Shown one piece after another: positions 1 through 64,000 of a DNA stretch of 64,000 nt. The stretch lies in contig NZ_JAFFIX010000002.1 of the NCBI RefSeq assembly GCF_016916835.1, positions 1-64,000 on the forward strand. Direction: 5' to 3'. Position 1 is the stretch's first letter. Each line of letters starts with the position of its first letter. The stretch is from Actinacidiphila bryophytorum. Its GTDB lineage: Bacteria > Actinomycetota > Actinomycetes > Streptomycetales > Streptomycetaceae. The notes beneath the pieces were generated by a model, which saw only the letters and a list, made by a program, of their open reading frames with translations, was not told the origin of the DNA and ran no database searches. Both the position numbers and the translations under genes were made by a program.

Positions 1-11
1 CTCGCTCCGCG

Positions 12-473
12 TCAGCGCGCGCGCCGCTTGCCTGCCTTGCCTCCCATGAACCCGAGGCCCATCGTGGCCAACCCGAGCGCACAGGCGACGCCGCCGACGA
101 TGGCGTTGTTCACCACCGTGTGCGTCGTGGACGCATCAGGTCCCGCGATGGCCCAGGGCGCCACGATCGTCCACACGCCGATCGCGATGGCGCACCAGCC
201 CAGGCCGACGGTCCGCTCCAGCACCGAGCCGAAGCCCATGGCGAGCACGGCCAGCGCGATACCGGTGATCAGGTTGCTGACCCGCAGGCCCGTGAAGTTC
301 TGGAAGCCCACCACCCAGGGCGAGATCGCCAGGTAGAGACCGGTCAGCAAGCAGAGGCCCTCGATCAGCCCCGAGATCGGCTTCGCAGACGCCTCCGCGT
401 AACGGCCGCGCAGGGCCATCAGATCCGGATGGGTGTCGATCTGCGATGTCGAGTGAGTCGAATCGGTGGCCAT
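12..473 (-). CDS. SPW-repeat integral membrane protein
   Basis: A protein of 153 residues with a polar N-terminus (about 1-33) followed by four hydrophobic segments. The family signature Ser-Pro-Trp sits at residues 51-53 after the first membrane segment, and a degenerate second copy (APW, 105-107) follows the third, as expected for the two-repeat SPW family. The C-terminus is short and basic (GKAGKRRAR). I chose ATG 473 because an AGGAGG-like ribosome site lies about 8 bases upstream; the GTG at 482 overlaps that site. The biochemical role of SPW proteins is not established. The window begins only 11 bases beyond its stop, so downstream operon partners cannot be judged. Confidence 0.85.
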   Translation of the reverse strand: MATDSTHSTSQIDTHPDLMALRGRYAEASAKPISGLIEGLCLLTGLYLAISPWVVGFQNFTGLRVSNLITGIALAVLAMGFGSVLERTVGLGWCAIAIGVWTIVAPWAIAGPDASTTHTVVNNAIVGGVACALGLATMGLGFMGGKAGKRRAR

Positions 474-644
474 TCCAGCCACCTCCTTCGCAGTGTGCAG
501 TGCAGTTTCGTGTCGTTCCTACCGACGGATGTCCTCCGGGTCTCCGCCCCGGATCTGCCGCATCCTTACTCAGCGTAAATCCGTAGGCAGCTCCCTGGCC
601 ACTTACGCGGGCTTTAACTTTGCACCTTTTTGTCCCGGTCCGGA

Positions 645-1226
645 TCAGGGGCCGATTCCGGGGGTGCGCCAGGACTGCGCCTCGGCGATCACCACGCCCG
701 CGAGCCGCGCCGACCGTACGGCGATCCCGCGCGGCGGGACCGGGCGGCCGTTGTCCAGCCACCAGGTGATGGACTGCACGGACATCGCCGCCAGGACGGC
801 CGGCACCAGGTCCGGGCCGGTGCGCCCGCCCGGCGGGGGCGGCAGGTGGGCGGCGACCGTCCCGGCGAGCGTCGCCCGCATCCGGTCGGCGAACCAGGCG
901 CTGCCGTTGCGGCCGAGCAGGGCGCCGTAGAAGCGGTGGTAGGCGTCGACGTGCTCGAAGAAGCCGACCCAGCGCTCCAGCGGCGTGCGGTCGGCCGCGC
1001 CGAAGGAGCCGAGCATCTCCGCGACGGCCTCGTCGAAGACCAGCTCGACCAGCTGGTACTTGTCCCGGTGGCTGCGGTAGAAGGCCGCGCGGCTGACCAT
1101 CGCGCGCTCGCAGATCGCGGCGACGGTGACCCGCTCGAAGCCGCGCTCCTCGATCAGGTCGACGAGCGCGTCGCGCAGCAGCTTGCGCGTCCGCCGTACC
1201 CGTACGCTCTCCACGGCCCCCAGCAT
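645..1226 (-). CDS. TetR/AcrR-family transcriptional regulator
   Basis: A 193-residue regulator. The N-terminal helix-turn-helix lies at about residues 34-53 (TVAAICERAMVSRAAFYRSH), the classic TetR DNA-binding pattern with Tyr in the recognition helix. The C-terminal ligand-binding half has no recognisable effector signature. It is divergent from the membrane-protein gene starting at 1336, and a perfect 16-bp palindrome (1286-1301) lies between them, so autorepression and control of that neighbour is a reasonable inference. The gene could instead regulate something outside the window. Confidence 0.9.
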   Translation of the reverse strand: MLGAVESVRVRRTRKLLRDALVDLIEERGFERVTVAAICERAMVSRAAFYRSHRDKYQLVELVFDEAVAEMLGSFGAADRTPLERWVGFFEHVDAYHRFYGALLGRNGSAWFADRMRATLAGTVAAHLPPPPGGRTGPDLVPAVLAAMSVQSITWWLDNGRPVPPRGIAVRSARLAGVVIAEAQSWRTPGIGP

Positions 1227-1285
1227 GCCAGCACCGCGGAGGCGCCTCTTGGCCGGACCCGTGGCCCCCTCCCCGGCGCCCAGGT

Positions 1286-1301
1286 TGAGTACCGGTACTC
1301 A
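1286..1301. promoter_or_regulatory. Perfect 16-bp palindrome, probable TetR operator
   Basis: TGAGTACCGGTACTCA is a perfect palindrome in the 109-bp divergent region between the TetR gene (start 1226) and the membrane-protein gene (start 1336). Size, symmetry and position fit a TetR dimer site. The assignment to this regulator is inferred from adjacency. Confidence 0.6.
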
Positions 1302-1335
1302 TGCGGTGCCGCGCGTCCCTTCGCACACTCGCCGC

Positions 1336-3885
1336 ATGGACGCATATCGCTGCCCGGGCTGCCATGCCTACGCCGGTCCCGCCGTCGCCGACGGCGGCCC
1401 CGCGGTGTGCCCCGTGTGCCGGCTGCCGCTCGAAGGCCCCGAGATCGCCGAACTGCGGTCACTGGACGCCGAGTTGGGCGCCGTCGAGGCGCGGCGGGCG
1501 GTGCTGCACCAGCGCAGGGCCGCACTCGTCGGGCAGTTGCGCGCCAGGCAGTACGCGGCGGCCGGCGGCGGGCGCGTGCCGCTGCCGGACGCCCCGCCGC
1601 GCTCCGCGCAGAACGTCCTGCTCAGCCTCGGCGGTGTGCTGGTCGTCGTGGCCGGACTGGTCTTCACCCTGGTCAGCTGGGGCAGCCTCGGCATCGGCGG
1701 GCGCGGCGCCGTCCTCACCGCGCTGACCGCCCTCGTCCTGACCGCGCCCCTCGCCCTGCGCCGCCGCGGCCTCGACGCCACCGCGGAGACCGCCTCCGCG
1801 GTCGGCCTGGCACTCGTCCTGCTCGACGCCTACGCCGCCAGGGCCGCCGGCATCGCAGGCCTCGCGCACACCGACGCCGCCGCCTACTGGGCCGCGGTCA
1901 CCGCCCTGTCCTCCGCCGCCGCGGCCGCCTACGCCCGCGCGACCCGCTCCCGCCTCGTCCCCTACGCGGCCCTCCTGCTGCTCCAGTGCCCCGCCCTCCT
2001 GGTCGCGGCCTCCCTGCGGCTCGACACGACGGGCTTCGCCTACGCCCTGCTCGCCGCCGCCGTGGCCGACGCGGCAGTGGCCCAGGCCCTGCGCATGCCC
2101 GCGGCCCGCACCGCCGCATTCGCCGTGACGGCGGCGGCCGTCCTGCTGGCCGCGCCCGCCGCCTCCGCCGCAACGACCCTCCCCAGCGCCCTGCGCGCCG
2201 CCACCCCGCTGGCCCTGGCCGCCGCCCTGTCCCTGACGGCCGCCCGGTCCTTGACCGCCGCTGGGCCGCTGACCGCCGCCCGGTCCCTGACCTCCGCTGC
2301 GTCCCTGACCGACGCCCCGTCCGGGCCTCAGCGGGCCTGGGCCTCCGCCCGGCCCCTGGCTGCCGCTGGGCCGCCGGCCGCGGCCCGATCCCTGGCCGCC
2401 GCCCGTGCCGGGCAGCAGCGGGCCTGGGCCGCCGCCGTACTCGGCGGGCTGGCGCTCGTCGGAGCCGTCGGGGCGCTGCCATGGGCCGTACTCGGCGACG
2501 GCTGGCGGGTCGCGGGCGTCGCCGGGGCCGCCGGTGCCGTGGGCTTCGCCGCCCTGGCGGGAATGACCCCGGTGCCGGTTGTCGGACCCGTGCGGCGGGT
2601 ACAGGACCCGCTGCGGGGCGGGGTGTTCGCGGCCGGCGCGGCCGTACTCGCCCTCGGCACGGCGGACGTCCTGCCCGACCTCGCACACGCCCTCGTACGG
2701 ATGCGGTCCGGCGGCCACGTGCCGGTCGTCGCCGCCGTTCTCGCGGCCCTGCTGGCCGGGGCCGCCGAACGCTTCGGACGGCAGCGCGCGCCCCTGCTCT
2801 GCGGCGCCGCCCTCGCCGCGGCGGGCGCGGTGGTGACGGCACCGCCGGCCGCCGGGTGGCCCTACGCGGCCTCGCTCGCCGTCGCCGGTACGGCAGCGCT
2901 GGGCGCGGGCCTGTGGCTGCTGCGCCGGCCCGCCGCCGACGCCCTGCCGCAGGCCTGCGCACTGCTCGCCCCCGCGGCCGTCGCCCTCGCCTGGTCGCTC
3001 ACCCACGACGCCGCCGCACTCACCGTCTGGGCCGCCGCAGCCGCACTCGCCGCCTGCCTCACCGCCGCCGGACGCCACGCCGTACCCGCCGCCGCCTTCA
3101 CCGTCTGCGCCCTCGGCTACGAAGCCGCTCGCGCGGGCGCCGCAGCCGGGCTCGCCCCGCACCTCGCCGCCTTCGCCGTCCTCGGCGTCGGGATCGCGAC
3201 CGTGCCGGTCGCTGCGCGGCTTCGGGGGCGGGTCGGGCTCGCCGTCGAACACAGCGGCTACGCCCTCGGCGCCGTCGCCCTCGCCGCCACCGCCGCCCAC
3301 CCCGACGCGCTCAGCGCCGCCCTCGGCGTCGCCGGCGCCGGAGCGGCCGGGACCGCCGTCCGCGCCGACCGCCGCACCCGCGGCGCCGTCGCGGCGGGCG
3401 TGCTGCTCGCCGCATCCTCCTGGGTACGCCTCGGGCTCGCCGGAGTGACCGCACCAGAGCCCTACACGGTGAGCGTCTCCGCGGTACTCCTCGCCGTCGG
3501 CTACCTGCGACGGCGCCGCGACCCCGCGCTCGGCTCCTGGCCCGCATACGGGTCCGGCCTCGCCTTCTCCCTGCTGCCCAGCCTCGTCGCCGCCTGGGCC
3601 GGCACGCACGGGCTGCGCCCGCTCCTGCTGGGCCTCACCGCCCTCGCGGTCACCCTCCTCGGCGCCCGCCACCGCCTGCGGGCGCCGCTGCTCACCGGCG
3701 GGGCGGTGCTCCTGGCTGACGCTGCCCGGGAGCTGGCACCGAGTGTTGCCCACACGGTGGGGCGGCTCCCCCACTGGGTCGCCGTCGCAGGCGCCGGCCT
3801 CCTGCTCCTCTACGTCGGCGCGACGTACGAACGTCGCCTCCGCACCGCCCAGCGCCTCCGCACCACCTTCCACACCCTGACCTAG
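1336..3885 (+). CDS. Large polytopic membrane protein with N-terminal zinc ribbon
   Basis: An 849-residue protein. A zinc-ribbon-like motif is visible at the start (Cys6/Cys9 and Cys25/Cys28), followed by a short helical stretch (about 35-75) and then many Ala/Leu/Val-rich membrane helices to the end. ATG 1336 was chosen because it places the zinc ribbon at the N-terminus; in-frame starts further upstream would overlap the TetR gene and the palindrome. A low-complexity stretch built of repeats such as 'LTAARSLTAAG' and 'PLAAAGPPAAARSLAAA' spans about 2225-2440. The TAG stop lies inside the terminal CTAG of a MITE-like element. I do not recognise a specific function; large Streptomyces membrane proteins of this layout are usually left uncharacterised. 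Confidence 0.75.
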   Translation: MDAYRCPGCHAYAGPAVADGGPAVCPVCRLPLEGPEIAELRSLDAELGAVEARRAVLHQRRAALVGQLRARQYAAAGGGRVPLPDAPPRSAQNVLLSLGGVLVVVAGLVFTLVSWGSLGIGGRGAVLTALTALVLTAPLALRRRGLDATAETASAVGLALVLLDAYAARAAGIAGLAHTDAAAYWAAVTALSSAAAAAYARATRSRLVPYAALLLLQCPALLVAASLRLDTTGFAYALLAAAVADAAVAQALRMPAARTAAFAVTAAAVLLAAPAASAATTLPSALRAATPLALAAALSLTAARSLTAAGPLTAARSLTSAASLTDAPSGPQRAWASARPLAAAGPPAAARSLAAARAGQQRAWAAAVLGGLALVGAVGALPWAVLGDGWRVAGVAGAAGAVGFAALAGMTPVPVVGPVRRVQDPLRGGVFAAGAAVLALGTADVLPDLAHALVRMRSGGHVPVVAAVLAALLAGAAERFGRQRAPLLCGAALAAAGAVVTAPPAAGWPYAASLAVAGTAALGAGLWLLRRPAADALPQACALLAPAAVALAWSLTHDAAALTVWAAAAALAACLTAAGRHAVPAAAFTVCALGYEAARAGAAAGLAPHLAAFAVLGVGIATVPVAARLRGRVGLAVEHSGYALGAVALAATAAHPDALSAALGVAGAGAAGTAVRADRRTRGAVAAGVLLAASSWVRLGLAGVTAPEPYTVSVSAVLLAVGYLRRRRDPALGSWPAYGSGLAFSLLPSLVAAWAGTHGLRPLLLGLTALAVTLLGARHRLRAPLLTGGAVLLADAARELAPSVAHTVGRLPHWVAVAGAGLLLLYVGATYERRLRTAQRLRTTFHTLT

Positions 3886-4062
3886 GCCGTGTTTTGTGAG
3901 TAGCGCCGTCCGCCCACAGGGCGGGCCCCGCGGCGTCCGGTGCGTGCGATCGCAAGGCGGAGGGTCGTCCTCGTAGTGGGACTACCCGGACGACTCCGAC
4001 AACGCAGCGAGCGTGCAGGCCAGGCGTCGCGGGGCAGGCGGGACTTCCACAACACGGCCTAG
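3882..4062 (+). mobile_element. MITE-like 181-bp element, copy 1
   Basis: A non-coding element bounded by CTAG on both sides with terminal inverted repeats beginning GGCCGTGTTTTG and ending in a near-complement (CAACACGGCC). A second copy at 46489-46669 lies in inverse orientation, has the same length and differs at about 8 positions by my reading. No transposase is encoded. The left CTAG supplies the TAG stop of the preceding membrane-protein gene. CTAG matches the YTAR-type target preference known for part of the IS5 family, which suggests the type of parental transposase but does not prove it. Confidence 0.75.
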
Positions 4063-4471
4063 CCCCCGCCCCCCTACGGCGGGCGCCCCCCTTTCCCCTT
4101 CCCCCGGGTGACGGGTTCCCCCGGCCGTTCCCCGCGCCCCTGGGTGATTGCCACTTGCTGTGGGCTCGCACCTTCCGGTGCGTCGTGATCGGGCGCGCAG
4201 TTCCCCGCGCCCCTGGGTGGTGCCCTCTTCCCGCAGAGTTGGCGCTGTCAGGCGGCGCCCGCCGCGCAGGAGGGTAAGCGTTTTTCAGGGGCGCGGGGAA
4301 CTGCGCGCCCAGCCCCCACCGGGCGGCAAGAAGGCAACGCCACCGCAAGAGGCACCCACCTGGGGGCGCTGGGGGTACCCCCAGGCGAAGCTCTGGGGGC
4401 GGAACTGCGCGGCCAATCACCCACCCACCGGGAGGCGAACGCCCACCGCAAGGGGCAGGGGCCGGCCCCGG
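4063..4471. repeat. Non-coding region of Streptomyces-type intergenic repeats
   Basis: About 400 bp without a convincing gene. It contains several copies of the short unit related to 'gcgcggggaactgcgcg'. One pair is a perfect 25-bp inverted repeat (4191-4215 and 4286-4310). Relatives of the unit occur at about 4125-4146 and again at 30738-31060. The repeats could form hairpins that end transcription between the convergent genes on either side; no promoter is evident. Confidence 0.65.
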
Positions 4472-5275
4472 CTAGGGGCGGGGGGCGGCGTGGCGCAAGG
4501 CCAGGGTCGCCAGGGCTTCCGGGGCACCCGGTTGGTGGCGGACGCCCGGGAATGCGTTGACGTCGACGATGAGCGGGCGCCCGCCACCCGCGTCGATGAC
4601 GTCGACGCCGTAGACGTCGAGGCCGAAGACCTCGCCGACCTGGTGGACCAGGGCGGGCCAGGACGGGGGGAGGTCGGTGAGGGGGACGGGGCCGCCGCCG
4701 GGGGCGGCCGGGGACAGTTCGGAGCGGCGCAGGGCCGCGAAGACGTGCGGCCCGATCGCCCAGAGCTTGTGGTCCCAGCCGGGGTTGGCGGCGAAGTCCT
4801 GGACGACGTAGGGCTCGGCGGCGGCCCGCGCCGCGAACTCCGCTATCTGCCCTGCCTTGTCGAGCCGCACCACCACGTCCCCTTTGCGGCTGTGCCGGCT
4901 CTTGACGACGACGGCCCCGGGCGGCGGCGTCTCGGCGAGCCCGCGGGCGAGGTCGCCGCCGGAGGCGTAGGTGCGGGTCGGCGCGAAGGGCAGGCCGGCC
5001 CGCAGGGCGTCCTCGGCCATCGCCGTACGGTCCTGGCAGCGCCCGGTGGCCGCCGACGTGTTGACCACGGGCACACCGCCGGCCTCGATCTGCCGGGCCA
5101 GTGCCAGCGCCCGCGGGGTGCGGGCCTTGAGCAGGTAGACGTCGGCGGGGTCGGCCGGGGCCTGCGCACTGGCCGGGTCGAGCACCTCGACGCGGTGTCC
5201 CGCGCCGGTGAGCAGTGAGGTCGCCGCCGCCAGCAGGGGGTGCCCGGGGTCGGGGGTGATGAGGCCGACCCTCAC
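4472..5275 (-). CDS. ATP-grasp domain protein B (RimK-like)
   Basis: A protein of 267 residues. It has the ATP-grasp layout: an N-terminal alpha/beta lobe, a nucleotide-binding lysine region (VVVKSRHSRKGDVVV, Lys125), and a metal-binding IVDVNAFPG motif near residues 237-244. Start GTG 5275 overlaps the stop of the upstream ATP-grasp gene by four bases (GTGA), so the two are translationally coupled. Family members ligate a carboxylate to an amine through an acyl-phosphate. Substrates cannot be read from the sequence. It is shorter than typical RimK/DdlB enzymes, with a reduced N-terminal lobe. Confidence 0.8.
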   Translation of the reverse strand: MRVGLITPDPGHPLLAAATSLLTGAGHRVEVLDPASAQAPADPADVYLLKARTPRALALARQIEAGGVPVVNTSAATGRCQDRTAMAEDALRAGLPFAPTRTYASGGDLARGLAETPPPGAVVVKSRHSRKGDVVVRLDKAGQIAEFAARAAAEPYVVQDFAANPGWDHKLWAIGPHVFAALRRSELSPAAPGGGPVPLTDLPPSWPALVHQVGEVFGLDVYGVDVIDAGGGRPLIVDVNAFPGVRHQPGAPEALATLALRHAAPRP

Positions 5276-6150
5276 AGCGTGTCGCCGACCGCGACCGGCA
5301 CCGGGGCGGTGGTGACCGCCGCGGTGGCCGGGGTGGGCCGTTCCCCCGCGGCCAGCGCGAGGACGGCGCTGGCCACCCGCGATGCCGCGTCGGGCACTTG
5401 GCGGAAGCTGGGGAAGTCGTTGACGTCCACGACGACCGGCCCGTCGGGGCCGAGGAGGACGTCGAGCCCGTAGAGGTCGAGTCCGTAGACGGCGCCGACC
5501 TGTGCGGCGAGCGCGGCGACCTCCCGGGACAGCGGCACCCGGAGTTCGCGGTGCGGGCGGTCGGGGTGCAGCGGGGAGCGGCGCTCGGTGGCGTAGAAGT
5601 CGTCGCCGACGCAGTAGACCTTGATGTCGACGCCCGCGTTGGGCACGTACGGCTGCGCGATGAGCAGGCCTTCGCCGCGCAGCACGGGGACGAGTGCGGG
5701 CAGCCGGTCGGGGGCGGCCAGCAGGTGCACGGCCCGGCCGGAGCTGCCGTGCGCGGGCTTGACGACCAGCGGGTATTCCGACTCCGGTATGTCGGCGAGG
5801 AGTTCGGGCTTGGCCGCCGCGTACGTCGTGGGCATGGGCAGGCCGCGGCTGCGTCCGATCGCCGCGGCGAGTGCCTTGTCGCGGACGCCGCGGATGGCCC
5901 GGGCGTCGTTGACCGTGGTCATCCCGGCCGCGGCGGCGGCTTCGAGGAGGGTGAGGCCCGGTCCGCCGGACACCGTCTTGAGCACCCACGCGTCATGGCT
6001 GCCCGCGCTGACGACCTCGGTCATCCGGTGCAGCGATCCCCCCGGTCGCAGCACGTCCACGTGGTGTCCCCAGGAGTGGAGACGGCGGATCACCTCGACC
6101 GGCATCCCGTCGTGGCGGTAGTTCTCCTCCACGAGAAAGCAGAGCTTCAT
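5272..6150 (-). CDS. ATP-grasp domain protein A (RimK-like)
   Basis: A protein of 292 residues. Visible ATP-grasp features are the lysine loop LVVKPAHGSSGRAV (Lys131, with a glycine-rich turn), the segment VDIKVYCVGDDFYATERR, and the metal-binding VVVDVNDFPSF motif at about 239-248. ATG 6150 has a GGGGGAAGG ribosome site just upstream and starts directly with the first beta strand (MKLCFLVEEN). It is the first gene of a two-gene unit and is paralogous to its partner. The family suggests an ATP-dependent carboxylate-amine ligase. No precursor peptide, esterase or transporter lies beside it, so it is not obviously a graspetide system. Confidence 0.82.
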   Translation of the reverse strand: MKLCFLVEENYRHDGMPVEVIRRLHSWGHHVDVLRPGGSLHRMTEVVSAGSHDAWVLKTVSGGPGLTLLEAAAAAGMTTVNDARAIRGVRDKALAAAIGRSRGLPMPTTYAAAKPELLADIPESEYPLVVKPAHGSSGRAVHLLAAPDRLPALVPVLRGEGLLIAQPYVPNAGVDIKVYCVGDDFYATERRSPLHPDRPHRELRVPLSREVAALAAQVGAVYGLDLYGLDVLLGPDGPVVVDVNDFPSFRQVPDAASRVASAVLALAAGERPTPATAAVTTAPVPVAVGDTL

Positions 6151-6232
6151 GCGACCTTCCCCCCAACCCCCCTGTCCGTTCGCCTCCGGCGACCGGCGAA
6201 GCGTGAAGGTCACAGGATGCCACGGGAGTCAG

Positions 6233-6290
6233 GGACTTCCGACGCTGGTCCCAACTGCCCCTGTTCCAGCTCTTGTTGGGACGGAAGTCC
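6233..6290 (-). terminator. Two-part stem-loop downstream of the SDR gene
   Basis: GGACTTCC (6233-6240) pairs with GGAAGTCC (6283-6290), and GTCCCAAC (6248-6255) with GTTGGGAC (6275-6282). This gives two perfect 8-bp stems separated by a one-sided 7-nt bulge (6241-6247). It lies about 25 nt past the SDR stop on that gene's strand and about 80 nt before the ATP-grasp start. A rho-independent-like terminator is the simplest reading; there is no U tract. Confidence 0.5.
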
Positions 6291-6314
6291 GGCGTCCGGC
6301 GGGACCCGGCGCTC

Positions 6315-7244
6315 TCACTGCGCATGGCCCAGCGGGTCGATCTGCTCGGGTGTGGCGTCGTCTGCGGTGGTGGACTCGCTGAGGGTGCGCCACCGCTCGT
6401 CCTCCGCGAGCAGCGCGCGCCCGGCGGCGGTGGCGTAGGCGTACGCGTCCGGGCCGACGAGCAGCCGCAGCGGCGGTTCGTCGAGTGCGACGACGTCGAG
6501 CAGCAGCCGGGCGACCTTCGCCGGATCGCTGGCCGCGGTCGACTCGGGATTGTGCATCGCGGCCAACACGCCGACCGTCTCGGCGTACTCCGGGCGGACC
6601 GGGTCGACCCGCATCGAGGAGCCGGCCCAGTCGGTGCGCATACCGCCGGGCTCCAGCACGGTCACCTTGATGCCCAGCGGGCCGACCTCGCGGGCCAGCA
6701 CCGAGGAGAAGCCGCCGACGGCCCACTTCGCGGACTGGTACGCCGACAGGCCGGGGGTCGCCATCCGCCCGCCGACCGAGGACACCTGCACGATGTGCCC
6801 CGAGCGCTGTTCGCGCATGAGCGGCAGCGCGGCCTGGGTGAGCCGGACGACGCCGAAGAGGTTGGTGTCGACCTGGGTGCGGAAGTCGTCGAAGCCGACG
6901 TCCTCGACCGCCCCGACGTTGGCATACCCGGCGTTGTTGACCAGCACGTCGAGCCGTCCGAAGCGGTCGACAGCGGTGCGGACCGCGGCGCGCGCCGCCG
7001 CGTCGTCGGTCACGTCGAGCGGGACGACCGCGAGCCGGTCGCCGTACTCCTCGGCGAGGTCGTCCAGGGCCTTGGGGCTGCGCACCCCGGCGACGACCCG
7101 GTGCCCCGCGCCGAGCGCGGCACCGACGATCTCCCGCCCGAGCCCGCGCGACGCGCCGCTGACCAGGAAGACCGCGGAAGCGGAGGAACGAGAGGAACGA
7201 GAGGAACGAGAGGAACGAGAGGAAGAGGAAGGGGTGGCGGACAT
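6315..7244 (-). CDS. Short-chain dehydrogenase/reductase (SDR)
   Basis: A 309-residue NAD(P)-dependent oxidoreductase of classical SDR type. It has the cofactor motif GASRGLG (30-36), Asp77 in LDVTD, NNAG (103-106), the catalytic SS near 155-156 and YxxxK (Tyr169, Lys173). The arginine after the first strand region (GVRS) favours NADP(H). An unusual Ser/Arg-rich N-terminal tail (residues about 5-22, SSR repeats) is encoded by four 9-bp tandem repeats. It is divergent from a TetR gene at 7378 with an operator-like palindrome between them. The substrate is unknown. Confidence 0.9.
   Translation of the reverse strand: MSATPSSSSRSSRSSRSSRSSASAVFLVSGASRGLGREIVGAALGAGHRVVAGVRSPKALDDLAEEYGDRLAVVPLDVTDDAAARAAVRTAVDRFGRLDVLVNNAGYANVGAVEDVGFDDFRTQVDTNLFGVVRLTQAALPLMREQRSGHIVQVSSVGGRMATPGLSAYQSAKWAVGGFSSVLAREVGPLGIKVTVLEPGGMRTDWAGSSMRVDPVRPEYAETVGVLAAMHNPESTAASDPAKVARLLLDVVALDEPPLRLLVGPDAYAYATAAGRALLAEDERWRTLSESTTADDATPEQIDPLGHAQ
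7184..7219. repeat. 9-bp tandem repeat (AGGAACGAG x4)
   Basis: Four exact AGGAACGAG units in the 5' end of the SDR gene, encoding a repeated Ser-Ser-Arg on the minus strand. Because the unit is a multiple of three, copy-number change would lengthen or shorten the tail without shifting the frame. Confidence 0.85.
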
Positions 7245-7285
7245 GAGGTGCTCCTTCGACTGGCAGGCTTCGACCGACAGGCGGC

Positions 7286-7360
7286 TTACTAACCGGTTGA
7301 TTAGTAACTGTCTGCATCCAGAGAACACCCATCCGAGGCCGATGTCAACTGTCCGGTTAG
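7286..7360. promoter_or_regulatory. Probable TetR operators between SDR and TetR genes
   Basis: Inverted heptamers TTACTAA (7286-7292) and TTAGTAA (7301-7307) flank an 8-bp centre containing AACCGGTT. The shared octamer CTAACCGG reappears in reverse as CCGGTTAG at 7353-7360, just upstream of the TetR start. Two related sites in one divergent promoter region fit repression of both genes by the adjacent TetR protein. Confidence 0.65.
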
Positions 7361-7377
7361 TTGATAAGGTGGGTGTC

Positions 7378-7980
7378 ATGAACAGGGACGTCGCCGCCAG
7401 CAAGGTCATCGGCCGGGACGCGGAGGCCACCAGGCGCCGCCTGCTGGACGCGGCGACCCGCGAGTTCGCCGCGTACGGCATCGCCGGCAGCCGGGTGGAC
7501 CGCATCGCGGCGGAGGCCCGGAGCAACAAGGCGCAGATCTACCACTACTTCGGCAGCAAGGACGGCCTCTTCGACGCCGTCTTCGACGCCATGTGCCGCG
7601 AGACGGTGGACGCGGTCCCGATCGACGCGGACGACCTGCCCGAGTACGCGGGGCGCCTCCACGACTCGTACGTGGAAAGGCCCTGGGCGCAGCGGCTGGC
7701 CACCTGGTACCGCCTGGAGCGGGCCGGCAGCGGCGCGCTGCTGCCCGTCGTCCTGGACAGCAACGCGGCCAAGATCCGCGCCGTCGCCGAGGCGCAGGAG
7801 GCGGGCCGGCTCACCACCCGCTTCCTCCCGGCGGAGCTGCTCGGCCTCGTGCTGCACCTCTCCGGCTTCTGGAGCAGCAATGTGCCCGAGTACGACGCCG
7901 TGGTCCCCGGCGGCGACGACTCGGCGGCGCACCGCCGCGAGGTCGTCGTCACGGCGGTGGCGGCGCTGCTGCACGACTGA
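7378..7980 (+). CDS. TetR-family transcriptional regulator
   Basis: A 200-residue regulator with an N-terminal helix-turn-helix at about 39-58 (ending KAQIYHYFGSK), typical of TetR. ATG 7378 lies after an AAGGTGGGT ribosome site. Its C-terminal domain resembles the TetR_C group found near oxidoreductases. It is divergent from the SDR gene, and the shared region carries operator-like repeats, so it probably controls that enzyme and itself. Confidence 0.9.
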   Translation: MNRDVAASKVIGRDAEATRRRLLDAATREFAAYGIAGSRVDRIAAEARSNKAQIYHYFGSKDGLFDAVFDAMCRETVDAVPIDADDLPEYAGRLHDSYVERPWAQRLATWYRLERAGSGALLPVVLDSNAAKIRAVAEAQEAGRLTTRFLPAELLGLVLHLSGFWSSNVPEYDAVVPGGDDSAAHRREVVVTAVAALLHD

Positions 7981-8010
7981 CGACCGCCGCCCCCCGACGG
8001 CGGCGCCGCC

Positions 8011-10596
8011 TCAGGAATCCCCGTCCGCGAGGCCCGCCTTGCGCCGCCACTCGGCGAGCGCCTCCCGGGTCGTCACGGCCTGCCGGTGTTCCGCGCCCCA
8101 GACGCGCTCACTGTCCGCGAGCACCTGGGCGAGGCTGTCGGCCGCGCCCGCCGGGTCGCCGGCCTCGCCCTGGTACCAGGCCAGGTTGTGCCGGGTGATC
8201 AGTGTGTTGTGGTCGTCGGGGCCGAGCACCCGCGCCTGGTCGGCGGCCACCGCCGCGAGGTCGATGACGGCGCCGACGGTGTCGCCCGCCTCGCCGCGCC
8301 AACGGGCCAGGTTCGCCCGGGCGATGAGGGTGTCGCGGTGGTCGGGGCCGAGGGTGCGGGTCCTGCGCGCGACGACTTCGGCCAGCGCCACGACCGCCCT
8401 GACCGGCTGCTTGCACAGGCCGTGGCAGTCGGCCGCCAGCCACAGCGTGTCCATGGTGCGGGGGTGGTCGTCGCCGAGGATGCGGCGCCGGTCGGCCAGC
8501 AGGGCCAGGTATTCGCGCAGCGCGCCGGCCGCGTCCCCCGCCTCGCGCAGGCGCAGGGCGAGCATCCCGCGGGTGTCCAGGGTCTCGGGGTGCTCGGGGC
8601 CGAGCAGCCGCTCCTCGTCGCCGAGCAGCGCGGTCAGGTCGGCTTCCACGGTGGCGAGTTCACCGCGGGCGGTGGCGGTCGCGGCCACCCAGGAGCGCCA
8701 TTCGAGGGTGGCCAGGTGGTCGGGGCCGAAGACCCGCAGTGCCGCTTCCGCCGCCTGTCTGGCGGCGGCGTCGGCGGCGTCGGTCTCCCCGGCGCGTACG
8801 TGGGCGAGCACCACGGCCTCGCGCGCCCTGAAGGTCTGCCGGTGGTCGGGTCCCGCGGCCCGCTCGACGGCGGCGAGCACGGCGTGCGCCTCGTCCGCGA
8901 ACTCCGCCCGGAAGGCCAGCAGATGTGCCCAGGCGATCTCCCGCCGGGTCTCCAGGGTGCCGAGGTGGTCGGCTCCCAGGATCCGGGTGCGGTCGGCGAG
9001 TACGGCCGCGAGGTCCGCCATGGCCTCGGCGCCGCCGTCGGTCGTCGCCCGGCGGAAGACGGCGAGGTGGTGCCGGGTGGCGAGGGTGTCGAGGCGGTTG
9101 CTGCCGAAGCGCTGCTGCACGTCGAGCACCTGGGTCAGTTCCTCGACGGCGCCGCGCAGGTCCCCGCTCTCGCCGCGCGAGACGGCCGCCTGGGAGCGCG
9201 CGTCGAGGACGTCGGGGTGCTCGGGGCCGAGCACCGCGGCGGCGTGGCGGGCCAGCAGCCGGAAGTAGTCGACGGCTTCGAGGGCCTGGCCCCATTCGGC
9301 GGCGCTGCGGCCGGCGCGGAAGGCGACGGCGGGGACGCCGTCGCGCAGCAGCACGGTGCTCCCGTGTTCCTGCAGCAGGTGCCAGGCGTTGGACCGCAGG
9401 AGGCGGGCGAGGTGCAGGCTGCCCTCGGTCTGCGGCCAGGCGGCGGCCAGTGCGCCGGCGGCGGCGCGTACGAGGTCGCCGAGCGTGTCGTCGGTGAGCG
9501 CGGCCAGGACGGCGGCGCGTACGGGGGCCTCGACCAGCACCGTGGCGGCGGCGGGGAGTTCCTGGATCTCGACCAGGCTCAGGTCGTAGAGCACGCGGAC
9601 CGCGCGGGTGACGTCCTGCGCGGTGACGAGGTCGCCGCCGCGCAGCCGGGTGAGCAGGGCCAGTGCGGGTCCGGTGGCCAGCACGTCGCGCGGGACGCCC
9701 GCCTCCTGGAAGACGGCGGCCAGTTGGAGCACGGGCGAGGCGACGCCCGCCGGGTGGCGGCTGTTGGCGGCGTCGACGGTGAGCCGCAGCGGGGCGTGGG
9801 CGGCGGGGACGCCGGAGCCGCGGTCGTCGAGACGCTGGATGTACGTGGGGACGTCGATGCCCTCGGCGGTGATGTGCCGCACGGCGAGGGCCAGCGAGGC
9901 GGGTACGGCGCCGAGCCGGTCGGCGAGTGCGGTGAGCGCCGCGGGCGGGCGGGCCGCGGCCGGGTGCCGGGCGAGGGCACGTTCGAGGTAGGCGGTGGCC
10001 TCCTGCCGCTGGAAGGGCCGCACTTGGACGATCACGGGGTCGGCTGCCCGGTCGAAGTCGCGGCGGCTGCTGGTGACCAGGACCCGGCCGACGGGGCTGG
10101 CGGGCGGCCACAGCCCTTCGGCGAGCTCCGCGGGTTCTGCGACCCCGTCGAGGACGACGAGCCAGGGCCGCGGCTCCGTACCGCCCGCGGGGAGCAGCCA
10201 GTTGAGGAAGGCCTGGGCGCCTTCCGCCGGGTCGAAGAAGTAGCGGCCGAGGATGTCCTGGGCGGCTTGGGCGTAGGCGGCGGTGACGCTCTCGCGGGTG
10301 GCGTCCGCGACCCACAGCAGCAGCCTTAACTCACCGTTGCGCCAGGCGTTCTCGGCGTATTCGACGGCGAGTTGGGTCTTGCCGGTGCCTGCGGTGCCGG
10401 TGAGGACCAGCGGGCGGCCGGTGTGTGCGGTCAGGCTCTCGGCGAGGTCGCGGGGCTGGAAGTGCGGTGCCTGGACGGGGATGCGGCCGATGCGGTGCGG
10501 CAGCGGTACGGGGGTCAGGGGCGCGGAGGCCTGGAAGTGGTTGAAGGTGGTGGCCCTGCCGACGGCGACGCCGCCGCTGCTGCTCTCGACGTGCAT
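8011..10596 (-). CDS. STAND-type NTPase with C-terminal TPR repeats
   Basis: An 861-residue protein from ATG 10596. A short glycine-rich head (GGVAVGRATTFNHFQ, about 8-22) precedes an NTPase domain with Walker A GTAGTGKT (67-74) and a Walker B-like WLVVLDG. The C-terminal half holds about ten TPR units, each opening with a variant of 'LGPDHPxTLxxR'. This is the NB-ARC-TPR layout of STAND proteins, which oligomerise on signal binding. The frame stays open upstream as far as the end of the preceding gene, so a GTG at 10635 or another start is possible. It follows a small protein with a similar glycine-rich motif, suggesting a two-component unit. Confidence 0.85.
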   Translation of the reverse strand: MHVESSSGGVAVGRATTFNHFQASAPLTPVPLPHRIGRIPVQAPHFQPRDLAESLTAHTGRPLVLTGTAGTGKTQLAVEYAENAWRNGELRLLLWVADATRESVTAAYAQAAQDILGRYFFDPAEGAQAFLNWLLPAGGTEPRPWLVVLDGVAEPAELAEGLWPPASPVGRVLVTSSRRDFDRAADPVIVQVRPFQRQEATAYLERALARHPAAARPPAALTALADRLGAVPASLALAVRHITAEGIDVPTYIQRLDDRGSGVPAAHAPLRLTVDAANSRHPAGVASPVLQLAAVFQEAGVPRDVLATGPALALLTRLRGGDLVTAQDVTRAVRVLYDLSLVEIQELPAAATVLVEAPVRAAVLAALTDDTLGDLVRAAAGALAAAWPQTEGSLHLARLLRSNAWHLLQEHGSTVLLRDGVPAVAFRAGRSAAEWGQALEAVDYFRLLARHAAAVLGPEHPDVLDARSQAAVSRGESGDLRGAVEELTQVLDVQQRFGSNRLDTLATRHHLAVFRRATTDGGAEAMADLAAVLADRTRILGADHLGTLETRREIAWAHLLAFRAEFADEAHAVLAAVERAAGPDHRQTFRAREAVVLAHVRAGETDAADAAARQAAEAALRVFGPDHLATLEWRSWVAATATARGELATVEADLTALLGDEERLLGPEHPETLDTRGMLALRLREAGDAAGALREYLALLADRRRILGDDHPRTMDTLWLAADCHGLCKQPVRAVVALAEVVARRTRTLGPDHRDTLIARANLARWRGEAGDTVGAVIDLAAVAADQARVLGPDDHNTLITRHNLAWYQGEAGDPAGAADSLAQVLADSERVWGAEHRQAVTTREALAEWRRKAGLADGDS

Positions 10597-10760
10597 CTGC
10601 CCGCCGATCAGCGGTGCGGCGGCGGCCAGGGGCACGGCGGGTACGGCCTGGCCGCGTGCCTGCGGTGCGCCGGGTGCGGCCTGTGCGGCCGGTTCCGCGG
10701 CTTCGGCACGTGCGGCCCGCGCGACCGTCGGCGCGGCTGGGCGGTGGGGCGCCGGATCGC

Positions 10761-11279
10761 TCAGCCCTGGGGAGCGTCCGGCGGCGTAGGGCGTTCCTGT
10801 CCGTCGTCGGCGCGTACGGCGTCGGTCCTGCCGAGGTGCACGTCGCGTACGACGGCCGCGGCGACGGACCCGGAACCCTGCGCCGTGATCGACAGGTTGC
10901 CGCCGACGGCGACGCCGCCGTGGTCGGCGCCGACCGGTGCCTGCGCGGCGGGGAGCCGGTCGAGCAGGGCGCGCAACTGCGCCGCGGCGGTGTTCCTTTC
11001 CAGCGGGTCGTCGAGGTCGTCGAGCAGGTCCTGGATGCGGGTCTGCCAGATGGCCCGGTAGGCGGCGCGTACGGACTCGGCCTGTGCGGGTCCGACCGCG
11101 GCCAGCTCCGCGCCGGTCTGGTCGAGCCGTTCCAGCACGGCGGTCTGGCGGCGTTCGCTGCCGCGCCCGAACCAGCGGGCGAGGCTGTCGCGCAGGCCGG
11201 CCCACGCGTCCGTACCGGCTGCCGTGGCGACAGCCGCTCCCCCCGAGGCCGCGAGTGCGGCGAGTGCTTCGTCCAGCAT
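10761..11279 (-). CDS. Small helical protein partnered with the STAND NTPase
   Basis: A 172-residue protein of unknown function. Residues 1-110 are Ala/Leu/Arg/Asp-rich and predicted helical, with short Gly/Trp segments. Residues about 115-140 carry the pattern GGVAVGGNLSITAQGSGSVAA, which resembles the head of the neighbouring NTPase (GGVAVGR). Such glycine-rich turns commonly link an adaptor or effector domain to STAND NTPases in predicted bacterial conflict systems. The position directly upstream on the same strand supports a joint function. An in-frame GTG six bases upstream is an alternative start. Confidence 0.7.
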   Translation of the reverse strand: MLDEALAALAASGGAAVATAAGTDAWAGLRDSLARWFGRGSERRQTAVLERLDQTGAELAAVGPAQAESVRAAYRAIWQTRIQDLLDDLDDPLERNTAAAQLRALLDRLPAAQAPVGADHGGVAVGGNLSITAQGSGSVAAAVVRDVHLGRTDAVRADDGQERPTPPDAPQG

Positions 11280-11452
11280 GGACACCCCTGTACGCAAAGG
11301 CCGTTGGGAAGACGGTATCCCGTGCCGCGGGGTGCTGTCCCGGGCACGCGCAGAAGCGCGCCCCGCCCCGCCGGTGAGGGGTCCGGCAGAGCAGGGCGCG
11401 GGGGAAGGCCCCCGGGAGGGGCGGGGTTCGTGAGCGCCCCGGGGGCGGGGTC

Positions 11453-16874
<5,422 letters not shown>

Positions 16875-16907
16875 GGGGGGATTCCTGTCTGCCGTGGGGA
16901 GTGGGGA

Positions 16908-16921
16908 CGACAACGTTGTCG
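16908..16921. promoter_or_regulatory. LacI-type operator upstream of GH76
   Basis: CGACAACGTTGTCG is a perfect 14-bp palindrome with a central CG, the hallmark of LacI-family operators. It sits 34 bp upstream of the GH76 start. The cognate regulator is not identifiable here. Confidence 0.65.
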
Positions 16922-17016
16922 AGCCGTGAAGGACCCTGAAAGCAACAGATCTCGCCAGGAAGACAACTCCCGCTGCCCCGCCCTGTCAATGCGTACGGCA
17001 ACAGGTCGGATGACCT

Positions 17017-17041
17017 CCGTGATCGCCCATGGCGATCACGG
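17017..17041. promoter_or_regulatory. 25-bp palindrome with 11-bp perfect arms
   Basis: CCGTGATCGCC (17017-17027) and GGCGATCACGG (17031-17041) flank a CAT centre in the divergent region between GH76 and the orphan binding protein. It may be a protein-binding site or a transcript hairpin; nothing here decides. Confidence 0.5.
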
Positions 17042-17311
17042 GTCACACCCGTCCCATCCGACGTGGGCATATGAGGCCGGCAGCGGCGCCGACGGGCCGT
17101 CACCCCGCCTCGGTACCGCGGGTGACGGTCTGATCGAGATCGGACAACCCGGGTGGCGACATGCGCGAATTTGTGCGAAGTCGATGATTCGATGGCGCCG
17201 GCGATTCTTTCGGACGCCCGTGCGACTGCACGGCGGGCCGTGCGCGGCGATTCCGGCCCACCCTGGGGGGCTTCTCGGCCCCGCGAGGCCCAGAACGTTA
17301 CCCGGAGGACG

Positions 17312-17328
17312 GTTGACGAAACGTCAAC
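17312..17328. promoter_or_regulatory. 17-bp palindrome upstream of the binding-protein gene
   Basis: GTTGACGAAACGTCAAC has perfect 7-bp arms around AAA, about 85 bp upstream of the lipoprotein start. It is flanked by ACGTTAC/GTAAC-like sequences that extend the symmetry loosely. A regulator site is likely but its protein is unknown. Confidence 0.5.
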
Positions 17329-17365
17329 GTAACCCTACGTTCCTTCAAGCATAAAACGAAAATTC

Positions 17366-17378
17366 CGAAACTTTCGGC
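17366..17378. promoter_or_regulatory. CGAAA-C-TTTCG box (xylan-regulon type)
   Basis: CCGAAACTTTCGG is a perfect palindrome around a central C, about 35 bp upstream of the lipoprotein start. The same core occurs at 44183-44193 and 44348-44358, on either side of the divergent permease/LacI promoters. CGAAA-N-TTTCG boxes have been described for Streptomyces xylanase promoters, to my recollection. Confidence 0.7.
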
Positions 17379-17413
17379 AGAGCAGAGCCGCACTCCGGCT
17401 CCCGGAGGATCGT

Positions 17414-18721
17414 GTGCCAACGATGAATCGCTTCGCGTCCCTGCGCACCGCGGCGACCGTGGCCGCGGTGACGGCCCTCGCACTGACGGCGTCGGCCTGC
17501 GGCAGCGGCGGTCCCGGGTCCGGCGGGTCCGGCAAGGTGACGGTGTGGTCGCTGCAGAACGACACCCTCAACCCGGTGCAGAAGCAGTCGATCGACTCCT
17601 ACAACTCCGTACACGGCGGGTCGGTGACCCTCAAGACCTTCATCAACGACCCGTACAAGAAGAAGCTGCAGACCGGGCTCGGCGGTGACGACGCCCCCGA
17701 CGTCTTCCTCAACTGGGGCGGCGGCAACCTCGCCGAGTACGTCAAGGCCGGCACCGTCACCGACCTCAGCAAGCGGCTGGACTCCGACTTCAAGGCCGAG
17801 TTCCTGCCCAGCGTGCTGGCCGGCGGCACCGTCGACGGCAAGGTCTACGGCGTCCCGATGGAGGGCGTGCAGCCCGTCGCGTTCTTCTACAACAAGGACG
17901 TCTTCAACCGGGCCGGCATCAAGGAACCGCCCGCCACCTGGCAGCAGTTGCTCACCGACATCGACAAGATGAAGGCCAAGCACATCATCCCGATCGCGCT
18001 CGCCGGGTCGCAGTCGTGGACCGAACTGATGTGGCTCGAATACCTGCTGGACCGGGTCGGCGGCCCGAAGGTCTTCGCAGCGATCGAGGAGGGCAGGCCC
18101 GGGGCGTGGGCCGACCCGGCCGTCGAGACGGCACTCGGCATGATCCGCGACCTGGTCGACCGGGGCGCCTTCGGCACCAAGTACAGCACCGTGGGCCAGG
18201 ATTCGGGCGGCGCCTACGCCCTGCTGGCCGGCGGCAAGGCGGGCATGGAGCTGATGGGCTCGTGGGCCTACGCCGACCTGCTCACCTCGGCGCCCGACTT
18301 CGTCAAGGCGGGCAAGCTCGGCTGGGCGCCCTTCCCGACCGTCCCCAAGGGCAAGGGCGACCCGAAGAACGTGGTCGGCAACCCCTGCAACTACTTCTCG
18401 GTGACCGAGAAGTCGGGCAACAAGTCCGGTGCGGTCGACTTCATCGAGAACACCGTCGACCAGCCCTCCTACATCGCCGACCTGCTGTCCATCGGCCACG
18501 TGCCGGCCATCGCCGGCATCAAGGGCCAGCTGATGGGCGGCATCAACCCCGACTACACCGGCTTCATCTACGGCATGGTCGCCGACGCACCGACCTTCAC
18601 CCAGTCCTGGGACCAGGCGCTGCCGCCGGACACCGCCGCGACGATGCTCACCGACCTGCAGAAGGTCTTCAACAAGCGCATGACGCCGAAGCAGTTCGTC
18701 CAGGCCATGGACGCCGCCTAG
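17414..18721 (+). CDS. Orphan sugar ABC-transporter substrate-binding lipoprotein
   Basis: A 435-residue extracytoplasmic solute-binding protein of the MalE/family 1 type (KVTVWSLQND near the mature start). It has a lipoprotein signal with Cys29 in LTASAC. GTG 17414 has GGAGG five bases upstream; ATG 17423 is the alternative. No permease or ATPase gene adjoins it, so it must share transport components encoded elsewhere. A CGAAA-C-TTTCG box 35 bp upstream links it to the hemicellulose locus at 34-46 kb, which suggests a xylo-oligosaccharide-like ligand. That link is inference. Confidence 0.88.
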   Translation: MPTMNRFASLRTAATVAAVTALALTASACGSGGPGSGGSGKVTVWSLQNDTLNPVQKQSIDSYNSVHGGSVTLKTFINDPYKKKLQTGLGGDDAPDVFLNWGGGNLAEYVKAGTVTDLSKRLDSDFKAEFLPSVLAGGTVDGKVYGVPMEGVQPVAFFYNKDVFNRAGIKEPPATWQQLLTDIDKMKAKHIIPIALAGSQSWTELMWLEYLLDRVGGPKVFAAIEEGRPGAWADPAVETALGMIRDLVDRGAFGTKYSTVGQDSGGAYALLAGGKAGMELMGSWAYADLLTSAPDFVKAGKLGWAPFPTVPKGKGDPKNVVGNPCNYFSVTEKSGNKSGAVDFIENTVDQPSYIADLLSIGHVPAIAGIKGQLMGGINPDYTGFIYGMVADAPTFTQSWDQALPPDTAATMLTDLQKVFNKRMTPKQFVQAMDAA

Positions 18722-18848
18722 CCTCCGCCCCCTGGTCCGGCCGCGCCGCTGTGCGGGCGGATGAAGCCCGGTCGGATTCCGTGGATACGGGACCGGTCCC
18801 CGCCGGATCGGTTTACGATCCCCATCCCAGCGACAGCGGAGAGTTGTG

Positions 18849-20894
18849 ATGACGGACGCCAGGGTCAGGCTGCACGGCCGTGAGCGGGTGGTCGAGTACA
18901 CCAGGGCGGCGCTGGTGCGCCGCGGGGTGCCCGACCGGCCGCTGCCGGTCGTGCTGCTCGCGGGACCCCGCGGGTCCGGCGGCTCGGTGCTGCTCGACAC
19001 CATGTGGGCGCAGTTCGCCGCGGACTGCCTGAGCGTGCGGCTCGACCTTCGCGCGGCGCAGGGCGTCGAGGACATCGTGCTGGCTGCGGTGCGCGGGCTC
19101 GGCCGGCGCATCCCCGGCATCAGGGCCGTCGACTTCCCGCGCACCGCGATGCTGCTCAAGGCGCTGAGCTTCGTGGACTCCGGCGGCGGGCGCACCGCCT
19201 TCGAGGCCTACCTGCGGGCCAACCCGCAGGACGCGCAGGTGCAGTCGGCGCTGACCGACTGGGGCAACCGGGCCGCGGTGCTGCTCAGCCCCGAGCAGCG
19301 CGGGCTGCTGGACGCGCTGACCGGGCTGCTGGGCGCGCTGCACTCGGCGGTGGGCCGGCACCGCAACGACAAGGCGCTGCGCTGGCTGGCGGAACGCGGC
19401 GACGGCGGGCGGGAGTACGACTCGCTGTGGGAGCTGTACCGGCAGCACCACGGCCAGGACGCCCCGACCGGCACCCCGCGGGTCGTGGCCCGCACGTTAT
19501 GCGCGGCGCTGCTCGCCGACTTACGGGCCGACTTCAACGACTCCTGGCCGCGCATGCAGCGCCCCCGCAACTGCCTGCTGCTGCTGGACAACGCCGGCGG
19601 CAGGACCGCCGACCTCTTCCTCGAACTCCTGGCCGAATGCCGCCGGGAGGCCGCGGCGGCGGGGCAGCGCCCGGATCCGGCCGTCGTGGTGGCCGTACAG
19701 CGCGGCCGGGTGCGCCCCGAGGCCGACCGGCTGCTGGAACCGACCGACGAGCGCCTGGAGTTCGGGGTGCGCCACCCCTTCGCGCCGGGCGGCGACGGGC
19801 ACCCGGTGTGGTGGTACCCGGTGGCGCTCGCCGACCTCAACGGCGAGCAGGTGCTGGCCCTGTGCACCAGCAGCGTGCTCGGCCGGCACAACCGCGACGC
19901 CGACTTCCTCTACGAACTCACCGGCGGCCACCCGGAGTCCACAGACCGGCTGGCCGTCCTGCTGGCCCGCTACGGCCGCACTCCCCCGCGCGACCCGCGC
20001 CGCCCGCCCGCGGAGTTGCCCGAGCCCTTCGACCCGCGGCAGCTGCTGGGCAGCCGGCTCGCCGAGGAACAGGCCCTGCCCGAACACTGGCCGGCCCCGG
20101 CCCGGGGCGACAGCACCGTCGAGGACTACCTGCTGCGCCGGGCGCTGGCCGACCACCTGACCGCAGGCGCCGACGGCCGGCTCGCGCCCGAGGACAACCC
20201 GGTGCTCAACGCGATGGCGGCGCTGGCCGCCACCCCCGGCCTGCGCCGCGGCGCCTGCAACGCGGCACTGCACTACCTGGGGTGGAGCGGGGTCGACGCG
20301 GACTCCGCGCAGCTGCGGCTGACCGCCTCGATGTGGCTGGAGGAGACCCCGGAGGGCGAGGCGCTGCGGCTGCACCCGCTGGTCGCGCTGCTGCTGCGCC
20401 GCTGGCTGGCGCGTACCCCCGAGACATGGCGCGCGGTGCACACCGGTTACGCGACGCACTACTCAAGCCGCACCGACGCGCCGCTGCGCCACCACCACAC
20501 CCTGGCGCAGGTCGAGTTGGGCCGCCGCGAGCCGCTGACCACGGTGGTCGGGCACCTGGACGAGGAGTACGAGCGCAGCGCCGACTCCGCCGCCTGGCTG
20601 CGGGTCCTGGACCAGGTCACCGCTGCGCCCAACCGGCTGAGCACCGCGCTCGACCCGCGGACCTTCGTGACCTCGCTGGCGGGCGCTGCCGAGGCCCGCA
20701 ACCGGCGCCGGGCCATCACCCGCCTGACGGTGGCCCGCTGGCTGCACGCCGACCGCACCTTCGACCCGGCGCACCAACTCGCCCACACCATCGCCACCGA
20801 GTACGAACACCTGGCGGAGATCACCGAGGACAACGAGGTCTTGTATCGCGAGGCGGGAAGATTCCGCCGAGTCGAGAACAACTGGAAGGACTGA
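18849..20894 (+). CDS. P-loop-like NTPase with degenerate Walker A
   Basis: A 681-residue cytoplasmic protein. Near the N-terminus LLAGPRGSGGSVLL (about 37-50) looks like a Walker A loop in which the invariant lysine is replaced by glycine. A Walker B-like CLLLLDNAGG follows near residue 240. The remainder is Leu/Arg-rich and helical with no recognised motif. ATG 18849 was preferred over GTG 18846 because GGAG lies 7 bases upstream. The next gene encodes a membrane-anchored periplasmic-binding-like protein, so the pair may form a sensing unit. Loss of the lysine makes strong ATP hydrolysis doubtful. Confidence 0.7.
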   Translation: MTDARVRLHGRERVVEYTRAALVRRGVPDRPLPVVLLAGPRGSGGSVLLDTMWAQFAADCLSVRLDLRAAQGVEDIVLAAVRGLGRRIPGIRAVDFPRTAMLLKALSFVDSGGGRTAFEAYLRANPQDAQVQSALTDWGNRAAVLLSPEQRGLLDALTGLLGALHSAVGRHRNDKALRWLAERGDGGREYDSLWELYRQHHGQDAPTGTPRVVARTLCAALLADLRADFNDSWPRMQRPRNCLLLLDNAGGRTADLFLELLAECRREAAAAGQRPDPAVVVAVQRGRVRPEADRLLEPTDERLEFGVRHPFAPGGDGHPVWWYPVALADLNGEQVLALCTSSVLGRHNRDADFLYELTGGHPESTDRLAVLLARYGRTPPRDPRRPPAELPEPFDPRQLLGSRLAEEQALPEHWPAPARGDSTVEDYLLRRALADHLTAGADGRLAPEDNPVLNAMAALAATPGLRRGACNAALHYLGWSGVDADSAQLRLTASMWLEETPEGEALRLHPLVALLLRRWLARTPETWRAVHTGYATHYSSRTDAPLRHHHTLAQVELGRREPLTTVVGHLDEEYERSADSAAWLRVLDQVTAAPNRLSTALDPRTFVTSLAGAAEARNRRRAITRLTVARWLHADRTFDPAHQLAHTIATEYEHLAEITEDNEVLYREAGRFRRVENNWKD

Positions 20895-20986
20895 CGAGCG
20901 AGCTGCCGCAGTGGCCGGCCGAGGCACGAGGCCGTCCGCGGAGGCAGCGAGGAGGAAGTCCGCCCGACACGAGAGATAGGACTGAC

Positions 20987-22552
20987 GTGTTCGCCACCGT
21001 ACGCGCGTATGTGGGGCACTTACCGGTCGGCGCACGCCGGCTGCTCGCCGTCGTCTGCGTGCTGGCGCTCGCCGCGGTCGGCTACGGCGTGTACGTCCCC
21101 GTCGACCATCTGCTGAACAAGCCCTGCATGCGCAAGGGCGCCACGGCCGTCGTGCACCACGGCTCGAACGGCGAGTGCGTGGGGATCACCGACGGCTCCT
21201 ACGTCTTCCACCCCACCCTGCGGGACGCCGAGGAGGCGATCCGCAAGGAGAACCGGGACGTCCTCGACCACCACGCCACCAACTACGTCAGCGTGGTGCT
21301 GATGCTGCCGATATCCGCCGACAAGGGCAGCATCCTGTCGATGCCGAACGCCCTGGAGCAGTTGCAGGGCGCCTTCACCGCGCAGCACTACGCCAACCGC
21401 AACAACGTCGAGGGCATCACGCCGTACGTCCAGCTGCTCATCGGCAGCGACGGCTACCAGGCCAACGCCTGGCAGTCCGCGGTCTCCACCATCGTCGGCG
21501 ACCACAGCCGGCACATCGCCGCGGTCACCGGCTTCGGGCTGAGCCTGGCCGGCACCGAGAGCGCCATCAAGGAGCTGACCGCACACAGCATCCCGGCCTT
21601 CGGCGCGACCCTCACCTCCGACAACTACGACAACATCAAGGGCTTCGTGCGCGCCTCGCCCAGCAACGTCGACAACATGGCCGCCGCACTGTCCTACGTC
21701 GAGTCCGACTACAAGCGGGCGGTGCTCGTCGAGGACGGGAACGCCGACGACTCCTACGACGTCACGCTGGTCAGCGGCTTCCGCAAGTTCTCCGCCATAC
21801 CGGGCCACCGGATCGTCGGCGTGGAACCGTACGACACCTCGGAGCGCGACCGCGACGGGCAGTCGGCGGAGGAGCGCAGGCGGCACCAGACCGAAGTGGC
21901 CACCCGGATCAGCCAGATGACCACCAACATCTGCGCCGCGCAGCCCGCCGTGGTGCTCTTCGCCGGGCGCGGGCAGGACCTCGGGGTGCTGGTGCACGCC
22001 TTCTCCAACACCTGCCTGGACAAGCAGATCCGCATCGTCAGCGGCGACGACGTCACCAACCTGCCGGACAGCGAGCAGCTGCGGCAGGACCTGCGCGGGC
22101 ACGTCACCGTCGACTACGCGGGCGTCGCCCACCCCGGCGAGTGGTCGGACTCCGCGGGGCACGACCAGGCCCACGCGGCCGCGGCGGCCGAGGGCGCCCA
22201 GGGCTTCCGGATTTTCGACACGGCCTTCCACCAGCTCTTCCCGCGCGGCTACCTCGGCGACGGCAACGCGATGATGGCCTACGACGCCACGCTCACCGCC
22301 ACCGCGGCGATCCGGCTCACCGAGCAGCAGCAGCCGCAACCCGACGCGGTGGTCAACGAGTTGGGCGCGCTGCAGGGCGCGCACAAGGTGCTGGGGGCCA
22401 GCGGCCCGATCCAGTTCACCGCCAACTACCAGACCAGCCGCACCGGCAGCAATCCCGTCGCCAAGCCCATACCGATCATCCGCCTCACTCCGCAGGGCAA
22501 CCCCCGTGTGCTGACGGTGAAGTGGCCGGACGAGGCTCCGCCGGTGGGCTGA
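20987..22552 (+). CDS. Membrane-anchored type I periplasmic-binding-like protein
   Basis: A 521-residue protein with one membrane segment at about 19-37 (LLAVVCVLALAAVGYGVYV) and an extracytoplasmic domain of the Leu/Ile/Val-binding type: paired Rossmann-like lobes, with the segments AAVTGFGLSLAG, IPAFGATLTSDNYDNIKGFVR and AVLVEDGNADDSYD typical of that fold. GTG 20987 begins just before the membrane segment. There is no permease nearby. With the preceding P-loop-like protein it forms an apparent two-gene unit (92-bp gap), which fits ligand sensing better than transport. Confidence 0.75.
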   Translation: MFATVRAYVGHLPVGARRLLAVVCVLALAAVGYGVYVPVDHLLNKPCMRKGATAVVHHGSNGECVGITDGSYVFHPTLRDAEEAIRKENRDVLDHHATNYVSVVLMLPISADKGSILSMPNALEQLQGAFTAQHYANRNNVEGITPYVQLLIGSDGYQANAWQSAVSTIVGDHSRHIAAVTGFGLSLAGTESAIKELTAHSIPAFGATLTSDNYDNIKGFVRASPSNVDNMAAALSYVESDYKRAVLVEDGNADDSYDVTLVSGFRKFSAIPGHRIVGVEPYDTSERDRDGQSAEERRRHQTEVATRISQMTTNICAAQPAVVLFAGRGQDLGVLVHAFSNTCLDKQIRIVSGDDVTNLPDSEQLRQDLRGHVTVDYAGVAHPGEWSDSAGHDQAHAAAAAEGAQGFRIFDTAFHQLFPRGYLGDGNAMMAYDATLTATAAIRLTEQQQPQPDAVVNELGALQGAHKVLGASGPIQFTANYQTSRTGSNPVAKPIPIIRLTPQGNPRVLTVKWPDEAPPVG

Positions 22553-22602
22553 CCGGTAGGGTACGGACGAGAGTTCGGCCCGCGGCCTGAGGGGGAGCGA
22601 GG

Positions 22603-24879
22603 GTGCACGCGAGCACGCGCATACCGACCGGTGACGGGCCGGTGACGGGGTCGGCGGTGACGTCCGTGGTGGTGCACTCCTCGGGTGCGGTCTGCACCAG
22701 GACCGCCCGCCTCGGCCTGCCGGCCGGCACCGCGGCCGTACGCGTCACGGGGCTGCCGCCCACCCTGCACGAGGACTCGCTGCGCGGCCGGGTCGTGTCC
22801 GGCCCCGAGGGGCTGCGGATCACCGACATCCGCGTCGAGTTCGGGGCGGCGCTGCGCCGCGGCGACGACCTGCCGCGGCTGCGGCTGGACCTGGAGGACG
22901 CCGAGGACCGGCAGTCGCGGCTGCGCGACCGCCGGGACCGGCTCACCGCGGAGGTCGCCGAGGTCGCCGCCCTGCGCGCGGAAGCGCCGCTCCCCCGCCG
23001 CGGCGACCCGCCCCGCTGGGCGCCGGTCGAGTCGATCCTGGCCCTCGCCGGCTTCGTGGACTCCCGCCTGTCGGTCCTGCACCGCCGCCTGCGCGCGGTC
23101 GAGGACGAACTGGCCGAAGCCGACCACGCCGCCGACGTCCTGCACCACCGCCTGACCGAGGCGTCCACGGCCACCTCCGCGGCGCGTACGGCCCCGTCCG
23201 CGACGGCCCTGGTGACCTTCGCCCACGGGCCGGACGCCGCCCGCCCGGACGCGGAATCGAGCGAGCCCGGCCCGGCCGGCGGGGGACCCGCCGACTCGGT
23301 GTCGGCACCCGGCGGCAGCACACCCGGCCCGCAGCCGCCCGGTGGCGCGGACGCGAAACAGGCGGACGGGACCGACTGGACCGGCGGCAGCACACCCGGC
23401 ACTCCGGCGCCGCAGCCGTTCGGACCGCGGGCGCCGCAGGCATCCGGCAGCGCGGACGCAGGGCAAAGCGTCGCCGTCGAGCTTGAGTTGGAGTACCACG
23501 TGCCCGGGGCCACCTGGGCGCCGGTGTACCAGTTGCGGCTGGACGGGCGCAGCGGCGCCGGGACGCTCGTGCTGCGGGCGTGTGTGGCCCAGAGGGTCGG
23601 GGAGGACTGGAGCGGGGTGCGGCTCGGGCTGTCCACCGCCGACCTGCTGCGCCGGGCCGACCTGCCCGAGCTGCGGTCGCTGCGGATCGGGCGTCGCCAG
23701 GAGGAGCCCGCCCACCTCAGCTGGCGCGAGCCCCCGGCCGGGCTGGACGACCTCTTCGCCGGGTACGACGCCGCCGCCGTGGCCGCGCCCGTGACCCGCG
23801 GCCCGGACGTACCGCTGCCGGTGTCGGCTTCCGCGCCCGTACCGCCGCCGATGCCCGCGGCCGTCGGCGGCTACGGTGCCGCCCCCGCGGCCCCCGCGGC
23901 GCCCCGCCCCCGGGCGGCCATGGCGCGGGCCGGGCTGGCCGCCGCGGCCCCCGGCGGCCCCGCCCTGGAGAGCGACGCCTTCGCCGGCGGCCCCGCCGCC
24001 CAGCCGTCCCCCTTCGCGCCGGCCGAACCCCCCTCCCCCGGCGCCGACTTGCTGGACTACGCCCGGCTGACCCTCGCCGGCCCCGACGCGCCCGTCGGCC
24101 GCGGCACCCTGCGGCCCGCGCCCAGGGCCGCGCACCCGGCCGCCGCGGAGTACCAGCGGCGGGCCGCCGCGGTGGCAGGTCTGGCGCGGCCTGCGCACGC
24201 CGTGGACGTGCGCGCCTCCGCCGGGTCCTTCGACTACCGCTTCGACACCGCGGCCCCCGTGGACGTCGCGGCGGACGGCCGCTGGCACACCGTCCCGGTC
24301 AACGAGGTGCCGGTGAGCACCGAGTTCGAGTACGTGTGCGTGCCCGCCGTGGACCCGGCGGTCTTCGGCACCGTCCTGGTCACCAACGACTCGGCGCACG
24401 CCCTGCTGGCCGGCCCGGTGGACGTCATGGTGGACGGCGACTTCGTCCTGACCGCCCCGCTGCCGACGCTGGCCCCCGGCCAGCGGCAGGCCGTCGGGGT
24501 GGGCGTCGCCGAGAGCGTGAAGGTCGCCCGGCGGGCGCACATGCGCGAGTCGACGGCGGGCCTGCGCGGCGGCACGACCGTGCTCGACCACACCGTCGAG
24601 ATCGACGTCGCCAACCGCCTGCCGTACCCGGTCGTGGTGCAGGTGCGCGAGCGCGTACCCGTGTCCGCTGACAAGGACGTCCGCATCGAGGAGCACAAGG
24701 CGAGCCCGCCGTGGACCCCGGCGGAGCGCCCGGTCGACGGGCAGGAGGACGACTACGTGCGCGGGGTGCGCAGTTGGCGCGTGGCGCTGGAGGCGGGCGG
24801 CACCGCCACCCTCAACGGGGGTTACGGGATACGGCTGCCCGCGGGCAAGGCCGTCGTCGGCGGCAACAGGAGGAACTGA
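22603..24879 (+). CDS. DUF4139/DUF4140-type protein A (mucoidy-inhibitor-like)
   Basis: A 758-residue protein. The N-terminal DUF4140-like part (about 15-110) is followed by a coiled-coil stretch (about 85-200), a Pro/Gly/Ala-rich insertion (about 210-285), and a DUF4139-like domain opening with LELEYHVPGATWAPVYQLRLDG-type strands and containing the diagnostic EDWSGVRLGLSTA. It ends in beta-rich sequence typical of the family. A second low-complexity segment lies at about 400-480. It is followed two bases later by a paralogue. Function in the family is poorly defined; secretion is not predicted here. Confidence 0.8.
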   Translation: MHASTRIPTGDGPVTGSAVTSVVVHSSGAVCTRTARLGLPAGTAAVRVTGLPPTLHEDSLRGRVVSGPEGLRITDIRVEFGAALRRGDDLPRLRLDLEDAEDRQSRLRDRRDRLTAEVAEVAALRAEAPLPRRGDPPRWAPVESILALAGFVDSRLSVLHRRLRAVEDELAEADHAADVLHHRLTEASTATSAARTAPSATALVTFAHGPDAARPDAESSEPGPAGGGPADSVSAPGGSTPGPQPPGGADAKQADGTDWTGGSTPGTPAPQPFGPRAPQASGSADAGQSVAVELELEYHVPGATWAPVYQLRLDGRSGAGTLVLRACVAQRVGEDWSGVRLGLSTADLLRRADLPELRSLRIGRRQEEPAHLSWREPPAGLDDLFAGYDAAAVAAPVTRGPDVPLPVSASAPVPPPMPAAVGGYGAAPAAPAAPRPRAAMARAGLAAAAPGGPALESDAFAGGPAAQPSPFAPAEPPSPGADLLDYARLTLAGPDAPVGRGTLRPAPRAAHPAAAEYQRRAAAVAGLARPAHAVDVRASAGSFDYRFDTAAPVDVAADGRWHTVPVNEVPVSTEFEYVCVPAVDPAVFGTVLVTNDSAHALLAGPVDVMVDGDFVLTAPLPTLAPGQRQAVGVGVAESVKVARRAHMRESTAGLRGGTTVLDHTVEIDVANRLPYPVVVQVRERVPVSADKDVRIEEHKASPPWTPAERPVDGQEDDYVRGVRSWRVALEAGGTATLNGGYGIRLPAGKAVVGGNRRN

Positions 24880-24881
24880 CC

Positions 24882-26525
24882 GTGGACGACGCCCTGCACG
24901 GCAAGGACGACGACGCCGCACCCGACGACGCCGCACCCGACGACGGCCTGCCCGAGGTCACCGCGCTGCCCATCACCGCGGTGACCTGCATGGAGGACCG
25001 CGCCCAGGTCGAGCGCAATGGCACCGTCGCGCTCACCGCGGGTGTCACGCGGCTGCGGGTCGGCCCGGTCTCCCCGCTGACCGCGGACCGCTCGCTGCGC
25101 GCCGACGCCGCGGCGGGCAGCGGCGCCAGGGTGGTCGACGCGCGGGTCGTCCGCACGTACACGCCCGTGCCGCCTGGCGACCCCGGGCGGGACGCCTCCG
25201 GGCTGCGCCGCGAAGTGCACGAACTGGAAGTGGAGTTGGCCGACGCGCAGCTGCTGCGGCAACGGCTGGAGAGCGCCCTCGAAGTCATCGGGCAGGCCAG
25301 GACCGATCTGCACCGCGACATCGTGCAGGGCGCGGGCGGCGGCGACGCGGACCCCGAGCGGTGGGCCGACCGGCTGGACCGGGTCGAGCAGGAGGCCGAG
25401 CCGCGCATCGGCGAACTGCACGGACTGCGGCGCCGGTTGCACGACATCACCGAGGAACTGGCCGAGGCGCGGGAGGCGCTGCTCGCCGTCGAGACCGAGC
25501 CGCAGCAACTCACCGCGTACCTCGACCTGGTGGTGGAGGCGGAACGGGACGGGGCGGCGGAGCTGCGGGTGACCGCGCTGGTGCCGTGCGCGCTGTGGCG
25601 GCCCGCCTACCGGGCGACGCTCGCCGCCGACCGGCAGTCGGTGCGGGTGGAGACCGACGCCTTCGTATGGCAGCAGACCGGCGAGGACTGGACGGGCGTG
25701 CGGCTGACGCTTTCCACCGCCCGCCCGACGCTCGCGGCGAGCCCGCCGGTGCTGCGCGAGGACGTGCTGACGCTGCGGGAGCGCTCGGCCGAGGAGCGGC
25801 GCACGGTCGAGGTGAACCTGCGCGAGGAGGAGATCCGTACGGTCGGCGGCGCCTCGCCCGCGTCGGCGGCCGCGCTGCCCGGGCTGCACGACGGCGGCGA
25901 CGTCCGCGTCCTGGCGGCACCGCACCCGGTCACCGTGCCGTCCGACCACCGCCCGCACCGGGTGCACCTGACGTCCTTCACCGCGCCCTGCACGGTCGAG
26001 AACTCCGCCGCCCCCGAGCTGTCGCCGCTGGTCGTGACCACCGCCAGGCTCGCCAACACCTCGGGCCACGTGCTGCTGGCCGGGCCGGTCGACCTGGTGC
26101 GCGGCAGCGGCTTCGTGGGCCGCGGCACCCTGGAATTCGCGAGCGCGGGCGAGGAGTTCGAGGTCGCCTTCGGCAGCGAGGACACCTTCCGGGTGGTCCG
26201 CCACACCGAGGAGAGCCGCGACACCACGGGCCTGGCGGCGATCAACCAGCGAACCGTGCTGACCCGCAGGGTCCGGCTGTTCGTCTCCCGCCTCGACGCC
26301 CGCGCCGACGCCCCCGAGCGGGAGATCACCGTACGCGAACGCGTCCCGGTCTCCGAGGTGTCGGCGGTCGAGGTCGACCTGCGCCCCGCGGAATGCGAAC
26401 CGCAGCCCGACTCCTTCGACGCGGAGGGCATCGCCCGCTACACCCTCCGCCTCGCCCCGGGCGAACACCGCGAGATAGCCCTGACGTACGACATCACGGC
26501 GTCCAGCTCGGTGACGGGCCTGTAG
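24882..26525 (+). CDS. DUF4139/DUF4140-type protein B
   Basis: A 547-residue paralogue of the preceding protein, without the long low-complexity insertions. After an acidic head it shows the DUF4140-like beta segment (about 25-90), a coiled coil (about 100-200) and the DUF4139 core with GEDWTGVRLTLSTARP and the closing LRLAPGEHREIALTYDI. GTG 24882 is preceded by AGGAGG located inside the end of gene A, so the pair is transcribed and translated together. The two proteins may form a hetero-oligomer; that is inference. Confidence 0.82.
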   Translation: MDDALHGKDDDAAPDDAAPDDGLPEVTALPITAVTCMEDRAQVERNGTVALTAGVTRLRVGPVSPLTADRSLRADAAAGSGARVVDARVVRTYTPVPPGDPGRDASGLRREVHELEVELADAQLLRQRLESALEVIGQARTDLHRDIVQGAGGGDADPERWADRLDRVEQEAEPRIGELHGLRRRLHDITEELAEAREALLAVETEPQQLTAYLDLVVEAERDGAAELRVTALVPCALWRPAYRATLAADRQSVRVETDAFVWQQTGEDWTGVRLTLSTARPTLAASPPVLREDVLTLRERSAEERRTVEVNLREEEIRTVGGASPASAAALPGLHDGGDVRVLAAPHPVTVPSDHRPHRVHLTSFTAPCTVENSAAPELSPLVVTTARLANTSGHVLLAGPVDLVRGSGFVGRGTLEFASAGEEFEVAFGSEDTFRVVRHTEESRDTTGLAAINQRTVLTRRVRLFVSRLDARADAPEREITVRERVPVSEVSAVEVDLRPAECEPQPDSFDAEGIARYTLRLAPGEHREIALTYDITASSSVTGL

Positions 26526-26534
26526 GCCCCCGGC

Positions 26535-26552
26535 CCACCCGGCCTCGGGTGG
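26535..26552. terminator. Short hairpin between convergent genes
   Basis: CCACCCG (26535-26541) pairs with CGGGTGG (26546-26552) around a 4-nt loop, ten bases after the DUF4139 gene and upstream of the convergent ArsR gene's end. The rest of the 208-bp gap is GC-rich and shows no gene. Confidence 0.45.
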
Positions 26553-26733
26553 CGCCCCCGCCGAACCGCCCCCGCGGGCGGGAGGCGTCCGGCAGCCCTG
26601 CCCCGGGGTGCCCCGGACCGTCTCGCGGCTCGACGCGGCGTCCAGGCCGGGGGTGCCCGGCACGGCTCAACGCGGTCCGCCCCGGTAGCCCGACGGGGGG
26701 CGTCCCGGCCTCGCTCGTACGCGGGCGCGTGCG

Positions 26734-27126
26734 TCAGCCCCGCCCGTCGTCGCCTTCCGCCGCGTCGGCGGCCTCCGCGGCTTCCGCCGCCTCCGCCAGC
26801 CGCTTGATCGTGGCCAGGCGGCGGTCCCAGTCGGCGGCCAGGGCGACCATCCAGCGGGCGGTGGCGTCCAGGGCCGCGGGGCGGACCTCGTAGCGGACCT
26901 CGCGGCCGACGCGGTGGCCGCTCACCAGGCCCGCCGCGTCCAGCACCGCGAGGTGCTTGACGACCGCCTGCCGGGTGACGGGCAGCCGCTCGGCCAGGGC
27001 GGTGGCCGAGACCTCGCCCCGCGCGGCGAGCAGGTCGAGCAGTTTGCGGCGCGTGGGATCGGCGAGTGCCGCGAGCACGCCGTCGACGGCCGCGGCCCCG
27101 CTGTCGGTGCCGGCTTCTCCGGTCAC
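26734..27126 (-). CDS. ArsR-family transcriptional regulator
   Basis: A 130-residue protein with a winged helix-turn-helix: LADPTRRKLLDLLAA, then TALAERLPVTRQAVVKHLAVLDAAGLV and the wing GREVRYEV. There are no cysteine metal ligands in the usual places. The C-terminus is a simple Ala/Glu-rich tail. Start GTG 27126 overlaps the stop of the SRPBCC gene (GTGA). ArsR-SRPBCC pairs are common in actinomycetes and are usually self-regulated. Confidence 0.9.
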   Translation of the reverse strand: MTGEAGTDSGAAAVDGVLAALADPTRRKLLDLLAARGEVSATALAERLPVTRQAVVKHLAVLDAAGLVSGHRVGREVRYEVRPAALDATARWMVALAADWDRRLATIKRLAEAAEAAEAADAAEGDDGRG

Positions 27127-27572
27127 CCGGCCTGCTCTTCCGCGCGCTGCTTCAGCGCGTCGACGACCTGTGCCCAGCCACCGGTGTTGTCCCGGTGGGC
27201 GCCCGCGCGCAGCTCCTCGGAGCCGTTCAGCGCCGCGAACCCGCTCTCGACGACGCGCAGCCGGGTCCTTCGGTCGCCCTCCGCGGTGAGGGTGAACTCC
27301 ACCAGCGTGCTGTTCCGCTCGTCGGGCTCCTGCCCGGAGAAGGCACTGGCCCAGCGGTAGGCGAGGTACGTCGGCGGGTCGACCTTCTCGACCCGGACCG
27401 GGAACACGCCGTACTCGGAGTGCTTGGCCACCACCAGTTCGCCCTCCCGGGCCACCGTTCCTGAGACGCTTCCCGCGTCGGCGGCCCAAAAGCCGGGCTC
27501 GGCCACCAGCGACCATACCCTCTCCACCGACGCCTCGATCAGGGTCTCCCGCTCGATGCGGTCCTCAGCCAT
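27123..27572 (-). CDS. SRPBCC (AHSA1-like) protein
   Basis: A 149-residue START/SRPBCC-fold protein: the N-terminal ETLIEASVERVWSLV, the central YLAYRWASAFSG and ending GGWAQVVDALKQRAEE are typical of the Aha1/START-like group that binds hydrophobic ligands. It is the first gene of a two-gene operon with ArsR. The ligand is unknown. Confidence 0.88.
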   Translation of the reverse strand: MAEDRIERETLIEASVERVWSLVAEPGFWAADAGSVSGTVAREGELVVAKHSEYGVFPVRVEKVDPPTYLAYRWASAFSGQEPDERNSTLVEFTLTAEGDRRTRLRVVESGFAALNGSEELRAGAHRDNTGGWAQVVDALKQRAEEQAG

Positions 27573-27641
27573 GGCTCGCTCCTTCGTCCGTCGTCCGTCG
27601 CCCGTCCGTCACATCCGCGGACCTCGTTCAGCCGCAACTCC

Positions 27642-27684
27642 AGCGTTGCACACCCCGTGCCGTCGTGCAACCTCCTGGTTGCAC
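27642..27684 (-). promoter_or_regulatory. Promoter and GTTGCAC repeats upstream of SRPBCC-ArsR
   Basis: The heptamer GTTGCAC occurs three times: at 27645-27651, in reverse at 27665-27671, and at 27678-27684. On the minus strand TTGCAC (27670-27665) is followed after 17 nt by AACGCT (27647-27642), a plausible -35/-10 pair, so the repeats straddle the promoter as an ArsR operator would. The 409-bp gap to the SsuD gene otherwise shows no gene. Confidence 0.5.
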
Positions 27685-27981
27685 CATCACCCGGTCGGGC
27701 GCCCGGGGCCTCGTCGCCAGGGCGCCCCGCCTCGATTACCGACGGGCGCGTGCATCAGGGAATGAGGCTGGTCTGCCGCCTCCACGTCGACCTCCTCCGG
27801 TCGGCCAGCGCACCGTGTCCGTAGGGCCGTCGCAGCCGTAGCACGGCCGACGGCCGCTCGTCGCCGAGGAATTACCCGGCGACAGCCCCGCCCGCGTCCT
27901 CCGACGCCTACGCGACACCTCTTCCCACACCTTTCCAGGGCGGCGGTCCGCCCTGCCCTGCCGCACATACGGAGTCCTGGC

Positions 27982-29046
27982 ATGAGCCACGAGTTCCTCT
28001 GGTACATCCCCAACACCGCCGAGCCCGGCCACCGCGGCGACGACACGACGACCGGCTGGGGCACACTCGACTTCTCCACGGAACTGGCCCGCGCCGCCGA
28101 GGCGCACGGCTGGGGCGGCGCCCTGCTCGGGACCGGCTGGGGGCGGCCCGACACCTTCACCGTGGCGACCGCGCCGGCCGCCCGCACCACCACCTTCAAA
28201 CCGCTGGTCGCGATACGCCCCGGCTACTGGCAGCCCGCGCACTTCGCCAGCACCGCCGCGACCCTGGACCGACTCAGCCGGGGCAGGCTGCTGATCAACA
28301 TCATCAGCGGCCCGGACAACCCGGCGGCATACGGCGACGGCGAGGCCGACCCGGCACGCCGCTACGACCGCACGCACGAATTCCTGCGGCTCGTACGGCG
28401 GTTGTGGACCGAGGAGGACGTCACCTTCCGCGACTTCTTCTCCGTCGAGGGCTCGACGGTCAGCCCGCGGCCGTACGTGGCCGAGCAGGGCCGCACCCCG
28501 CGGCTCTACTTCGGCGGCGCCTCCGCCGCGGCGGAACACGTATCGGCCGCCGAGGCCGACGTCCAGCTCTTCTGGGGCGAACCGCTCGACGGGGTCGCGG
28601 AACGCATCGACCGGCTGCGGGAGTCGAGCACGTCGCTCGGGCGCGAACACGCGCCGCTGGAGTACGGCCTGCGGATCACCACGCTCGTGCGCGACACCAC
28701 CGAGGAGGCCTGGCGGGACGCGGAGGCGAAGGTCGCCGCGATGGCGGACCGGGCCGACTCCGACATCACCCGCAACTGGCGCAAGGCGGTGGGCCAGCAG
28801 CGGCTGCACGACCTCGCCGAACGCGGCGAGGTGCTCGACACGTGCCTGTACACCACACCCGGCATGGTCGGCGGAGGAGGCGCCGGCACCACATGGCTCG
28901 TCGGCTCACCCGACGACGTGGCGGAGGCGCTGCACGCGTACGCGAAGCTCGGCATCACGCACTTCGTGCTGTCCGACACCCCCTACCGGCAGGAGGTCGC
29001 CAGGATCGGCGACCAGCTGCCGAACCGGTTGACGTCACCGGTTTGA
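27982..29046 (+). CDS. ssuD: LLM-class flavin-dependent alkanesulfonate monooxygenase-like (SsuD)
   Basis: A 354-residue TIM-barrel monooxygenase of the bacterial luciferase family. SsuD-like signatures are FLWYIPNTAE at the start, PLVAIRPGYWQPAHFA, RLLINIISGPDNP and the substrate-loop region with GRTPRLYFGGASAAAEHV. The family uses FMNH2 and O2 to release sulfite from alkanesulfonates. The reductase (SsuE) and SsuABC transporter are not nearby, so the precise substrate is uncertain. ATG 27982 follows a GGAG site. Confidence 0.88.
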   Translation: MSHEFLWYIPNTAEPGHRGDDTTTGWGTLDFSTELARAAEAHGWGGALLGTGWGRPDTFTVATAPAARTTTFKPLVAIRPGYWQPAHFASTAATLDRLSRGRLLINIISGPDNPAAYGDGEADPARRYDRTHEFLRLVRRLWTEEDVTFRDFFSVEGSTVSPRPYVAEQGRTPRLYFGGASAAAEHVSAAEADVQLFWGEPLDGVAERIDRLRESSTSLGREHAPLEYGLRITTLVRDTTEEAWRDAEAKVAAMADRADSDITRNWRKAVGQQRLHDLAERGEVLDTCLYTTPGMVGGGGAGTTWLVGSPDDVAEALHAYAKLGITHFVLSDTPYRQEVARIGDQLPNRLTSPV

Positions 29047-29124
29047 CAGGTGACGCGATCGGTGGCACCGTCATGCGTGCAGGGCGCGCGAGCGCACGGC
29101 ACGGCAGGAAGCGGAGGGGCGACG

Positions 29125-29316
29125 ATGGAGAGCACCGGCACCAGGGACAGCGCCGCGGCGGCGGCACGGCACGCACGGTTCGGCAGCCTGCCCGAGCGGA
29201 TCAGGTACGAGGACATGGTCCAGGAGCAGCGCTCCACGCCCGTGACCGGCGACGCGTACGACCCCGAGCGCTCCTTCGTCTCCTGGTCCTGCGTGGCCCT
29301 CGACCTGGGCCTGTGA
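29125..29316 (+). CDS. Small protein of 63 residues, unknown
   Basis: A strong GGAGGGG ribosome site precedes ATG 29125. The predicted 63-residue peptide is polar, with a central LPERIRYEDMVQEQ and an uncharged tail ending SWSCVALDLGL that includes its single cysteine. No membrane segment or signal peptide is seen. It follows the SsuD gene by 78 bp and is followed by a strong hairpin. The conserved-looking leader and hydrophobic tail could suggest a modified peptide, but no maturase lies beside it. Confidence 0.6.
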   Translation: MESTGTRDSAAAAARHARFGSLPERIRYEDMVQEQRSTPVTGDAYDPERSFVSWSCVALDLGL

Positions 29317-29350
29317 CCCGCGTGCCGGGTCGAGGCCCGGCCCTCAACCC

Positions 29351-29389
29351 GGCGCCGGGGGACGGAACTTCTTCCGCTCCCCCGGCGCC
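29351..29389 (+). terminator. Strong stem-loop after the 63-residue ORF
   Basis: GGCGCCGGGGGA (29351-29362) and TCCCCCGGCGCC (29378-29389) form a 12-bp perfect stem, and the loop itself contains CGGAA/TTCCG. It lies 35 nt after the small ORF and about 70 nt before the next gene. Confidence 0.65.
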
Positions 29390-29458
29390 GGGCGCTATGC
29401 TCGCGCCGATGACGAACCGATCTCACCGCAGATTGGGGGACCCGTCCGCGCAAGGTGA

Positions 29459-30739
29459 GTGCTGATGCCCACCGAGACCGCGCACGAGGATTCCCGGCTT
29501 TCCCTGTGGCTGCGCGTGCGGAAGTACGCCGTGCCGGCCCCCATGATCGAGACCGCGACCGCCCGCCGCCAGGCCGGCGACTGGGCCGGCGCATGCGCCG
29601 CCGCCGGTCTCGACGTCGATCTCAGCCCGCGCTCCGTCGCACGCACCCACGGCCGGGAGCTGGCCGCGCGCGTACGGGCAGACCTGCGGCGGCTCGCTCC
29701 CGACCTGCTGCGCTGGCACATGCCGAGAGTCGGCCCCGACGGGGTGCTCAGACCCGGCCTCACCATCCCGCTGGCCAGGTACGACACCGCCGACGGCCCA
29801 CCCGTGCACCTCGTCGCCAGGACACCCCCCGCCTGGGCGGACGGCGGGCAGCGCATCAGCCTCGCGCTGTGGGACGGCACCTGGGCGGGACCCGGCGCCC
29901 GACACCCGCACCGCCACCCCCACCGGCGCTTCCGCCTCGACCTGCACCGGCACCTGTGGGACGCGGAACGGTCCGCCGAACTGCGCACCCGCTCCGGTGC
30001 GGACGGGCTGGGCTGCGCGGCCGACCGCTGGGCGGAGGAAGCGGCGCTCGTCCTGCGCGACGAGGGGCGCACCGCCGGTGCGGTCGCCGTACGCCTCGGC
30101 GCCCGGCGCCGGCTCGTCCTGCACGTCGGCGGCGACAGCCCGCCGCCACCGCCTGTCCTGCCCCTGCTGCCGGACGCCGCCACCTGGGCGCTGCCCGACC
30201 GCGAACTCCTGCGGGCCGGGCTCATCGGGCCGGGCGCGCTGCACCCGCTGGTCGCCGCGGCACTCGTCCCCGGGTACGAGGCGGGCACCCGTCCGCCGCC
30301 ACCGGACCCGGTGGAGCAGCTGCGGCTCGTGGACTGCCGGGGCGCCCGGCACCGCATCGCCCTGGTCGACGGCGTCCTCGCCCCCCTCGACCACGGCCCC
30401 GCGGAACTCCACCGCGAATCGCTGCTCACCGCGCTGGGTGGTACGCCGCTGCCGTGCCTGCGGGCGATCGACACCGCCCACCGGCGGCCCGACTGCCTGC
30501 CCGAGGTACGCGGCCGCCTCGACCACGGCGACACCGCCGCGGCTGTCGCCCTCGTCGAGGCCCTCCTCGGCCCGGGCGCGTCCCTGCGCGACGGCGAACT
30601 TGCCACCGCCCTCCGCTCGGCATCCACCCGCCGCACAGCCCACGCGCTCTACCGCGCCAACCTCCCCCCTCCGGGGCGCGCCCTCCCGACCCGCCCCGGG
30701 CTACGAAGCGGTGCCTCTTCGGCGGGGCCGAGCACATAG
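29459..30739 (+). CDS. Unknown protein upstream of MoxR/vWA genes
   Basis: A 426-residue Arg/Pro/Ala-rich protein without a recognised domain. Residues about 45-100 contain helical segments, and later parts carry LLPDAATWALPDRELLRAGLIGPGALHPLV-like text of the type found next to Streptomyces MoxR genes. GTG 29459 and ATG 29465 are both possible starts. The TAG stop falls at the first bases of a 95-bp direct repeat, so the last residues may have been set by repeat insertion. Colocation with MoxR and the vWA protein on the same strand suggests a functional link, though 420 bp separate them. Confidence 0.65.
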   Translation: MLMPTETAHEDSRLSLWLRVRKYAVPAPMIETATARRQAGDWAGACAAAGLDVDLSPRSVARTHGRELAARVRADLRRLAPDLLRWHMPRVGPDGVLRPGLTIPLARYDTADGPPVHLVARTPPAWADGGQRISLALWDGTWAGPGARHPHRHPHRRFRLDLHRHLWDAERSAELRTRSGADGLGCAADRWAEEAALVLRDEGRTAGAVAVRLGARRRLVLHVGGDSPPPPPVLPLLPDAATWALPDRELLRAGLIGPGALHPLVAAALVPGYEAGTRPPPPDPVEQLRLVDCRGARHRIALVDGVLAPLDHGPAELHRESLLTALGGTPLPCLRAIDTAHRRPDCLPEVRGRLDHGDTAAAVALVEALLGPGASLRDGELATALRSASTRRTAHALYRANLPPPGRALPTRPGLRSGASSAGPST

Positions 30740-30832
30740 GGGCGCGGGGAACTGCGCGACCAGCCACCACCGGGCGCGCGGGCCGCCACCGACCCGAAGG
30801 GGCTGCCCGGTCCGCCCCGGACCACCGGCCGG
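30738..30832. repeat. 95-bp direct repeat, copy 1
   Basis: By eye this is identical over 95 bp to 30966-31060. It starts with 'aggggcgcggggaactgcgc', the common intergenic unit also seen at 4191-4310. It overlaps the stop codon of the preceding gene. Confidence 0.85.
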
Positions 30833-30965
30833 CGGGTGGCTGAGCGCGCCCACGCGGCGCCGGCCGCAGATCAGATGCAGCCCCGCGCCCCTGGGGGTTG
30901 CCCTCGCAGGCAGCGGCGGCCCCCGCCGGGGTGAGGCGGTACCGCTGCGGACGGCGGCGCTCTTG

Positions 30966-31060
30966 AGGGGCGCGGGGAACTGCGCGACCAGCCACCACCG
31001 GGCGCGCGGGCCGCCACCGACCCGAAGGGGCTGCCCGGTCCGCCCCGGACCACCGGCCGG
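30966..31060. repeat. 95-bp direct repeat, copy 2
   Basis: Perfect second copy, 228 bp downstream. The 422-bp region 30740-31161 between the unknown gene and MoxR holds these two copies, a related unit near 30878 in the other orientation, and no convincing gene. Confidence 0.85.
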
Positions 31061-31161
31061 TTGGGGGCGCCCCCAGTGGCTCGGCGCAGACGAAAACGCT
31101 CGGCATCAACCAGTGAGCCGCCTGACGCAGGCGGGTCGGTACACACAGAAGGTGAGGTCAT

Positions 31162-32391
31162 ATGACGATGACAAACGAAGGCCCGACGCAGCTCGAGGTC
31201 GCAGGGGACCTGCTGGCGTTGCTCGGGGAGACGGGGACGGAACCGCGTTCCGATGGGCAGCTGGAGGCGTTGACGCTGGCCGTGGCGGCGGATCTGCCGG
31301 TGCTGTTGTGGGGGGAGCCGGGGATCGGGAAGACCGCGGCTCTGGGGCAGTTGGCGGGGTCGCTGGAACTGCCGTTGACGACGGTCATCGCCAGCGTGCA
31401 CGAGCCCTCGGACTTCTCGGGGCTGCCGGTGGTGGGGGACGACCCTGCGGTGCAGGGGGTCGCGATGGCGCCGCCGGACTGGGCGGTGCGGCTGGTGCGG
31501 GCGGGCCGGGGGCTGCTGTTCCTGGACGAGCTGTCGACCGCGCCGCCCGCCGTGCAGGCCGCGTTGCTCAGGGTGGTGCTGGAGCGCCGCGTCGGTGCCC
31601 TCCGACTCCCCCCGGGAGTACGGATCGTGGCCGCGGCGAACCCGCGCTCCTCGGCCGCGGACGGCTGGGAGCTGAGCCCGCCGCTGGCGAACCGCTTCGT
31701 GCACCTGCAGTGGGCGCACGACCATGACGTCGTGGTCCGGGGCCTGGGCGGCACGTGGCCGCGGGCCACCTTGCCGCGGCTGGCGGCCGACGGGCTCACG
31801 GACGCGGTGGCCTTCGCCCGCCGGGCGGTGTGCACGTTCCTGGCCGTGCGCCCGGCGCTTGTGCACCAGTTGCCGACGAGCGAGGCGCGCAGGGGCGGCG
31901 CGTGGCCGTCGCCGCGGAGTTGGGACATGGCGCTTCGCCTGGTGGCGTTCGCCACCGCGGCGGGCTCGTCGCGCGAGGTGCTGTCGCTGCTGGTGCGGGG
32001 CACGGTCGGCGACGGCCAGGGGCTGGAACTGCTGGCGTGGCTGGACCGGATGGACCTGCCGGACCCGGAGGCGCTGCTCGCGGACCCGGGTGCGGCGATG
32101 CTGCCGGAGCGGGGCGACCTGCGGCAGGCGGTGCTGGACGGCGTGGTGGCCGCGGTGCGCAGGGAGCCGACCCGGGAGCGCTGGGATGCGGCGTGGGCGC
32201 TGCTGGTGCGGGCGTTGCAGAGCGGCGCCCCCGACCTGGTGGTGGTCCCGGCCACGACGCTGGCGTCGTTGCGCCGCGACGACTGGGAAGTACCGGCGGC
32301 CGTGGAGCGGTTGGCGGGCGTGGTGGCATTGTCCCGGGGCGCGGACCGCGCGGCGGCGCGGGTCGCGCAGGCCGCGCGGGCGGGCCGGTGA
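31162..32391 (+). CDS. MoxR-type AAA+ ATPase
   Basis: A 409-residue AAA+ protein. Walker A is GEPGIGKTA (51-59), Walker B LLFLDEL (118-124), sensor 1 region VAAANPRSS and a MoxR-like layout follow. ATG 31162 has AAGGTGAGG upstream. MoxR ATPases act as chaperones with vWA-domain partners that use a metal-ion-dependent adhesion site; here the next gene, overlapping by four bases (GTGA), encodes such a partner. The substrate complex is unknown. Confidence 0.92.
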   Translation: MTMTNEGPTQLEVAGDLLALLGETGTEPRSDGQLEALTLAVAADLPVLLWGEPGIGKTAALGQLAGSLELPLTTVIASVHEPSDFSGLPVVGDDPAVQGVAMAPPDWAVRLVRAGRGLLFLDELSTAPPAVQAALLRVVLERRVGALRLPPGVRIVAAANPRSSAADGWELSPPLANRFVHLQWAHDHDVVVRGLGGTWPRATLPRLAADGLTDAVAFARRAVCTFLAVRPALVHQLPTSEARRGGAWPSPRSWDMALRLVAFATAAGSSREVLSLLVRGTVGDGQGLELLAWLDRMDLPDPEALLADPGAAMLPERGDLRQAVLDGVVAAVRREPTRERWDAAWALLVRALQSGAPDLVVVPATTLASLRRDDWEVPAAVERLAGVVALSRGADRAAARVAQAARAGR

Positions 32392-33668
32392 GCGGCCGCC
32401 CGACGCCGCGGGACGTCCGCCCGCGCCGCGTACCGCCGAAAGCGCAGCCCGCGCCCCAACCGCCGCTCCCCCCGCTGGACTTCGAGAAGCTGTTCACCGC
32501 CCGCCTGCTGGCGGCCCGTGCCCGCCCCTACCTGGCCTCGGCCCTGTTCGCGCTGCATGTCGTGGAGTCGCGTGCGGTGCCGACGATGGCCGTGGACCGG
32601 CACTGGCGGTGCTATGCGGCACCGGCGTTCGTGGCGGTGACTCCGGTCGAGGAGCTGGCCGGGGTGTGGGTGCACGAGGTGTCGCACCTGCTGCGGGACC
32701 ACCACGGGCGGGGCGAGCAACTGGCCCGCAGGGAGGGCCTGAGCGGACCTGCCGACCGGCTGCGGATGAACATCGCGGCGGACTGCGAGATCAACGACGA
32801 CGCCTTCGGCGAGGGCCTGGCCCGGCCGGAAGGGGCGGTCACCCCGCACATGTTGGGCCTGCCGGGCGGCAAGCTGATGGAGGACTACCTGCGGCGGTTC
32901 CGGCTGGGGCCGCACATCGCGTGGCTGGCGTGGCTGGACTGCGGCAGCGGTGTGGACGGGGTGGAGCGGGGCTGGGAGCTGGGCCCCGGCGGTGCGCACG
33001 GGCTGAGCGCGCAGGAGCGGGACGCGGTGCGCTTCCGGGTCGCGCAGGGCATCAACGCCGCTCCGGGGGAGGCCCCGCAGGGCTGGCGGCGCTGGGCGGA
33101 GGAGGTCTTCCACCCGCCGCAGCCGTGGCGTGACCTGCTGGGTTCTGCGATCCGCTCGGCGGCGTCCGCGGGGGGCGCGGGCGACGACTACTCCTACCGG
33201 CGGCCGTCCCGCCGTTCCGCGGCGGTGCCGCGCGCGGTCCTGCCGAGCCTGCGGCGCAACCCGCCGCGGGTGTGCGTGGTCATCGACACCTCGGGGTCGG
33301 TCAGCGACGAGGAGTTGGGCTCTGCGCTGCTCGAAGTGACCGCGATCTCCCGGGCGGTGGGCGGTGGCCGCGACCGGGTGGGCGTGCTGTCGTGCGACGC
33401 CGCCGCGGGGGCGGTGCACCGGCTGGCGGGCGCGGGCGGCATCCCGCTGGTCGGCGGCGGCGGTACGGATCTGCGGGCGGGCCTCGCCAGGGCCGGGCAG
33501 CAGCGCCCCGACGCCGTGGTGGTGCTGACCGACGGCCACACTCCCTGGCCCGCGGTCCGCCCGCCTTTCCGTACGGTGGTCGGTCTCTTCCGCCGCGACC
33601 CGTCCGACGACGCCCGCTACTCCCGCAATCCGCCGCCTGGCTGGGCCAGGGTCGTCGCCGTCGGGTGA
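32388..33668 (+). CDS. DUF2201-type metallopeptidase/vWA protein
   Basis: A 426-residue protein. After a Pro-rich head, residues about 45-270 form a DUF2201-like putative metallopeptidase with HEVSH (96-100, an HExxH motif) and conserved IAADCEIND. The C-terminal vWA-like domain carries the MIDAS motif DTSGSVS and later GGGTDLRAGL and VVVLTDGHTPWP. It overlaps the MoxR gene by GTGA. These pairs are widespread in actinomycetes; the client protein is not known. A hairpin follows the stop. Confidence 0.9.
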   Translation: MSGRPTPRDVRPRRVPPKAQPAPQPPLPPLDFEKLFTARLLAARARPYLASALFALHVVESRAVPTMAVDRHWRCYAAPAFVAVTPVEELAGVWVHEVSHLLRDHHGRGEQLARREGLSGPADRLRMNIAADCEINDDAFGEGLARPEGAVTPHMLGLPGGKLMEDYLRRFRLGPHIAWLAWLDCGSGVDGVERGWELGPGGAHGLSAQERDAVRFRVAQGINAAPGEAPQGWRRWAEEVFHPPQPWRDLLGSAIRSAASAGGAGDDYSYRRPSRRSAAVPRAVLPSLRRNPPRVCVVIDTSGSVSDEELGSALLEVTAISRAVGGGRDRVGVLSCDAAAGAVHRLAGAGGIPLVGGGGTDLRAGLARAGQQRPDAVVVLTDGHTPWPAVRPPFRTVVGLFRRDPSDDARYSRNPPPGWARVVAVG

Positions 33669-33677
33669 CCGGCCCGG

Positions 33678-33710
33678 GGGGCCGCCGCGGCCGCGAATTG
33701 CGGCGGCCCC
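33678..33710 (+). terminator. Stem-loop after the vWA gene
   Basis: GGGGCCGCCGC (33678-33688) pairs perfectly with GCGGCGGCCCC (33700-33710), ten bases beyond the stop. It probably ends the MoxR-vWA transcript. Confidence 0.65.
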
Positions 33711-33770
33711 GACAAATGCGGCGGCCTTGCCGGCGGAAATACCGGAAGTCGCGGCAATCCACTGGAGCTT

Positions 33771-33782
33771 CGAAACTTTTCG
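33771..33782. promoter_or_regulatory. Imperfect CGAAA-N2-TTTCG box upstream of GH67
   Basis: CGAAACTTTTCG has the same half-sites as the boxes at 17366, 44183 and 44348 but a two-base centre (CT). It lies about 120 bp upstream of the GH67 start. The extra base could weaken repressor binding. Confidence 0.5.
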
Positions 33783-33901
33783 CTCCGCAAGGATTTCCGC
33801 ACCAGCCGTGACCTCGGCATTTACCTCGTTATTCGGATTCTGTAGATTCGGTGCCGGGCCGCGCCATGGCGGCCGTCGGGCGAGTGAGGCGGGAATTCTC
33901 C

Positions 33902-35977
33902 GTGGGCATGGACACAGCGACCGGTGTACACGCGGCATGGCTGCCGCCCGAGGCTTTCCGTGCGCTCGGCTCGCACCGGGTGCTGGTGCGGGGCGACGGG
34001 CCGCTCGCGGTGACGGTGTACGAGGAGGTGGCGCGGGCCTGCGTCGATTACGGGGGCCGGGTGGGGCGTTCGCCCGACGCCGAGGCGGGCCCGTACGACC
34101 TCGTGTTCGCGCTGACCGGTGACGTACCCGCGCTGCCCGCGGTGGTGGACGTGCGGGCCGCGGCCGGTGCGGAGCCGCTCGGCGAGGAGGGGTTCGTCTT
34201 CGCCCGGGTCGGCGGTGTCTGCTTCGTGCTGGCCGACGCGGCGGCGGGGCTGCTGTACGGGCTCTTCCACGTGGTGCGCCTCGGCGGGTCGGCTTTCGAG
34301 GGCGGCGACGTCCCGGCCGCAGCGCACCGCCCGGCGATGCGCACCCGGATGCTGGACCACTGGGACAACCTGGAAGTGCACCCGGTGATGGGCCACGTCG
34401 AGCGGGGTTACGCAGGAGGGTCGGTCTTCTGGCGGGACGGCGGGCCGCGCGGCGACCTGCCGCGGGTGCGGGCGTACGCGCGGCTGCTCGCGGCGACCGG
34501 GATCAACGCGGTGTCGGTGAACAACGTCAACGTGCACACCGCGGAGACGCACCTGCTGACCGACCGGCTGGGCGACGTCGCCGAACTCGCGGACGTCTTC
34601 CGCCCGTACGGCATCCGGCTGCACCTGTCGGTCAACTTCGCCTCGCCCGTGGTGCTGGGGGCGCTGACGACCGCCGACCCGCTGGACGGCGAGGTCCGTG
34701 CCTGGTGGGCGAAGGCCGCCGCGGGGGTCTACCAGGCGATACCGGACTTCGGCGGCTTCGTGGTGAAGGCCGACTCCGAGGGCCAGCCGGGGCCTTTCAG
34801 TTACGGGCGCAGCCACGCCGACGGCGCCAACATGCTCGCCGAGGCGCTGGCGCCCTTCGGCGGCGAGGTGCACTGGCGGGCGTTCGTCTACAACCACCAG
34901 CAGGACTGGCGCGACCGCTCGACGGACCGCGCGCGGGCCGCCTACGACCACTTCGCCCCGCAGGACGGCGAGTTCGCCGCGAACGTGGTGCTCCAGGTCA
35001 AGCACGGGCCGATGGACTTCCAGACCCGCGAACCGGTCTCCCCGGTGATCGCGGCGATGCCCCGCACCCGGCTGGCGGTGGAGTTGCAGGTCACGCAGGA
35101 GTACACCGGGCAGCAGCGGCACGTGTGCTACCTGGCCCCGATGTGGAGCGGCGTCCTCGGCTTCCGGCCGTGGGGCGACGGCGGCGAGGCACGCGACGTC
35201 GCGGCGCTGGCCGCCGACCCGGCAGCGGGCGGCGGCCTGGTCGCGGTGTCCAACGTCGGCGACGACCCGTACTGGACCGGGCACCCGCTGGCGCAGGCCA
35301 ACCTGTACGCCTTCGGCCGGCTCGCCTGGGCGCCGGACAGCGACCCGGCGGCGCTGCTCGACGAGTGGATCGACCTGACCTTCGGCGCGCTGCCGTCGGG
35401 CGACCCCGCCCCGCTGCGCAGCACCCTGCACGCGGTGATGGACGGCTCGTGGCAGACCTACGAGCGCTACACCGCACCGCTCGGCGTCGGCTTCATGGTC
35501 CGCCCGGGCCACCACTACGGGCCCGACGTGGACGGCTACGAGTACACCCCGTGGGGCACCTACCACTACGCCGACCGCGACGGCATCGGCGTGGACCGCA
35601 CCCGCGCGACCGGCACCGGCTACACCGGGCAGTACCCGCAGCCCTGGTCGGAGGTCTACGAGTCCGCCGAGCGGTGCCCCGACGAACTGCTGCTGTTCTT
35701 CCACCACGTGCCGTACGGGCATGTGCTGCACTCGGGCACCACGGTGATCCAGCACATCTACGACACGCACTTCGCCGGCGCCCTGGAGGCGGAGGCGATG
35801 CGGTCGCGGTGGGCGGAGCTGGCGGGCGGCGGCCTGGTCGACGCGGCCCTGCACACGCGGGTGGCGGAGCGCCTGGACGAGCAGGTGCGGTGCGCACAGG
35901 AGTGGCGCGACCAGGTCAACGCCTACTTCCTGCGCAAGTCCGGGGTGCCGGACGCGCACGGGCGGCACATCCCGTAG
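33902..35977 (+). CDS. GH67 alpha-glucuronidase
   Basis: A protein of 691 residues without a signal peptide, consistent with intracellular action. Family motifs include [34 protein letters not shown] (with the probable catalytic-acid Glu), the Asp region [20 protein letters not shown] (Glu proposed as base) and [14 protein letters not shown]67 enzymes remove 4-O-methylglucuronic acid from the non-reducing end of xylo-oligosaccharides. GTG 33902 is preferred because GGCGGGA lies about 7 bases upstream; ATG 33908 is two codons later. A CGAAA-box variant upstream points to control by the nearby LacI repressor. Confidence 0.93.
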
Positions 35978-36042
35978 CCGCACACCGGCCGGCGCCGAAG
36001 CGGCGGACAGCGAAACGGCGAAACGGCGGACGGTGAAAGGCG

Positions 36043-36078
36043 AACGCCGCCGCCCTCCGGACGAGGGGCGGCGGCGTT
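36043..36078. terminator. Bidirectional terminator between GH67 and GH42
   Basis: AACGCCGCCGCCC (36043-36055) and GGGCGGCGGCGTT (36066-36078) form a perfect 13-bp stem with a 10-nt loop between two convergent stops. Confidence 0.75.
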
Positions 36079-36096
36079 CTGGGCCGGAGCGCGGGC

Positions 36097-38124
36097 TCAG
36101 TCGTCCTCGCGCAGCACCCGCACCCCGTATGCGTCCAGGCCGAACGGGCGGCCCGGAGTGATGTGTTCACCGGTGAGGAGGTCCAGGCCTCCGGCGCCCG
36201 CGGGCACCTCGACCGGCTCGGCGGCGTGGTTGAGCAGGAACAGCAGCCTTGTCCCGTCGGGCGCGACGCGGGCGGCGGTCTCCAGGTGCGGCAGGTCCGG
36301 GTGGCGGCCCGCGATGCCGTGTGCGTCGAGCACCTGCCGCACGACGTGGCCGACGCCGGCCTGGTCGAGCCCGGCGGCGACGTACCAGCCGTGCCCGGCG
36401 CCGAAGGGGTTCCTGGTGACGGCGGGTGTACCGGCGTAGAAGTCGGCCTGGTAGGTGGCCAGGACCTCGGCTCCCTGCGGGACGACCAGTTCGAAGACCA
36501 GCCGGGCCTCGGCGTCGGGGGAACCGTCGCCGAAGCGCACCGGGTTGGCGAACTCGGGGCCGCGGGCGTCCCATTCGTCGATCCTGACGCCCATCAGCGG
36601 GCCGAGCGGCCCGGGGACGTCCATGAGGAAGGCGTTGTCGGACTCGTCGACCCGGCCCGACAGGTAGCAGGACAGGACGGAGCCGCCGCGTTCGGCGACC
36701 GCTTCGAGCCGCTGCGCCAGGTCGCCCTTGACCATGTGCAGGGCCGGGGCGACGACCACGTCGTAACGCGACAGGTCGGCGGTGACCGGGACGACGTCGA
36801 CGTCGACGCCCGCCTCCCACAGCGCCCGGTAGTAGCTGAGCACCACCTGCTGGTAGCGGACCAGGCGGGAGGGGCCGTCGGAGATCTCCAGCGTCCACCA
36901 GCTGTCCCAGTCGAAGAGCAGCGCGGTGCGCGCCGGTGTGCGGGCACCCAGCGCCGCACTGCCCAGCCGCTCCAACTCCTCGCCGAGGGCGGCGACTTCG
37001 CGGAAGACCCGGGTGTCGTCGCGTCCCGCGTGGTTGATGACCGCACCGAAGAGCTTCTCGCTGGCGCCCCGTGAGGCGCGCATCTGGAAGAAGAGGACCG
37101 CGTCGGCGCCGTGGGCGACCGCCTGCCAGCTCCACAGCCGCATCACCCCCGGCCGCTTGAGCGGGTTGACGTCGCGGCACGCGGTGGTGCTCGGCGCCTG
37201 CTCCATCAGCCAGAACGGCTGGCCGTCCTTGAGGCCGCGCATCAGGTCGTGACTCAGTCCCATCCAGGCCGGCGACTGGTCTTCCGGCGGGTAGTTGTCC
37301 CAGGACGCGAAGTCCAGGTGGGGCGCCCACCGGTGGTAGTCGATCGGGCGGTACATGCCCATGAAGTTGGTGGTGACCGGGGTGTCGGGGCTGTGGCGGC
37401 GGATCGCGGCCTTCTCGTCGCGGAAGTTGGCGAGCATCGCGTCCGACATGAAGCGCAGGTAGTCCAGGGTGATGCCCTGGAAGGCGGTGTGGTCGGGGCC
37501 GCGCCAGTGCTCGGTGAGCGCGGAGGGCGCCTCGATCTCGTCCCAGTCGGAGAAGGTGTGCGACCAGAACGTGGTGTTCCACGCGGTGTTGAGCGCGTCC
37601 AGGGTCGCGTACCGCTCGCGCAGCCAGCCGCGGAAGCCCGCCGTGCAGTTCTCGCAGTAGCAGGCGCCGCCGTATTCGTTGCCCACGTGCCAGGCGATGA
37701 CCGCGGACCGGTCGGCGTACCGCTCCGCGATGCGCCCTGCGACGGCCGCGGACAGCCGCCGGAAGACCGGGGAGCTGGGGCAGGAGTTGTGCCGCTGCCC
37801 GTAGCGGTGCCTGCGGCCCTCGAAGTCGGTGCGGGTGACCTCGGGGTGGGCGCGGGCCAGCCATGCGGGGTGGGCGCCGGTGCCGGTGGCCAGGCAGATC
37901 CGCCGGCCGTGCGCCTCGGCCTCCGCGACGATCCGGTCCAGGACGGTGAAGTCGTAGGTCTCCTCGGCCGGCTGGGTCAGCGCCCAGGTGAAGACGCCGA
38001 GGGTGACGGTGTCGATGCGGGCGCTGTCGAAGAGCCGGTAGTCCTGCTTCCACACCTCCTGCGGCCACTGCTCGGGGTTGTAGTCCCCGCCGTAGGGCGT
38101 GCTGGGGGTGGCGGGCAGGCTCAT
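36097..38124 (-). CDS. GH42 beta-galactosidase/arabinopyranosidase-type enzyme
   Basis: A 675-residue cytoplasmic GH42 enzyme. The GH42 core shows YGGDYNPEQWP at the start, acid/base Glu150 in WHVGNEYG, probable nucleophile Glu308 in WLMEQAPS, and the cysteine cluster ACYCENC (155-160) that binds zinc in many members. GH42 enzymes remove terminal beta-galactose, or alpha-L-arabinopyranose in some. Here it is the last gene of a six-gene hemicellulose operon and overlaps the DUF624 stop by ATGA. A side-chain-trimming role on imported oligosaccharides is inferred. Confidence 0.93.
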   Translation of the reverse strand: MSLPATPSTPYGGDYNPEQWPQEVWKQDYRLFDSARIDTVTLGVFTWALTQPAEETYDFTVLDRIVAEAEAHGRRICLATGTGAHPAWLARAHPEVTRTDFEGRRHRYGQRHNSCPSSPVFRRLSAAVAGRIAERYADRSAVIAWHVGNEYGGACYCENCTAGFRGWLRERYATLDALNTAWNTTFWSHTFSDWDEIEAPSALTEHWRGPDHTAFQGITLDYLRFMSDAMLANFRDEKAAIRRHSPDTPVTTNFMGMYRPIDYHRWAPHLDFASWDNYPPEDQSPAWMGLSHDLMRGLKDGQPFWLMEQAPSTTACRDVNPLKRPGVMRLWSWQAVAHGADAVLFFQMRASRGASEKLFGAVINHAGRDDTRVFREVAALGEELERLGSAALGARTPARTALLFDWDSWWTLEISDGPSRLVRYQQVVLSYYRALWEAGVDVDVVPVTADLSRYDVVVAPALHMVKGDLAQRLEAVAERGGSVLSCYLSGRVDESDNAFLMDVPGPLGPLMGVRIDEWDARGPEFANPVRFGDGSPDAEARLVFELVVPQGAEVLATYQADFYAGTPAVTRNPFGAGHGWYVAAGLDQAGVGHVVRQVLDAHGIAGRHPDLPHLETAARVAPDGTRLLFLLNHAAEPVEVPAGAGGLDLLTGEHITPGRPFGLDAYGVRVLREDD

Positions 38125-38810
38125 GCGGTGAATTCCTCGCGGATCTCGGTGATCATCGGGCGGCTGTTGAGCAGCGTGCCCGCGGCGGCGACCGACGCCA
38201 GCAGCAGGGGCAGCAGCTGGGCGCCGGCGGCCGTCACGGCGACGGCCGCGGCCAGCACGCACAGGTTGCCCACGGTGGCCTTGAAGGACTTCACCAGGAA
38301 GTACGCGGCCAGCCGTGCGGTGTCGACGGCCTTGAAGGTGAACAGCGCGGTGATCACCAGCGCGTTGGCCATCCACAGTGCGGAGACCGCCGCGATCACC
38401 GCGAGCAGCCCCAGCCACCAGCCGGGCACACCGGCCGCGTCGCGGTGGGTGAGGACGGTGCCGACCAGTCCCATCGCGACGAGCCACGGCGCCCACAGCG
38501 TGAACACCCCGGGGACGGCGGCCCGGTACCCGCGCCGGTACGCCTTCGCCGGGTGCAGTTCCGTCAGGTCGCGGCTGCGGTGGTGCCAGGCGTAGAGCGC
38601 CGCGGACCAGGCCGGTCCCAGGGGAAGTGCGCACAGCGCGGCCAGCGGCACGTTGCTCGCGTCGCGGTCGAGCAGCCCGAGCAGCACCAGGCCGGGCGCC
38701 GCGCCCAGCACCAGCAGCACTTCGAGGACGAGCAGGCTGTAGACCAGGGCGGCGGCGCGGGCCAGCGGGCCTTCGCCGAACTCCTTGCGTGCCGCGGACG
38801 CGGTCGTCAT
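38121..38810 (-). CDS. DUF624 (YesL-like) membrane protein
   Basis: A 229-residue protein with about five or six hydrophobic helices and the DUF624 pattern: an N-terminal LARAAALVYSLLVLEVLLVLG-type segment, a central GPAWSAALYAWHHRSRD and a C-terminal FKATVGNL. YesL-family proteins recur in oligosaccharide-uptake operons of Bacillus and actinomycetes, function undefined. It is embedded between GH39 (one base upstream) and GH42 (ATGA overlap). Confidence 0.88.
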   Translation of the reverse strand: MTTASAARKEFGEGPLARAAALVYSLLVLEVLLVLGAAPGLVLLGLLDRDASNVPLAALCALPLGPAWSAALYAWHHRSRDLTELHPAKAYRRGYRAAVPGVFTLWAPWLVAMGLVGTVLTHRDAAGVPGWWLGLLAVIAAVSALWMANALVITALFTFKAVDTARLAAYFLVKSFKATVGNLCVLAAAVAVTAAGAQLLPLLLASVAAAGTLLNSRPMITEIREEFTA

Positions 38811-38811
38811 G

Positions 38812-40353
38812 TCATGCCCCTCCGTCGCGCTGCGGCTGCGGGGCCAGGCCGAGCAGCCGGCTCTCGTCCCACCATGCGGGGGTCTCGTCCTGCACCGGTG
38901 TCAGTTCCAGCAGGGTGACCTCGTGCCGGGCGAGCACCAGGTCGCAGTCGACGCGCCCGCCGGCCACCGGCAGGGAGCGGTGGCTGCGGGCGGGCTCCGA
39001 CGCCTCGCGCAGGGCGTCGAGCTGGCGCCGGCCGGGTGAGGCGGGCCGGCCCATCTCGCACCAGGCGGCGTAGGCGTTGCCGGAGTCCTCGGCGACCGTG
39101 GAGCGGTGGGCGTAGACGGCCGAGCCCTCGGGGCCGCCCACCGGGACCGACAGCCGTACGGTGTGGCCGTCGACCGGTTCGCCGCCGGTGACGTCGACCG
39201 GCGCCCAGGCCAGGACGGTGACCCGGCCGTCGTCGTGCCGGGTGACCAGGTGGTCCTCGCCCCGGGCGAGCACCGTGTCGCCCATGCGGGCCATGAAGGC
39301 GTACAGGTGGTAGGTCGGCTTCTTGATCTGGCGGTGCGTCAGCAGGCCGAACCCGCCGTGGAAGAGGGTGGTGGGGATGCCGACCTCCTCGAACATGTCG
39401 CTGAAGGTCCAGTAGGAGAAGGAGTCGACCAGGTCGCCGCCCGCCGCCAGCACCGGCGCCAGGTAGGCGGCGTGCATCGCGGTGTCGTGGATCGGGTTGT
39501 CGGGGCGGTAGGAGGAGTTGAACTCGGTGATGTGCACCGGGAGTTCGGCCAGCTCGGTGCCGGCCAGCTGCTCGCCGGGCGCCGCGAACTGCTCCAGCAG
39601 CCCCGAGGCGGGCACCAGGGTCTGGTGGGTGCCGAAGGGCACCTCCTGGGCCGGTCCCGAGGTGTAGGCGTGCCGGCTGACGAAGTCGATCGGCGCCGAG
39701 CGCTCGGCGACGAAGTCGGCGAAGCGGGTGATCCACTCCGGCTGGTAGCCGGGCGCCAGCGAGGGGCCGCCCACCTGCAGTGCCGCGTCCACGTCCTTGA
39801 CGGCGGACGCGGTCACCTCGTAGAGCCGGTGGTAGGCGTCCTGGTCGGCGCCCTCCCAGAAGACGTCCAGGTTCGGCTCGTTCCACACCTCGATGGGCCA
39901 GGTCCGCACCTCCTCCAGGCCGTAGCGCGCGATCAGGTGCCGCACGGTGGCGCGCACCAGTTCCGCCCACTCCCGCCAGTCGCGCGGCGGGGTGACGTTG
40001 CCCTGCCACCAGAAGACGGTCTGGTCGCCGGAGGCCAGGCCCGAGGGCATGAAGCCCAGTTCGACGAAGGGCTTGATCCCCAGGTCGAGGTAGGCGTCGA
40101 CGACCTGGTCGACGTAGCCGAAGGAGTGCCGTACGTGCCGCACCCCCTGGTACTCGTACGGCCGGTGGATGCCGACGTTGTCGCTGAGCAGGCCGTGGCC
40201 CCTGATGTGCCGGAATCCGATGTCGCGCTGCACGAGCGCCAGGGAGTCCTGGTAGTCGCGCCGCAGCGCGAGGTCGAACCGGCCGGTTCCGACGCAGAGG
40301 CGCCAGGCCTCCGTCAGCTGTCCTGCGGGCTGGTCGGGAACGTGGATGCGCAT
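38812..40353 (-). CDS. GH39 beta-xylosidase
   Basis: A 513-residue GH39 enzyme without signal peptide. Acid/base Glu159 lies in EVWNEPNL and nucleophile Glu277 in HITEFNSSY. The SFSYWTFSDMFEE and FHGGFGLLT motifs, which close the barrel, are also typical. It should release xylose from imported xylo-oligosaccharides. It lies between the binding-protein gene (55-bp gap) and DUF624 (one base) in a single minus-strand unit. Confidence 0.93.
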   Translation of the reverse strand: MRIHVPDQPAGQLTEAWRLCVGTGRFDLALRRDYQDSLALVQRDIGFRHIRGHGLLSDNVGIHRPYEYQGVRHVRHSFGYVDQVVDAYLDLGIKPFVELGFMPSGLASGDQTVFWWQGNVTPPRDWREWAELVRATVRHLIARYGLEEVRTWPIEVWNEPNLDVFWEGADQDAYHRLYEVTASAVKDVDAALQVGGPSLAPGYQPEWITRFADFVAERSAPIDFVSRHAYTSGPAQEVPFGTHQTLVPASGLLEQFAAPGEQLAGTELAELPVHITEFNSSYRPDNPIHDTAMHAAYLAPVLAAGGDLVDSFSYWTFSDMFEEVGIPTTLFHGGFGLLTHRQIKKPTYHLYAFMARMGDTVLARGEDHLVTRHDDGRVTVLAWAPVDVTGGEPVDGHTVRLSVPVGGPEGSAVYAHRSTVAEDSGNAYAAWCEMGRPASPGRRQLDALREASEPARSHRSLPVAGGRVDCDLVLARHEVTLLELTPVQDETPAWWDESRLLGLAPQPQRDGGA

Positions 40354-40408
40354 GTGGTGTGGTCCTTTTGTGACTGCGTCGGTGCCGGCCGGTTCTGCTC
40401 CGCCGGGG

Positions 40409-42085
40409 TCAGCTCTTGTCGCCGCCGGCCTTGGACTTCTTGTAGCGGTCGTAGGCGCCGTTGATCAGGCTGAGGTACTGGTCGCCGTTCTTGCCCTTGA
40501 GTTCGCTCTTGAAGGCGTCCCACTGGCTGAGCGGGCGGTCGCCGAGGATGAACTTCAGGGTCTGCTGCTGGACGTAGTCCTTCAGCGGCGCCTCGTACAG
40601 CGCGAACTGCTCCTGCTCGTCGGCGTTGAGCGGGTGCGGCGGCGGCACGGGCAGCGTCTTGCGGGCGTTCATCACCTTCTGGAAGTCCTTCTCCTCCTGC
40701 GAGAAGGTCGACTCCAGCAGCTGGGTGCTGCCGCCGTAGGCGAAGTTGCCGTTGGAGAAGCCGAAGTCCACGTTGAGCTTCTTGGTCGCGGTCGGGTTGA
40801 GCCCGACGTAGTCGACGTCGTTGGTCAGGTGGAAGTTGCCGGCCGCGTCACGGGTGTACGTCACGCCCTCGACGCCCCACTTGGCGAAGATCTGGCCGTC
40901 GTCGGAGTAGAACAGCCAGTCCACGAACTGCATCATGGCGACGAAGTCCTTGGAGTCGCGCGCCTTGGTGGAGATCATCAGGCCGTTCTCCAGCCGCAGG
41001 CCGACCTTCACGGCACCGGCCGGGCCGATCGGCACCGGGATCTTGGCGACCTTGCCGTTCGGGACCGACTTGGCCAGGCCCGGACGGTAGATGTTGACCA
41101 GCTCCTGCGCGTTGGTGCTGATCACGAACGACTTGCCGGAGGTGAACTTCGCCTCGGCCTGGTCGTCGGTCTGGGTGAAGCTCTCCGGGTCCAGCAGCTT
41201 CTCCGCCACCAGCGTGTGGACGTACTCGATCATGCCCTTGTACTGGTCCATCGCACCGGTGAGGACGAACTTGCCGGCGGCGGTGTCGAAGGTGGCGTTC
41301 TGGTAGCCCCAGCCGCCGCCGTAACCGCAGCCGTAGGCCTGGCCGATGGTCTGCAGCAGCGCACCGCCCGCGGTGGGCTGGTTCCAGCGGTCCGACATCG
41401 GGTACGAGTCGGGGTGCGCGGCCTTCATCGCCTTGAGCACGTTGTGCAGGTCGTCGAGCGTCTCGGGGACCTGCAGACCCAGCTCCTCGAGGATGTCGGT
41501 GCGGATCGCGAAGGTGTAGTCGATCCACACGTCCTGGTGCAGACCGGGCAGCACGTAGTACTTGCCGTCGTCCTGCAGGAGGGTCTCCACGTCGCCCTGC
41601 AGATTCCACCGGGCGACCTTGTCGCGGTAGTTGGGCAGCAGGTCGACGTAGTCGCTGACCGCCAGGATCGCGCCCGAGGCGACGAAGGGCACCTCCTGCC
41701 CGGTGTAGGTCTTCGGCAGCAGGGCCGGGGCGCTGCCGGAGCCGATCAGGACGCTGCGCTTGTTCTCGTAGTCGCTGAGCGGCACCACGGTCGGCTTGAG
41801 CGTGACGTTGGTGCGCTTGGCGAGCTCGGTCCAGAACAGCCAGCCGGCCTTCTCCGGATAGCCCGGGTTGTCGTTGAGCAGCGTGGTGAAGGCGATCGGC
41901 TTGGCCGCCTTGAACTGCTCGTTGACGCCGAACTTGTCCATGGCGTCTTCTCTGTTCTTCGACAGGTCCTTGCCCTTGTCGTCGGAACCGCTGTCGCTGC
42001 TGCAGCCGGTGAGCCCCAGGGTGGCCGCACCGAGCGAGGCCGCACCGAGCGAGACCAGCATCGAGCGCCGGGAGATGTTGTTCAT
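40409..42085 (-). CDS. Sugar ABC-transporter substrate-binding lipoprotein (LplA-like)
   Basis: A 558-residue binding protein of the large LplA/YtcQ type that partners LplB/LplC-like permeases. A twin-arginine-like signal (SRRSML) leads to a lipobox with Cys28 (LTGC). The mature part shows the family-typical long form with GMIEYVHTLVAEKLLDPESF and ending in a helical Lys-rich tail. It follows the two permease genes (48-bp gap), and an oligosaccharide ligand from xylan or a related hemicellulose is inferred from the enzymes in the operon. Confidence 0.92.
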   Translation of the reverse strand: MNNISRRSMLVSLGAASLGAATLGLTGCSSDSGSDDKGKDLSKNREDAMDKFGVNEQFKAAKPIAFTTLLNDNPGYPEKAGWLFWTELAKRTNVTLKPTVVPLSDYENKRSVLIGSGSAPALLPKTYTGQEVPFVASGAILAVSDYVDLLPNYRDKVARWNLQGDVETLLQDDGKYYVLPGLHQDVWIDYTFAIRTDILEELGLQVPETLDDLHNVLKAMKAAHPDSYPMSDRWNQPTAGGALLQTIGQAYGCGYGGGWGYQNATFDTAAGKFVLTGAMDQYKGMIEYVHTLVAEKLLDPESFTQTDDQAEAKFTSGKSFVISTNAQELVNIYRPGLAKSVPNGKVAKIPVPIGPAGAVKVGLRLENGLMISTKARDSKDFVAMMQFVDWLFYSDDGQIFAKWGVEGVTYTRDAAGNFHLTNDVDYVGLNPTATKKLNVDFGFSNGNFAYGGSTQLLESTFSQEEKDFQKVMNARKTLPVPPPHPLNADEQEQFALYEAPLKDYVQQQTLKFILGDRPLSQWDAFKSELKGKNGDQYLSLINGAYDRYKKSKAGGDKS

Positions 42086-42133
42086 GTCAGACTCCCTTCC
42101 CGCCGTGCGCGGGAGTTCGAGGTGGGTGGGATG

Positions 42134-43057
42134 TCAGCCCTTGACCGCGCCGAGGGTGACTCCCGAGACGAAGTACCGCTGGACGAAGGGGTAGACGACC
42201 AGGATCGGAAGCGTGGTCAGCACGATCGTGACGGCCTGGATGTTGGCGCCGAGCGCGCTCGCGTCGGCCTCGGAGGCACCGACGGACGTCGCGTTGGTCG
42301 ACCCGTAGATCAGGTTGCGCAGGTAGACCGTGACCGGCATGAGGTCGGAGTGGTCCATGTAGAGGAAGGCGGCGAACCAGGAGTTCCAGAAGGAGACCGC
42401 GTAGAAGAGCACCATCGTGGCCAGCACCGCCTTGGACAGCGGCAGCACCACGCGCCAGAGGATGCCGTAGGTGTTCAGGCCGTCGATCGCGGCGGCCTCC
42501 TCCAGTTCGACCGGCAGCCCCTCGAAGAACGCCTTCATCACCAGCAGGTTGAAGACGCTGATCGCGTTGGGCAGCGCGATGGCCCACACGCTGTTCTTCA
42601 GGCCGAGGGTGGTGACCAGGACGTAGTTGGGGATCAGGCCGCCGGAGAAGAACATCGTGAAGACCGCGACCCCGACCAGCACGCCCCGGCCGCGCAGGTC
42701 CCGCTTGGACAGCACGTACGCGTAAGCAGTGGTCAGAACCATCGCGACGACCGTGGCGACCACGGTGTAGACGACCGTGTTGCGGTAGTCGGTCCAGAAC
42801 ATCGAGTTGGTCATCACGGCCTTGTAGGTCGTGACGTTGAAGCCGCGCGGCAGCAGGTTGACCTTGCCCGAGCGGATGTAGCCGTCGCTGCTGAAGGAGC
42901 GGGCCACGATGTTGACGATCGGGTAGAGGGTCGCAATCACGACCCCGGTCAGGATCAGGCCGTTGACGACCTGGAAGACCCGGTAGCCGCGGGTGGTGCG
43001 GATGCCCGCCGGCTGCGTCGGCCGGTCCTCGATGGTGGCGTTGGTGTCCAGGGTCAC
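42134..43057 (-). CDS. ABC sugar permease (LplC/CUT1 type)
   Basis: A 307-residue inner-membrane permease with six helices. The cytoplasmic EAA loop is EEAAAIDGLNTYGILWRVVLP, the ATPase contact site of CUT1 importers. GTG 43057 overlaps the stop of the other permease (GTGA); a GTG three bases upstream is equivalent. No ATPase gene is in the window; Streptomyces sugar importers usually share a single MsiK-type ATPase. Confidence 0.93.
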   Translation of the reverse strand: MTLDTNATIEDRPTQPAGIRTTRGYRVFQVVNGLILTGVVIATLYPIVNIVARSFSSDGYIRSGKVNLLPRGFNVTTYKAVMTNSMFWTDYRNTVVYTVVATVVAMVLTTAYAYVLSKRDLRGRGVLVGVAVFTMFFSGGLIPNYVLVTTLGLKNSVWAIALPNAISVFNLLVMKAFFEGLPVELEEAAAIDGLNTYGILWRVVLPLSKAVLATMVLFYAVSFWNSWFAAFLYMDHSDLMPVTVYLRNLIYGSTNATSVGASEADASALGANIQAVTIVLTTLPILVVYPFVQRYFVSGVTLGAVKG

Positions 43058-44076
43058 CACAGGCTCGTCCCCACTGTGCGACGGGAGATCCGGTTGGCCG
43101 ACACGATCAGCACCAGGCCGATCAGCGACTCGAACAGGCCGATCGCGGCCGCGTAGCTGAAGTTGTTGGAGACCACGCCCATCCGGTACAGGTACGTGGA
43201 GACGACATCCGCCGTCGGGTAGGTCAGCGGGTTGTACAGGAGCAGGATCTTCTCGAAGCCGACCGCCATGAACGTGCCGATGTTGAGGATCAGCAGCGTG
43301 ACCATCGTCGGCCGGATGCCCGGCAGCGTGACGTGCCAGGTCTGCTTCCACCGGTTGGCGCCGTCGATCCGCGCGGCCTCGTAGAGGTTGTCGTCGATCG
43401 AGGTGAGCGCGGCCAGGTAGAGGATGGTGCCCCAGCCCACGGTCTGCCACAGCTCGGACGACACGTAGATCGAGCGGAACCAGCCGGGTTGCTGGATGAA
43501 GAGGATCGGCGAGTGCCCGAAGTGGTGCAGCGCCTGGTTGACCGGGCCGTCCGCGGCCAGGAACTGCATCACCACGCCGGCCACGATCACCGTGGACAGG
43601 AAGTGCGGCAGGTACGAGACCGACTGGACCAGCTTCTTGAACTTGCGGCTGCGCACCTCGTTGAGCAGCAGCGCCAGCACGATCGGCATCGGGAAGCAGA
43701 AGACGAGCGTCAGCAGCCCGATGACCAGCGTGTTGGTGAAGACGTGCCAGAACGTCGGGTCGTGCCAGAACAGCCTGAAGTACCGCATGCCGACCCACTG
43801 GTCGCCGAACATGCTGCCGCCGGGGTGGAAGCGGCGGAAGGCGATGACGTTCCCGGCCATCGGCAGATAGCGGAACACCGCGAAGAAGGTCAGCGGCAGC
43901 ACCGCGAGCGAGTAGAGCTGCCAGTCGCGGCGCAGTGACTGGCGCCAGGTGCGCCGCCCCTGGCTGCGGTTGCGGCCCATGCGCCCGACGCGCCCTTTCG
44001 GCCGGGTCCGGGCGGAACTCCGCCCGCCCGCGCCGGGCGCGTCGGACGGCAGGTCCACCGTCCTGGTCGTGCTCAT
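43054..44076 (-). CDS. ABC sugar permease (LplB/CUT1 type)
   Basis: A 340-residue permease. A basic cytoplasmic head (about 1-60) is followed by six membrane helices and the EAA loop YEAARIDGANRWKQTWHVTLP. ATG 44076 has a GGAGG site upstream. It is the first gene of the operon permease-permease-binding protein-GH39-DUF624-GH42. The CGAAA-box at 44183-44193 lies about 107 bp upstream. Confidence 0.93.
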   Translation of the reverse strand: MSTTRTVDLPSDAPGAGGRSSARTRPKGRVGRMGRNRSQGRRTWRQSLRRDWQLYSLAVLPLTFFAVFRYLPMAGNVIAFRRFHPGGSMFGDQWVGMRYFRLFWHDPTFWHVFTNTLVIGLLTLVFCFPMPIVLALLLNEVRSRKFKKLVQSVSYLPHFLSTVIVAGVVMQFLAADGPVNQALHHFGHSPILFIQQPGWFRSIYVSSELWQTVGWGTILYLAALTSIDDNLYEAARIDGANRWKQTWHVTLPGIRPTMVTLLILNIGTFMAVGFEKILLLYNPLTYPTADVVSTYLYRMGVVSNNFSYAAAIGLFESLIGLVLIVSANRISRRTVGTSLW

Positions 44077-44182
44077 CGTGGGCCTCCGTGCGGTGGATGG
44101 GCGACGCACGCCCACCGACGCTGGCACTGGTCAGGCCGGGGAGGGCCTTCCAGGAGGCGGCATGAGAACTAGCGGGCGGAGT

Positions 44183-44193
44183 CGAAACTTTCG
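44183..44193. promoter_or_regulatory. CGAAA-C-TTTCG box, permease-operon promoter
   Basis: CGAAACTTTCG is a perfect palindrome around C, followed directly by a partial second copy (CGAAACTCG). It lies upstream of the minus-strand import/hydrolase operon and fits a LacI-family operator. Confidence 0.72.
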
Positions 44194-44347
44194 AAACTCG
44201 TGCTTAATGTGTCGGGCAGCCTAAGGACGTGGCAGAACGGGTGTCAATAGGCGCGACAGCGGGTTTCCAGCCTGGCCGAGCCGCCCCAGGTGGCGTATAT
44301 TCACCGCCTGGCCACTCGTTCGGTTCAGACAGTTTCACGACAAAAAC

Positions 44348-44358
44348 CGAAAGTTTCG
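44348..44358. promoter_or_regulatory. CGAAA-G-TTTCG box, LacI promoter
   Basis: CGAAAGTTTCG, the same box with a central G, 37 bp upstream of the proposed TTG start of the LacI gene. Its position supports autorepression. TATATT at 44296-44301 may be a -10 element; I see no good -35. Confidence 0.7.
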
Positions 44359-44394
44359 AAGTCCCAGCAGACCCAGCAGCGTAGGGCTCCCCCT

Positions 44395-45432
44395 TTGACC
44401 AGTTCCGTTTCAGCAGGCGGGCAGCGTGCCGCGACGATCGCCACCATCGCCGCGGAGGTCGGCGTGTCGGTCGCGACCGTCTCCAAGGTGCTCAACGGAC
44501 GCGCCGACGTCGCCCCGGAAACCAGGGCGCGGGTCGAGGCGAGCCTCGAACGGCACCGCTACCGGCGCAGGACCCGCCGCCCCGCCGAGGCCACCAGCCA
44601 GGTCCACCTGGTCTTCCACGAGTTCGACTCCGCGTGGGCCATGGAGATCATCCGTGGCGTCGAGGAGGCCGCGGCGGCCGCCGGGGTCGAACTGGTGCTC
44701 ACCCAGATGGGCGGCAGCCACCGGCCCTCCGACACCTGGCTCGATCTCATCGTCGGCCGCCAGCCGCTCGGCGTACTCCTGGTGCAGTGTGGGCTGACGC
44801 CCGGTCAGCAGGAGAAACTCCGCAGGCAGCGGGTGCCCTTCGTGGCCGTCGACACCGACAGCGCGACCCCGGCGTCCGTGCCCACCGTCGGCTCCAACAA
44901 CTGGAACGGCGGCCTGGTCGCCGCCCGCCACCTGCTGGAACTCGGCCACCGCAGGATCGGCATGATCTCCGGGCCCGAGGACCTGCTGTGCAGCCGCGCC
45001 CGGCTGGCCGGATTCAGCTCGGCGCACGACGAGGCGGGCCTGGCGATGGACCCCTCGCTGGTGCGGCACGGCACCTTCTACCTCAACGCCGGCTACGAGT
45101 ACGGCATGGAGCTGCTGCGGCTGCCCGACCCGCCGACCGCGATCTTCGCCGGGTCCGACGCGCAGGCCATGGGCGTCCTGCGGGCCGCCCGCCACCTCGG
45201 CCTCGACCTGCCGGGCGACCTGTCGGTGGTCGGCTACGACGACCTGCCGGTCGCCGAGTGGATGGAACCCCCGCTCACCACCGTCCACCAGCCGCTGCAC
45301 GACATGGCGGGAACCGCCACCCGGATGCTGCTCGACCTGGCGGCCGGCGTCGAGGTGCCGACCAGCCGCATCGACCTGGGCACGGAACTGGTCGTCCGCG
45401 CCAGCACCGCACCGCCCAGACCCGCGCCCTGA
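44395..45432 (+). CDS. LacI-family transcriptional repressor of the hemicellulose locus
   Basis: A 345-residue repressor. The HTH and hinge helix lie at about 14-60 (TIATIAAEVGVSVATVSKVLNGRADV), then the periplasmic-binding-like effector domain with GSNNWNGGLVAARHLLELGHRRIGMISG and the closing TTVHQPLHDMAGTATRMLLDL. Translation from the ATG at 44290 would put the operator inside the coding sequence and add an unusual 35-residue head, so I prefer TTG 44395, which gives the standard family length. It is divergent from the transporter operon, and CGAAA-S-TTTCG boxes flank both promoters. Confidence 0.9.
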   Translation: MTSSVSAGGQRAATIATIAAEVGVSVATVSKVLNGRADVAPETRARVEASLERHRYRRRTRRPAEATSQVHLVFHEFDSAWAMEIIRGVEEAAAAAGVELVLTQMGGSHRPSDTWLDLIVGRQPLGVLLVQCGLTPGQQEKLRRQRVPFVAVDTDSATPASVPTVGSNNWNGGLVAARHLLELGHRRIGMISGPEDLLCSRARLAGFSSAHDEAGLAMDPSLVRHGTFYLNAGYEYGMELLRLPDPPTAIFAGSDAQAMGVLRAARHLGLDLPGDLSVVGYDDLPVAEWMEPPLTTVHQPLHDMAGTATRMLLDLAAGVEVPTSRIDLGTELVVRASTAPPRPAP

Positions 45433-45520
45433 ACCGCGCGCCCGGTCGTACGCCGGCGCCGGTGCGCCGAACCCGCGTCGCAGCCCAACCCCCTTACCCG
45501 GCAGGCCCCTTGGAGGACAC

Positions 45521-46492
45521 GTGCCCCTGTTCGACCTACCGCTCGGGGAGTTGCAGCAGTACGCCCCCGACGTGCCGGAACCCGACGACTTCGACGCCTT
45601 CTGGGCCGCCACCCTCAAGCAGGCCGACGCGACCCCCGTACTGATCGACGTCGCACCCGCCGACACCGGGCTGAGCCTGGTCGACACCTGGGACGTGACC
45701 TTCGCCGGCTACGAAGGCCAGCCGGTACGCGGCTGGTTCACCCGCCCCCGCGGCGCCACCGCCGACCTGCCCGCGGTCGTGGAATACCTCGGCTACGGAC
45801 GCGGACGCGGCCTCCCGCACGAGCGCCTCACCTGGGCCGCCGCCGGCTACGCCCACCTGCTGATGGACAGCCGCGGCCAGGGCGACCTGTACGGCAACGG
45901 CGGCGCCACCCCCGACCCGGCACCCGCCGCCCCCGGCGGCCCCGGCGTCGCCACCCGCGGCATCCTCACCCCGCACGACTACTACTACCGCCGCCTGATC
46001 ACCGACGCGGCCCGCGCCGTCACCGCCGCCCGCGCCCTCCCGGGCGTCGACCCCGGCCGCGTCGCCGCCGTCGGCAACAGCCAGGGCGGCGGCCTGGCCC
46101 TCGCCGCCGCGGGCCTGGTCCCCGACCTCGCCGCCCTGATGATCTCGGCACCCTTCCTGTGCCACATCCAGCGCGCCATCGACCTCACCGACGCCGACCC
46201 CTACGGCGAGATCGTCCGCTACCTCGCGGTCAACCGCGAGGCGGAACCCGCCGTCCGCAGAACCCTCGCCTACGTCGACGGCATCCACTTCGCCCGCCGC
46301 GCCACCGCCCCCCTCCACGTCGGCGTGGGCCTGCGCGACACGGTCTGCCCTCCCAGCACGGTCTTCGCCGCCTACAACCACTACGCGGCCGCGGACCGCA
46401 CGGTCCACGTCTACCCCTTCAACCACCACGAGGGTGGCGAGGCCCTCCACACCCGCCGCCAACTCACCTGGCTGGCGAGCCGGTTGGACTAG
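45521..46492 (+). CDS. CE7 acetyl xylan esterase/cephalosporin-C deacetylase
   Basis: A 323-residue alpha/beta hydrolase of the CE7 family, no signal peptide. The catalytic triad is visible: Ser187 in GNSQGG, Asp273 in GLRDTVCPPST and His303 in NHHEGG. The family motif MDSRGQG is present near 115-121. It should remove acetyl groups from imported xylo-oligosaccharides, and it follows the LacI gene by 88 bp. GTG 45521 has a GGAGG site. Its TAG stop lies in the terminal CTAG of the second MITE-like copy. Confidence 0.93.
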   Translation: MPLFDLPLGELQQYAPDVPEPDDFDAFWAATLKQADATPVLIDVAPADTGLSLVDTWDVTFAGYEGQPVRGWFTRPRGATADLPAVVEYLGYGRGRGLPHERLTWAAAGYAHLLMDSRGQGDLYGNGGATPDPAPAAPGGPGVATRGILTPHDYYYRRLITDAARAVTAARALPGVDPGRVAAVGNSQGGGLALAAAGLVPDLAALMISAPFLCHIQRAIDLTDADPYGEIVRYLAVNREAEPAVRRTLAYVDGIHFARRATAPLHVGVGLRDTVCPPSTVFAAYNHYAAADRTVHVYPFNHHEGGEALHTRRQLTWLASRLD

Positions 46493-46669
46493 GCCGTGTT
46501 TTGGAGGTCCCGCCTGCCCCGCGACGCCTGGCCTGCACGCTCGCTGCGTTGCCGGAGTCGTCCGAGTAGGCCCACTACGAGGACGACCCTCCGCCTTGCG
46601 ATCGCACGCACCAGACGCCGCGGGGCCCGCCCTGTGGGCGGACGGCGCTACTTCCAAAACACGGCCTAG
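46489..46669 (-). mobile_element. MITE-like 181-bp element, copy 2 (inverse)
   Basis: Reverse-oriented second copy of the element at 3882-4062, also 181 bp with CTAG ends and terminal repeats GGCCGTGTTTTG/CAAAACACGGCC. It fills the whole gap between two convergent genes. The left CTAG contains the TAG stop of the CE7 gene, and the right one the TAG stop of the minus-strand hydrolase. Its symmetric ends and central inverted sequences could also terminate transcription both ways. Confidence 0.78.
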
Positions 46670-47607
46670 GCCTCGCGGGCGAAGCGGGTGCGGAGGAAGG
46701 CGGCGGACCGGGACTGCGCCCTGGCGGCCGCGGGGGTGGTGGCTGTCATCGCGAAGAAGCCGTGGGGCATGCCGGGATAGCGGGTCAGTTCCACCGGGAC
46801 GCCGGCGGCGGTCAGGCGGTGGGCGTAGGACTCGCCCTGGTCGCGGAGGGGGTCGTGTTCCGCCGTGATGACCAGGGCGGGGGGCAGGGCCGCCAGGTCG
46901 GGGGCGCGCAGCGGCGAGGCGAGGGGGTCGGCCGCGTCGGACGGGGTGGCGAGGTAGTGGCGGGCGTACCAGGCCACCGAGTGGTGGTTGAAGAGCCACG
47001 GGTCGTCGTTGGCGCGCATCGAGGCGTCGTCGGCCGACTGGTCGGTGTTGGGGTACACCAGGAGTTGGGCGAGCAGCGGGGGGCCGCCGGCGTCGCGGGC
47101 CAGCAGGGTCACCGCGGCGGCCAGGTTGCCGCCCGCGCTGTCGCCGCCGACGGCGAGCCTGGCCGGGTCGGCGCCGATCTCGGCCGCGTGCGCGGCGACC
47201 CAGCGCAGGGCGGCGTGGCAGTCGTGCACGGCGGCGGGGAAGGGGTGTTCGGGCGCCAGGCGGTACCCGACGCTCGCGACCAGGCACCCGGCCTCCGCGG
47301 CCAGCGCCCGGCACACCGCGTCCGCGGTGTCGATGCTGCCCAGCGTCCAGCCGCCGCCGAAGTAGTAGAGCAGCACCGGGAGTTGCGGGTCAGGTCCGGG
47401 TCGGTAGATCCGCAGCGGCAGCGGACCGCCGGGGCCGGGGATCTCCCGGTCGTGCACCTCGTACAGGGCGCGCGGGGTGCCCGCGTCCGCCTGGATCGCG
47501 GCCAGGTCGGCGGCCCGCGCCTCGGCGATCGACAGTGTGTACAGCGGCGGTTCGCCGGTACGGGCGCGCCGGTCGCGCATGTCCTGGATCTGCGGGTCGA
47601 GCGTCAC
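46666..47607 (-). CDS. Alpha/beta hydrolase (HSL/GDXG family), end of the biosynthetic operon
   Basis: A 313-residue esterase-like protein. The hormone-sensitive-lipase pattern is present: nucleophile Ser157 in GDSAGG, Asp in AEHDPLRD and His in MPHGFF. The usual His-Gly-Gly-Gly oxyanion loop is FGGGW here, its first His replaced by Phe83. GTG 47607 overlaps the PPTase stop (GTGA), so it belongs to the long minus-strand operon as its last gene. It could release or edit a product; no substrate is indicated. Confidence 0.88.
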   Translation of the reverse strand: MTLDPQIQDMRDRRARTGEPPLYTLSIAEARAADLAAIQADAGTPRALYEVHDREIPGPGGPLPLRIYRPGPDPQLPVLLYYFGGGWTLGSIDTADAVCRALAAEAGCLVASVGYRLAPEHPFPAAVHDCHAALRWVAAHAAEIGADPARLAVGGDSAGGNLAAAVTLLARDAGGPPLLAQLLVYPNTDQSADDASMRANDDPWLFNHHSVAWYARHYLATPSDAADPLASPLRAPDLAALPPALVITAEHDPLRDQGESYAHRLTAAGVPVELTRYPGMPHGFFAMTATTPAAARAQSRSAAFLRTRFAREA

Positions 47608-48380
47608 GGTCGGCGACCTCCGGGCGGCGGGTGGCTTGACGGGTGCGGTGGCTGCTGGGGCTGCTGCGGCTGCTCCGGCTGCTGCGGTGAAGGGGCCTGC
47701 GGGGTCCAGTGGTTGAGGGCCACCCGGTAGTCCGCGGGGCCGGACAGGGCGACGGCCGCCCGGTAGCCGGGCGGGGCCGGCAGGTCGGTGATGCGGTAGC
47801 CGGCCGACCAGGCGTCCTCAGGGCGGGCGGGCGGCACCCGGTGCGGGAGGACCGGGATGCGCAGGCCCTGGGTCAGTCGGCCGCCGTGTGCCTTGGTCAG
47901 CGCCTCCTTGCGCGACCACAGCCGCGCGAACAGGTCGGCCCGGCCCGCGGGGTCGGCGGTCGCGCCCACCGACTCGGCCTCCGCGGGCGGGAAGTAGCGG
48001 CGGGCCACCGCGGCCGCGTCCAGGTGCGGCAGGACCTGCTGGACGTCCACGCCGACGCGGCGCACCGCGGTGACCGCGACCAGGGCGAGGTCGCCGGAGT
48101 GCGAGAGGTTGACCTGTACGGCGGGCCGCGGGCCGGCCATGTCCGGCTTGCCGTGCGGGCCGCGCACCCAGCGGATGGCGGCGGGCGCAGCGCCGGTGCG
48201 GGCGGCGACGATGTGGCGCAGGGCGCCGTGGGCGACGACGAAGCGCCGCCGGTCGTCGGCCGAGCGGTACGCCGCCGCCCGCTGCCGCTCACCGTCGTCC
48301 AGTACGCCGAGCAGGTCCGCGACGACCTGCTCGGACCGCACGTCGGGCACCAGCCACACCTGGACCTCGTCGGCGGTCAC
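47604..48380 (-). CDS. 4'-phosphopantetheinyl transferase (Sfp type)
   Basis: A 258-residue PPTase. Core motifs are NLSHSGDLALVAV (91-103), GVDVQ (Asp112) and FARLWSRKEALTKAHG (Lys158, Glu159). The C-terminus is an unusual Gln/Pro/His-rich tail (about 225-258). It activates carrier proteins by adding phosphopantetheine; the free ACP at 52292-52588 is the obvious local client. It overlaps both neighbours by GTGA. Confidence 0.93.
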   Translation of the reverse strand: MTADEVQVWLVPDVRSEQVVADLLGVLDDGERQRAAAYRSADDRRRFVVAHGALRHIVAARTGAAPAAIRWVRGPHGKPDMAGPRPAVQVNLSHSGDLALVAVTAVRRVGVDVQQVLPHLDAAAVARRYFPPAEAESVGATADPAGRADLFARLWSRKEALTKAHGGRLTQGLRIPVLPHRVPPARPEDAWSAGYRITDLPAPPGYRAAVALSGPADYRVALNHWTPQAPSPQQPEQPQQPQQPPHPSSHPPPGGRRP

Positions 48381-49690
48381 CGCTCCTCCTCCGCACGGTC
48401 GCCGACCAGCTGTGCCAGTCGCCGTACGCCCTCGCCGATGTCCTCGGGCGGCAGCGCGCTGCACGACAGCCGGATCTGCCGGCGGCCCCCGCCGCCCGGC
48501 CCCCGGCCGTCGAAGCCGTAGAAGAAGCTCATCGGGGTCCACAGCACCCCGTAGTCCCGCCCCGAGGTCTCCAGCAGCGCCTCGTCCGCGGTCAGCGGCA
48601 CGTCGAGGACGGCGAAGAAGCCGCCCGCGGGGGTGTTCCAGTGCACCCGCGGATCGCCGCCGAAGGACGTCTCCAGGGCGCCGAGCAGCGTCCGCAGGTT
48701 GCGCCGGTAGAAGGCGGTCTTCTCCTTGCCGGCCGCCCGCACGCTGCACCCCGACTCCACCAGGAAGCCGCCGATGACCGCCTGCGCGACCGGGGAGGTG
48801 TTGACGGTCAACAGGCTCTTGACCGCGGACAGTTCCTCGGCCAGCAGGGTCCGCCGGCCGACCGCGTCCACCACCGTCTGGTCGGCGACCAGGAAGCCGA
48901 CCCGGGCGCCGGGGAAGCAGGACTTCGCGAACGAGCCGAGGTAGACGACCCGTTCGCCGGTGTCCAGCGCCTTGAGCGTGGGCCGGGGTTCGTCGTCCAG
49001 GCCGAAGAGGCCGTACGGGTCGTCCTCCAGCAGCAGCAGGTCGCACTCGGCGGCCACTTCCAGCAGCCGGTGCCGCGCGGCCACCGGCATCGAAGCGCCG
49101 GACGGGTTCGCGAAGTTGGGCACCAGGTAGAGGGCGCGGGGCCGGCGCCCCGAGGCCCTGACCGCGGCCACCACCGCGGGCACCGTGTCCGGGTCGAGCC
49201 CCTCCGCCGACTCCGGCACGGGGACGACCTCGACGCCGAGCACCCGGGCGGCTCCGGTGAGCCCCACGTAGCAGGGCTCGACGGCGAGCACCACGTCGCC
49301 GGGCCGCGCGCACAGGCCGCGCAGCGCGACCACCATCGCCTCCTGGCAGCCGCTGGTGACCATGACCGCCTGCTCGGGCACCTCGATGCCCTCGTCCACC
49401 AGCAGCATGCGCGCGATGAGCGCGCCCAGGTGGCCGTTGGTCCGCCCGTACTGCAGGAGTTGGCGCTGCCGCTGCTCGTGGCTGAGGCCGAGCGCTTCGA
49501 GGTGCGCGAGGTAGCCGCGCAGGTAGCGGTCGAGGTCGTCGGTGGTGTGGAAACCGTCGTAGGGGCGGCCCGCGGCCAGCGAGATCGCGGCGGGGAAGCG
49601 GGCGGCGACCTCGTTGAGGAAGTTCATCGACGCCGACTCGGGGTCGGACACCGAGGCGTGCAGGTCGTCGCGTCGCAGCAGGACCGTCAT
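48377..49690 (-). CDS. PLP-dependent aminotransferase (HpgT-like)
   Basis: A 437-residue fold-type I aminotransferase. Visible motifs: an N-terminal dimer segment, MVTSGCQEAMVVALRGL, LVPNFANPSGASMP, LLLEDDPYG and the PLP lysine in YLGSFAKSCFPGAR, plus RRQIRLSCS near the end. It resembles the MocR-type aminotransferase domain without the DNA-binding part, the group that includes hydroxyphenylglycine aminotransferase (HpgT). Beside a 4-hydroxymandelate oxidase and in the same operon as 4-hydroxymandelate synthase, amination of 4-hydroxyphenylglyoxylate is the natural inference. It overlaps the oxidase stop by ATGA. Confidence 0.83.
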   Translation of the reverse strand: MTVLLRRDDLHASVSDPESASMNFLNEVAARFPAAISLAAGRPYDGFHTTDDLDRYLRGYLAHLEALGLSHEQRQRQLLQYGRTNGHLGALIARMLLVDEGIEVPEQAVMVTSGCQEAMVVALRGLCARPGDVVLAVEPCYVGLTGAARVLGVEVVPVPESAEGLDPDTVPAVVAAVRASGRRPRALYLVPNFANPSGASMPVAARHRLLEVAAECDLLLLEDDPYGLFGLDDEPRPTLKALDTGERVVYLGSFAKSCFPGARVGFLVADQTVVDAVGRRTLLAEELSAVKSLLTVNTSPVAQAVIGGFLVESGCSVRAAGKEKTAFYRRNLRTLLGALETSFGGDPRVHWNTPAGGFFAVLDVPLTADEALLETSGRDYGVLWTPMSFFYGFDGRGPGGGGRRQIRLSCSALPPEDIGEGVRRLAQLVGDRAEEER

Positions 49691-51291
49691 CGTGCCTCCG
49701 CCCGCAGCCGTACGGCCGAGCCGTCGATCGACGCCAGGTCGGGGCGTCCCGCCAGGGCCATGGTGTGCGCCAACTCCTCGGTGGCCAGGTCGAGTACGCC
49801 GGCCACCCCGGCGGCGCCGCCCGCCGCGAGACCCCACAGGGCGGGGCGGCCCAGCAGGACCGCGCGGGCGCCCAGCGCCAGCGCGGCGAAGGCGTCGGTG
49901 CCGCCGCGCACCCCGCCGTCCAGCAGCACCGGGATCGCGCCGCCGACCGCGGCCACGACCTCGGCCAGGGCGTCCAACGTGGCGGGTGCGCGGTCGAGTT
50001 GGCGCCCGCCGTGGTTGGACACGACGACCGCGTCGGCGCCGTGGTCCACGGCCAGGGCCGCGTCCTGGGCGGTGAGGACGCCCTTGAGGACCAGCGGGAG
50101 GTCGCTGCGCGCCCGCAACCACGCCAGGTCCGACCAGGTCACCGACGGGTCGACGGCCTCCACGGCGTGCGCGGCCAGCGCGGAGCGGCCTGCGGCCGGC
50201 AGGTGGGCGGAGGCGGTCACGGCGGAGTCGAGGTTGGCGGCACGGATGCCAGGGCCGAGCGCGAAGCCGTTGCGGGCGTCGCGGTGCCTGCGGCCCAGCC
50301 GCGGTGCGTCCACGGTCAGGACGACCGCCCCGCACCCGGCGGCTGCCGCCCGGGCGACGAGGTCCGCGAGGATGTCGCGGCGCCGCAGCCAGTACAGCTG
50401 GAGCCACCAGGGCGACGTCGCCGCCGCGGCGACGTCCTCGATCGTGCGGCTCGCGTAGATGCTGACGACGAACAACGCGCCCGCCGCGCCGGCGCCTTGG
50501 GCCGTCGCGACCTCGCCGTCCGGGTGCGCCAACCGGTGGTAGGCGGTGGGCGCCACCCCCACCGGCGTACGCAGCCGCGCCCCCAGCACCTCCACGGCGG
50601 TGTCGCACCGCGACACGTCCACCAGCACCCGCGGCCGCAACGTCACCCGCCCGAACGCCCGCCGATTGTCCCCGACGGTCCGCTCACTCTCGGCCCCGCC
50701 TTCGAAGAAGTCCCACACCTCGCCCCCCAGCCGCCCCCGGGCCAGCGCCCGATACCCCTCCACGGTCCCGGGCACCCCCCGCACCGACCGACCCTCGACA
50801 GCCTGCCCGCCCCTCGGACCGAGGTCTCCGGCGAGCGCGCCGGGGGGCGCGGGCGGCGAGCCGGCAGCCGGGCCGGATGCCCCGGCCGAGCCGGGAGCAG
50901 GCGGCGGGCCGGACGTCGCGGCCAGAGCCGACGCGTGCCGCGAGCCCGCCGCTGAGCCGGGCACCGCAGCCAGCGGGGGCGTCGAGTCGGCCGCCGCGGC
51001 CCCGGCTGGCGCAGGCGGCGGACCGGACGTCGCGGCCAGGGCGGGCCTGGGCGGCGCGCCGGGGACTCCGGCGGCAGCGGGCCGCGTGCCGGGGGGCGCG
51101 GTCGGTGCCGGCGCCGAGCCGGCTGCCGCACCAGGCGTCGCGGCCGAGGCCGGCGCAGGCGGCGGGCCAGATGCGGCAGCCAGGATCGGTGCGGGCGGCG
51201 CACTCGTCGCCGAGTTGGGCGGGGTGGTCAGGATGGGCTCGGGGGGGCGGGGTGTTGCGGCGGGGGGCGGGGGCGGTGTGGGGGCGTTCAT
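49687..51291 (-). CDS. FMN-dependent hydroxymandelate oxidase-like enzyme with long N-terminal extension
   Basis: The catalytic part (about 176-534) is a complete alpha-hydroxyacid oxidase: GEVWDFFEGGAESE, PVGVAPTAYHRLAH, YWLRRRDILADLV, active His in VVVSNHGGRQLD, and LLDGGVRGGTDAFAALALGA. The family (HmO) converts 4-hydroxymandelate to 4-hydroxyphenylglyoxylate. From ATG 51291, which overlaps the preceding stop by ATGA, the protein begins with about 173 residues of Ala/Pro/Ser-rich repetitive sequence, nearly absent from relatives of about 360 residues. GTGs at the start of the catalytic part could be the real start, leaving the repeat untranslated. Confidence 0.85.
   Translation of the reverse strand: MNAPTPPPPPAATPRPPEPILTTPPNSATSAPPAPILAAASGPPPAPASAATPGAAAGSAPAPTAPPGTRPAAAGVPGAPPRPALAATSGPPPAPAGAAAADSTPPLAAVPGSAAGSRHASALAATSGPPPAPGSAGASGPAAGSPPAPPGALAGDLGPRGGQAVEGRSVRGVPGTVEGYRALARGRLGGEVWDFFEGGAESERTVGDNRRAFGRVTLRPRVLVDVSRCDTAVEVLGARLRTPVGVAPTAYHRLAHPDGEVATAQGAGAAGALFVVSIYASRTIEDVAAAATSPWWLQLYWLRRRDILADLVARAAAAGCGAVVLTVDAPRLGRRHRDARNGFALGPGIRAANLDSAVTASAHLPAAGRSALAAHAVEAVDPSVTWSDLAWLRARSDLPLVLKGVLTAQDAALAVDHGADAVVVSNHGGRQLDRAPATLDALAEVVAAVGGAIPVLLDGGVRGGTDAFAALALGARAVLLGRPALWGLAAGGAAGVAGVLDLATEELAHTMALAGRPDLASIDGSAVRLRAEAR
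50897..51187. repeat. Repeated about 30-bp units in the oxidase N-terminal extension
   Basis: Units close to 'gcaggcggcgggccggacgt' recur at 50897-50930, 51011-51043 and 51154-51187, encoding AATSGPPPAP-type segments. They sit in a wider Ala/Pro-rich stretch (about 50780-51280). Confidence 0.7.
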
Positions 51292-52292
51292 GGCTGGCTC
51301 CCGGACACGGCGGCTTCCAGTGCGGGGGTGAGGGCGGCCAGTGACAGGGCGCCGGAGGCTGCGTCGCGGTCCGCGACCAGCAGGTGCGGCGGGGCGGCGG
51401 CCGGCGCGTCCCGCATGGCCGCCACCTCGGCGGCCAGTTCCCACCACACGCCGGTGGTGGGTCGCCCCGGGTCTGCGGTACGCGCGCGGTGCGCGCCGGG
51501 GGCGGCGGCAGGGGTGAGGCCCGGGCCGAGGATCGCGGTCACCGGGCCAGGTGCAGCGGCGATCAGCGCGCCGACCGCGTCCGCTCCACCGAGCGCGGGC
51601 CGCACGGTATCCGCGCCCGCTTCCCCAGGCGCGGACAGCGCCATCGCCCCACCCGCTCCCCCGCCCGCGGGCGGCGACACCGCACCCACTCTCCCCGGCG
51701 CGGGTGGCGCCGTTGGCAGCGTCAGTGGGAAAGGGCTGTCAGGGCCGAGGACGAAGGCCACGGCGCTTGCCGTGTGCGGGAGGGTGCGGGGGAGGTGCGC
51801 GTCGTAGGGGACGGACGGCTGTTCTGCGATCAGCAGCAGCGCGCGGGACATGGCCGGGGCACTGGCGTAGGCGCGGATCAGGCGCAGGGCCGTGAACGGG
51901 GCGGTCGCGGCCTGGTCGGTGACCGCGAAGGCCATCGGGGCGCCGGGGCAGACGTGGCTGAGCCGGGTGGTCGTGGCGCGGCCGGGGGCGATGTCGGGGA
52001 CGGCGTAGGCGAGGACGAGCAGGTCGACGGACTCGCCGGGAGGGAGGGCGAGGGCGATGAGCGCCTCGCCCATCTCCGCGTACGACTGGCCGCCGCGCGC
52101 CAACGCGGCCTCGTCCAGGGCGAGTCCGTAGGGGTGCAGCAGGTCGGTGAGGTAGACGCGCAGCCGTTCGGTGTGCACGGGGTCGGCGGCGAGGGCCGCG
52201 GGGCCTGGGAAGTCCAGCCGGGCGGCCCGGCGCACCCCCCACCCGGCGGGGGCCTCGTCGGCGGCGGCATGGGGCACGAAGGTCCGCATCAT
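51288..52292 (-). CDS. Degenerate ketosynthase/thiolase-like protein
   Basis: A 334-residue protein. VTDQAATAPFTALRLIRAYA and the surrounding hydrophobic strands resemble the thiolase-fold half of FabH-like proteins, but I see no clear Cys-His-Asn triad. The C-terminal third is Ala/Pro/Gly-rich. It is flanked by the oxidase (ATGA overlap) and the ACP gene, whose stop overlaps the start (TGATG). A structural or chain-length partner for the cluster's active ketosynthases is possible. The start could also be GTG 52295 or ATG 52289. Confidence 0.6.
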   Translation of the reverse strand: MMRTFVPHAAADEAPAGWGVRRAARLDFPGPAALAADPVHTERLRVYLTDLLHPYGLALDEAALARGGQSYAEMGEALIALALPPGESVDLLVLAYAVPDIAPGRATTTRLSHVCPGAPMAFAVTDQAATAPFTALRLIRAYASAPAMSRALLLIAEQPSVPYDAHLPRTLPHTASAVAFVLGPDSPFPLTLPTAPPAPGRVGAVSPPAGGGAGGAMALSAPGEAGADTVRPALGGADAVGALIAAAPGPVTAILGPGLTPAAAPGAHRARTADPGRPTTGVWWELAAEVAAMRDAPAAAPPHLLVADRDAASGALSLAALTPALEAAVSGSQP

Positions 52293-52588
52293 CACGCTTC
52301 CGTGAGCAGGTTTCCCGCCACGTACGCGGCGAGCGAGCCGACCGTGCCGAAGTCGTCGCGGCCCAGCTCCTCGACGCTGATCTCCAGTTCGAGGCGCTCC
52401 TCCAGTTCGAGGACGAGTTCGAGGCCGGTGGTGGAGCTGATCCCGAGCGCGTCCATGAGGGCGGTGTCGGCGGTGACGCCGGCGACCTCGCGCCCGAGGA
52501 CCTGCGGGAGGAGGTCGCGGATGCTGTCGACCAGGCGGTCGCGCAGCGCCGGGTCGGCGGCCTCGGCTGTGGTGTCCTGCTCCGTCAT
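52292..52588 (-). CDS. Free acyl carrier protein
   Basis: A 98-residue carrier protein with the four-helix pattern: VDSIRDLLPQVLG, the phosphopantetheine region MDALGISSTTGLELVLELEERL (attachment Ser within GISS) and a closing TVGSLAAYV. ATG 52588 has CAGGAGG upstream. It is the only free carrier protein in the visible cluster and the likely substrate of the PPTase. It could carry the acyl chain built by the discrete ketosynthases or an activated aryl group. Confidence 0.9.
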   Translation of the reverse strand: MTEQDTTAEAADPALRDRLVDSIRDLLPQVLGREVAGVTADTALMDALGISSTTGLELVLELEERLELEISVEELGRDDFGTVGSLAAYVAGNLLTEA

Positions 52589-52627
52589 CGGTGGTGCCTC
52601 CTGGCGGGGGAAGTGGGAGTGGTGGGG

Positions 52628-53557
52628 TCAGTGGACGAAGGCCATCGCCGAGAAGGCGGCGCCGCTGCCCGCGCCGGCGGCGGCCATCACGTACGGCTCG
52701 CCCTGCCGGAGCAGCCCGCGGGCTTGTGCGGTGCGGTAGTTGACGAAACTGTCGGCGCAGAAGAGGTGGCCGGTGGCGGCCACGTTGTCGAGCACGACCC
52801 GCTCGCGCGGGTAGCCCAGGGTGCGGCACACCTGGTGCCAGGCGACGCGGTTGACGTTGTGCGGCAGGACGACGCCGACGTCGTCCATCGCCAGGCCCGC
52901 GCGGGCCACCGCGGCGGTGATCGTCGCGGCGAGCGTGTCCGCGTACACCCGCTGGAATGCCAGGGCGGCTTCCTCGTCGCCCGAGTCGATGTCGCCGCGC
53001 AGGTCGGATGCGTAGGCGAGCAGCCGGTCACGCTCGCCCGTGGCGGCGACGAGGCAGGCGGCGGCGCCCTCGCCGAAGAAGGAGGTGCCGGGGACGAGCC
53101 GGGCCTCGGCGGTGAAGGTCTTCTCGCCGGTGAGCACCAGGGCGAGGCCGTCGTGGTCGCCCTCTGCGGCGAGCAGCCGGCCCGCCGCGTCCAGGGCCAG
53201 CAGGCCGGAGGCGCAGGCGTGGTGGCCGACCGCGAAGACGGCCGCGTGGCCGAGGCCGTAGGCGTCGCACACCTCGCGCACGGGGTCGTGCGGGTAGGGC
53301 ACGACGGTGGGGAAGGTACGGGCGTGCAGCACGTACCGCACGCGGTGCTCCTGGCCGCGCAGGGCGTCGAGCCCGTCGAGCGCACCGCGCAGCAACTCGG
53401 CGAGCCCGCCGTGCGGGTCGCGGGCGATCTCGCCGAGCCGGTGGTAGCGCCGGAAGATCTTGACCTGCATCCCGCTCAGCCCCAGCTCCCCGCCCACCTC
53501 CTCGATCCCCACCCGCCCTTCCGGCACCCACACCCCGACCCCCACCACGGCGGTCAT
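52628..53557 (-). CDS. FabH-like ketosynthase III
   Basis: A 309-residue FabH-like enzyme. Probable catalytic Cys115 in GHHACASGLL, His233 in LPHNVNR and Asn258 in LDNVAATGHLF match the Cys-His-Asn triad, with variations from the usual HQAN. FabH-type enzymes start or transfer acyl chains from CoA to ACP. It overlaps the condensation-protein stop (ATGA). It could load a starter unit made by the E1 subunits or act as an acyltransferase. Confidence 0.85.
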   Translation of the reverse strand: MTAVVGVGVWVPEGRVGIEEVGGELGLSGMQVKIFRRYHRLGEIARDPHGGLAELLRGALDGLDALRGQEHRVRYVLHARTFPTVVPYPHDPVREVCDAYGLGHAAVFAVGHHACASGLLALDAAGRLLAAEGDHDGLALVLTGEKTFTAEARLVPGTSFFGEGAAACLVAATGERDRLLAYASDLRGDIDSGDEEAALAFQRVYADTLAATITAAVARAGLAMDDVGVVLPHNVNRVAWHQVCRTLGYPRERVVLDNVAATGHLFCADSFVNYRTAQARGLLRQGEPYVMAAAGAGSGAAFSAMAFVH

Positions 53558-55323
53558 CCGTGGCCCCCGCCGGAGACCGCACCGGACGCGGTGCGCGCAC
53601 CCAGCGCGGCAGCCGCCGCCTCGCGGCGAGCCCCCGCACGGCCGTCCGCCCCGCCTCCATCCGCCGAGCCGCCGTCCGCCCCGCCGCCATCCGCCGCACG
53701 GCCGTCGGCCCCGCCGAGGTCGGCCGAGGCGCCAGCCACCGCGCCGCCGGTCGGCCCACCGGGCTGGTCCCCCGCGGCGGAAGCCGCAACGTCCCGGCCG
53801 GACGCGCCCGAGCCCGCGGCAGCGGCAGCGGCAGCGGCAGCGGCAGCGGCAGCGGCAGCCTCGGGCTCAGCCCCCGCGGCGGCGGAAGCCGCAACGTCCC
53901 GGCCGCACCCCTCCGCACCCACGGCACCGTGAGCCGCATCCTCGGGCTCAACTCCCCCCGCGGCGGAAGCCGCGACGTCCCGGCCGGACGCCTCGGCCCC
54001 GGCGGCGGCCACCGCCGCCGCCTCCATCGCCGCGGCGAAATCCTCCGCCTCCGCGGGCGAGACGAAATGCGTGTCGATGCGGATCTCGAAGACCGTGCCG
54101 TCGGGGGCGTCGTCCGCGTTGACGAAGAAGCGCTCGGTCTGGGTGTCCTCCTTCAGGGTCCAGGTGAAGGAGGTCTGCGCCCGGAGCTCGTGCAGGTCCT
54201 GGGCGGTCGGGAGTGGGGCGGAGGGATCGGGGCGGCGGGCGGTGCGGTCGTTGAAGAAGCTGCCGATGCTGACGTCCTCGCCGCGCTCGCGCGAGACCCG
54301 TTCGACCAGCTCGACCAGCCGGTTCGGGTGGAAGTACGCGTGCTTGTAGGCGGACATGCTGCTGCGCCCGGCCTTCTCGACCGCCTGCTCCAGCGTGGCG
54401 CCCTCCAGGTCGAGCACGCAGACGCCGGCCTGCGCGACCATGCACACCACGTCGGAAAGCGCGGAGCGGAAGCGGTTGTTGACGATCGGCCGGAAGACGA
54501 CGGGGCTGATGCCGGTGGCCTGGTGGAGGGCGTACGCGTACAGGCCGAGCAGCACGGTGGGGATCTCCGCGCCGGTGCGTGCGGCGACGCCCGGCAGGGC
54601 CGCGTCGAGCGCGGGTGAGCGGAAGAAGCCGGCCCAGTGGCGCGGGGTGCGCGGGTCGGTGGGGCCGGGCAGTTGCCGGGCGGGGACGGTGCGCAGCACA
54701 GACTCCCAGTGGCGCAGCGACCGTTCGTTCTGCCGCTGCCCGGCGGGCGAGTTCTGCCACCTGGCCTGCTCCAGCTGCTGCAGGCCGGTGACGGGCGCGG
54801 TCTCGCGCGCCTTGACCTCGCGGAGCATGAGCGCACCGCCGAGTGCGTCGGTGACCAGGTGGTGCATGACGGTGACCAGATGGGTGGGCGTGCCGCGGTG
54901 GCGTACCGCACCCATGCGGACCGGCCACCGGCCGGCGTAGTCGAACTCGGTGTCCCGGTAGTGCTGTTCGACCGCGGCGGCGACCTCCTCGGGGTCGGCG
55001 TCCGGCTCTGCGTCGTAGACGTCGAGGTCGATGCGGCCGGTGGCGAAGAGCTGTTGGGTCGTCCTGCCGTCGGGGTGCATGACCAGCCGGGTGCGCATCG
55101 AGGGGAAGCGGCCCATCAGGTAGCTCAGTTCTGCCGCCAGGTCGGCCACGGTCGTGCCGGGTTCGAGGGGTGCCCGGCCGCCGATGGGCAGGGCGCTGCG
55201 CTGCCGGCGCATCGCGTTCCAGATCTCCCACATGCCCCACGACAGCTCGTCGCTGCCCTCGCCCTCGCCTGCGAAGTCGACGGCGACCCGCTCCGTGGGC
55301 CGCGGCCCGGTCTCGGCTGCCAT
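53554..55323 (-). CDS. Stand-alone condensation-domain protein with repetitive C-terminal tail
   Basis: A 589-residue protein. Residues about 20-435 form an NRPS condensation-like domain with catalytic-type HHLVTDALG (HHxxxD, the last Gly replaced) and the later FNDRTARRP and WTLKEDTQTERFFVN segments. No adenylation or carrier domain is fused. The last 150 residues are Ala/Gly/Asp-rich with three GRDVAASAA-type repeats and a poly-Ala run. It likely joins an acyl thioester to an amine or alcohol acceptor. ATG 55323 lies one base from the AMP-ligase stop. Confidence 0.8.
   Translation of the reverse strand: MAAETGPRPTERVAVDFAGEGEGSDELSWGMWEIWNAMRRQRSALPIGGRAPLEPGTTVADLAAELSYLMGRFPSMRTRLVMHPDGRTTQQLFATGRIDLDVYDAEPDADPEEVAAAVEQHYRDTEFDYAGRWPVRMGAVRHRGTPTHLVTVMHHLVTDALGGALMLREVKARETAPVTGLQQLEQARWQNSPAGQRQNERSLRHWESVLRTVPARQLPGPTDPRTPRHWAGFFRSPALDAALPGVAARTGAEIPTVLLGLYAYALHQATGISPVVFRPIVNNRFRSALSDVVCMVAQAGVCVLDLEGATLEQAVEKAGRSSMSAYKHAYFHPNRLVELVERVSRERGEDVSIGSFFNDRTARRPDPSAPLPTAQDLHELRAQTSFTWTLKEDTQTERFFVNADDAPDGTVFEIRIDTHFVSPAEAEDFAAAMEAAAVAAAGAEASGRDVAASAAGGVEPEDAAHGAVGAEGCGRDVAASAAAGAEPEAAAAAAAAAAAAAAAGSGASGRDVAASAAGDQPGGPTGGAVAGASADLGGADGRAADGGGADGGSADGGGADGRAGARREAAAAALGARTASGAVSGGGHG
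53771..53995. repeat. Tandem and hexanucleotide repeats in the condensation-protein tail
   Basis: A run of seven GGCAGC units (53818-53859) encodes the poly-Ala stretch. Around it, three copies of a unit near 'gcggaagccgcaacgtcccg' (about 53771-53803, 53881-53904, 53957-53993) encode the GRDVAASAA repeats. Confidence 0.8.
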
Positions 55324-55324
55324 G

Positions 55325-56950
55325 TCACACCCCCGCCGTCTCGGCGCGGTGCCGCTGCCGCATCAGGAACTTGCGGACCTTGCCGGTGGGGCCGGTGATC
55401 AGGTCGGACTCGGCGATGACCACGACCTTGCGCAGGGTCGCCGCGGCGGCGTCTGTGAGGGCGGCGCGGACCGCGGGCGTACGGTCGGCGGTCGCGTCGG
55501 CGCCGGTGTGCAGGGCGAGCAGCACGTCGGTGACGACCCGGCCGCCGACGTCCACCGAGACGACCGTGCAGTCGTGGACGTCGGGGCAGGCGGCGAGGAT
55601 GCGTTCCTCCGACATGGCCGTGTAGAGCCATTCGCCGCCGAGGTCGACGGCGTCGACCGCCCGGTCGACGTGGAAGTAGTAGCCCTCCTCGTCGCGGTAC
55701 ATCAGGTCTCCCGTGAGGTAGTAGCCGTCGAGCCGGTTGCGGTAGGTGGCCGCCGAGTCGTTCCAGTAGCCGGGGGCCAAGGTGGGGGCTTTCAGGCCCA
55801 GTTGGCCGACCTGGCCGACACCCACCTGCTCGCCGGTGGCGGTGTCGAGCAGCGCCACGTCGGCGAAGCCGTGCGGGACGCCGACGCAGCGCCCGTAACG
55901 CTCGGTCGTGGAGGTGTGGGTGATGTGGAAGGCGGAGTGGCCCATCTCGGTGGAGCCCAGGCCGTCGACGAAGCTGGAGCCGGGGGTGCGGCGCACACCG
56001 TCGCGGGTGACGGTCTCGCGGGAGCCGACGGCGACCAGGCGGCGGATGTGCGGTTCGTGCGCGCAGTCACCGGTGTTGAACCACAGCGACACCGAGTCCA
56101 GGTCGTACGCGGCCAGGTCGTGGCGGGCCAACTGCGTCCAGGTGGCGGCGAATCCGAGGACACCGCTGGGCTTCCAGCGCTCGATGGCGCGCAGCACCGC
56201 CGGGCCGTCGTTCTGCGTGGACAGCAGCAGCAGGTCGCTGCGCAGGCACAGCGCCATGTTGAGCGCGGAGATGCCGGCGGCGTGCGCGGCGGGCAGTGTG
56301 CTCAGTATCCGCTCGGCACCCCGGGCGCGCGGTGCCGACAGCCGGAAGAGCCGGGTGGCGGCGAAGAGGCTGGCGCTGGAGTGCACGACCGCGGCCGGCA
56401 TCCGGGTGGTGCCCGAGGAGTGGGTGATGGCGATCGGGTCGTCGGCGTGGTGGCGGTAGGGCGGCGGCGCCTGCGCCGGGTCGCCGGTGCCGGTCTCGGC
56501 CGCGTCGGCGTGCAGCGCGACGCCGAGGGAGTGCCCGGCGAGCCGGTCGCGGTGCTCGGGGTCGGTGACAATGGCGACCGCGCGCAGCCTGCGGACGTAC
56601 TCGGCGGCGATGTCCCCGGGCAGGTGCGGGTTCATCAGCGCGGGGATCGCGCCGAGCCAGGCCAGCGCCTGGAAGGTGAGCAGGCAGTCCGCGGCAGTGG
56701 ACACATGGATGGCGACGGGGTCGCGCGGGCCGATGCCGTTGGCCCGCCACCAGGCGGCCCGGGCGGCGACGCGTTCGCGCAGCTGCGCCAACGTCAGCTG
56801 CTGCCAGGCCGGGTGGCCGTCGACGGGGGTGTCGAAGGCGGCGCCGGGACCGTCGGGGTCGGCGCCGTGCTCGAACAGCTTGGGCAGGACGTTGCCCGCG
56901 CCGACCCCCGGGTCGGCGGCGAGCCTCGCCCGGATGTTGGTGCCGGTCAC
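55325..56950 (-). CDS. AMP-forming acyl/aryl-CoA or -ACP ligase
   Basis: A 541-residue ANL-superfamily enzyme. Motifs: ITHSSGTTRMP (P-loop), FVDGLGSTEMGHSAF, YLTGDLMYRDEEGYY, and catalytic-lysine GPTGKVRKF near the C-terminus. GTG 56950 has GAGGAGGAG upstream. It activates a carboxylic acid as an adenylate for transfer to CoA or a carrier protein; in this cluster an aryl or fatty acid is equally possible. It lies 61 bp after the E1 beta gene. Confidence 0.9.
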   Translation of the reverse strand: MTGTNIRARLAADPGVGAGNVLPKLFEHGADPDGPGAAFDTPVDGHPAWQQLTLAQLRERVAARAAWWRANGIGPRDPVAIHVSTAADCLLTFQALAWLGAIPALMNPHLPGDIAAEYVRRLRAVAIVTDPEHRDRLAGHSLGVALHADAAETGTGDPAQAPPPYRHHADDPIAITHSSGTTRMPAAVVHSSASLFAATRLFRLSAPRARGAERILSTLPAAHAAGISALNMALCLRSDLLLLSTQNDGPAVLRAIERWKPSGVLGFAATWTQLARHDLAAYDLDSVSLWFNTGDCAHEPHIRRLVAVGSRETVTRDGVRRTPGSSFVDGLGSTEMGHSAFHITHTSTTERYGRCVGVPHGFADVALLDTATGEQVGVGQVGQLGLKAPTLAPGYWNDSAATYRNRLDGYYLTGDLMYRDEEGYYFHVDRAVDAVDLGGEWLYTAMSEERILAACPDVHDCTVVSVDVGGRVVTDVLLALHTGADATADRTPAVRAALTDAAAATLRKVVVIAESDLITGPTGKVRKFLMRQRHRAETAGV

Positions 56951-57011
56951 AGCTCTCCTCCTCGGTTTCGCCACACGTCATCTCGGCCGGCCGCCTCACT
57001 CCGCGCCCGCG

Positions 57012-57983
57012 TCACCCCGCACCGACCGACTTCTCGACCGCCGCCCGCAGTTGGGACCTGGTCGGCTGGCAGGCCAGGTCGAGGTCGCGGGCGAAGGGCA
57101 GCACCGCACCGTCCGGGCGGGTCACCCGGCGCGGCGGTGCGACGAGCCGCATCTCCTCCGCGGCGGTCGCGACGATCTCCGCACCGATGCCGCAGGACCG
57201 GTTGGAGTCGTCCACCACGACCAGCCGGCCCGTACGGTCGAGCGACGCGGCAAGGCCCGCCCAGTCGAAGGGGTACAGCGAGCGCGGGTCGAAGACCTCG
57301 ACCGACACCGAGCCGGCCAGCTCCTCGGCGACGGCGAGCGCGTCCTGCACGAGGTGCCCGACCGCGACCACGGTGACGTCGCTGCCCGCCCGGTGGATGC
57401 GGGACGAGCCGAGCGGTACGGGGGCGAGCCCGCCGAGGTCGACGTCCTCGCGCAGGCCCAGCGCGCCGGAGGGCGCGAAGACCACGACCGGGTCGTCGTC
57501 CCTGATCGCGGTCACCAGCAGCCCGTACGCGTCCGCCGCCGTCGCCGGCACCGCCGTCTTGACCCCGACGTGCGCGAACAGGCTGTAGGGGTGGTCGGAG
57601 TGCTGGCCCGCCCAGCTGTCCCGCGAACCGGAGCCGGGCAGCAGGTAGGTGACCGGTATGCGGGTCTGGCCGCCGGTCATCAGCGAGAACTTGTGCGCCT
57701 GGTTGGCGATCTGCTCGAAGACCAGGAAGAGCAGCGCCGGGATCTGGAACTCGATCAGCGGCCGCATACCGGCCATCGCGGCGCCGGTCGCGAAACTGGT
57801 GAACGCCTGCTCGGAGATGGGCGTGTCCAGCACCCGGTCGGGGCCGAAGCGGCGCAGCAGGCCCGCGGTGGCGTAGGTGACGGCCACCCCGATGTCCTCG
57901 CCGAGCACGCACACGGCGGGGTCGCGTTCCATCTCGTCGCCGATCGCGCGGTTGAGCGCCTTGAGGTAGGACAGCTTCGGCAT
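57012..57983 (-). CDS. E1 beta subunit of a 2-oxoacid dehydrogenase-type enzyme
   Basis: A 323-residue transketolase-like beta subunit: LNRAIGDEMERDPAVCVLGEDIG, RVLDTPISEQAFTSFATGAAMAGMRP and VEVFDPRSLYPFDW are standard. ATG 57983 follows GGAGG. With the alpha subunit it forms the thiamine-diphosphate decarboxylase component of PDH/BCKDH/acetoin dehydrogenase enzymes. No E2 or E3 gene is in the cluster, so transfer could be to a dedicated carrier or a housekeeping E2. Confidence 0.92.
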   Translation of the reverse strand: MPKLSYLKALNRAIGDEMERDPAVCVLGEDIGVAVTYATAGLLRRFGPDRVLDTPISEQAFTSFATGAAMAGMRPLIEFQIPALLFLVFEQIANQAHKFSLMTGGQTRIPVTYLLPGSGSRDSWAGQHSDHPYSLFAHVGVKTAVPATAADAYGLLVTAIRDDDPVVVFAPSGALGLREDVDLGGLAPVPLGSSRIHRAGSDVTVVAVGHLVQDALAVAEELAGSVSVEVFDPRSLYPFDWAGLAASLDRTGRLVVVDDSNRSCGIGAEIVATAAEEMRLVAPPRRVTRPDGAVLPFARDLDLACQPTRSQLRAAVEKSVGAG

Positions 57984-58005
57984 CACGAACCTCCCTGCTG
58001 CCGCG

Positions 58006-58986
58006 TCACAGCGCCCCCGCCCTGGCCCGCAGGCCGCTGGCGTAGAGGTGGTCGAGGGCGGTGGCCGGGTCGGGGTGCGGGCTGTCCAGCGCGAAGCGCA
58101 CCGCCTCGTCGAGCAGCGCGGCGACCTCGGCGTCGACGGCTTCCCTGGTGGCCGCGGGGATGCGGGCGCCCTGGATCTCCAGCGGGTCGCGGGCGGTGCC
58201 CGCGGCCACCTCCTCGGCGGTGCGGTAGCGGGGGCGTGCGGTGTGCTCCCAGGTGTGGTGGGCGTCGAAACGGTAGGTGACGCACTCCAGCAGCGTGGGT
58301 CCGCCGCCCCACCTGGCCCGCTCGACGGCCTGCGCGGTCGCGTCCAGCACCGCCTGCGGGTCCATGCCGTCGACGGTGGCCGCGGGGATGCCGAAGGCGG
58401 CGGCGCGGGCGAGGACCGTGCCGGCCATGGTGTCAGCGGGGCGCATGGAGGTGGCGAAGCCGTTGTTCTCGCAGACCAGCACCACCGGGACCCGCCACAG
58501 CGCGGCCAGGTTGAAGCTCTCCAGCACCACGCCCTGGCTGACCGCGCCGTCGCCGAAGTAGGCCAGCGCCACCCGGTCGGAGCCGGCCTGCCGCATCGCC
58601 CAGGCCGCGCCCGCCGCGATCGGCACCGCGGCGCCGACGATCGCGTCGGCGCCCAGCACTCCCGCGGCGAAGTCGGCGGCGTGCATGGAGCCGCCCCTGC
58701 CCTGGTTGAGCCCGGTGGTACGGCCCGCCAACTCGGCCATCATGCGGGCGGGTTCCGCGCCCTTGGCCAGGACGTGGCCGTGCCCGCGGTGGGTGCTGGT
58801 GATGACGTCGTCGGGACGCAGCGCGGCACACGTGCCGGCGGCGACCGCCTCCTGACCTGTACAGGGGTGGATGCCGCCGCGGATCACCCCGTCCCGCACC
58901 AGCTGGACGGCGCGCTGCTCGAAGCCCCTGATCAGGGCGACGGTCCGGTAGAGCCCCGCGGCGCCCGGGGCCTGCCCGGCGGTCAC
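58006..58986 (-). CDS. E1 alpha subunit of a 2-oxoacid dehydrogenase-type enzyme
   Basis: A 326-residue thiamine-diphosphate-binding alpha subunit: RGHGHVLAKGAEPARMMAEL, GRGGSMHAADF, the ThDP motif GDGAVSQGVVLESFNLAALWRVPVVLVCENN and phosphorylation-loop-like YRFDAHHTWEH. GTG 58986 overlaps the dioxygenase stop (GTGA). It is paired with the beta subunit 22 bp downstream. Substrate candidates include 4-hydroxyphenylglyoxylate from the adjacent pathway, a branched-chain ketoacid or pyruvate. Confidence 0.92.
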   Translation of the reverse strand: MTAGQAPGAAGLYRTVALIRGFEQRAVQLVRDGVIRGGIHPCTGQEAVAAGTCAALRPDDVITSTHRGHGHVLAKGAEPARMMAELAGRTTGLNQGRGGSMHAADFAAGVLGADAIVGAAVPIAAGAAWAMRQAGSDRVALAYFGDGAVSQGVVLESFNLAALWRVPVVLVCENNGFATSMRPADTMAGTVLARAAAFGIPAATVDGMDPQAVLDATAQAVERARWGGGPTLLECVTYRFDAHHTWEHTARPRYRTAEEVAAGTARDPLEIQGARIPAATREAVDAEVAALLDEAVRFALDSPHPDPATALDHLYASGLRARAGAL

Positions 58987-59924
58987 GGCCGGTCCGCGCG
59001 CCACAGCACCGGGCAGTAGGCGGGGTCGGCGTAGTCGGGCCGGCCGTCGGGCAGCCGGCGGACCAGCACGTCGTGGTTGTACGCGGCCTGGGTGCCGTCG
59101 CTGAGCGCGAAGGCGCGGTATTCGTTGCCGCCGTCCTGCAGGTGGAAGGAGACCGCGCGGCGCGGCCGGCCGCTGCGGTTGGGGCCGCTGCCGTGGTAGG
59201 TCAGGCAGTGGTGGAAGCTCATGTGGCCCTTGGGGATGACCAGCGGCACCTTGCGGATCTCGGCGTTGTTGTAGGCGGCGTTCTCGGCGAGCACCCGCTC
59301 CAGGTCGTCCTTGTCGCGGTCGGCGAAGTGCCGGGTCATCGAGTCCTCGCGGCCGGTCTCCTTCCACCGGTGGCTGCCGTCGACGACGGTGAGGGTGCCC
59401 ATCTCCTCGTCGCAGTCGTGGAAGGGGATGAAGGCGGTCAGCATCCGCTCGGACGTGGACGTGGCCCAGTAGTGCTTGTCGAAGTGCCAGGGCACGATGT
59501 TGCTGGGCTCGCCCTCGACGGCGGGCTTGAGGATCAGCGTCGACTGGAAGACCCGGATCTCCGCGGCCCCCGCGAGCCGGGCGGCGACCGCGCCGATCAG
59601 CGGTTTGCGCAGGATGCGGGCGATCGGGTCGCTCTCGACGTGCACGTAGTCGTTGTGCCGCTGCACGGGTCCGTCCGAGGGCTGCCAGGCAGCGAGCCGC
59701 GGCGGGCGGACCGGCAGCGTACGGCTGCGCTCCCCGCGGTAGTAGCGCTCGCTCGCCGCGGCCAGTTCGTCCACCTCGGCGTCGGTCAGCAGCTTCTCGG
59801 TCAGGAACCAGCCGTGCTCGGCGTAGAAGGCGACGTCGTCGTCGTCCGGCAGCAGGGCGGCGTCCGCGTCGGTCAGGGAATAGGAGGTGGGGGATTCGGC
59901 GGACACGGTGGTCGTGTCGGTCAT
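58983..59924 (-). CDS. Phytanoyl-CoA dioxygenase-type Fe(II)/2-oxoglutarate oxygenase
   Basis: A 313-residue PhyH-family enzyme. The iron ligands are in WHFDKHYW (HxD) and the distal His in LTYHGSGPNRSGRPRRAVSFH, with the Arg after it binding 2-oxoglutarate. Such enzymes hydroxylate, halogenate or desaturate acyl or amino-acid substrates; the Asp of HxD is present, so this is not a halogenase. ATG 59924 overlaps the HmaS stop (ATGA). Confidence 0.9.
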   Translation of the reverse strand: MTDTTTVSAESPTSYSLTDADAALLPDDDDVAFYAEHGWFLTEKLLTDAEVDELAAASERYYRGERSRTLPVRPPRLAAWQPSDGPVQRHNDYVHVESDPIARILRKPLIGAVAARLAGAAEIRVFQSTLILKPAVEGEPSNIVPWHFDKHYWATSTSERMLTAFIPFHDCDEEMGTLTVVDGSHRWKETGREDSMTRHFADRDKDDLERVLAENAAYNNAEIRKVPLVIPKGHMSFHHCLTYHGSGPNRSGRPRRAVSFHLQDGGNEYRAFALSDGTQAAYNHDVLVRRLPDGRPDYADPAYCPVLWRADRP

Positions 59925-61027
59925 GACAGGCCTGCCTGCGTGGTCTCGCGTACGGCGGCCAGCTCGCGCTCCTTGGCCTCGTACAGGGCGGGGATGTTGC
60001 TGGTGCCGAAGGTGCGGGCGCCGTGCCGCTCGATCAGCTCCCAGAAGAAGGTCCGCCGCACATGCAGCGACTTGGCGAAGATCTGGTACATCTGCCCCCA
60101 GTGGTCGCGGTCCACGAGGATGCCGCGCGGGCGCAGCCGCTCCACTGGCAGGTCGACGGCCCCGAGCCGGTCGCCGAGCGGGCCGTAGTAGCTGTCGGGG
60201 GTCGGCGCGAAGCCGACACCGCGCTCGCCGAGCGCGTCCACGGCGGCGACGATGTCGTGGCTGCTCAGCGCCAGGTGCTGGACACCGGGGCCGGCGTGCC
60301 AGGCCAGGAAGTCGTCGATCTGGCCTGGCGACCGGCTCAGGTCCGGCTGGATCAGGGTGAGCGTGACACCGCCGCCGGGGCTCTGCACCACCTGCGAGAA
60401 CATGCCCTGCCCGCCGACCTCGATGTACTCCTCGAAGATCACGTCGAAGCCGAAGGCCTCGCGGTAGAAGCGGGTGGTGGCCTCCAGGGTGCCGGACTCC
60501 AGGCAGACGGCCGCGTGGTCGATGGTCCGCAGCAGGTCCGGCTCCCCGGCCGGCGACGCGTCCGCGGGCGGCCCGTCGAGCATCTCGATGCCGCCGGGCA
60601 GGAAGTCCCCCTCGGTGCCGTGCCGTTCGACCAGCCGGTGCACCACGTCGCCGAAGCCGGAGACGGTGGCGGTCGTGACGGTCGCGTCCTTGCCCTCGTA
60701 CGTCCGCGGCGCCTCGATCGCGGTCGCGCCGCCCGAAACGGCCTCGGCGAAGGCGGACTTGGCGTCGTCGGTGCCGAAGGCGACGACCGCGACGCCGTCG
60801 CCGTGCCGGGAGACGTACTCGACGGCCGGGTGGTCGGGCAGCAGGCCCGAGGTCAGCAGCACCCGGCAGTCGCCCTGGCCCAGCAGCAGGCTGCGCCGGC
60901 CCTGCAGGCCGGTCTCGGGACCGCCCTGCCCGCACAGGCGGAAGCCGAAGGCGGAGCACAGGACGAACGCCGCCTGGCGCGCGTCACCCACGTAGAACTC
61001 GACATGATCGATGCCGAGGTAGTCCAT
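59921..61027 (-). CDS. hmaS: 4-Hydroxymandelate synthase
   Basis: A 368-residue non-heme iron dioxygenase of the HPPD/HmaS family. Metal ligands are His171 (TIDHAAV), His251 (VQHLALS) and Glu330 (FFWELIERHG). The strand after the substrate site reads VTLTLIQPD, as I recall for HmaS, rather than the KFPINEPA type of HPPD. HmaS converts 4-hydroxyphenylpyruvate to 4-hydroxymandelate, the first step to 4-hydroxyphenylglycine. AGAAGGAG precedes ATG 61027. The HmO- and HpgT-like genes of the next steps lie in the same operon. Confidence 0.9.
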   Translation of the reverse strand: MDYLGIDHVEFYVGDARQAAFVLCSAFGFRLCGQGGPETGLQGRRSLLLGQGDCRVLLTSGLLPDHPAVEYVSRHGDGVAVVAFGTDDAKSAFAEAVSGGATAIEAPRTYEGKDATVTTATVSGFGDVVHRLVERHGTEGDFLPGGIEMLDGPPADASPAGEPDLLRTIDHAAVCLESGTLEATTRFYREAFGFDVIFEEYIEVGGQGMFSQVVQSPGGGVTLTLIQPDLSRSPGQIDDFLAWHAGPGVQHLALSSHDIVAAVDALGERGVGFAPTPDSYYGPLGDRLGAVDLPVERLRPRGILVDRDHWGQMYQIFAKSLHVRRTFFWELIERHGARTFGTSNIPALYEAKERELAAVRETTQAGLS

Positions 61028-61051
61028 TTCCGCTCCTTCTGATCGGTGTCG

Positions 61052-62308
61052 TCACACCGCGCGGGACAGCCGGGTGCCCGGCAGGCCGTACACGAGGCTG
61101 ACGTTGTGGCCGCCGAAGCCGAACGAGTTCGACATCACCTGGCCGATGTGGGGGGCCGGGCGCGGGCTCTTGCGGATGTGGTCCAGGTCGCAGGCCGGGT
61201 CCGGGTCGTCCAGGTTGTACGTCGGCGGCAGCAGCCCGCGGCGCAGCGCCAGCACCGCGACCGCCGACTCGACCACGCCGGAGGCGCCGAGCATGTGCCC
61301 GGTGACCGCCTTGGTGCCGCTCACCGGCGGGGTGTCCGGGCCGAAGACCCGGCGGATCGCCAGGGCCTCCGCCCGGTCGCCGATCTTGGTGCTGGTGCCG
61401 TGCGCGTTGACGTAGCCGATGTCGGCCGGTTCCAGGCCCGCGTCCGCCAGGGCCAGGCGCATGCAGGCCGCGGCGCCCTCGCCCTCGGGGTGCGGGGTGG
61501 TGGGGTGGTGGGCGTCGTTGGTGGCGCCCCAGCCCAGGACGCTCGCGTAGCCCGCCGCGCCGCGGGCGTCCGCGTGCTCGGCACGCTCCAGGACCAGGAC
61601 GCCGGCGCCCTCGCCCAGCACCAGGCCGTTGCGGCGGCGGTCGAAGGGCCGGCTCGCGCCGGTCGGGTCGTCGGCCCAACCGCGGGCCAGGGCACGGGCG
61701 TTGCCGAAGGTGTCGGCCAGCGTCGGGAAGAGCGGCGCCTCGCTGCACCCGGCCACCACGACGTCCGCCTCGCCGGCCCGCAGCAGCCGCAGGCCCTCGC
61801 CGACGGACTGCGCGCCCGCCGCGCACGCGGTGGCGATCGAGGAGCTGTAGCCGCGGATGCCGTGCCGTATCGCGACACGGGCCGCGCCCATGTTCGGCAG
61901 CATGCCCGGCAGCAGATACGGGCTGACGCCCAGCCGGCCGCGCTGCGTCCTGGTGACGACCTGCGCCTCCAGGGTGGCCAGCCCGCCGGTCCCGGACAGG
62001 ATCACCCCGATCCGGTACGGGTCCACGTCCCGCCCCACCTCGATGCCCGCGTCGGCCAGCGCGTCCGCCGCGGCCCGCAGGGCCATCACGATGTACCGGT
62101 CCACGACCCGCGCCTCGGGCCCCGACAGCACGGACTCCGGTTCGATCGCCGGCCCGAACGCGGCGACCTCCACGCTCCCGTCCAGCAGGCTCCCGGCCTC
62201 CGGCCGCCCGATCCCGGACCGCCCCTCACACATCGCCCCCCAGACCTCGCCGGCACTGCACCCCACCGGGGTGACCATCCCCATCCCGCTGACGACCACG
62301 TCCTTCAC
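61052..62308 (-). CDS. FabF-like beta-ketoacyl synthase
   Basis: A 418-residue ketosynthase with a complete triad: Cys162 in SSIATACAAGAQ, His303 in NAHGTST, His338 in VTGHMLGASG. GTG 62308 gives the expected family start VVVSGMGMVTPVG. It resembles FabF and discrete type II polyketide ketosynthases and lies two bases from a small ketosynthase-like partner. It could elongate an ACP-bound chain in the cluster. Confidence 0.93.
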   Translation of the reverse strand: MKDVVVSGMGMVTPVGCSAGEVWGAMCEGRSGIGRPEAGSLLDGSVEVAAFGPAIEPESVLSGPEARVVDRYIVMALRAAADALADAGIEVGRDVDPYRIGVILSGTGGLATLEAQVVTRTQRGRLGVSPYLLPGMLPNMGAARVAIRHGIRGYSSSIATACAAGAQSVGEGLRLLRAGEADVVVAGCSEAPLFPTLADTFGNARALARGWADDPTGASRPFDRRRNGLVLGEGAGVLVLERAEHADARGAAGYASVLGWGATNDAHHPTTPHPEGEGAAACMRLALADAGLEPADIGYVNAHGTSTKIGDRAEALAIRRVFGPDTPPVSGTKAVTGHMLGASGVVESAVAVLALRRGLLPPTYNLDDPDPACDLDHIRKSPRPAPHIGQVMSNSFGFGGHNVSLVYGLPGTRLSRAV

Positions 62309-62310
62309 GC

Positions 62311-63012
62311 TCACTCCCCTCCCCCTGCTGCCACCAGCACGGCCTCCGCCCGGTCGGGCAGCTGCTCCACCCACACCACCAGCACCTCGTCCGCATCCCC
62401 GTCCTCGATCAGCCCCCCGGCGACCTCGACCCCGGCCCCCACATCCCCGACACACACCACGGCCCCCTCCAGCCCCCACCGCACGGCCACATGCCCGGCC
62501 ACGGCATTCGGCACCGCCTGAAAGAACATCAACGGCCCCGGCCGCCCCCCGCGATCCACCACATCCGCGACATGCATCGCGCCGACGACATCGCCGAACG
62601 CACTGACCACGACGACCGCGGTCCGCGCCGCGGCGAGACGGGGTGCGAGACCCGGCAGGCTGCCGGCCGCCGACGCCGCCACACCGTCACTGACCGACCC
62701 CCGGCGCACGGGAACGACGGCCGCAGGCACGCTGCCGGCGGAGGCGGCAGGTGGCGTTGCGGGCGCGGGGGTCGCGCGAGCCGCGCGCTCGTTGACTTCC
62801 GCGCCCGCCGCAGGCGGTGTGGCTCGGGTCAAGCAGCGGGTCGCGGTGGCCGCTGCCAGGGGGCTGAAGGTGGAGATCACGAAGCCCGGGATGGGTGGGG
62901 GGTCGGTGTCGGCGGGGGATTCGGGCCAGGCGGCCGCGGCGACGACGCGTAGGCCTGCGGCTTCTGCGCGGGTGGTGAGGCGGTCGACTGCCGCCTGCGG
63001 GGTGCTGGTCAT
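62311..63012 (-). CDS. Small ketosynthase-like protein (chain-length-factor-like)
   Basis: A 233-residue protein. The C-terminal half (RPGPLMFFQAVPNAVAGHVAVRWGLEGAVVCVG) matches N-terminal ketosynthase-domain sequences of the short Ketoacyl-synt_2 type. A Pro/Ala-rich insertion lies at about 75-130. No intact triad is visible, so a structural partner or chain-length factor for the next gene is more likely than catalysis. ATG 63012 overlaps an upstream TGA. Confidence 0.65.
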   Translation of the reverse strand: MTSTPQAAVDRLTTRAEAAGLRVVAAAAWPESPADTDPPPIPGFVISTFSPLAAATATRCLTRATPPAAGAEVNERAARATPAPATPPAASAGSVPAAVVPVRRGSVSDGVAASAAGSLPGLAPRLAAARTAVVVVSAFGDVVGAMHVADVVDRGGRPGPLMFFQAVPNAVAGHVAVRWGLEGAVVCVGDVGAGVEVAGGLIEDGDADEVLVVWVEQLPDRAEAVLVAAGGGE

Positions 63013-63214
63013 GGCAGGGCCACCAGGGATACGGGGTCGGCGACAGCGGACGAGAAACGGGCCGGGCGACGGGAGCCGCACACCGGTGCGGGGCACCCGG
63101 GCCGAGGGCAGGACGGGCCGCAGGTCGGCGTCATGGCGGGGCCACCAGGGGGACGGGGTCGGCGACGGCCGACGAGAAACGGGCCGGACGACGGGAGCCG
63201 CACACCGGTGCGGG
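63009..63214. repeat. Tandem 84-bp duplication at a gene junction
   Basis: 63009-63092 and 63131-63214 are about 93% identical by eye (6 mismatches) with a 122-bp offset. Each copy ends, on the minus strand, with an ATGA junction. The offset is not a multiple of three, so the copies are read in different frames. Confidence 0.75.
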
Positions 63215-63227
63215 CGCGGGGGGTCAT
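63009..63227 (-). CDS. 72-codon ORF across the duplication (doubtful)
   Basis: An ORF of 72 codons that overlaps the upstream KS stop and the downstream start, both by ATGA. Its sequence is Arg/Pro/Cys-rich and unlike any domain I know. It may be a genuine coupled small gene, but its body is formed largely by the 84-bp duplication, so it could equally be non-coding debris of a duplicated gene junction. Confidence 0.3.
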   Translation of the reverse strand: MTPRARTGVRLPSSGPFLVGRRRPRPPGGPAMTPTCGPSCPRPGCPAPVCGSRRPARFSSAVADPVSLVALP

Positions 63228-64000
63228 GGGGTGGTCACCAGGAGGGCCGTGTTCGCGCCGCCGAAGGCGGTGGTCAGGCTCAGGGCGTGGGGGGACGACG
63301 AGGGGGTGGGGTGGGTCAGGATCAGCGGGAGGGGGCAGGCGGGGTCGGGGGCCAGGTAGCCGGCGTTGACCGGGAGGCGGCCGGCTCGTAAGGCCGCCAT
63401 GGTGACCGCCAGTTCGAGGAGGGCACCGGCCTCCAGGGCCTGGCCGTGGACGGACTTCGTGGAGCTGACCCCGAGGGTCGCCGCGTCCTCGCCGAAGACC
63501 CGCCGGATCGCCGCGGATTCGGCCGCGTCACCCGCGGGGGAGCCGGAACCGTGCGCGTTGACGTAGCCGACCTGCCCGGGCGCGAGGTCCGCGCGGGCCA
63601 GTGCGTCGGCCATCGCGCGGGCCAGGCCCGCACCGTCAGGGCGCGGCCTGCACACATGGTGGGCGTCGCCGGCCCGCCCCCAACCCGCCAGCCGGGAGAG
63701 CACCTTGGCTCCCCGCCGGCTGGCCGCGGCGACCGACTCGACCACCACCGCCACCACGGCGTCGCCCAGCAGCAGCCCTTCCCGCCCGGCACTGAAGGGC
63801 CGTACCCGGCCGTCGCGCGCCAGCGCCCGCCCCGCGTCGAAGACGGCGAACTGGTCGGCCTCGACCAGATATCCCGCCGCGACCACGACCCGCTCCGCCC
63901 GCTCCCGCGCGACCAGCGCACCCGCGTCGGCGACCGCGGTGCTCGACGCGACGCAGGCCGAGGTGTAGGCGCGGGCGGCGCCGGACAGCCCGGCGCGGCG
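63224..64000 (-). CDS. Beta-ketoacyl synthase, incomplete at the right edge
   Basis: At least 258 residues of a ketosynthase whose start lies beyond the window. Visible: active-site Cys in TSACVASSTAVADAG, His in NAHGSGSPAGD and the second His region STKSVHGQALEAGALLELA (VHGQ replaces the usual GH). The triad is probably complete, so it is a second discrete FabF-type enzyme of the cluster. It shows that the operon continues upstream of this window. Confidence 0.88.
   Translation of the reverse strand, partial: RRAGLSGAARAYTSACVASSTAVADAGALVARERAERVVVAAGYLVEADQFAVFDAGRALARDGRVRPFSAGREGLLLGDAVVAVVVESVAAASRRGAKVLSRLAGWGRAGDAHHVCRPRPDGAGLARAMADALARADLAPGQVGYVNAHGSGSPAGDAAESAAIRRVFGEDAATLGVSSTKSVHGQALEAGALLELAVTMAALRAGRLPVNAGYLAPDPACPLPLILTHPTPSSSPHALSLTTAFGGANTALLVTTP

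Follow-up and report, generated by a model that had tools for sequence, protein, structure and literature searches.

Genes and operator-like boxes of the locus

The window, the whole stretch of 64,000 nucleotides that was analysed, holds an orphan gene for a sugar-binding lipoprotein and, farther along, a hemicellulose locus in which an ABC transporter operon lies divergent from the gene of a LacI-family repressor, hereafter W. Gene boundaries in the fetched loci come from our own codon-bias scripts and not from a standard gene finder, and the G labels used for genomes are assumed to denote the same genomes across comparisons. The features are as follows.

17313..17341, + strand: promoter-like TTGACG-N17-TACGTT of the orphan gene (pattern match), ending 24 nt 5' of the box
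17366..17376, no strand: operator-like box CGAAACTTTCG of the orphan gene, 57 bp upstream of the start codon (ATG, 17423)
17423..18721, + strand: orphan ABC sugar-binding lipoprotein, BxlE-like (SBP_bac_1)
33771..33782, no strand: GH67 box CGAAACTTTTCG, 2-base centre, 113 bp 5' of the script-chosen GH67 start at 33884
33820..33848, + strand: promoter-like TTTACC-N17-TAGATT of GH67 (pattern match), 3' of the GH67 box
33884..35977, + strand: GH67 alpha-glucuronidase (PF07488, PF07477; start chosen by codon-bias script)
36097..38124, - strand: GH42 beta-galactosidase family protein (PF02449)
38121..38810, - strand: 229-aa protein, hydrophobic by eye, without Pfam match
38812..40353, - strand: GH39 protein (PF01229)
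40409..42085, - strand: ABC solute-binding protein of 558 aa, distant relative of AlgQ1/AlgQ2 (SBP_bac_1; top solved match 55 bits)
42134..43060, - strand: ABC permease 2 (PF00528)
43054..44076, - strand: ABC permease 1, leading the divergent operon (PF00528; ATG at 44076, SD GGAGG)
44183..44193, no strand: operator-like box of the permease operon, 24 nt past the -10 element and 107 bp upstream of the ATG of permease 1 (44076)
44218..44247, - strand: promoter-like TTGACA-N18-TAGGCT of the permease operon (pattern match)
44348..44358, no strand: operator-like box of the LacI gene, exact, 47 bp before the TTG at 44395
44395..45432, + strand: LacI-family repressor W (PF00356, PF13377; TTG start; several orthologues align from residue 1)
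45521..46492, + strand: acetyl xylan esterase AXE1 (PF05448)

Beta-xylosidases are among the members of GH39, and the gene order at the 229-aa protein is kept in G059, G039, G043, G055 and G002. Compared with solved structures, the orphan lipoprotein matches 3vxb best (380 bits, the next match reaching 142 bits), which we take to be BxlE of S. thermoviolaceus.

Exact CGAAASTTTCG occurs in the window at 17366-17376, 44183-44193 and 44348-44358, and the GH67 site is the 2-base-centre form of the same box; the earlier note had the last three positions right and placed the first one base too far, at 17367-17377. Its proposal of a common box is supported: the motif stands at the orphan binding protein, the transporter operon and the LacI gene, and in a form with a longer centre at GH67. 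The two boxes at W lie 165 bp apart, a spacing identical in G059, G131, G039 and G043, and the one at 44183 is kept in orthologues. The promoter-like element of the orphan gene is also matched in G059, G039 and G131 and, by eye, in G043. At four promoters the box starts 23-27 nt downstream of the -10 element, and several boxes would lie just 3' of the expected transcription start.

Frequency and conservation of the box

With up to one mismatch allowed, the window contains four matches (the fourth being a one-mismatch site at 52744), against a mean of 0.17 per shuffle, and none of 100 shuffles reached four. The 8.05-Mb genome of this soil actinobacterium has eight exact CGAAASTTTCG sites and none of the reversed-pattern control, and 21 CGAAA-N(1-3)-TTTCG sites, again with none for the control. 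Single-mismatch forms do arise by chance: sites with up to one mismatch number 31 genome-wide against 10 for the control, and single-mismatch sites are therefore weak evidence. Nothing comparable speaks for a chance origin of the exact boxes, which the shuffles, the reversed control, a count over 200 family genomes (410 box sites against 34 for the control) and the conservation of boxes in orthologous promoters lead us to reject as having a practically negligible probability.

All eight exact sites adjoin hemicellulose or uptake genes, namely the W locus and the orphan binding protein, xylanases of families GH10 and GH11, a CE15-type esterase and an ABC operon of the xylo-oligosaccharide type. 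The genome-wide scan advised in the earlier note thus finds the box restricted to such genes in this genome and not spread over unrelated ones. The CE15-type esterase is not the closest gene to its box, a divergent gene of unknown role lying nearer.

Of 80 W orthologues, 62 are preceded by a strict box with a 1-base centre (31 of 46 once near copies are removed) and two by a strict 2-base box; the relaxed 9-mer is found at 69 of the 80, and the remaining 1.454 Mb of these loci contain it 13 times. The W-like loci of Cellulomonas and Actinotalea have the strict box in none of eight cases, seven of the eight lacking the relaxed form too, and a palindrome scan of the Cellulomonas-type loci for a replacement motif found nothing shared. 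The six genomes of the genus that carry W have 42 exact sites together, of which 41 were examined; 37 of these belong to the W locus or precede hemicellulose or uptake genes by no more than 700 bp. In G039, just three of six exact boxes are at such genes.

A box shared with the BxlR regulon of Streptomyces

The box belongs to a known system. According to PMC4743123, CGAAACTTTCG is the site of BxlR and deletion of bxlR raised an xysAp reporter; the motif of BxlR-type repressors is given as CGAAACTTTCG or CGAA-Nx-TTCG in PMC4743123 and PMC12772271. The resemblance to boxes of Streptomyces xylanase promoters, mentioned in the earlier note, is thus one of identity with the published box (PMC4743123). 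An operator already published for the Streptomyces xylobiose repressor BxlR recurs here, which makes this a regulon of a known kind; as in BxlR-type regulons, the motif is found at xylanase and xylo-oligosaccharide uptake genes. The Streptomyces systems (the bxl cluster of S. thermoviolaceus, SLI7232 of S. lividans, SACTE_0535 of SirexAA-E) have in common with the present one the box CGAAACTTTCG, boxes at GH10 and GH11 xylanases, and a xylo-oligosaccharide ABC system with a LacI repressor next to it. They differ from it in several ways: W belongs to a sister group, its neighbours are GH39, GH42, GH67 and an AlgQ-like binding protein where those of BxlR are BxlE and GH3, two boxes are often found at its locus, and its genome has a BxlR-type cluster besides.

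In the aldouronate-utilisation clusters of Paenibacillus, a transporter of the LplA-YtcP type is found with GH67. The W locus resembles them in uniting a large solute-binding protein, for which aldouronates would be the expected ligands, two permeases and GH67, but its LacI, which has boxes of its own, is of the BxlR clade.

Candidate readers of the box

The BxlR-type LacI of this genome is encoded on another contig (C13:95549), with its own CGAAA-Nx-TTTCG box, divergent from a BxlE-like binding protein (3vxb as top match, 368 bits), two permeases assigned by gene order only, and GH3; it is called BxlR-type from this cluster content and the box. In the tree, W and the BxlR-type LacI are sister groups (support 100/99 and 100/100) with 53% identity, which together with the separate bxl cluster rules out that W is BxlR itself. 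Their clade has seven members in this genome (W, C13:95549 and five further paralogues), with alike recognition helices. The 54-57% paralogues are not favoured as readers: among the 21 of their loci that were read, 18 have no upstream box, one a relaxed and two a strict one (L169, L182). Another paralogue type, at L251, also adjoins a BxlE-like gene.

Judged from sequence, W is likely a reader of the boxes. It is a plausible one because strict 1-base boxes precede 62 of its 80 orthologues and because xylanases carry boxes in genomes that yielded no close clade member besides W. The latter are nine Micromonosporaceae genomes, in which the BxlR-type query has a single match at E<=1e-95, namely W. 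Of their 23 boxes outside the W promoter region, 13 are by GH10, GH11, GH43, CE15, AXE1, SBP/GH3 or GH1-like genes, nine at unrelated genes, inside coding regions or without a called gene nearby, and one next to a further LacI.

A serious possibility, though one short of probable, is that W controls nothing beyond its own divergent promoters, the distal boxes at the orphan protein, GH67 and the xylanases being read by the BxlR-type LacI. It is BxlR for which reading of the box has been characterised (PMC4743123, PMC12772271), and the 2-base centre of the GH67 box is also that of the BxlR-type operator in the same genomes. Family genomes average 7.4 sites with W (n=8), 3.2 with the BxlR-type LacI only (n=45) and 1.4 with neither at the thresholds used (n=147), counts that are confounded with xylanase content and kinship; the excess of the second class over the third also fits this alternative. 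Against it, the nine Micromonosporaceae genomes keep boxes at GH10, GH11, CE15 and GH43 with W as sole match, one of them, G221, having a further LacI 47% identical to W.

The orphan gene raises an alternative of its own. In two relatives, G059 and G039, another LacI gene, here LacI-S, lies divergent beside its orthologue; none is present at the orphan gene of the window, and the LacI-S branch holds no protein of this genome in a tree with 24 of its LacI proteins. The box could accordingly be a remnant of a local LacI-S system lost in this lineage. Yet, among the five genomes compared, the promoter-proximal box is perfect here only and imperfect in the four relatives, and G043 has a box farther upstream of the orthologue with no LacI-S on the stretch read, so that we regard this explanation as improbable.

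The suggestion that the LacI protein at 44395 is the natural reader therefore stands as plausible but not as exclusive. BxlR is characterised, C13:95549 and five paralogues are present, the GH67 box has the BxlR-type centre and two relatives carry a local LacI at the orphan gene; W as sole reader is not accepted while these rival readers stand.

Centre length and the hinge of the repressors

The 29 BxlR-type orthologues have upstream boxes with 2-base (22), 1-base (4) or 3-base (3) centres. The GH67 box has a 2-base centre in all six W-bearing genomes of the genus, as does the BxlR-type operator there, and these genomes hold both repressors; in G002, with W and no BxlR-type LacI at threshold, it has a 1-base centre. 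Alongside the near-strict 1-base centres at W orthologues (62 strict 1-base against 2 strict 2-base of 80), this would agree with a partition coded by the spacer, W accepting 1-base centres only and the BxlR type 1-3 bases, such that both repressors would act at 1-base sites and only BxlR at 2-base ones (GH67, bxl). Nevertheless, the genomes compared are not independent, and the W-only status of G002 is insecure because that genome, which has the same contigs as G203, encodes a LacI with 60% identity to the BxlR-type protein, divergent from a BxlE-like gene, for which we lowered our estimate. Moreover, G034 has no strict box at GH67, and at L077 the strict W box and a relaxed second box are both 2-base-centred. 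Such a partition appears rather unlikely.

In PMC4052901, the operators of 1251 among 1303 LacI-family regulators are palindromes of even length, most of them centred on CG. The boxes of the present clade share with them the inverted repeat read by a LacI-family dimer and differ in having 1-3 central bases with no fixed CpG and repressors without the hinge motif. By eye, the canonical motif PNxxARxL, with its conserved Ala and Leu, is found in none of the seven clade members of this genome, compared with 15 of the 18 other LacI proteins read (25 of its 30 LacI loci being read and 12 further matches having no locus). Among the 80 W orthologues, A..L occurs within the slice in two, in neither at the canonical place. 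Loss of the hinge as a mark of the clade alone is rejected, as L050, L051 and L056, other LacI proteins of the genome, likewise have no motif, and within the W group, L077 and L116 inspected by eye gave no clear link between the hinge and the length of the centre. We tentatively suggest, as a doubtful rather than a probable reading, that an actinobacterial clade of xylan repressors (W, the BxlR type and at least five paralogues) lost the LacI hinge helix, whose leucine lever opens the central CpG, and thereby came to contracted operators with 1-3-base centres; the freed spacing may have kept the half-site common and split targets by centre length, near-strictly 1-base for W and 1-3 for BxlR. 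A narrow search found no link in print between hinge loss and a contracted operator.

A predicted xylan-utilisation regulon

The boxes are probably operators of a BxlR-type xylan-utilisation regulon, repressed without xylan and induced by sugar. In the absence of xylan, W and, most likely, its BxlR-type sister would share the box, occupying CGAAA-N-TTTCG and blocking the promoters. Xylanases would then free xylo-oligosaccharides, whose uptake by ABC transporters would bring in the presumed effector sugar that releases the repressor, inducing xylanases, esterases, uptake genes and GH67. W would govern its own gene and the divergent uptake operon through its two boxes, and the orphan lipoprotein may be a second BxlE-like binding protein on the same switch, with permeases probably encoded elsewhere.

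The result would be a sequence-defined xylan regulon with a list of targets, to which an orphan binding protein of the xylobiose type is tied, in a genome whose nearest named orthologues place it close to Actinacidiphila. With two or more likely readers suggested by the analysis for the published BxlR box, targets of BxlR cannot be assigned from motif scans alone. The role of the LacI hinge helix in operator spacing could be tested directly on the hinge-less clade.

Distribution of the box

The box has the form CGAAA-N(1-3)-TTTCG, its centre being the bases between the half-sites. The window holds four matches with at most one mismatch to the 1-base form CGAAASTTTCG, against a mean of 0.17 after shuffling. 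All four palindromes of the earlier note, three of 11 bases and one of 12, are present, the first lying one base off the coordinates given there. In the own genome (8.05 Mb, 96 contigs; control, the reversed pattern), CGAAASTTTCG occurs eight times and boxes with 1-3 base centres 21 times, with no control site in either case. Since one-mismatch boxes number 31 against 10 control sites, the analysis was restricted to exact boxes. The eight exact sites all adjoin genes of xylan or sugar-uptake type and none lies at an unrelated gene, so that the genome-wide scan suggested earlier bears out the proposed linkage of the orphan binding protein to the hemicellulose locus.

Exact boxes of the own genome and adjoining genes (C numbers are other contigs)
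17366: orphan BxlE-like sugar-binding lipoprotein (17423-18721, + strand)
44183: permease operon
44348: W, LacI-family gene (44395-45432, + strand)
C6: GH11-CBM2 xylanase
C7: GH10 xylanase
C23: second GH11 xylanase
C28: ABC operon with a binding protein (SBP) and an arabinofuranosidase
C34: CE15-type glucuronoyl esterase, then a polysaccharide deacetylase

The best solved relative of the C28 SBP is the xylo-oligosaccharide binding protein 3zkk (413 bits). The esterase is a less sure target of the C34 box, because a divergent gene (176 aa, role unknown) has its start closer to the box and because no esterase was called at the equivalent site in the relatives G059, G055 and G131, where the deacetylase lies 361-515 bp off. 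Among the 13 sites with other centres, nine by our reading stand at polysaccharide genes and four at unrelated ones. The nine comprise GH67 (33884-35977, + strand; 2-base box at 33771-33782), GH12 (two sites), RGL11, the BxlR-type cluster, a second bxl-like cluster (two), the second box of the C28 operon and a secreted ricin-lectin protein at a contig end, recognised by eye. The second bxl-like cluster (LacI, SBP, GH3) has two 3-base-centre boxes at L027:6033-6200. Elsewhere in the window, the gene at 12571-15309, next to a GH76 gene, encodes a GH59 (galactocerebrosidase family) protein that carries ricin-type lectin domains.

Pattern matching places a TTGAC-type promoter ahead of the box at four sites (orphan gene, permease operon, GH10 and C28 operon). 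The box begins there 23-27 nt past the -10 element, a position at which a repressor, once bound, would keep transcription from starting. At GH67 the box instead begins 49 nt ahead of the promoter match, and at the two GH11 genes 96 and 158 nt ahead; the same search found no promoter at CE15 or W.

Conservation in relatives

Upstream of the W orthologues (the best 80 of 102 candidates, in named loci), the strict 1-base box is present in 62/80, or 31/46 after removal of copies with at least 90% identity, and the strict 2-base box in 2/80. A relaxed 9-mer occurs there in 69, twice in 48 of them, and 13 times in the other 1.454 Mb of these loci. The Cellulomonas/Actinotalea-type loci have the strict box in 0/8 and the 9-mer in 1/8. 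Among 200 family genomes, eight have W (at least 77% identity) and 51 have a BxlR-type orthologue (E<=1e-130), and exact boxes number 410 against 34 control sites. A genome has on average 7.4 of them where W is present, 3.2 where only the BxlR-type gene is and 1.4 where neither is, figures in which absence is defined by threshold and which are confounded by kinship and xylanase content. Within the genus, the six genomes that carry W have 42 exact boxes in all. Of the 41 examined (the one left out is from G131), 37 belong to the W locus or lie at most 700 bp upstream of xylan or uptake genes in our own gene calls (G000, the own genome, 8/8; G059 8/8; G043 8/9; G055 5/5; G131 5/5; G039 3/6). G039 accounts for three of the four misses, two at unrelated sites and one beside a local LacI (LacI-S); the fourth, in G043, is at an acyl-CoA-ligase-like gene. 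The set is best read as a well conserved xylan regulon of the known BxlR type.

Among solved proteins, 3vxb, which we take to be BxlE of S. thermoviolaceus, is the nearest relative of the orphan lipoprotein (380 bits; next, 142). Of the five genomes compared, only the own genome has a perfect promoter-proximal box at this gene: it reads CGTAACTTTCG in G131 and CGTAAACTTACG in G043, has two mismatches in G059 and is partial in G039. In G059 and G043 a perfect box does occur at a greater distance upstream. LacI-S, which belongs to the clade of W, adjoins the BxlE-like gene in G059 and G039 (L216:5127-6227 and L219:16817-17815); none was seen in the own genome. Two genes of 682 and 521 aa with no Pfam match lie 3' of the orphan gene (18846-22552); both follow it in G039, G043 and G131, and neither was seen in G059. 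Two side-by-side DUF4139/DUF4140 proteins (22657-26525) are kept together in the relatives read.

Candidate readers of the box

PMC4743123 states that CGAAACTTTCG is the site of BxlR, the published Streptomyces xylobiose repressor, and that in a bxlR deletion an xysAp reporter was 70% higher at 72 h; a BxlR homologue was recovered in xylanase-promoter pull-downs according to PMC12772271. The neighbours of the BxlR-type gene of the own genome (C13:95549) are a BxlE-like protein (3vxb, 368 bits), a GH3 gene and two genes placed as permeases would be. In a tree that includes 24 of the 42 LacI matches of the own genome, W is the sister group of the BxlR-type LacI (95/89). Both fall within a clade (100/98) of seven own paralogues, among them C12b, a long branch of unsure place. 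By Pfam, hemicellulose genes stand beside five of the seven: W, C1 (GH10), C13 and C12b (GH3) and C2 (GH115). The C77 paralogue adjoins a gene that looks GH43-like by eye alone, and no hemicellulose gene was seen beside C41 on 9 kb at a contig start.

To tell W from BxlR, the BxlR-type protein was searched against 30 of the 80 W-orthologue genomes. Nine of them, by title all Micromonosporaceae, gave a single match at E<=1e-95, W itself (100%). With any centre base allowed, these nine hold 36 boxes (control 2), 13 of them in the W promoter region; the two Cellulomonas genomes searched have none. Of the 23 outside boxes, 13 are by GH10 (five genomes), GH11 (two), GH43 (two), CE15, AXE1, SBP/GH3 or GH1-like genes, one is by another LacI, and nine are by unrelated genes, within coding sequence or without a called gene. 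G221 is not strictly W-only, because it carries a further LacI 47% identical to W. Since boxes stand at xylan genes where W is the sole match, W is very likely a reader, as judged from sequence. The BxlR-type LacI very likely reads the box too; to name the LacI at 44395 as the single reader, as in the earlier note, is too narrow a choice.

Two Micromonospora genomes (L306:4030 and L300:14499) have the same box beside genes for similar membrane proteins, which are DUF4956-like by eye and have no obvious tie to xylan. At L154:6450-11011, a GH115 gene is divergent from a clade paralogue (LPTVSR helix) and the gap holds CGAAACTTGCG and CGGAAGTTCCG. No box was found upstream of a Streptacidiphilus clade LacI of another type (STPTVSK helix; L251:1492-2502), which is transcribed divergently from a BxlE-like gene; given this locus, the naming of bxlR among the paralogues may need care.

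Centre length and the hinge

Of 51 BxlR-type loci found, 30 were fetched and 29 read, and each of the 29 has one strict box, with a centre of two bases in 22, one in four and three in three. Within the genus, all six genomes with W have a 2-base box at GH67, and each also holds a BxlR-type LacI with a 2-base box. No BxlR-type LacI was found at threshold in G002, where the GH67 box is 1-base, or in G034, where GH67 has no strict box. Targets may be sorted by centre length, a pattern that is suggestive only. That they are divided in this way between W and the BxlR-type LacI seems unlikely, its odds being reduced by a G002 LacI that is 60% identical to the BxlR-type protein, is transcribed divergently from a BxlE-like gene and itself has no box.

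The A..L hinge motif is absent from all seven own clade members, against 15/18 of the other own LacI proteins having it (by eye; 25 of 30 loci read), and in the slice of W orthologues it occurs in 2/80, both off the canonical place. The hinge leucine of LacI inserts into a central CG, with rare exceptions (PMC2978694), and even palindromes are given for 1251/1303 LacI regulators in PMC4052901. A contracted centre without CG would fit a clade without the hinge leucine. A single reading in which hinge loss goes with contracted 1-3 base operators, paralogues dividing targets by centre length, is possible, if rather doubtful, and the same G002 LacI lowers its odds. The pattern of hinge and centre length is the part worth testing.
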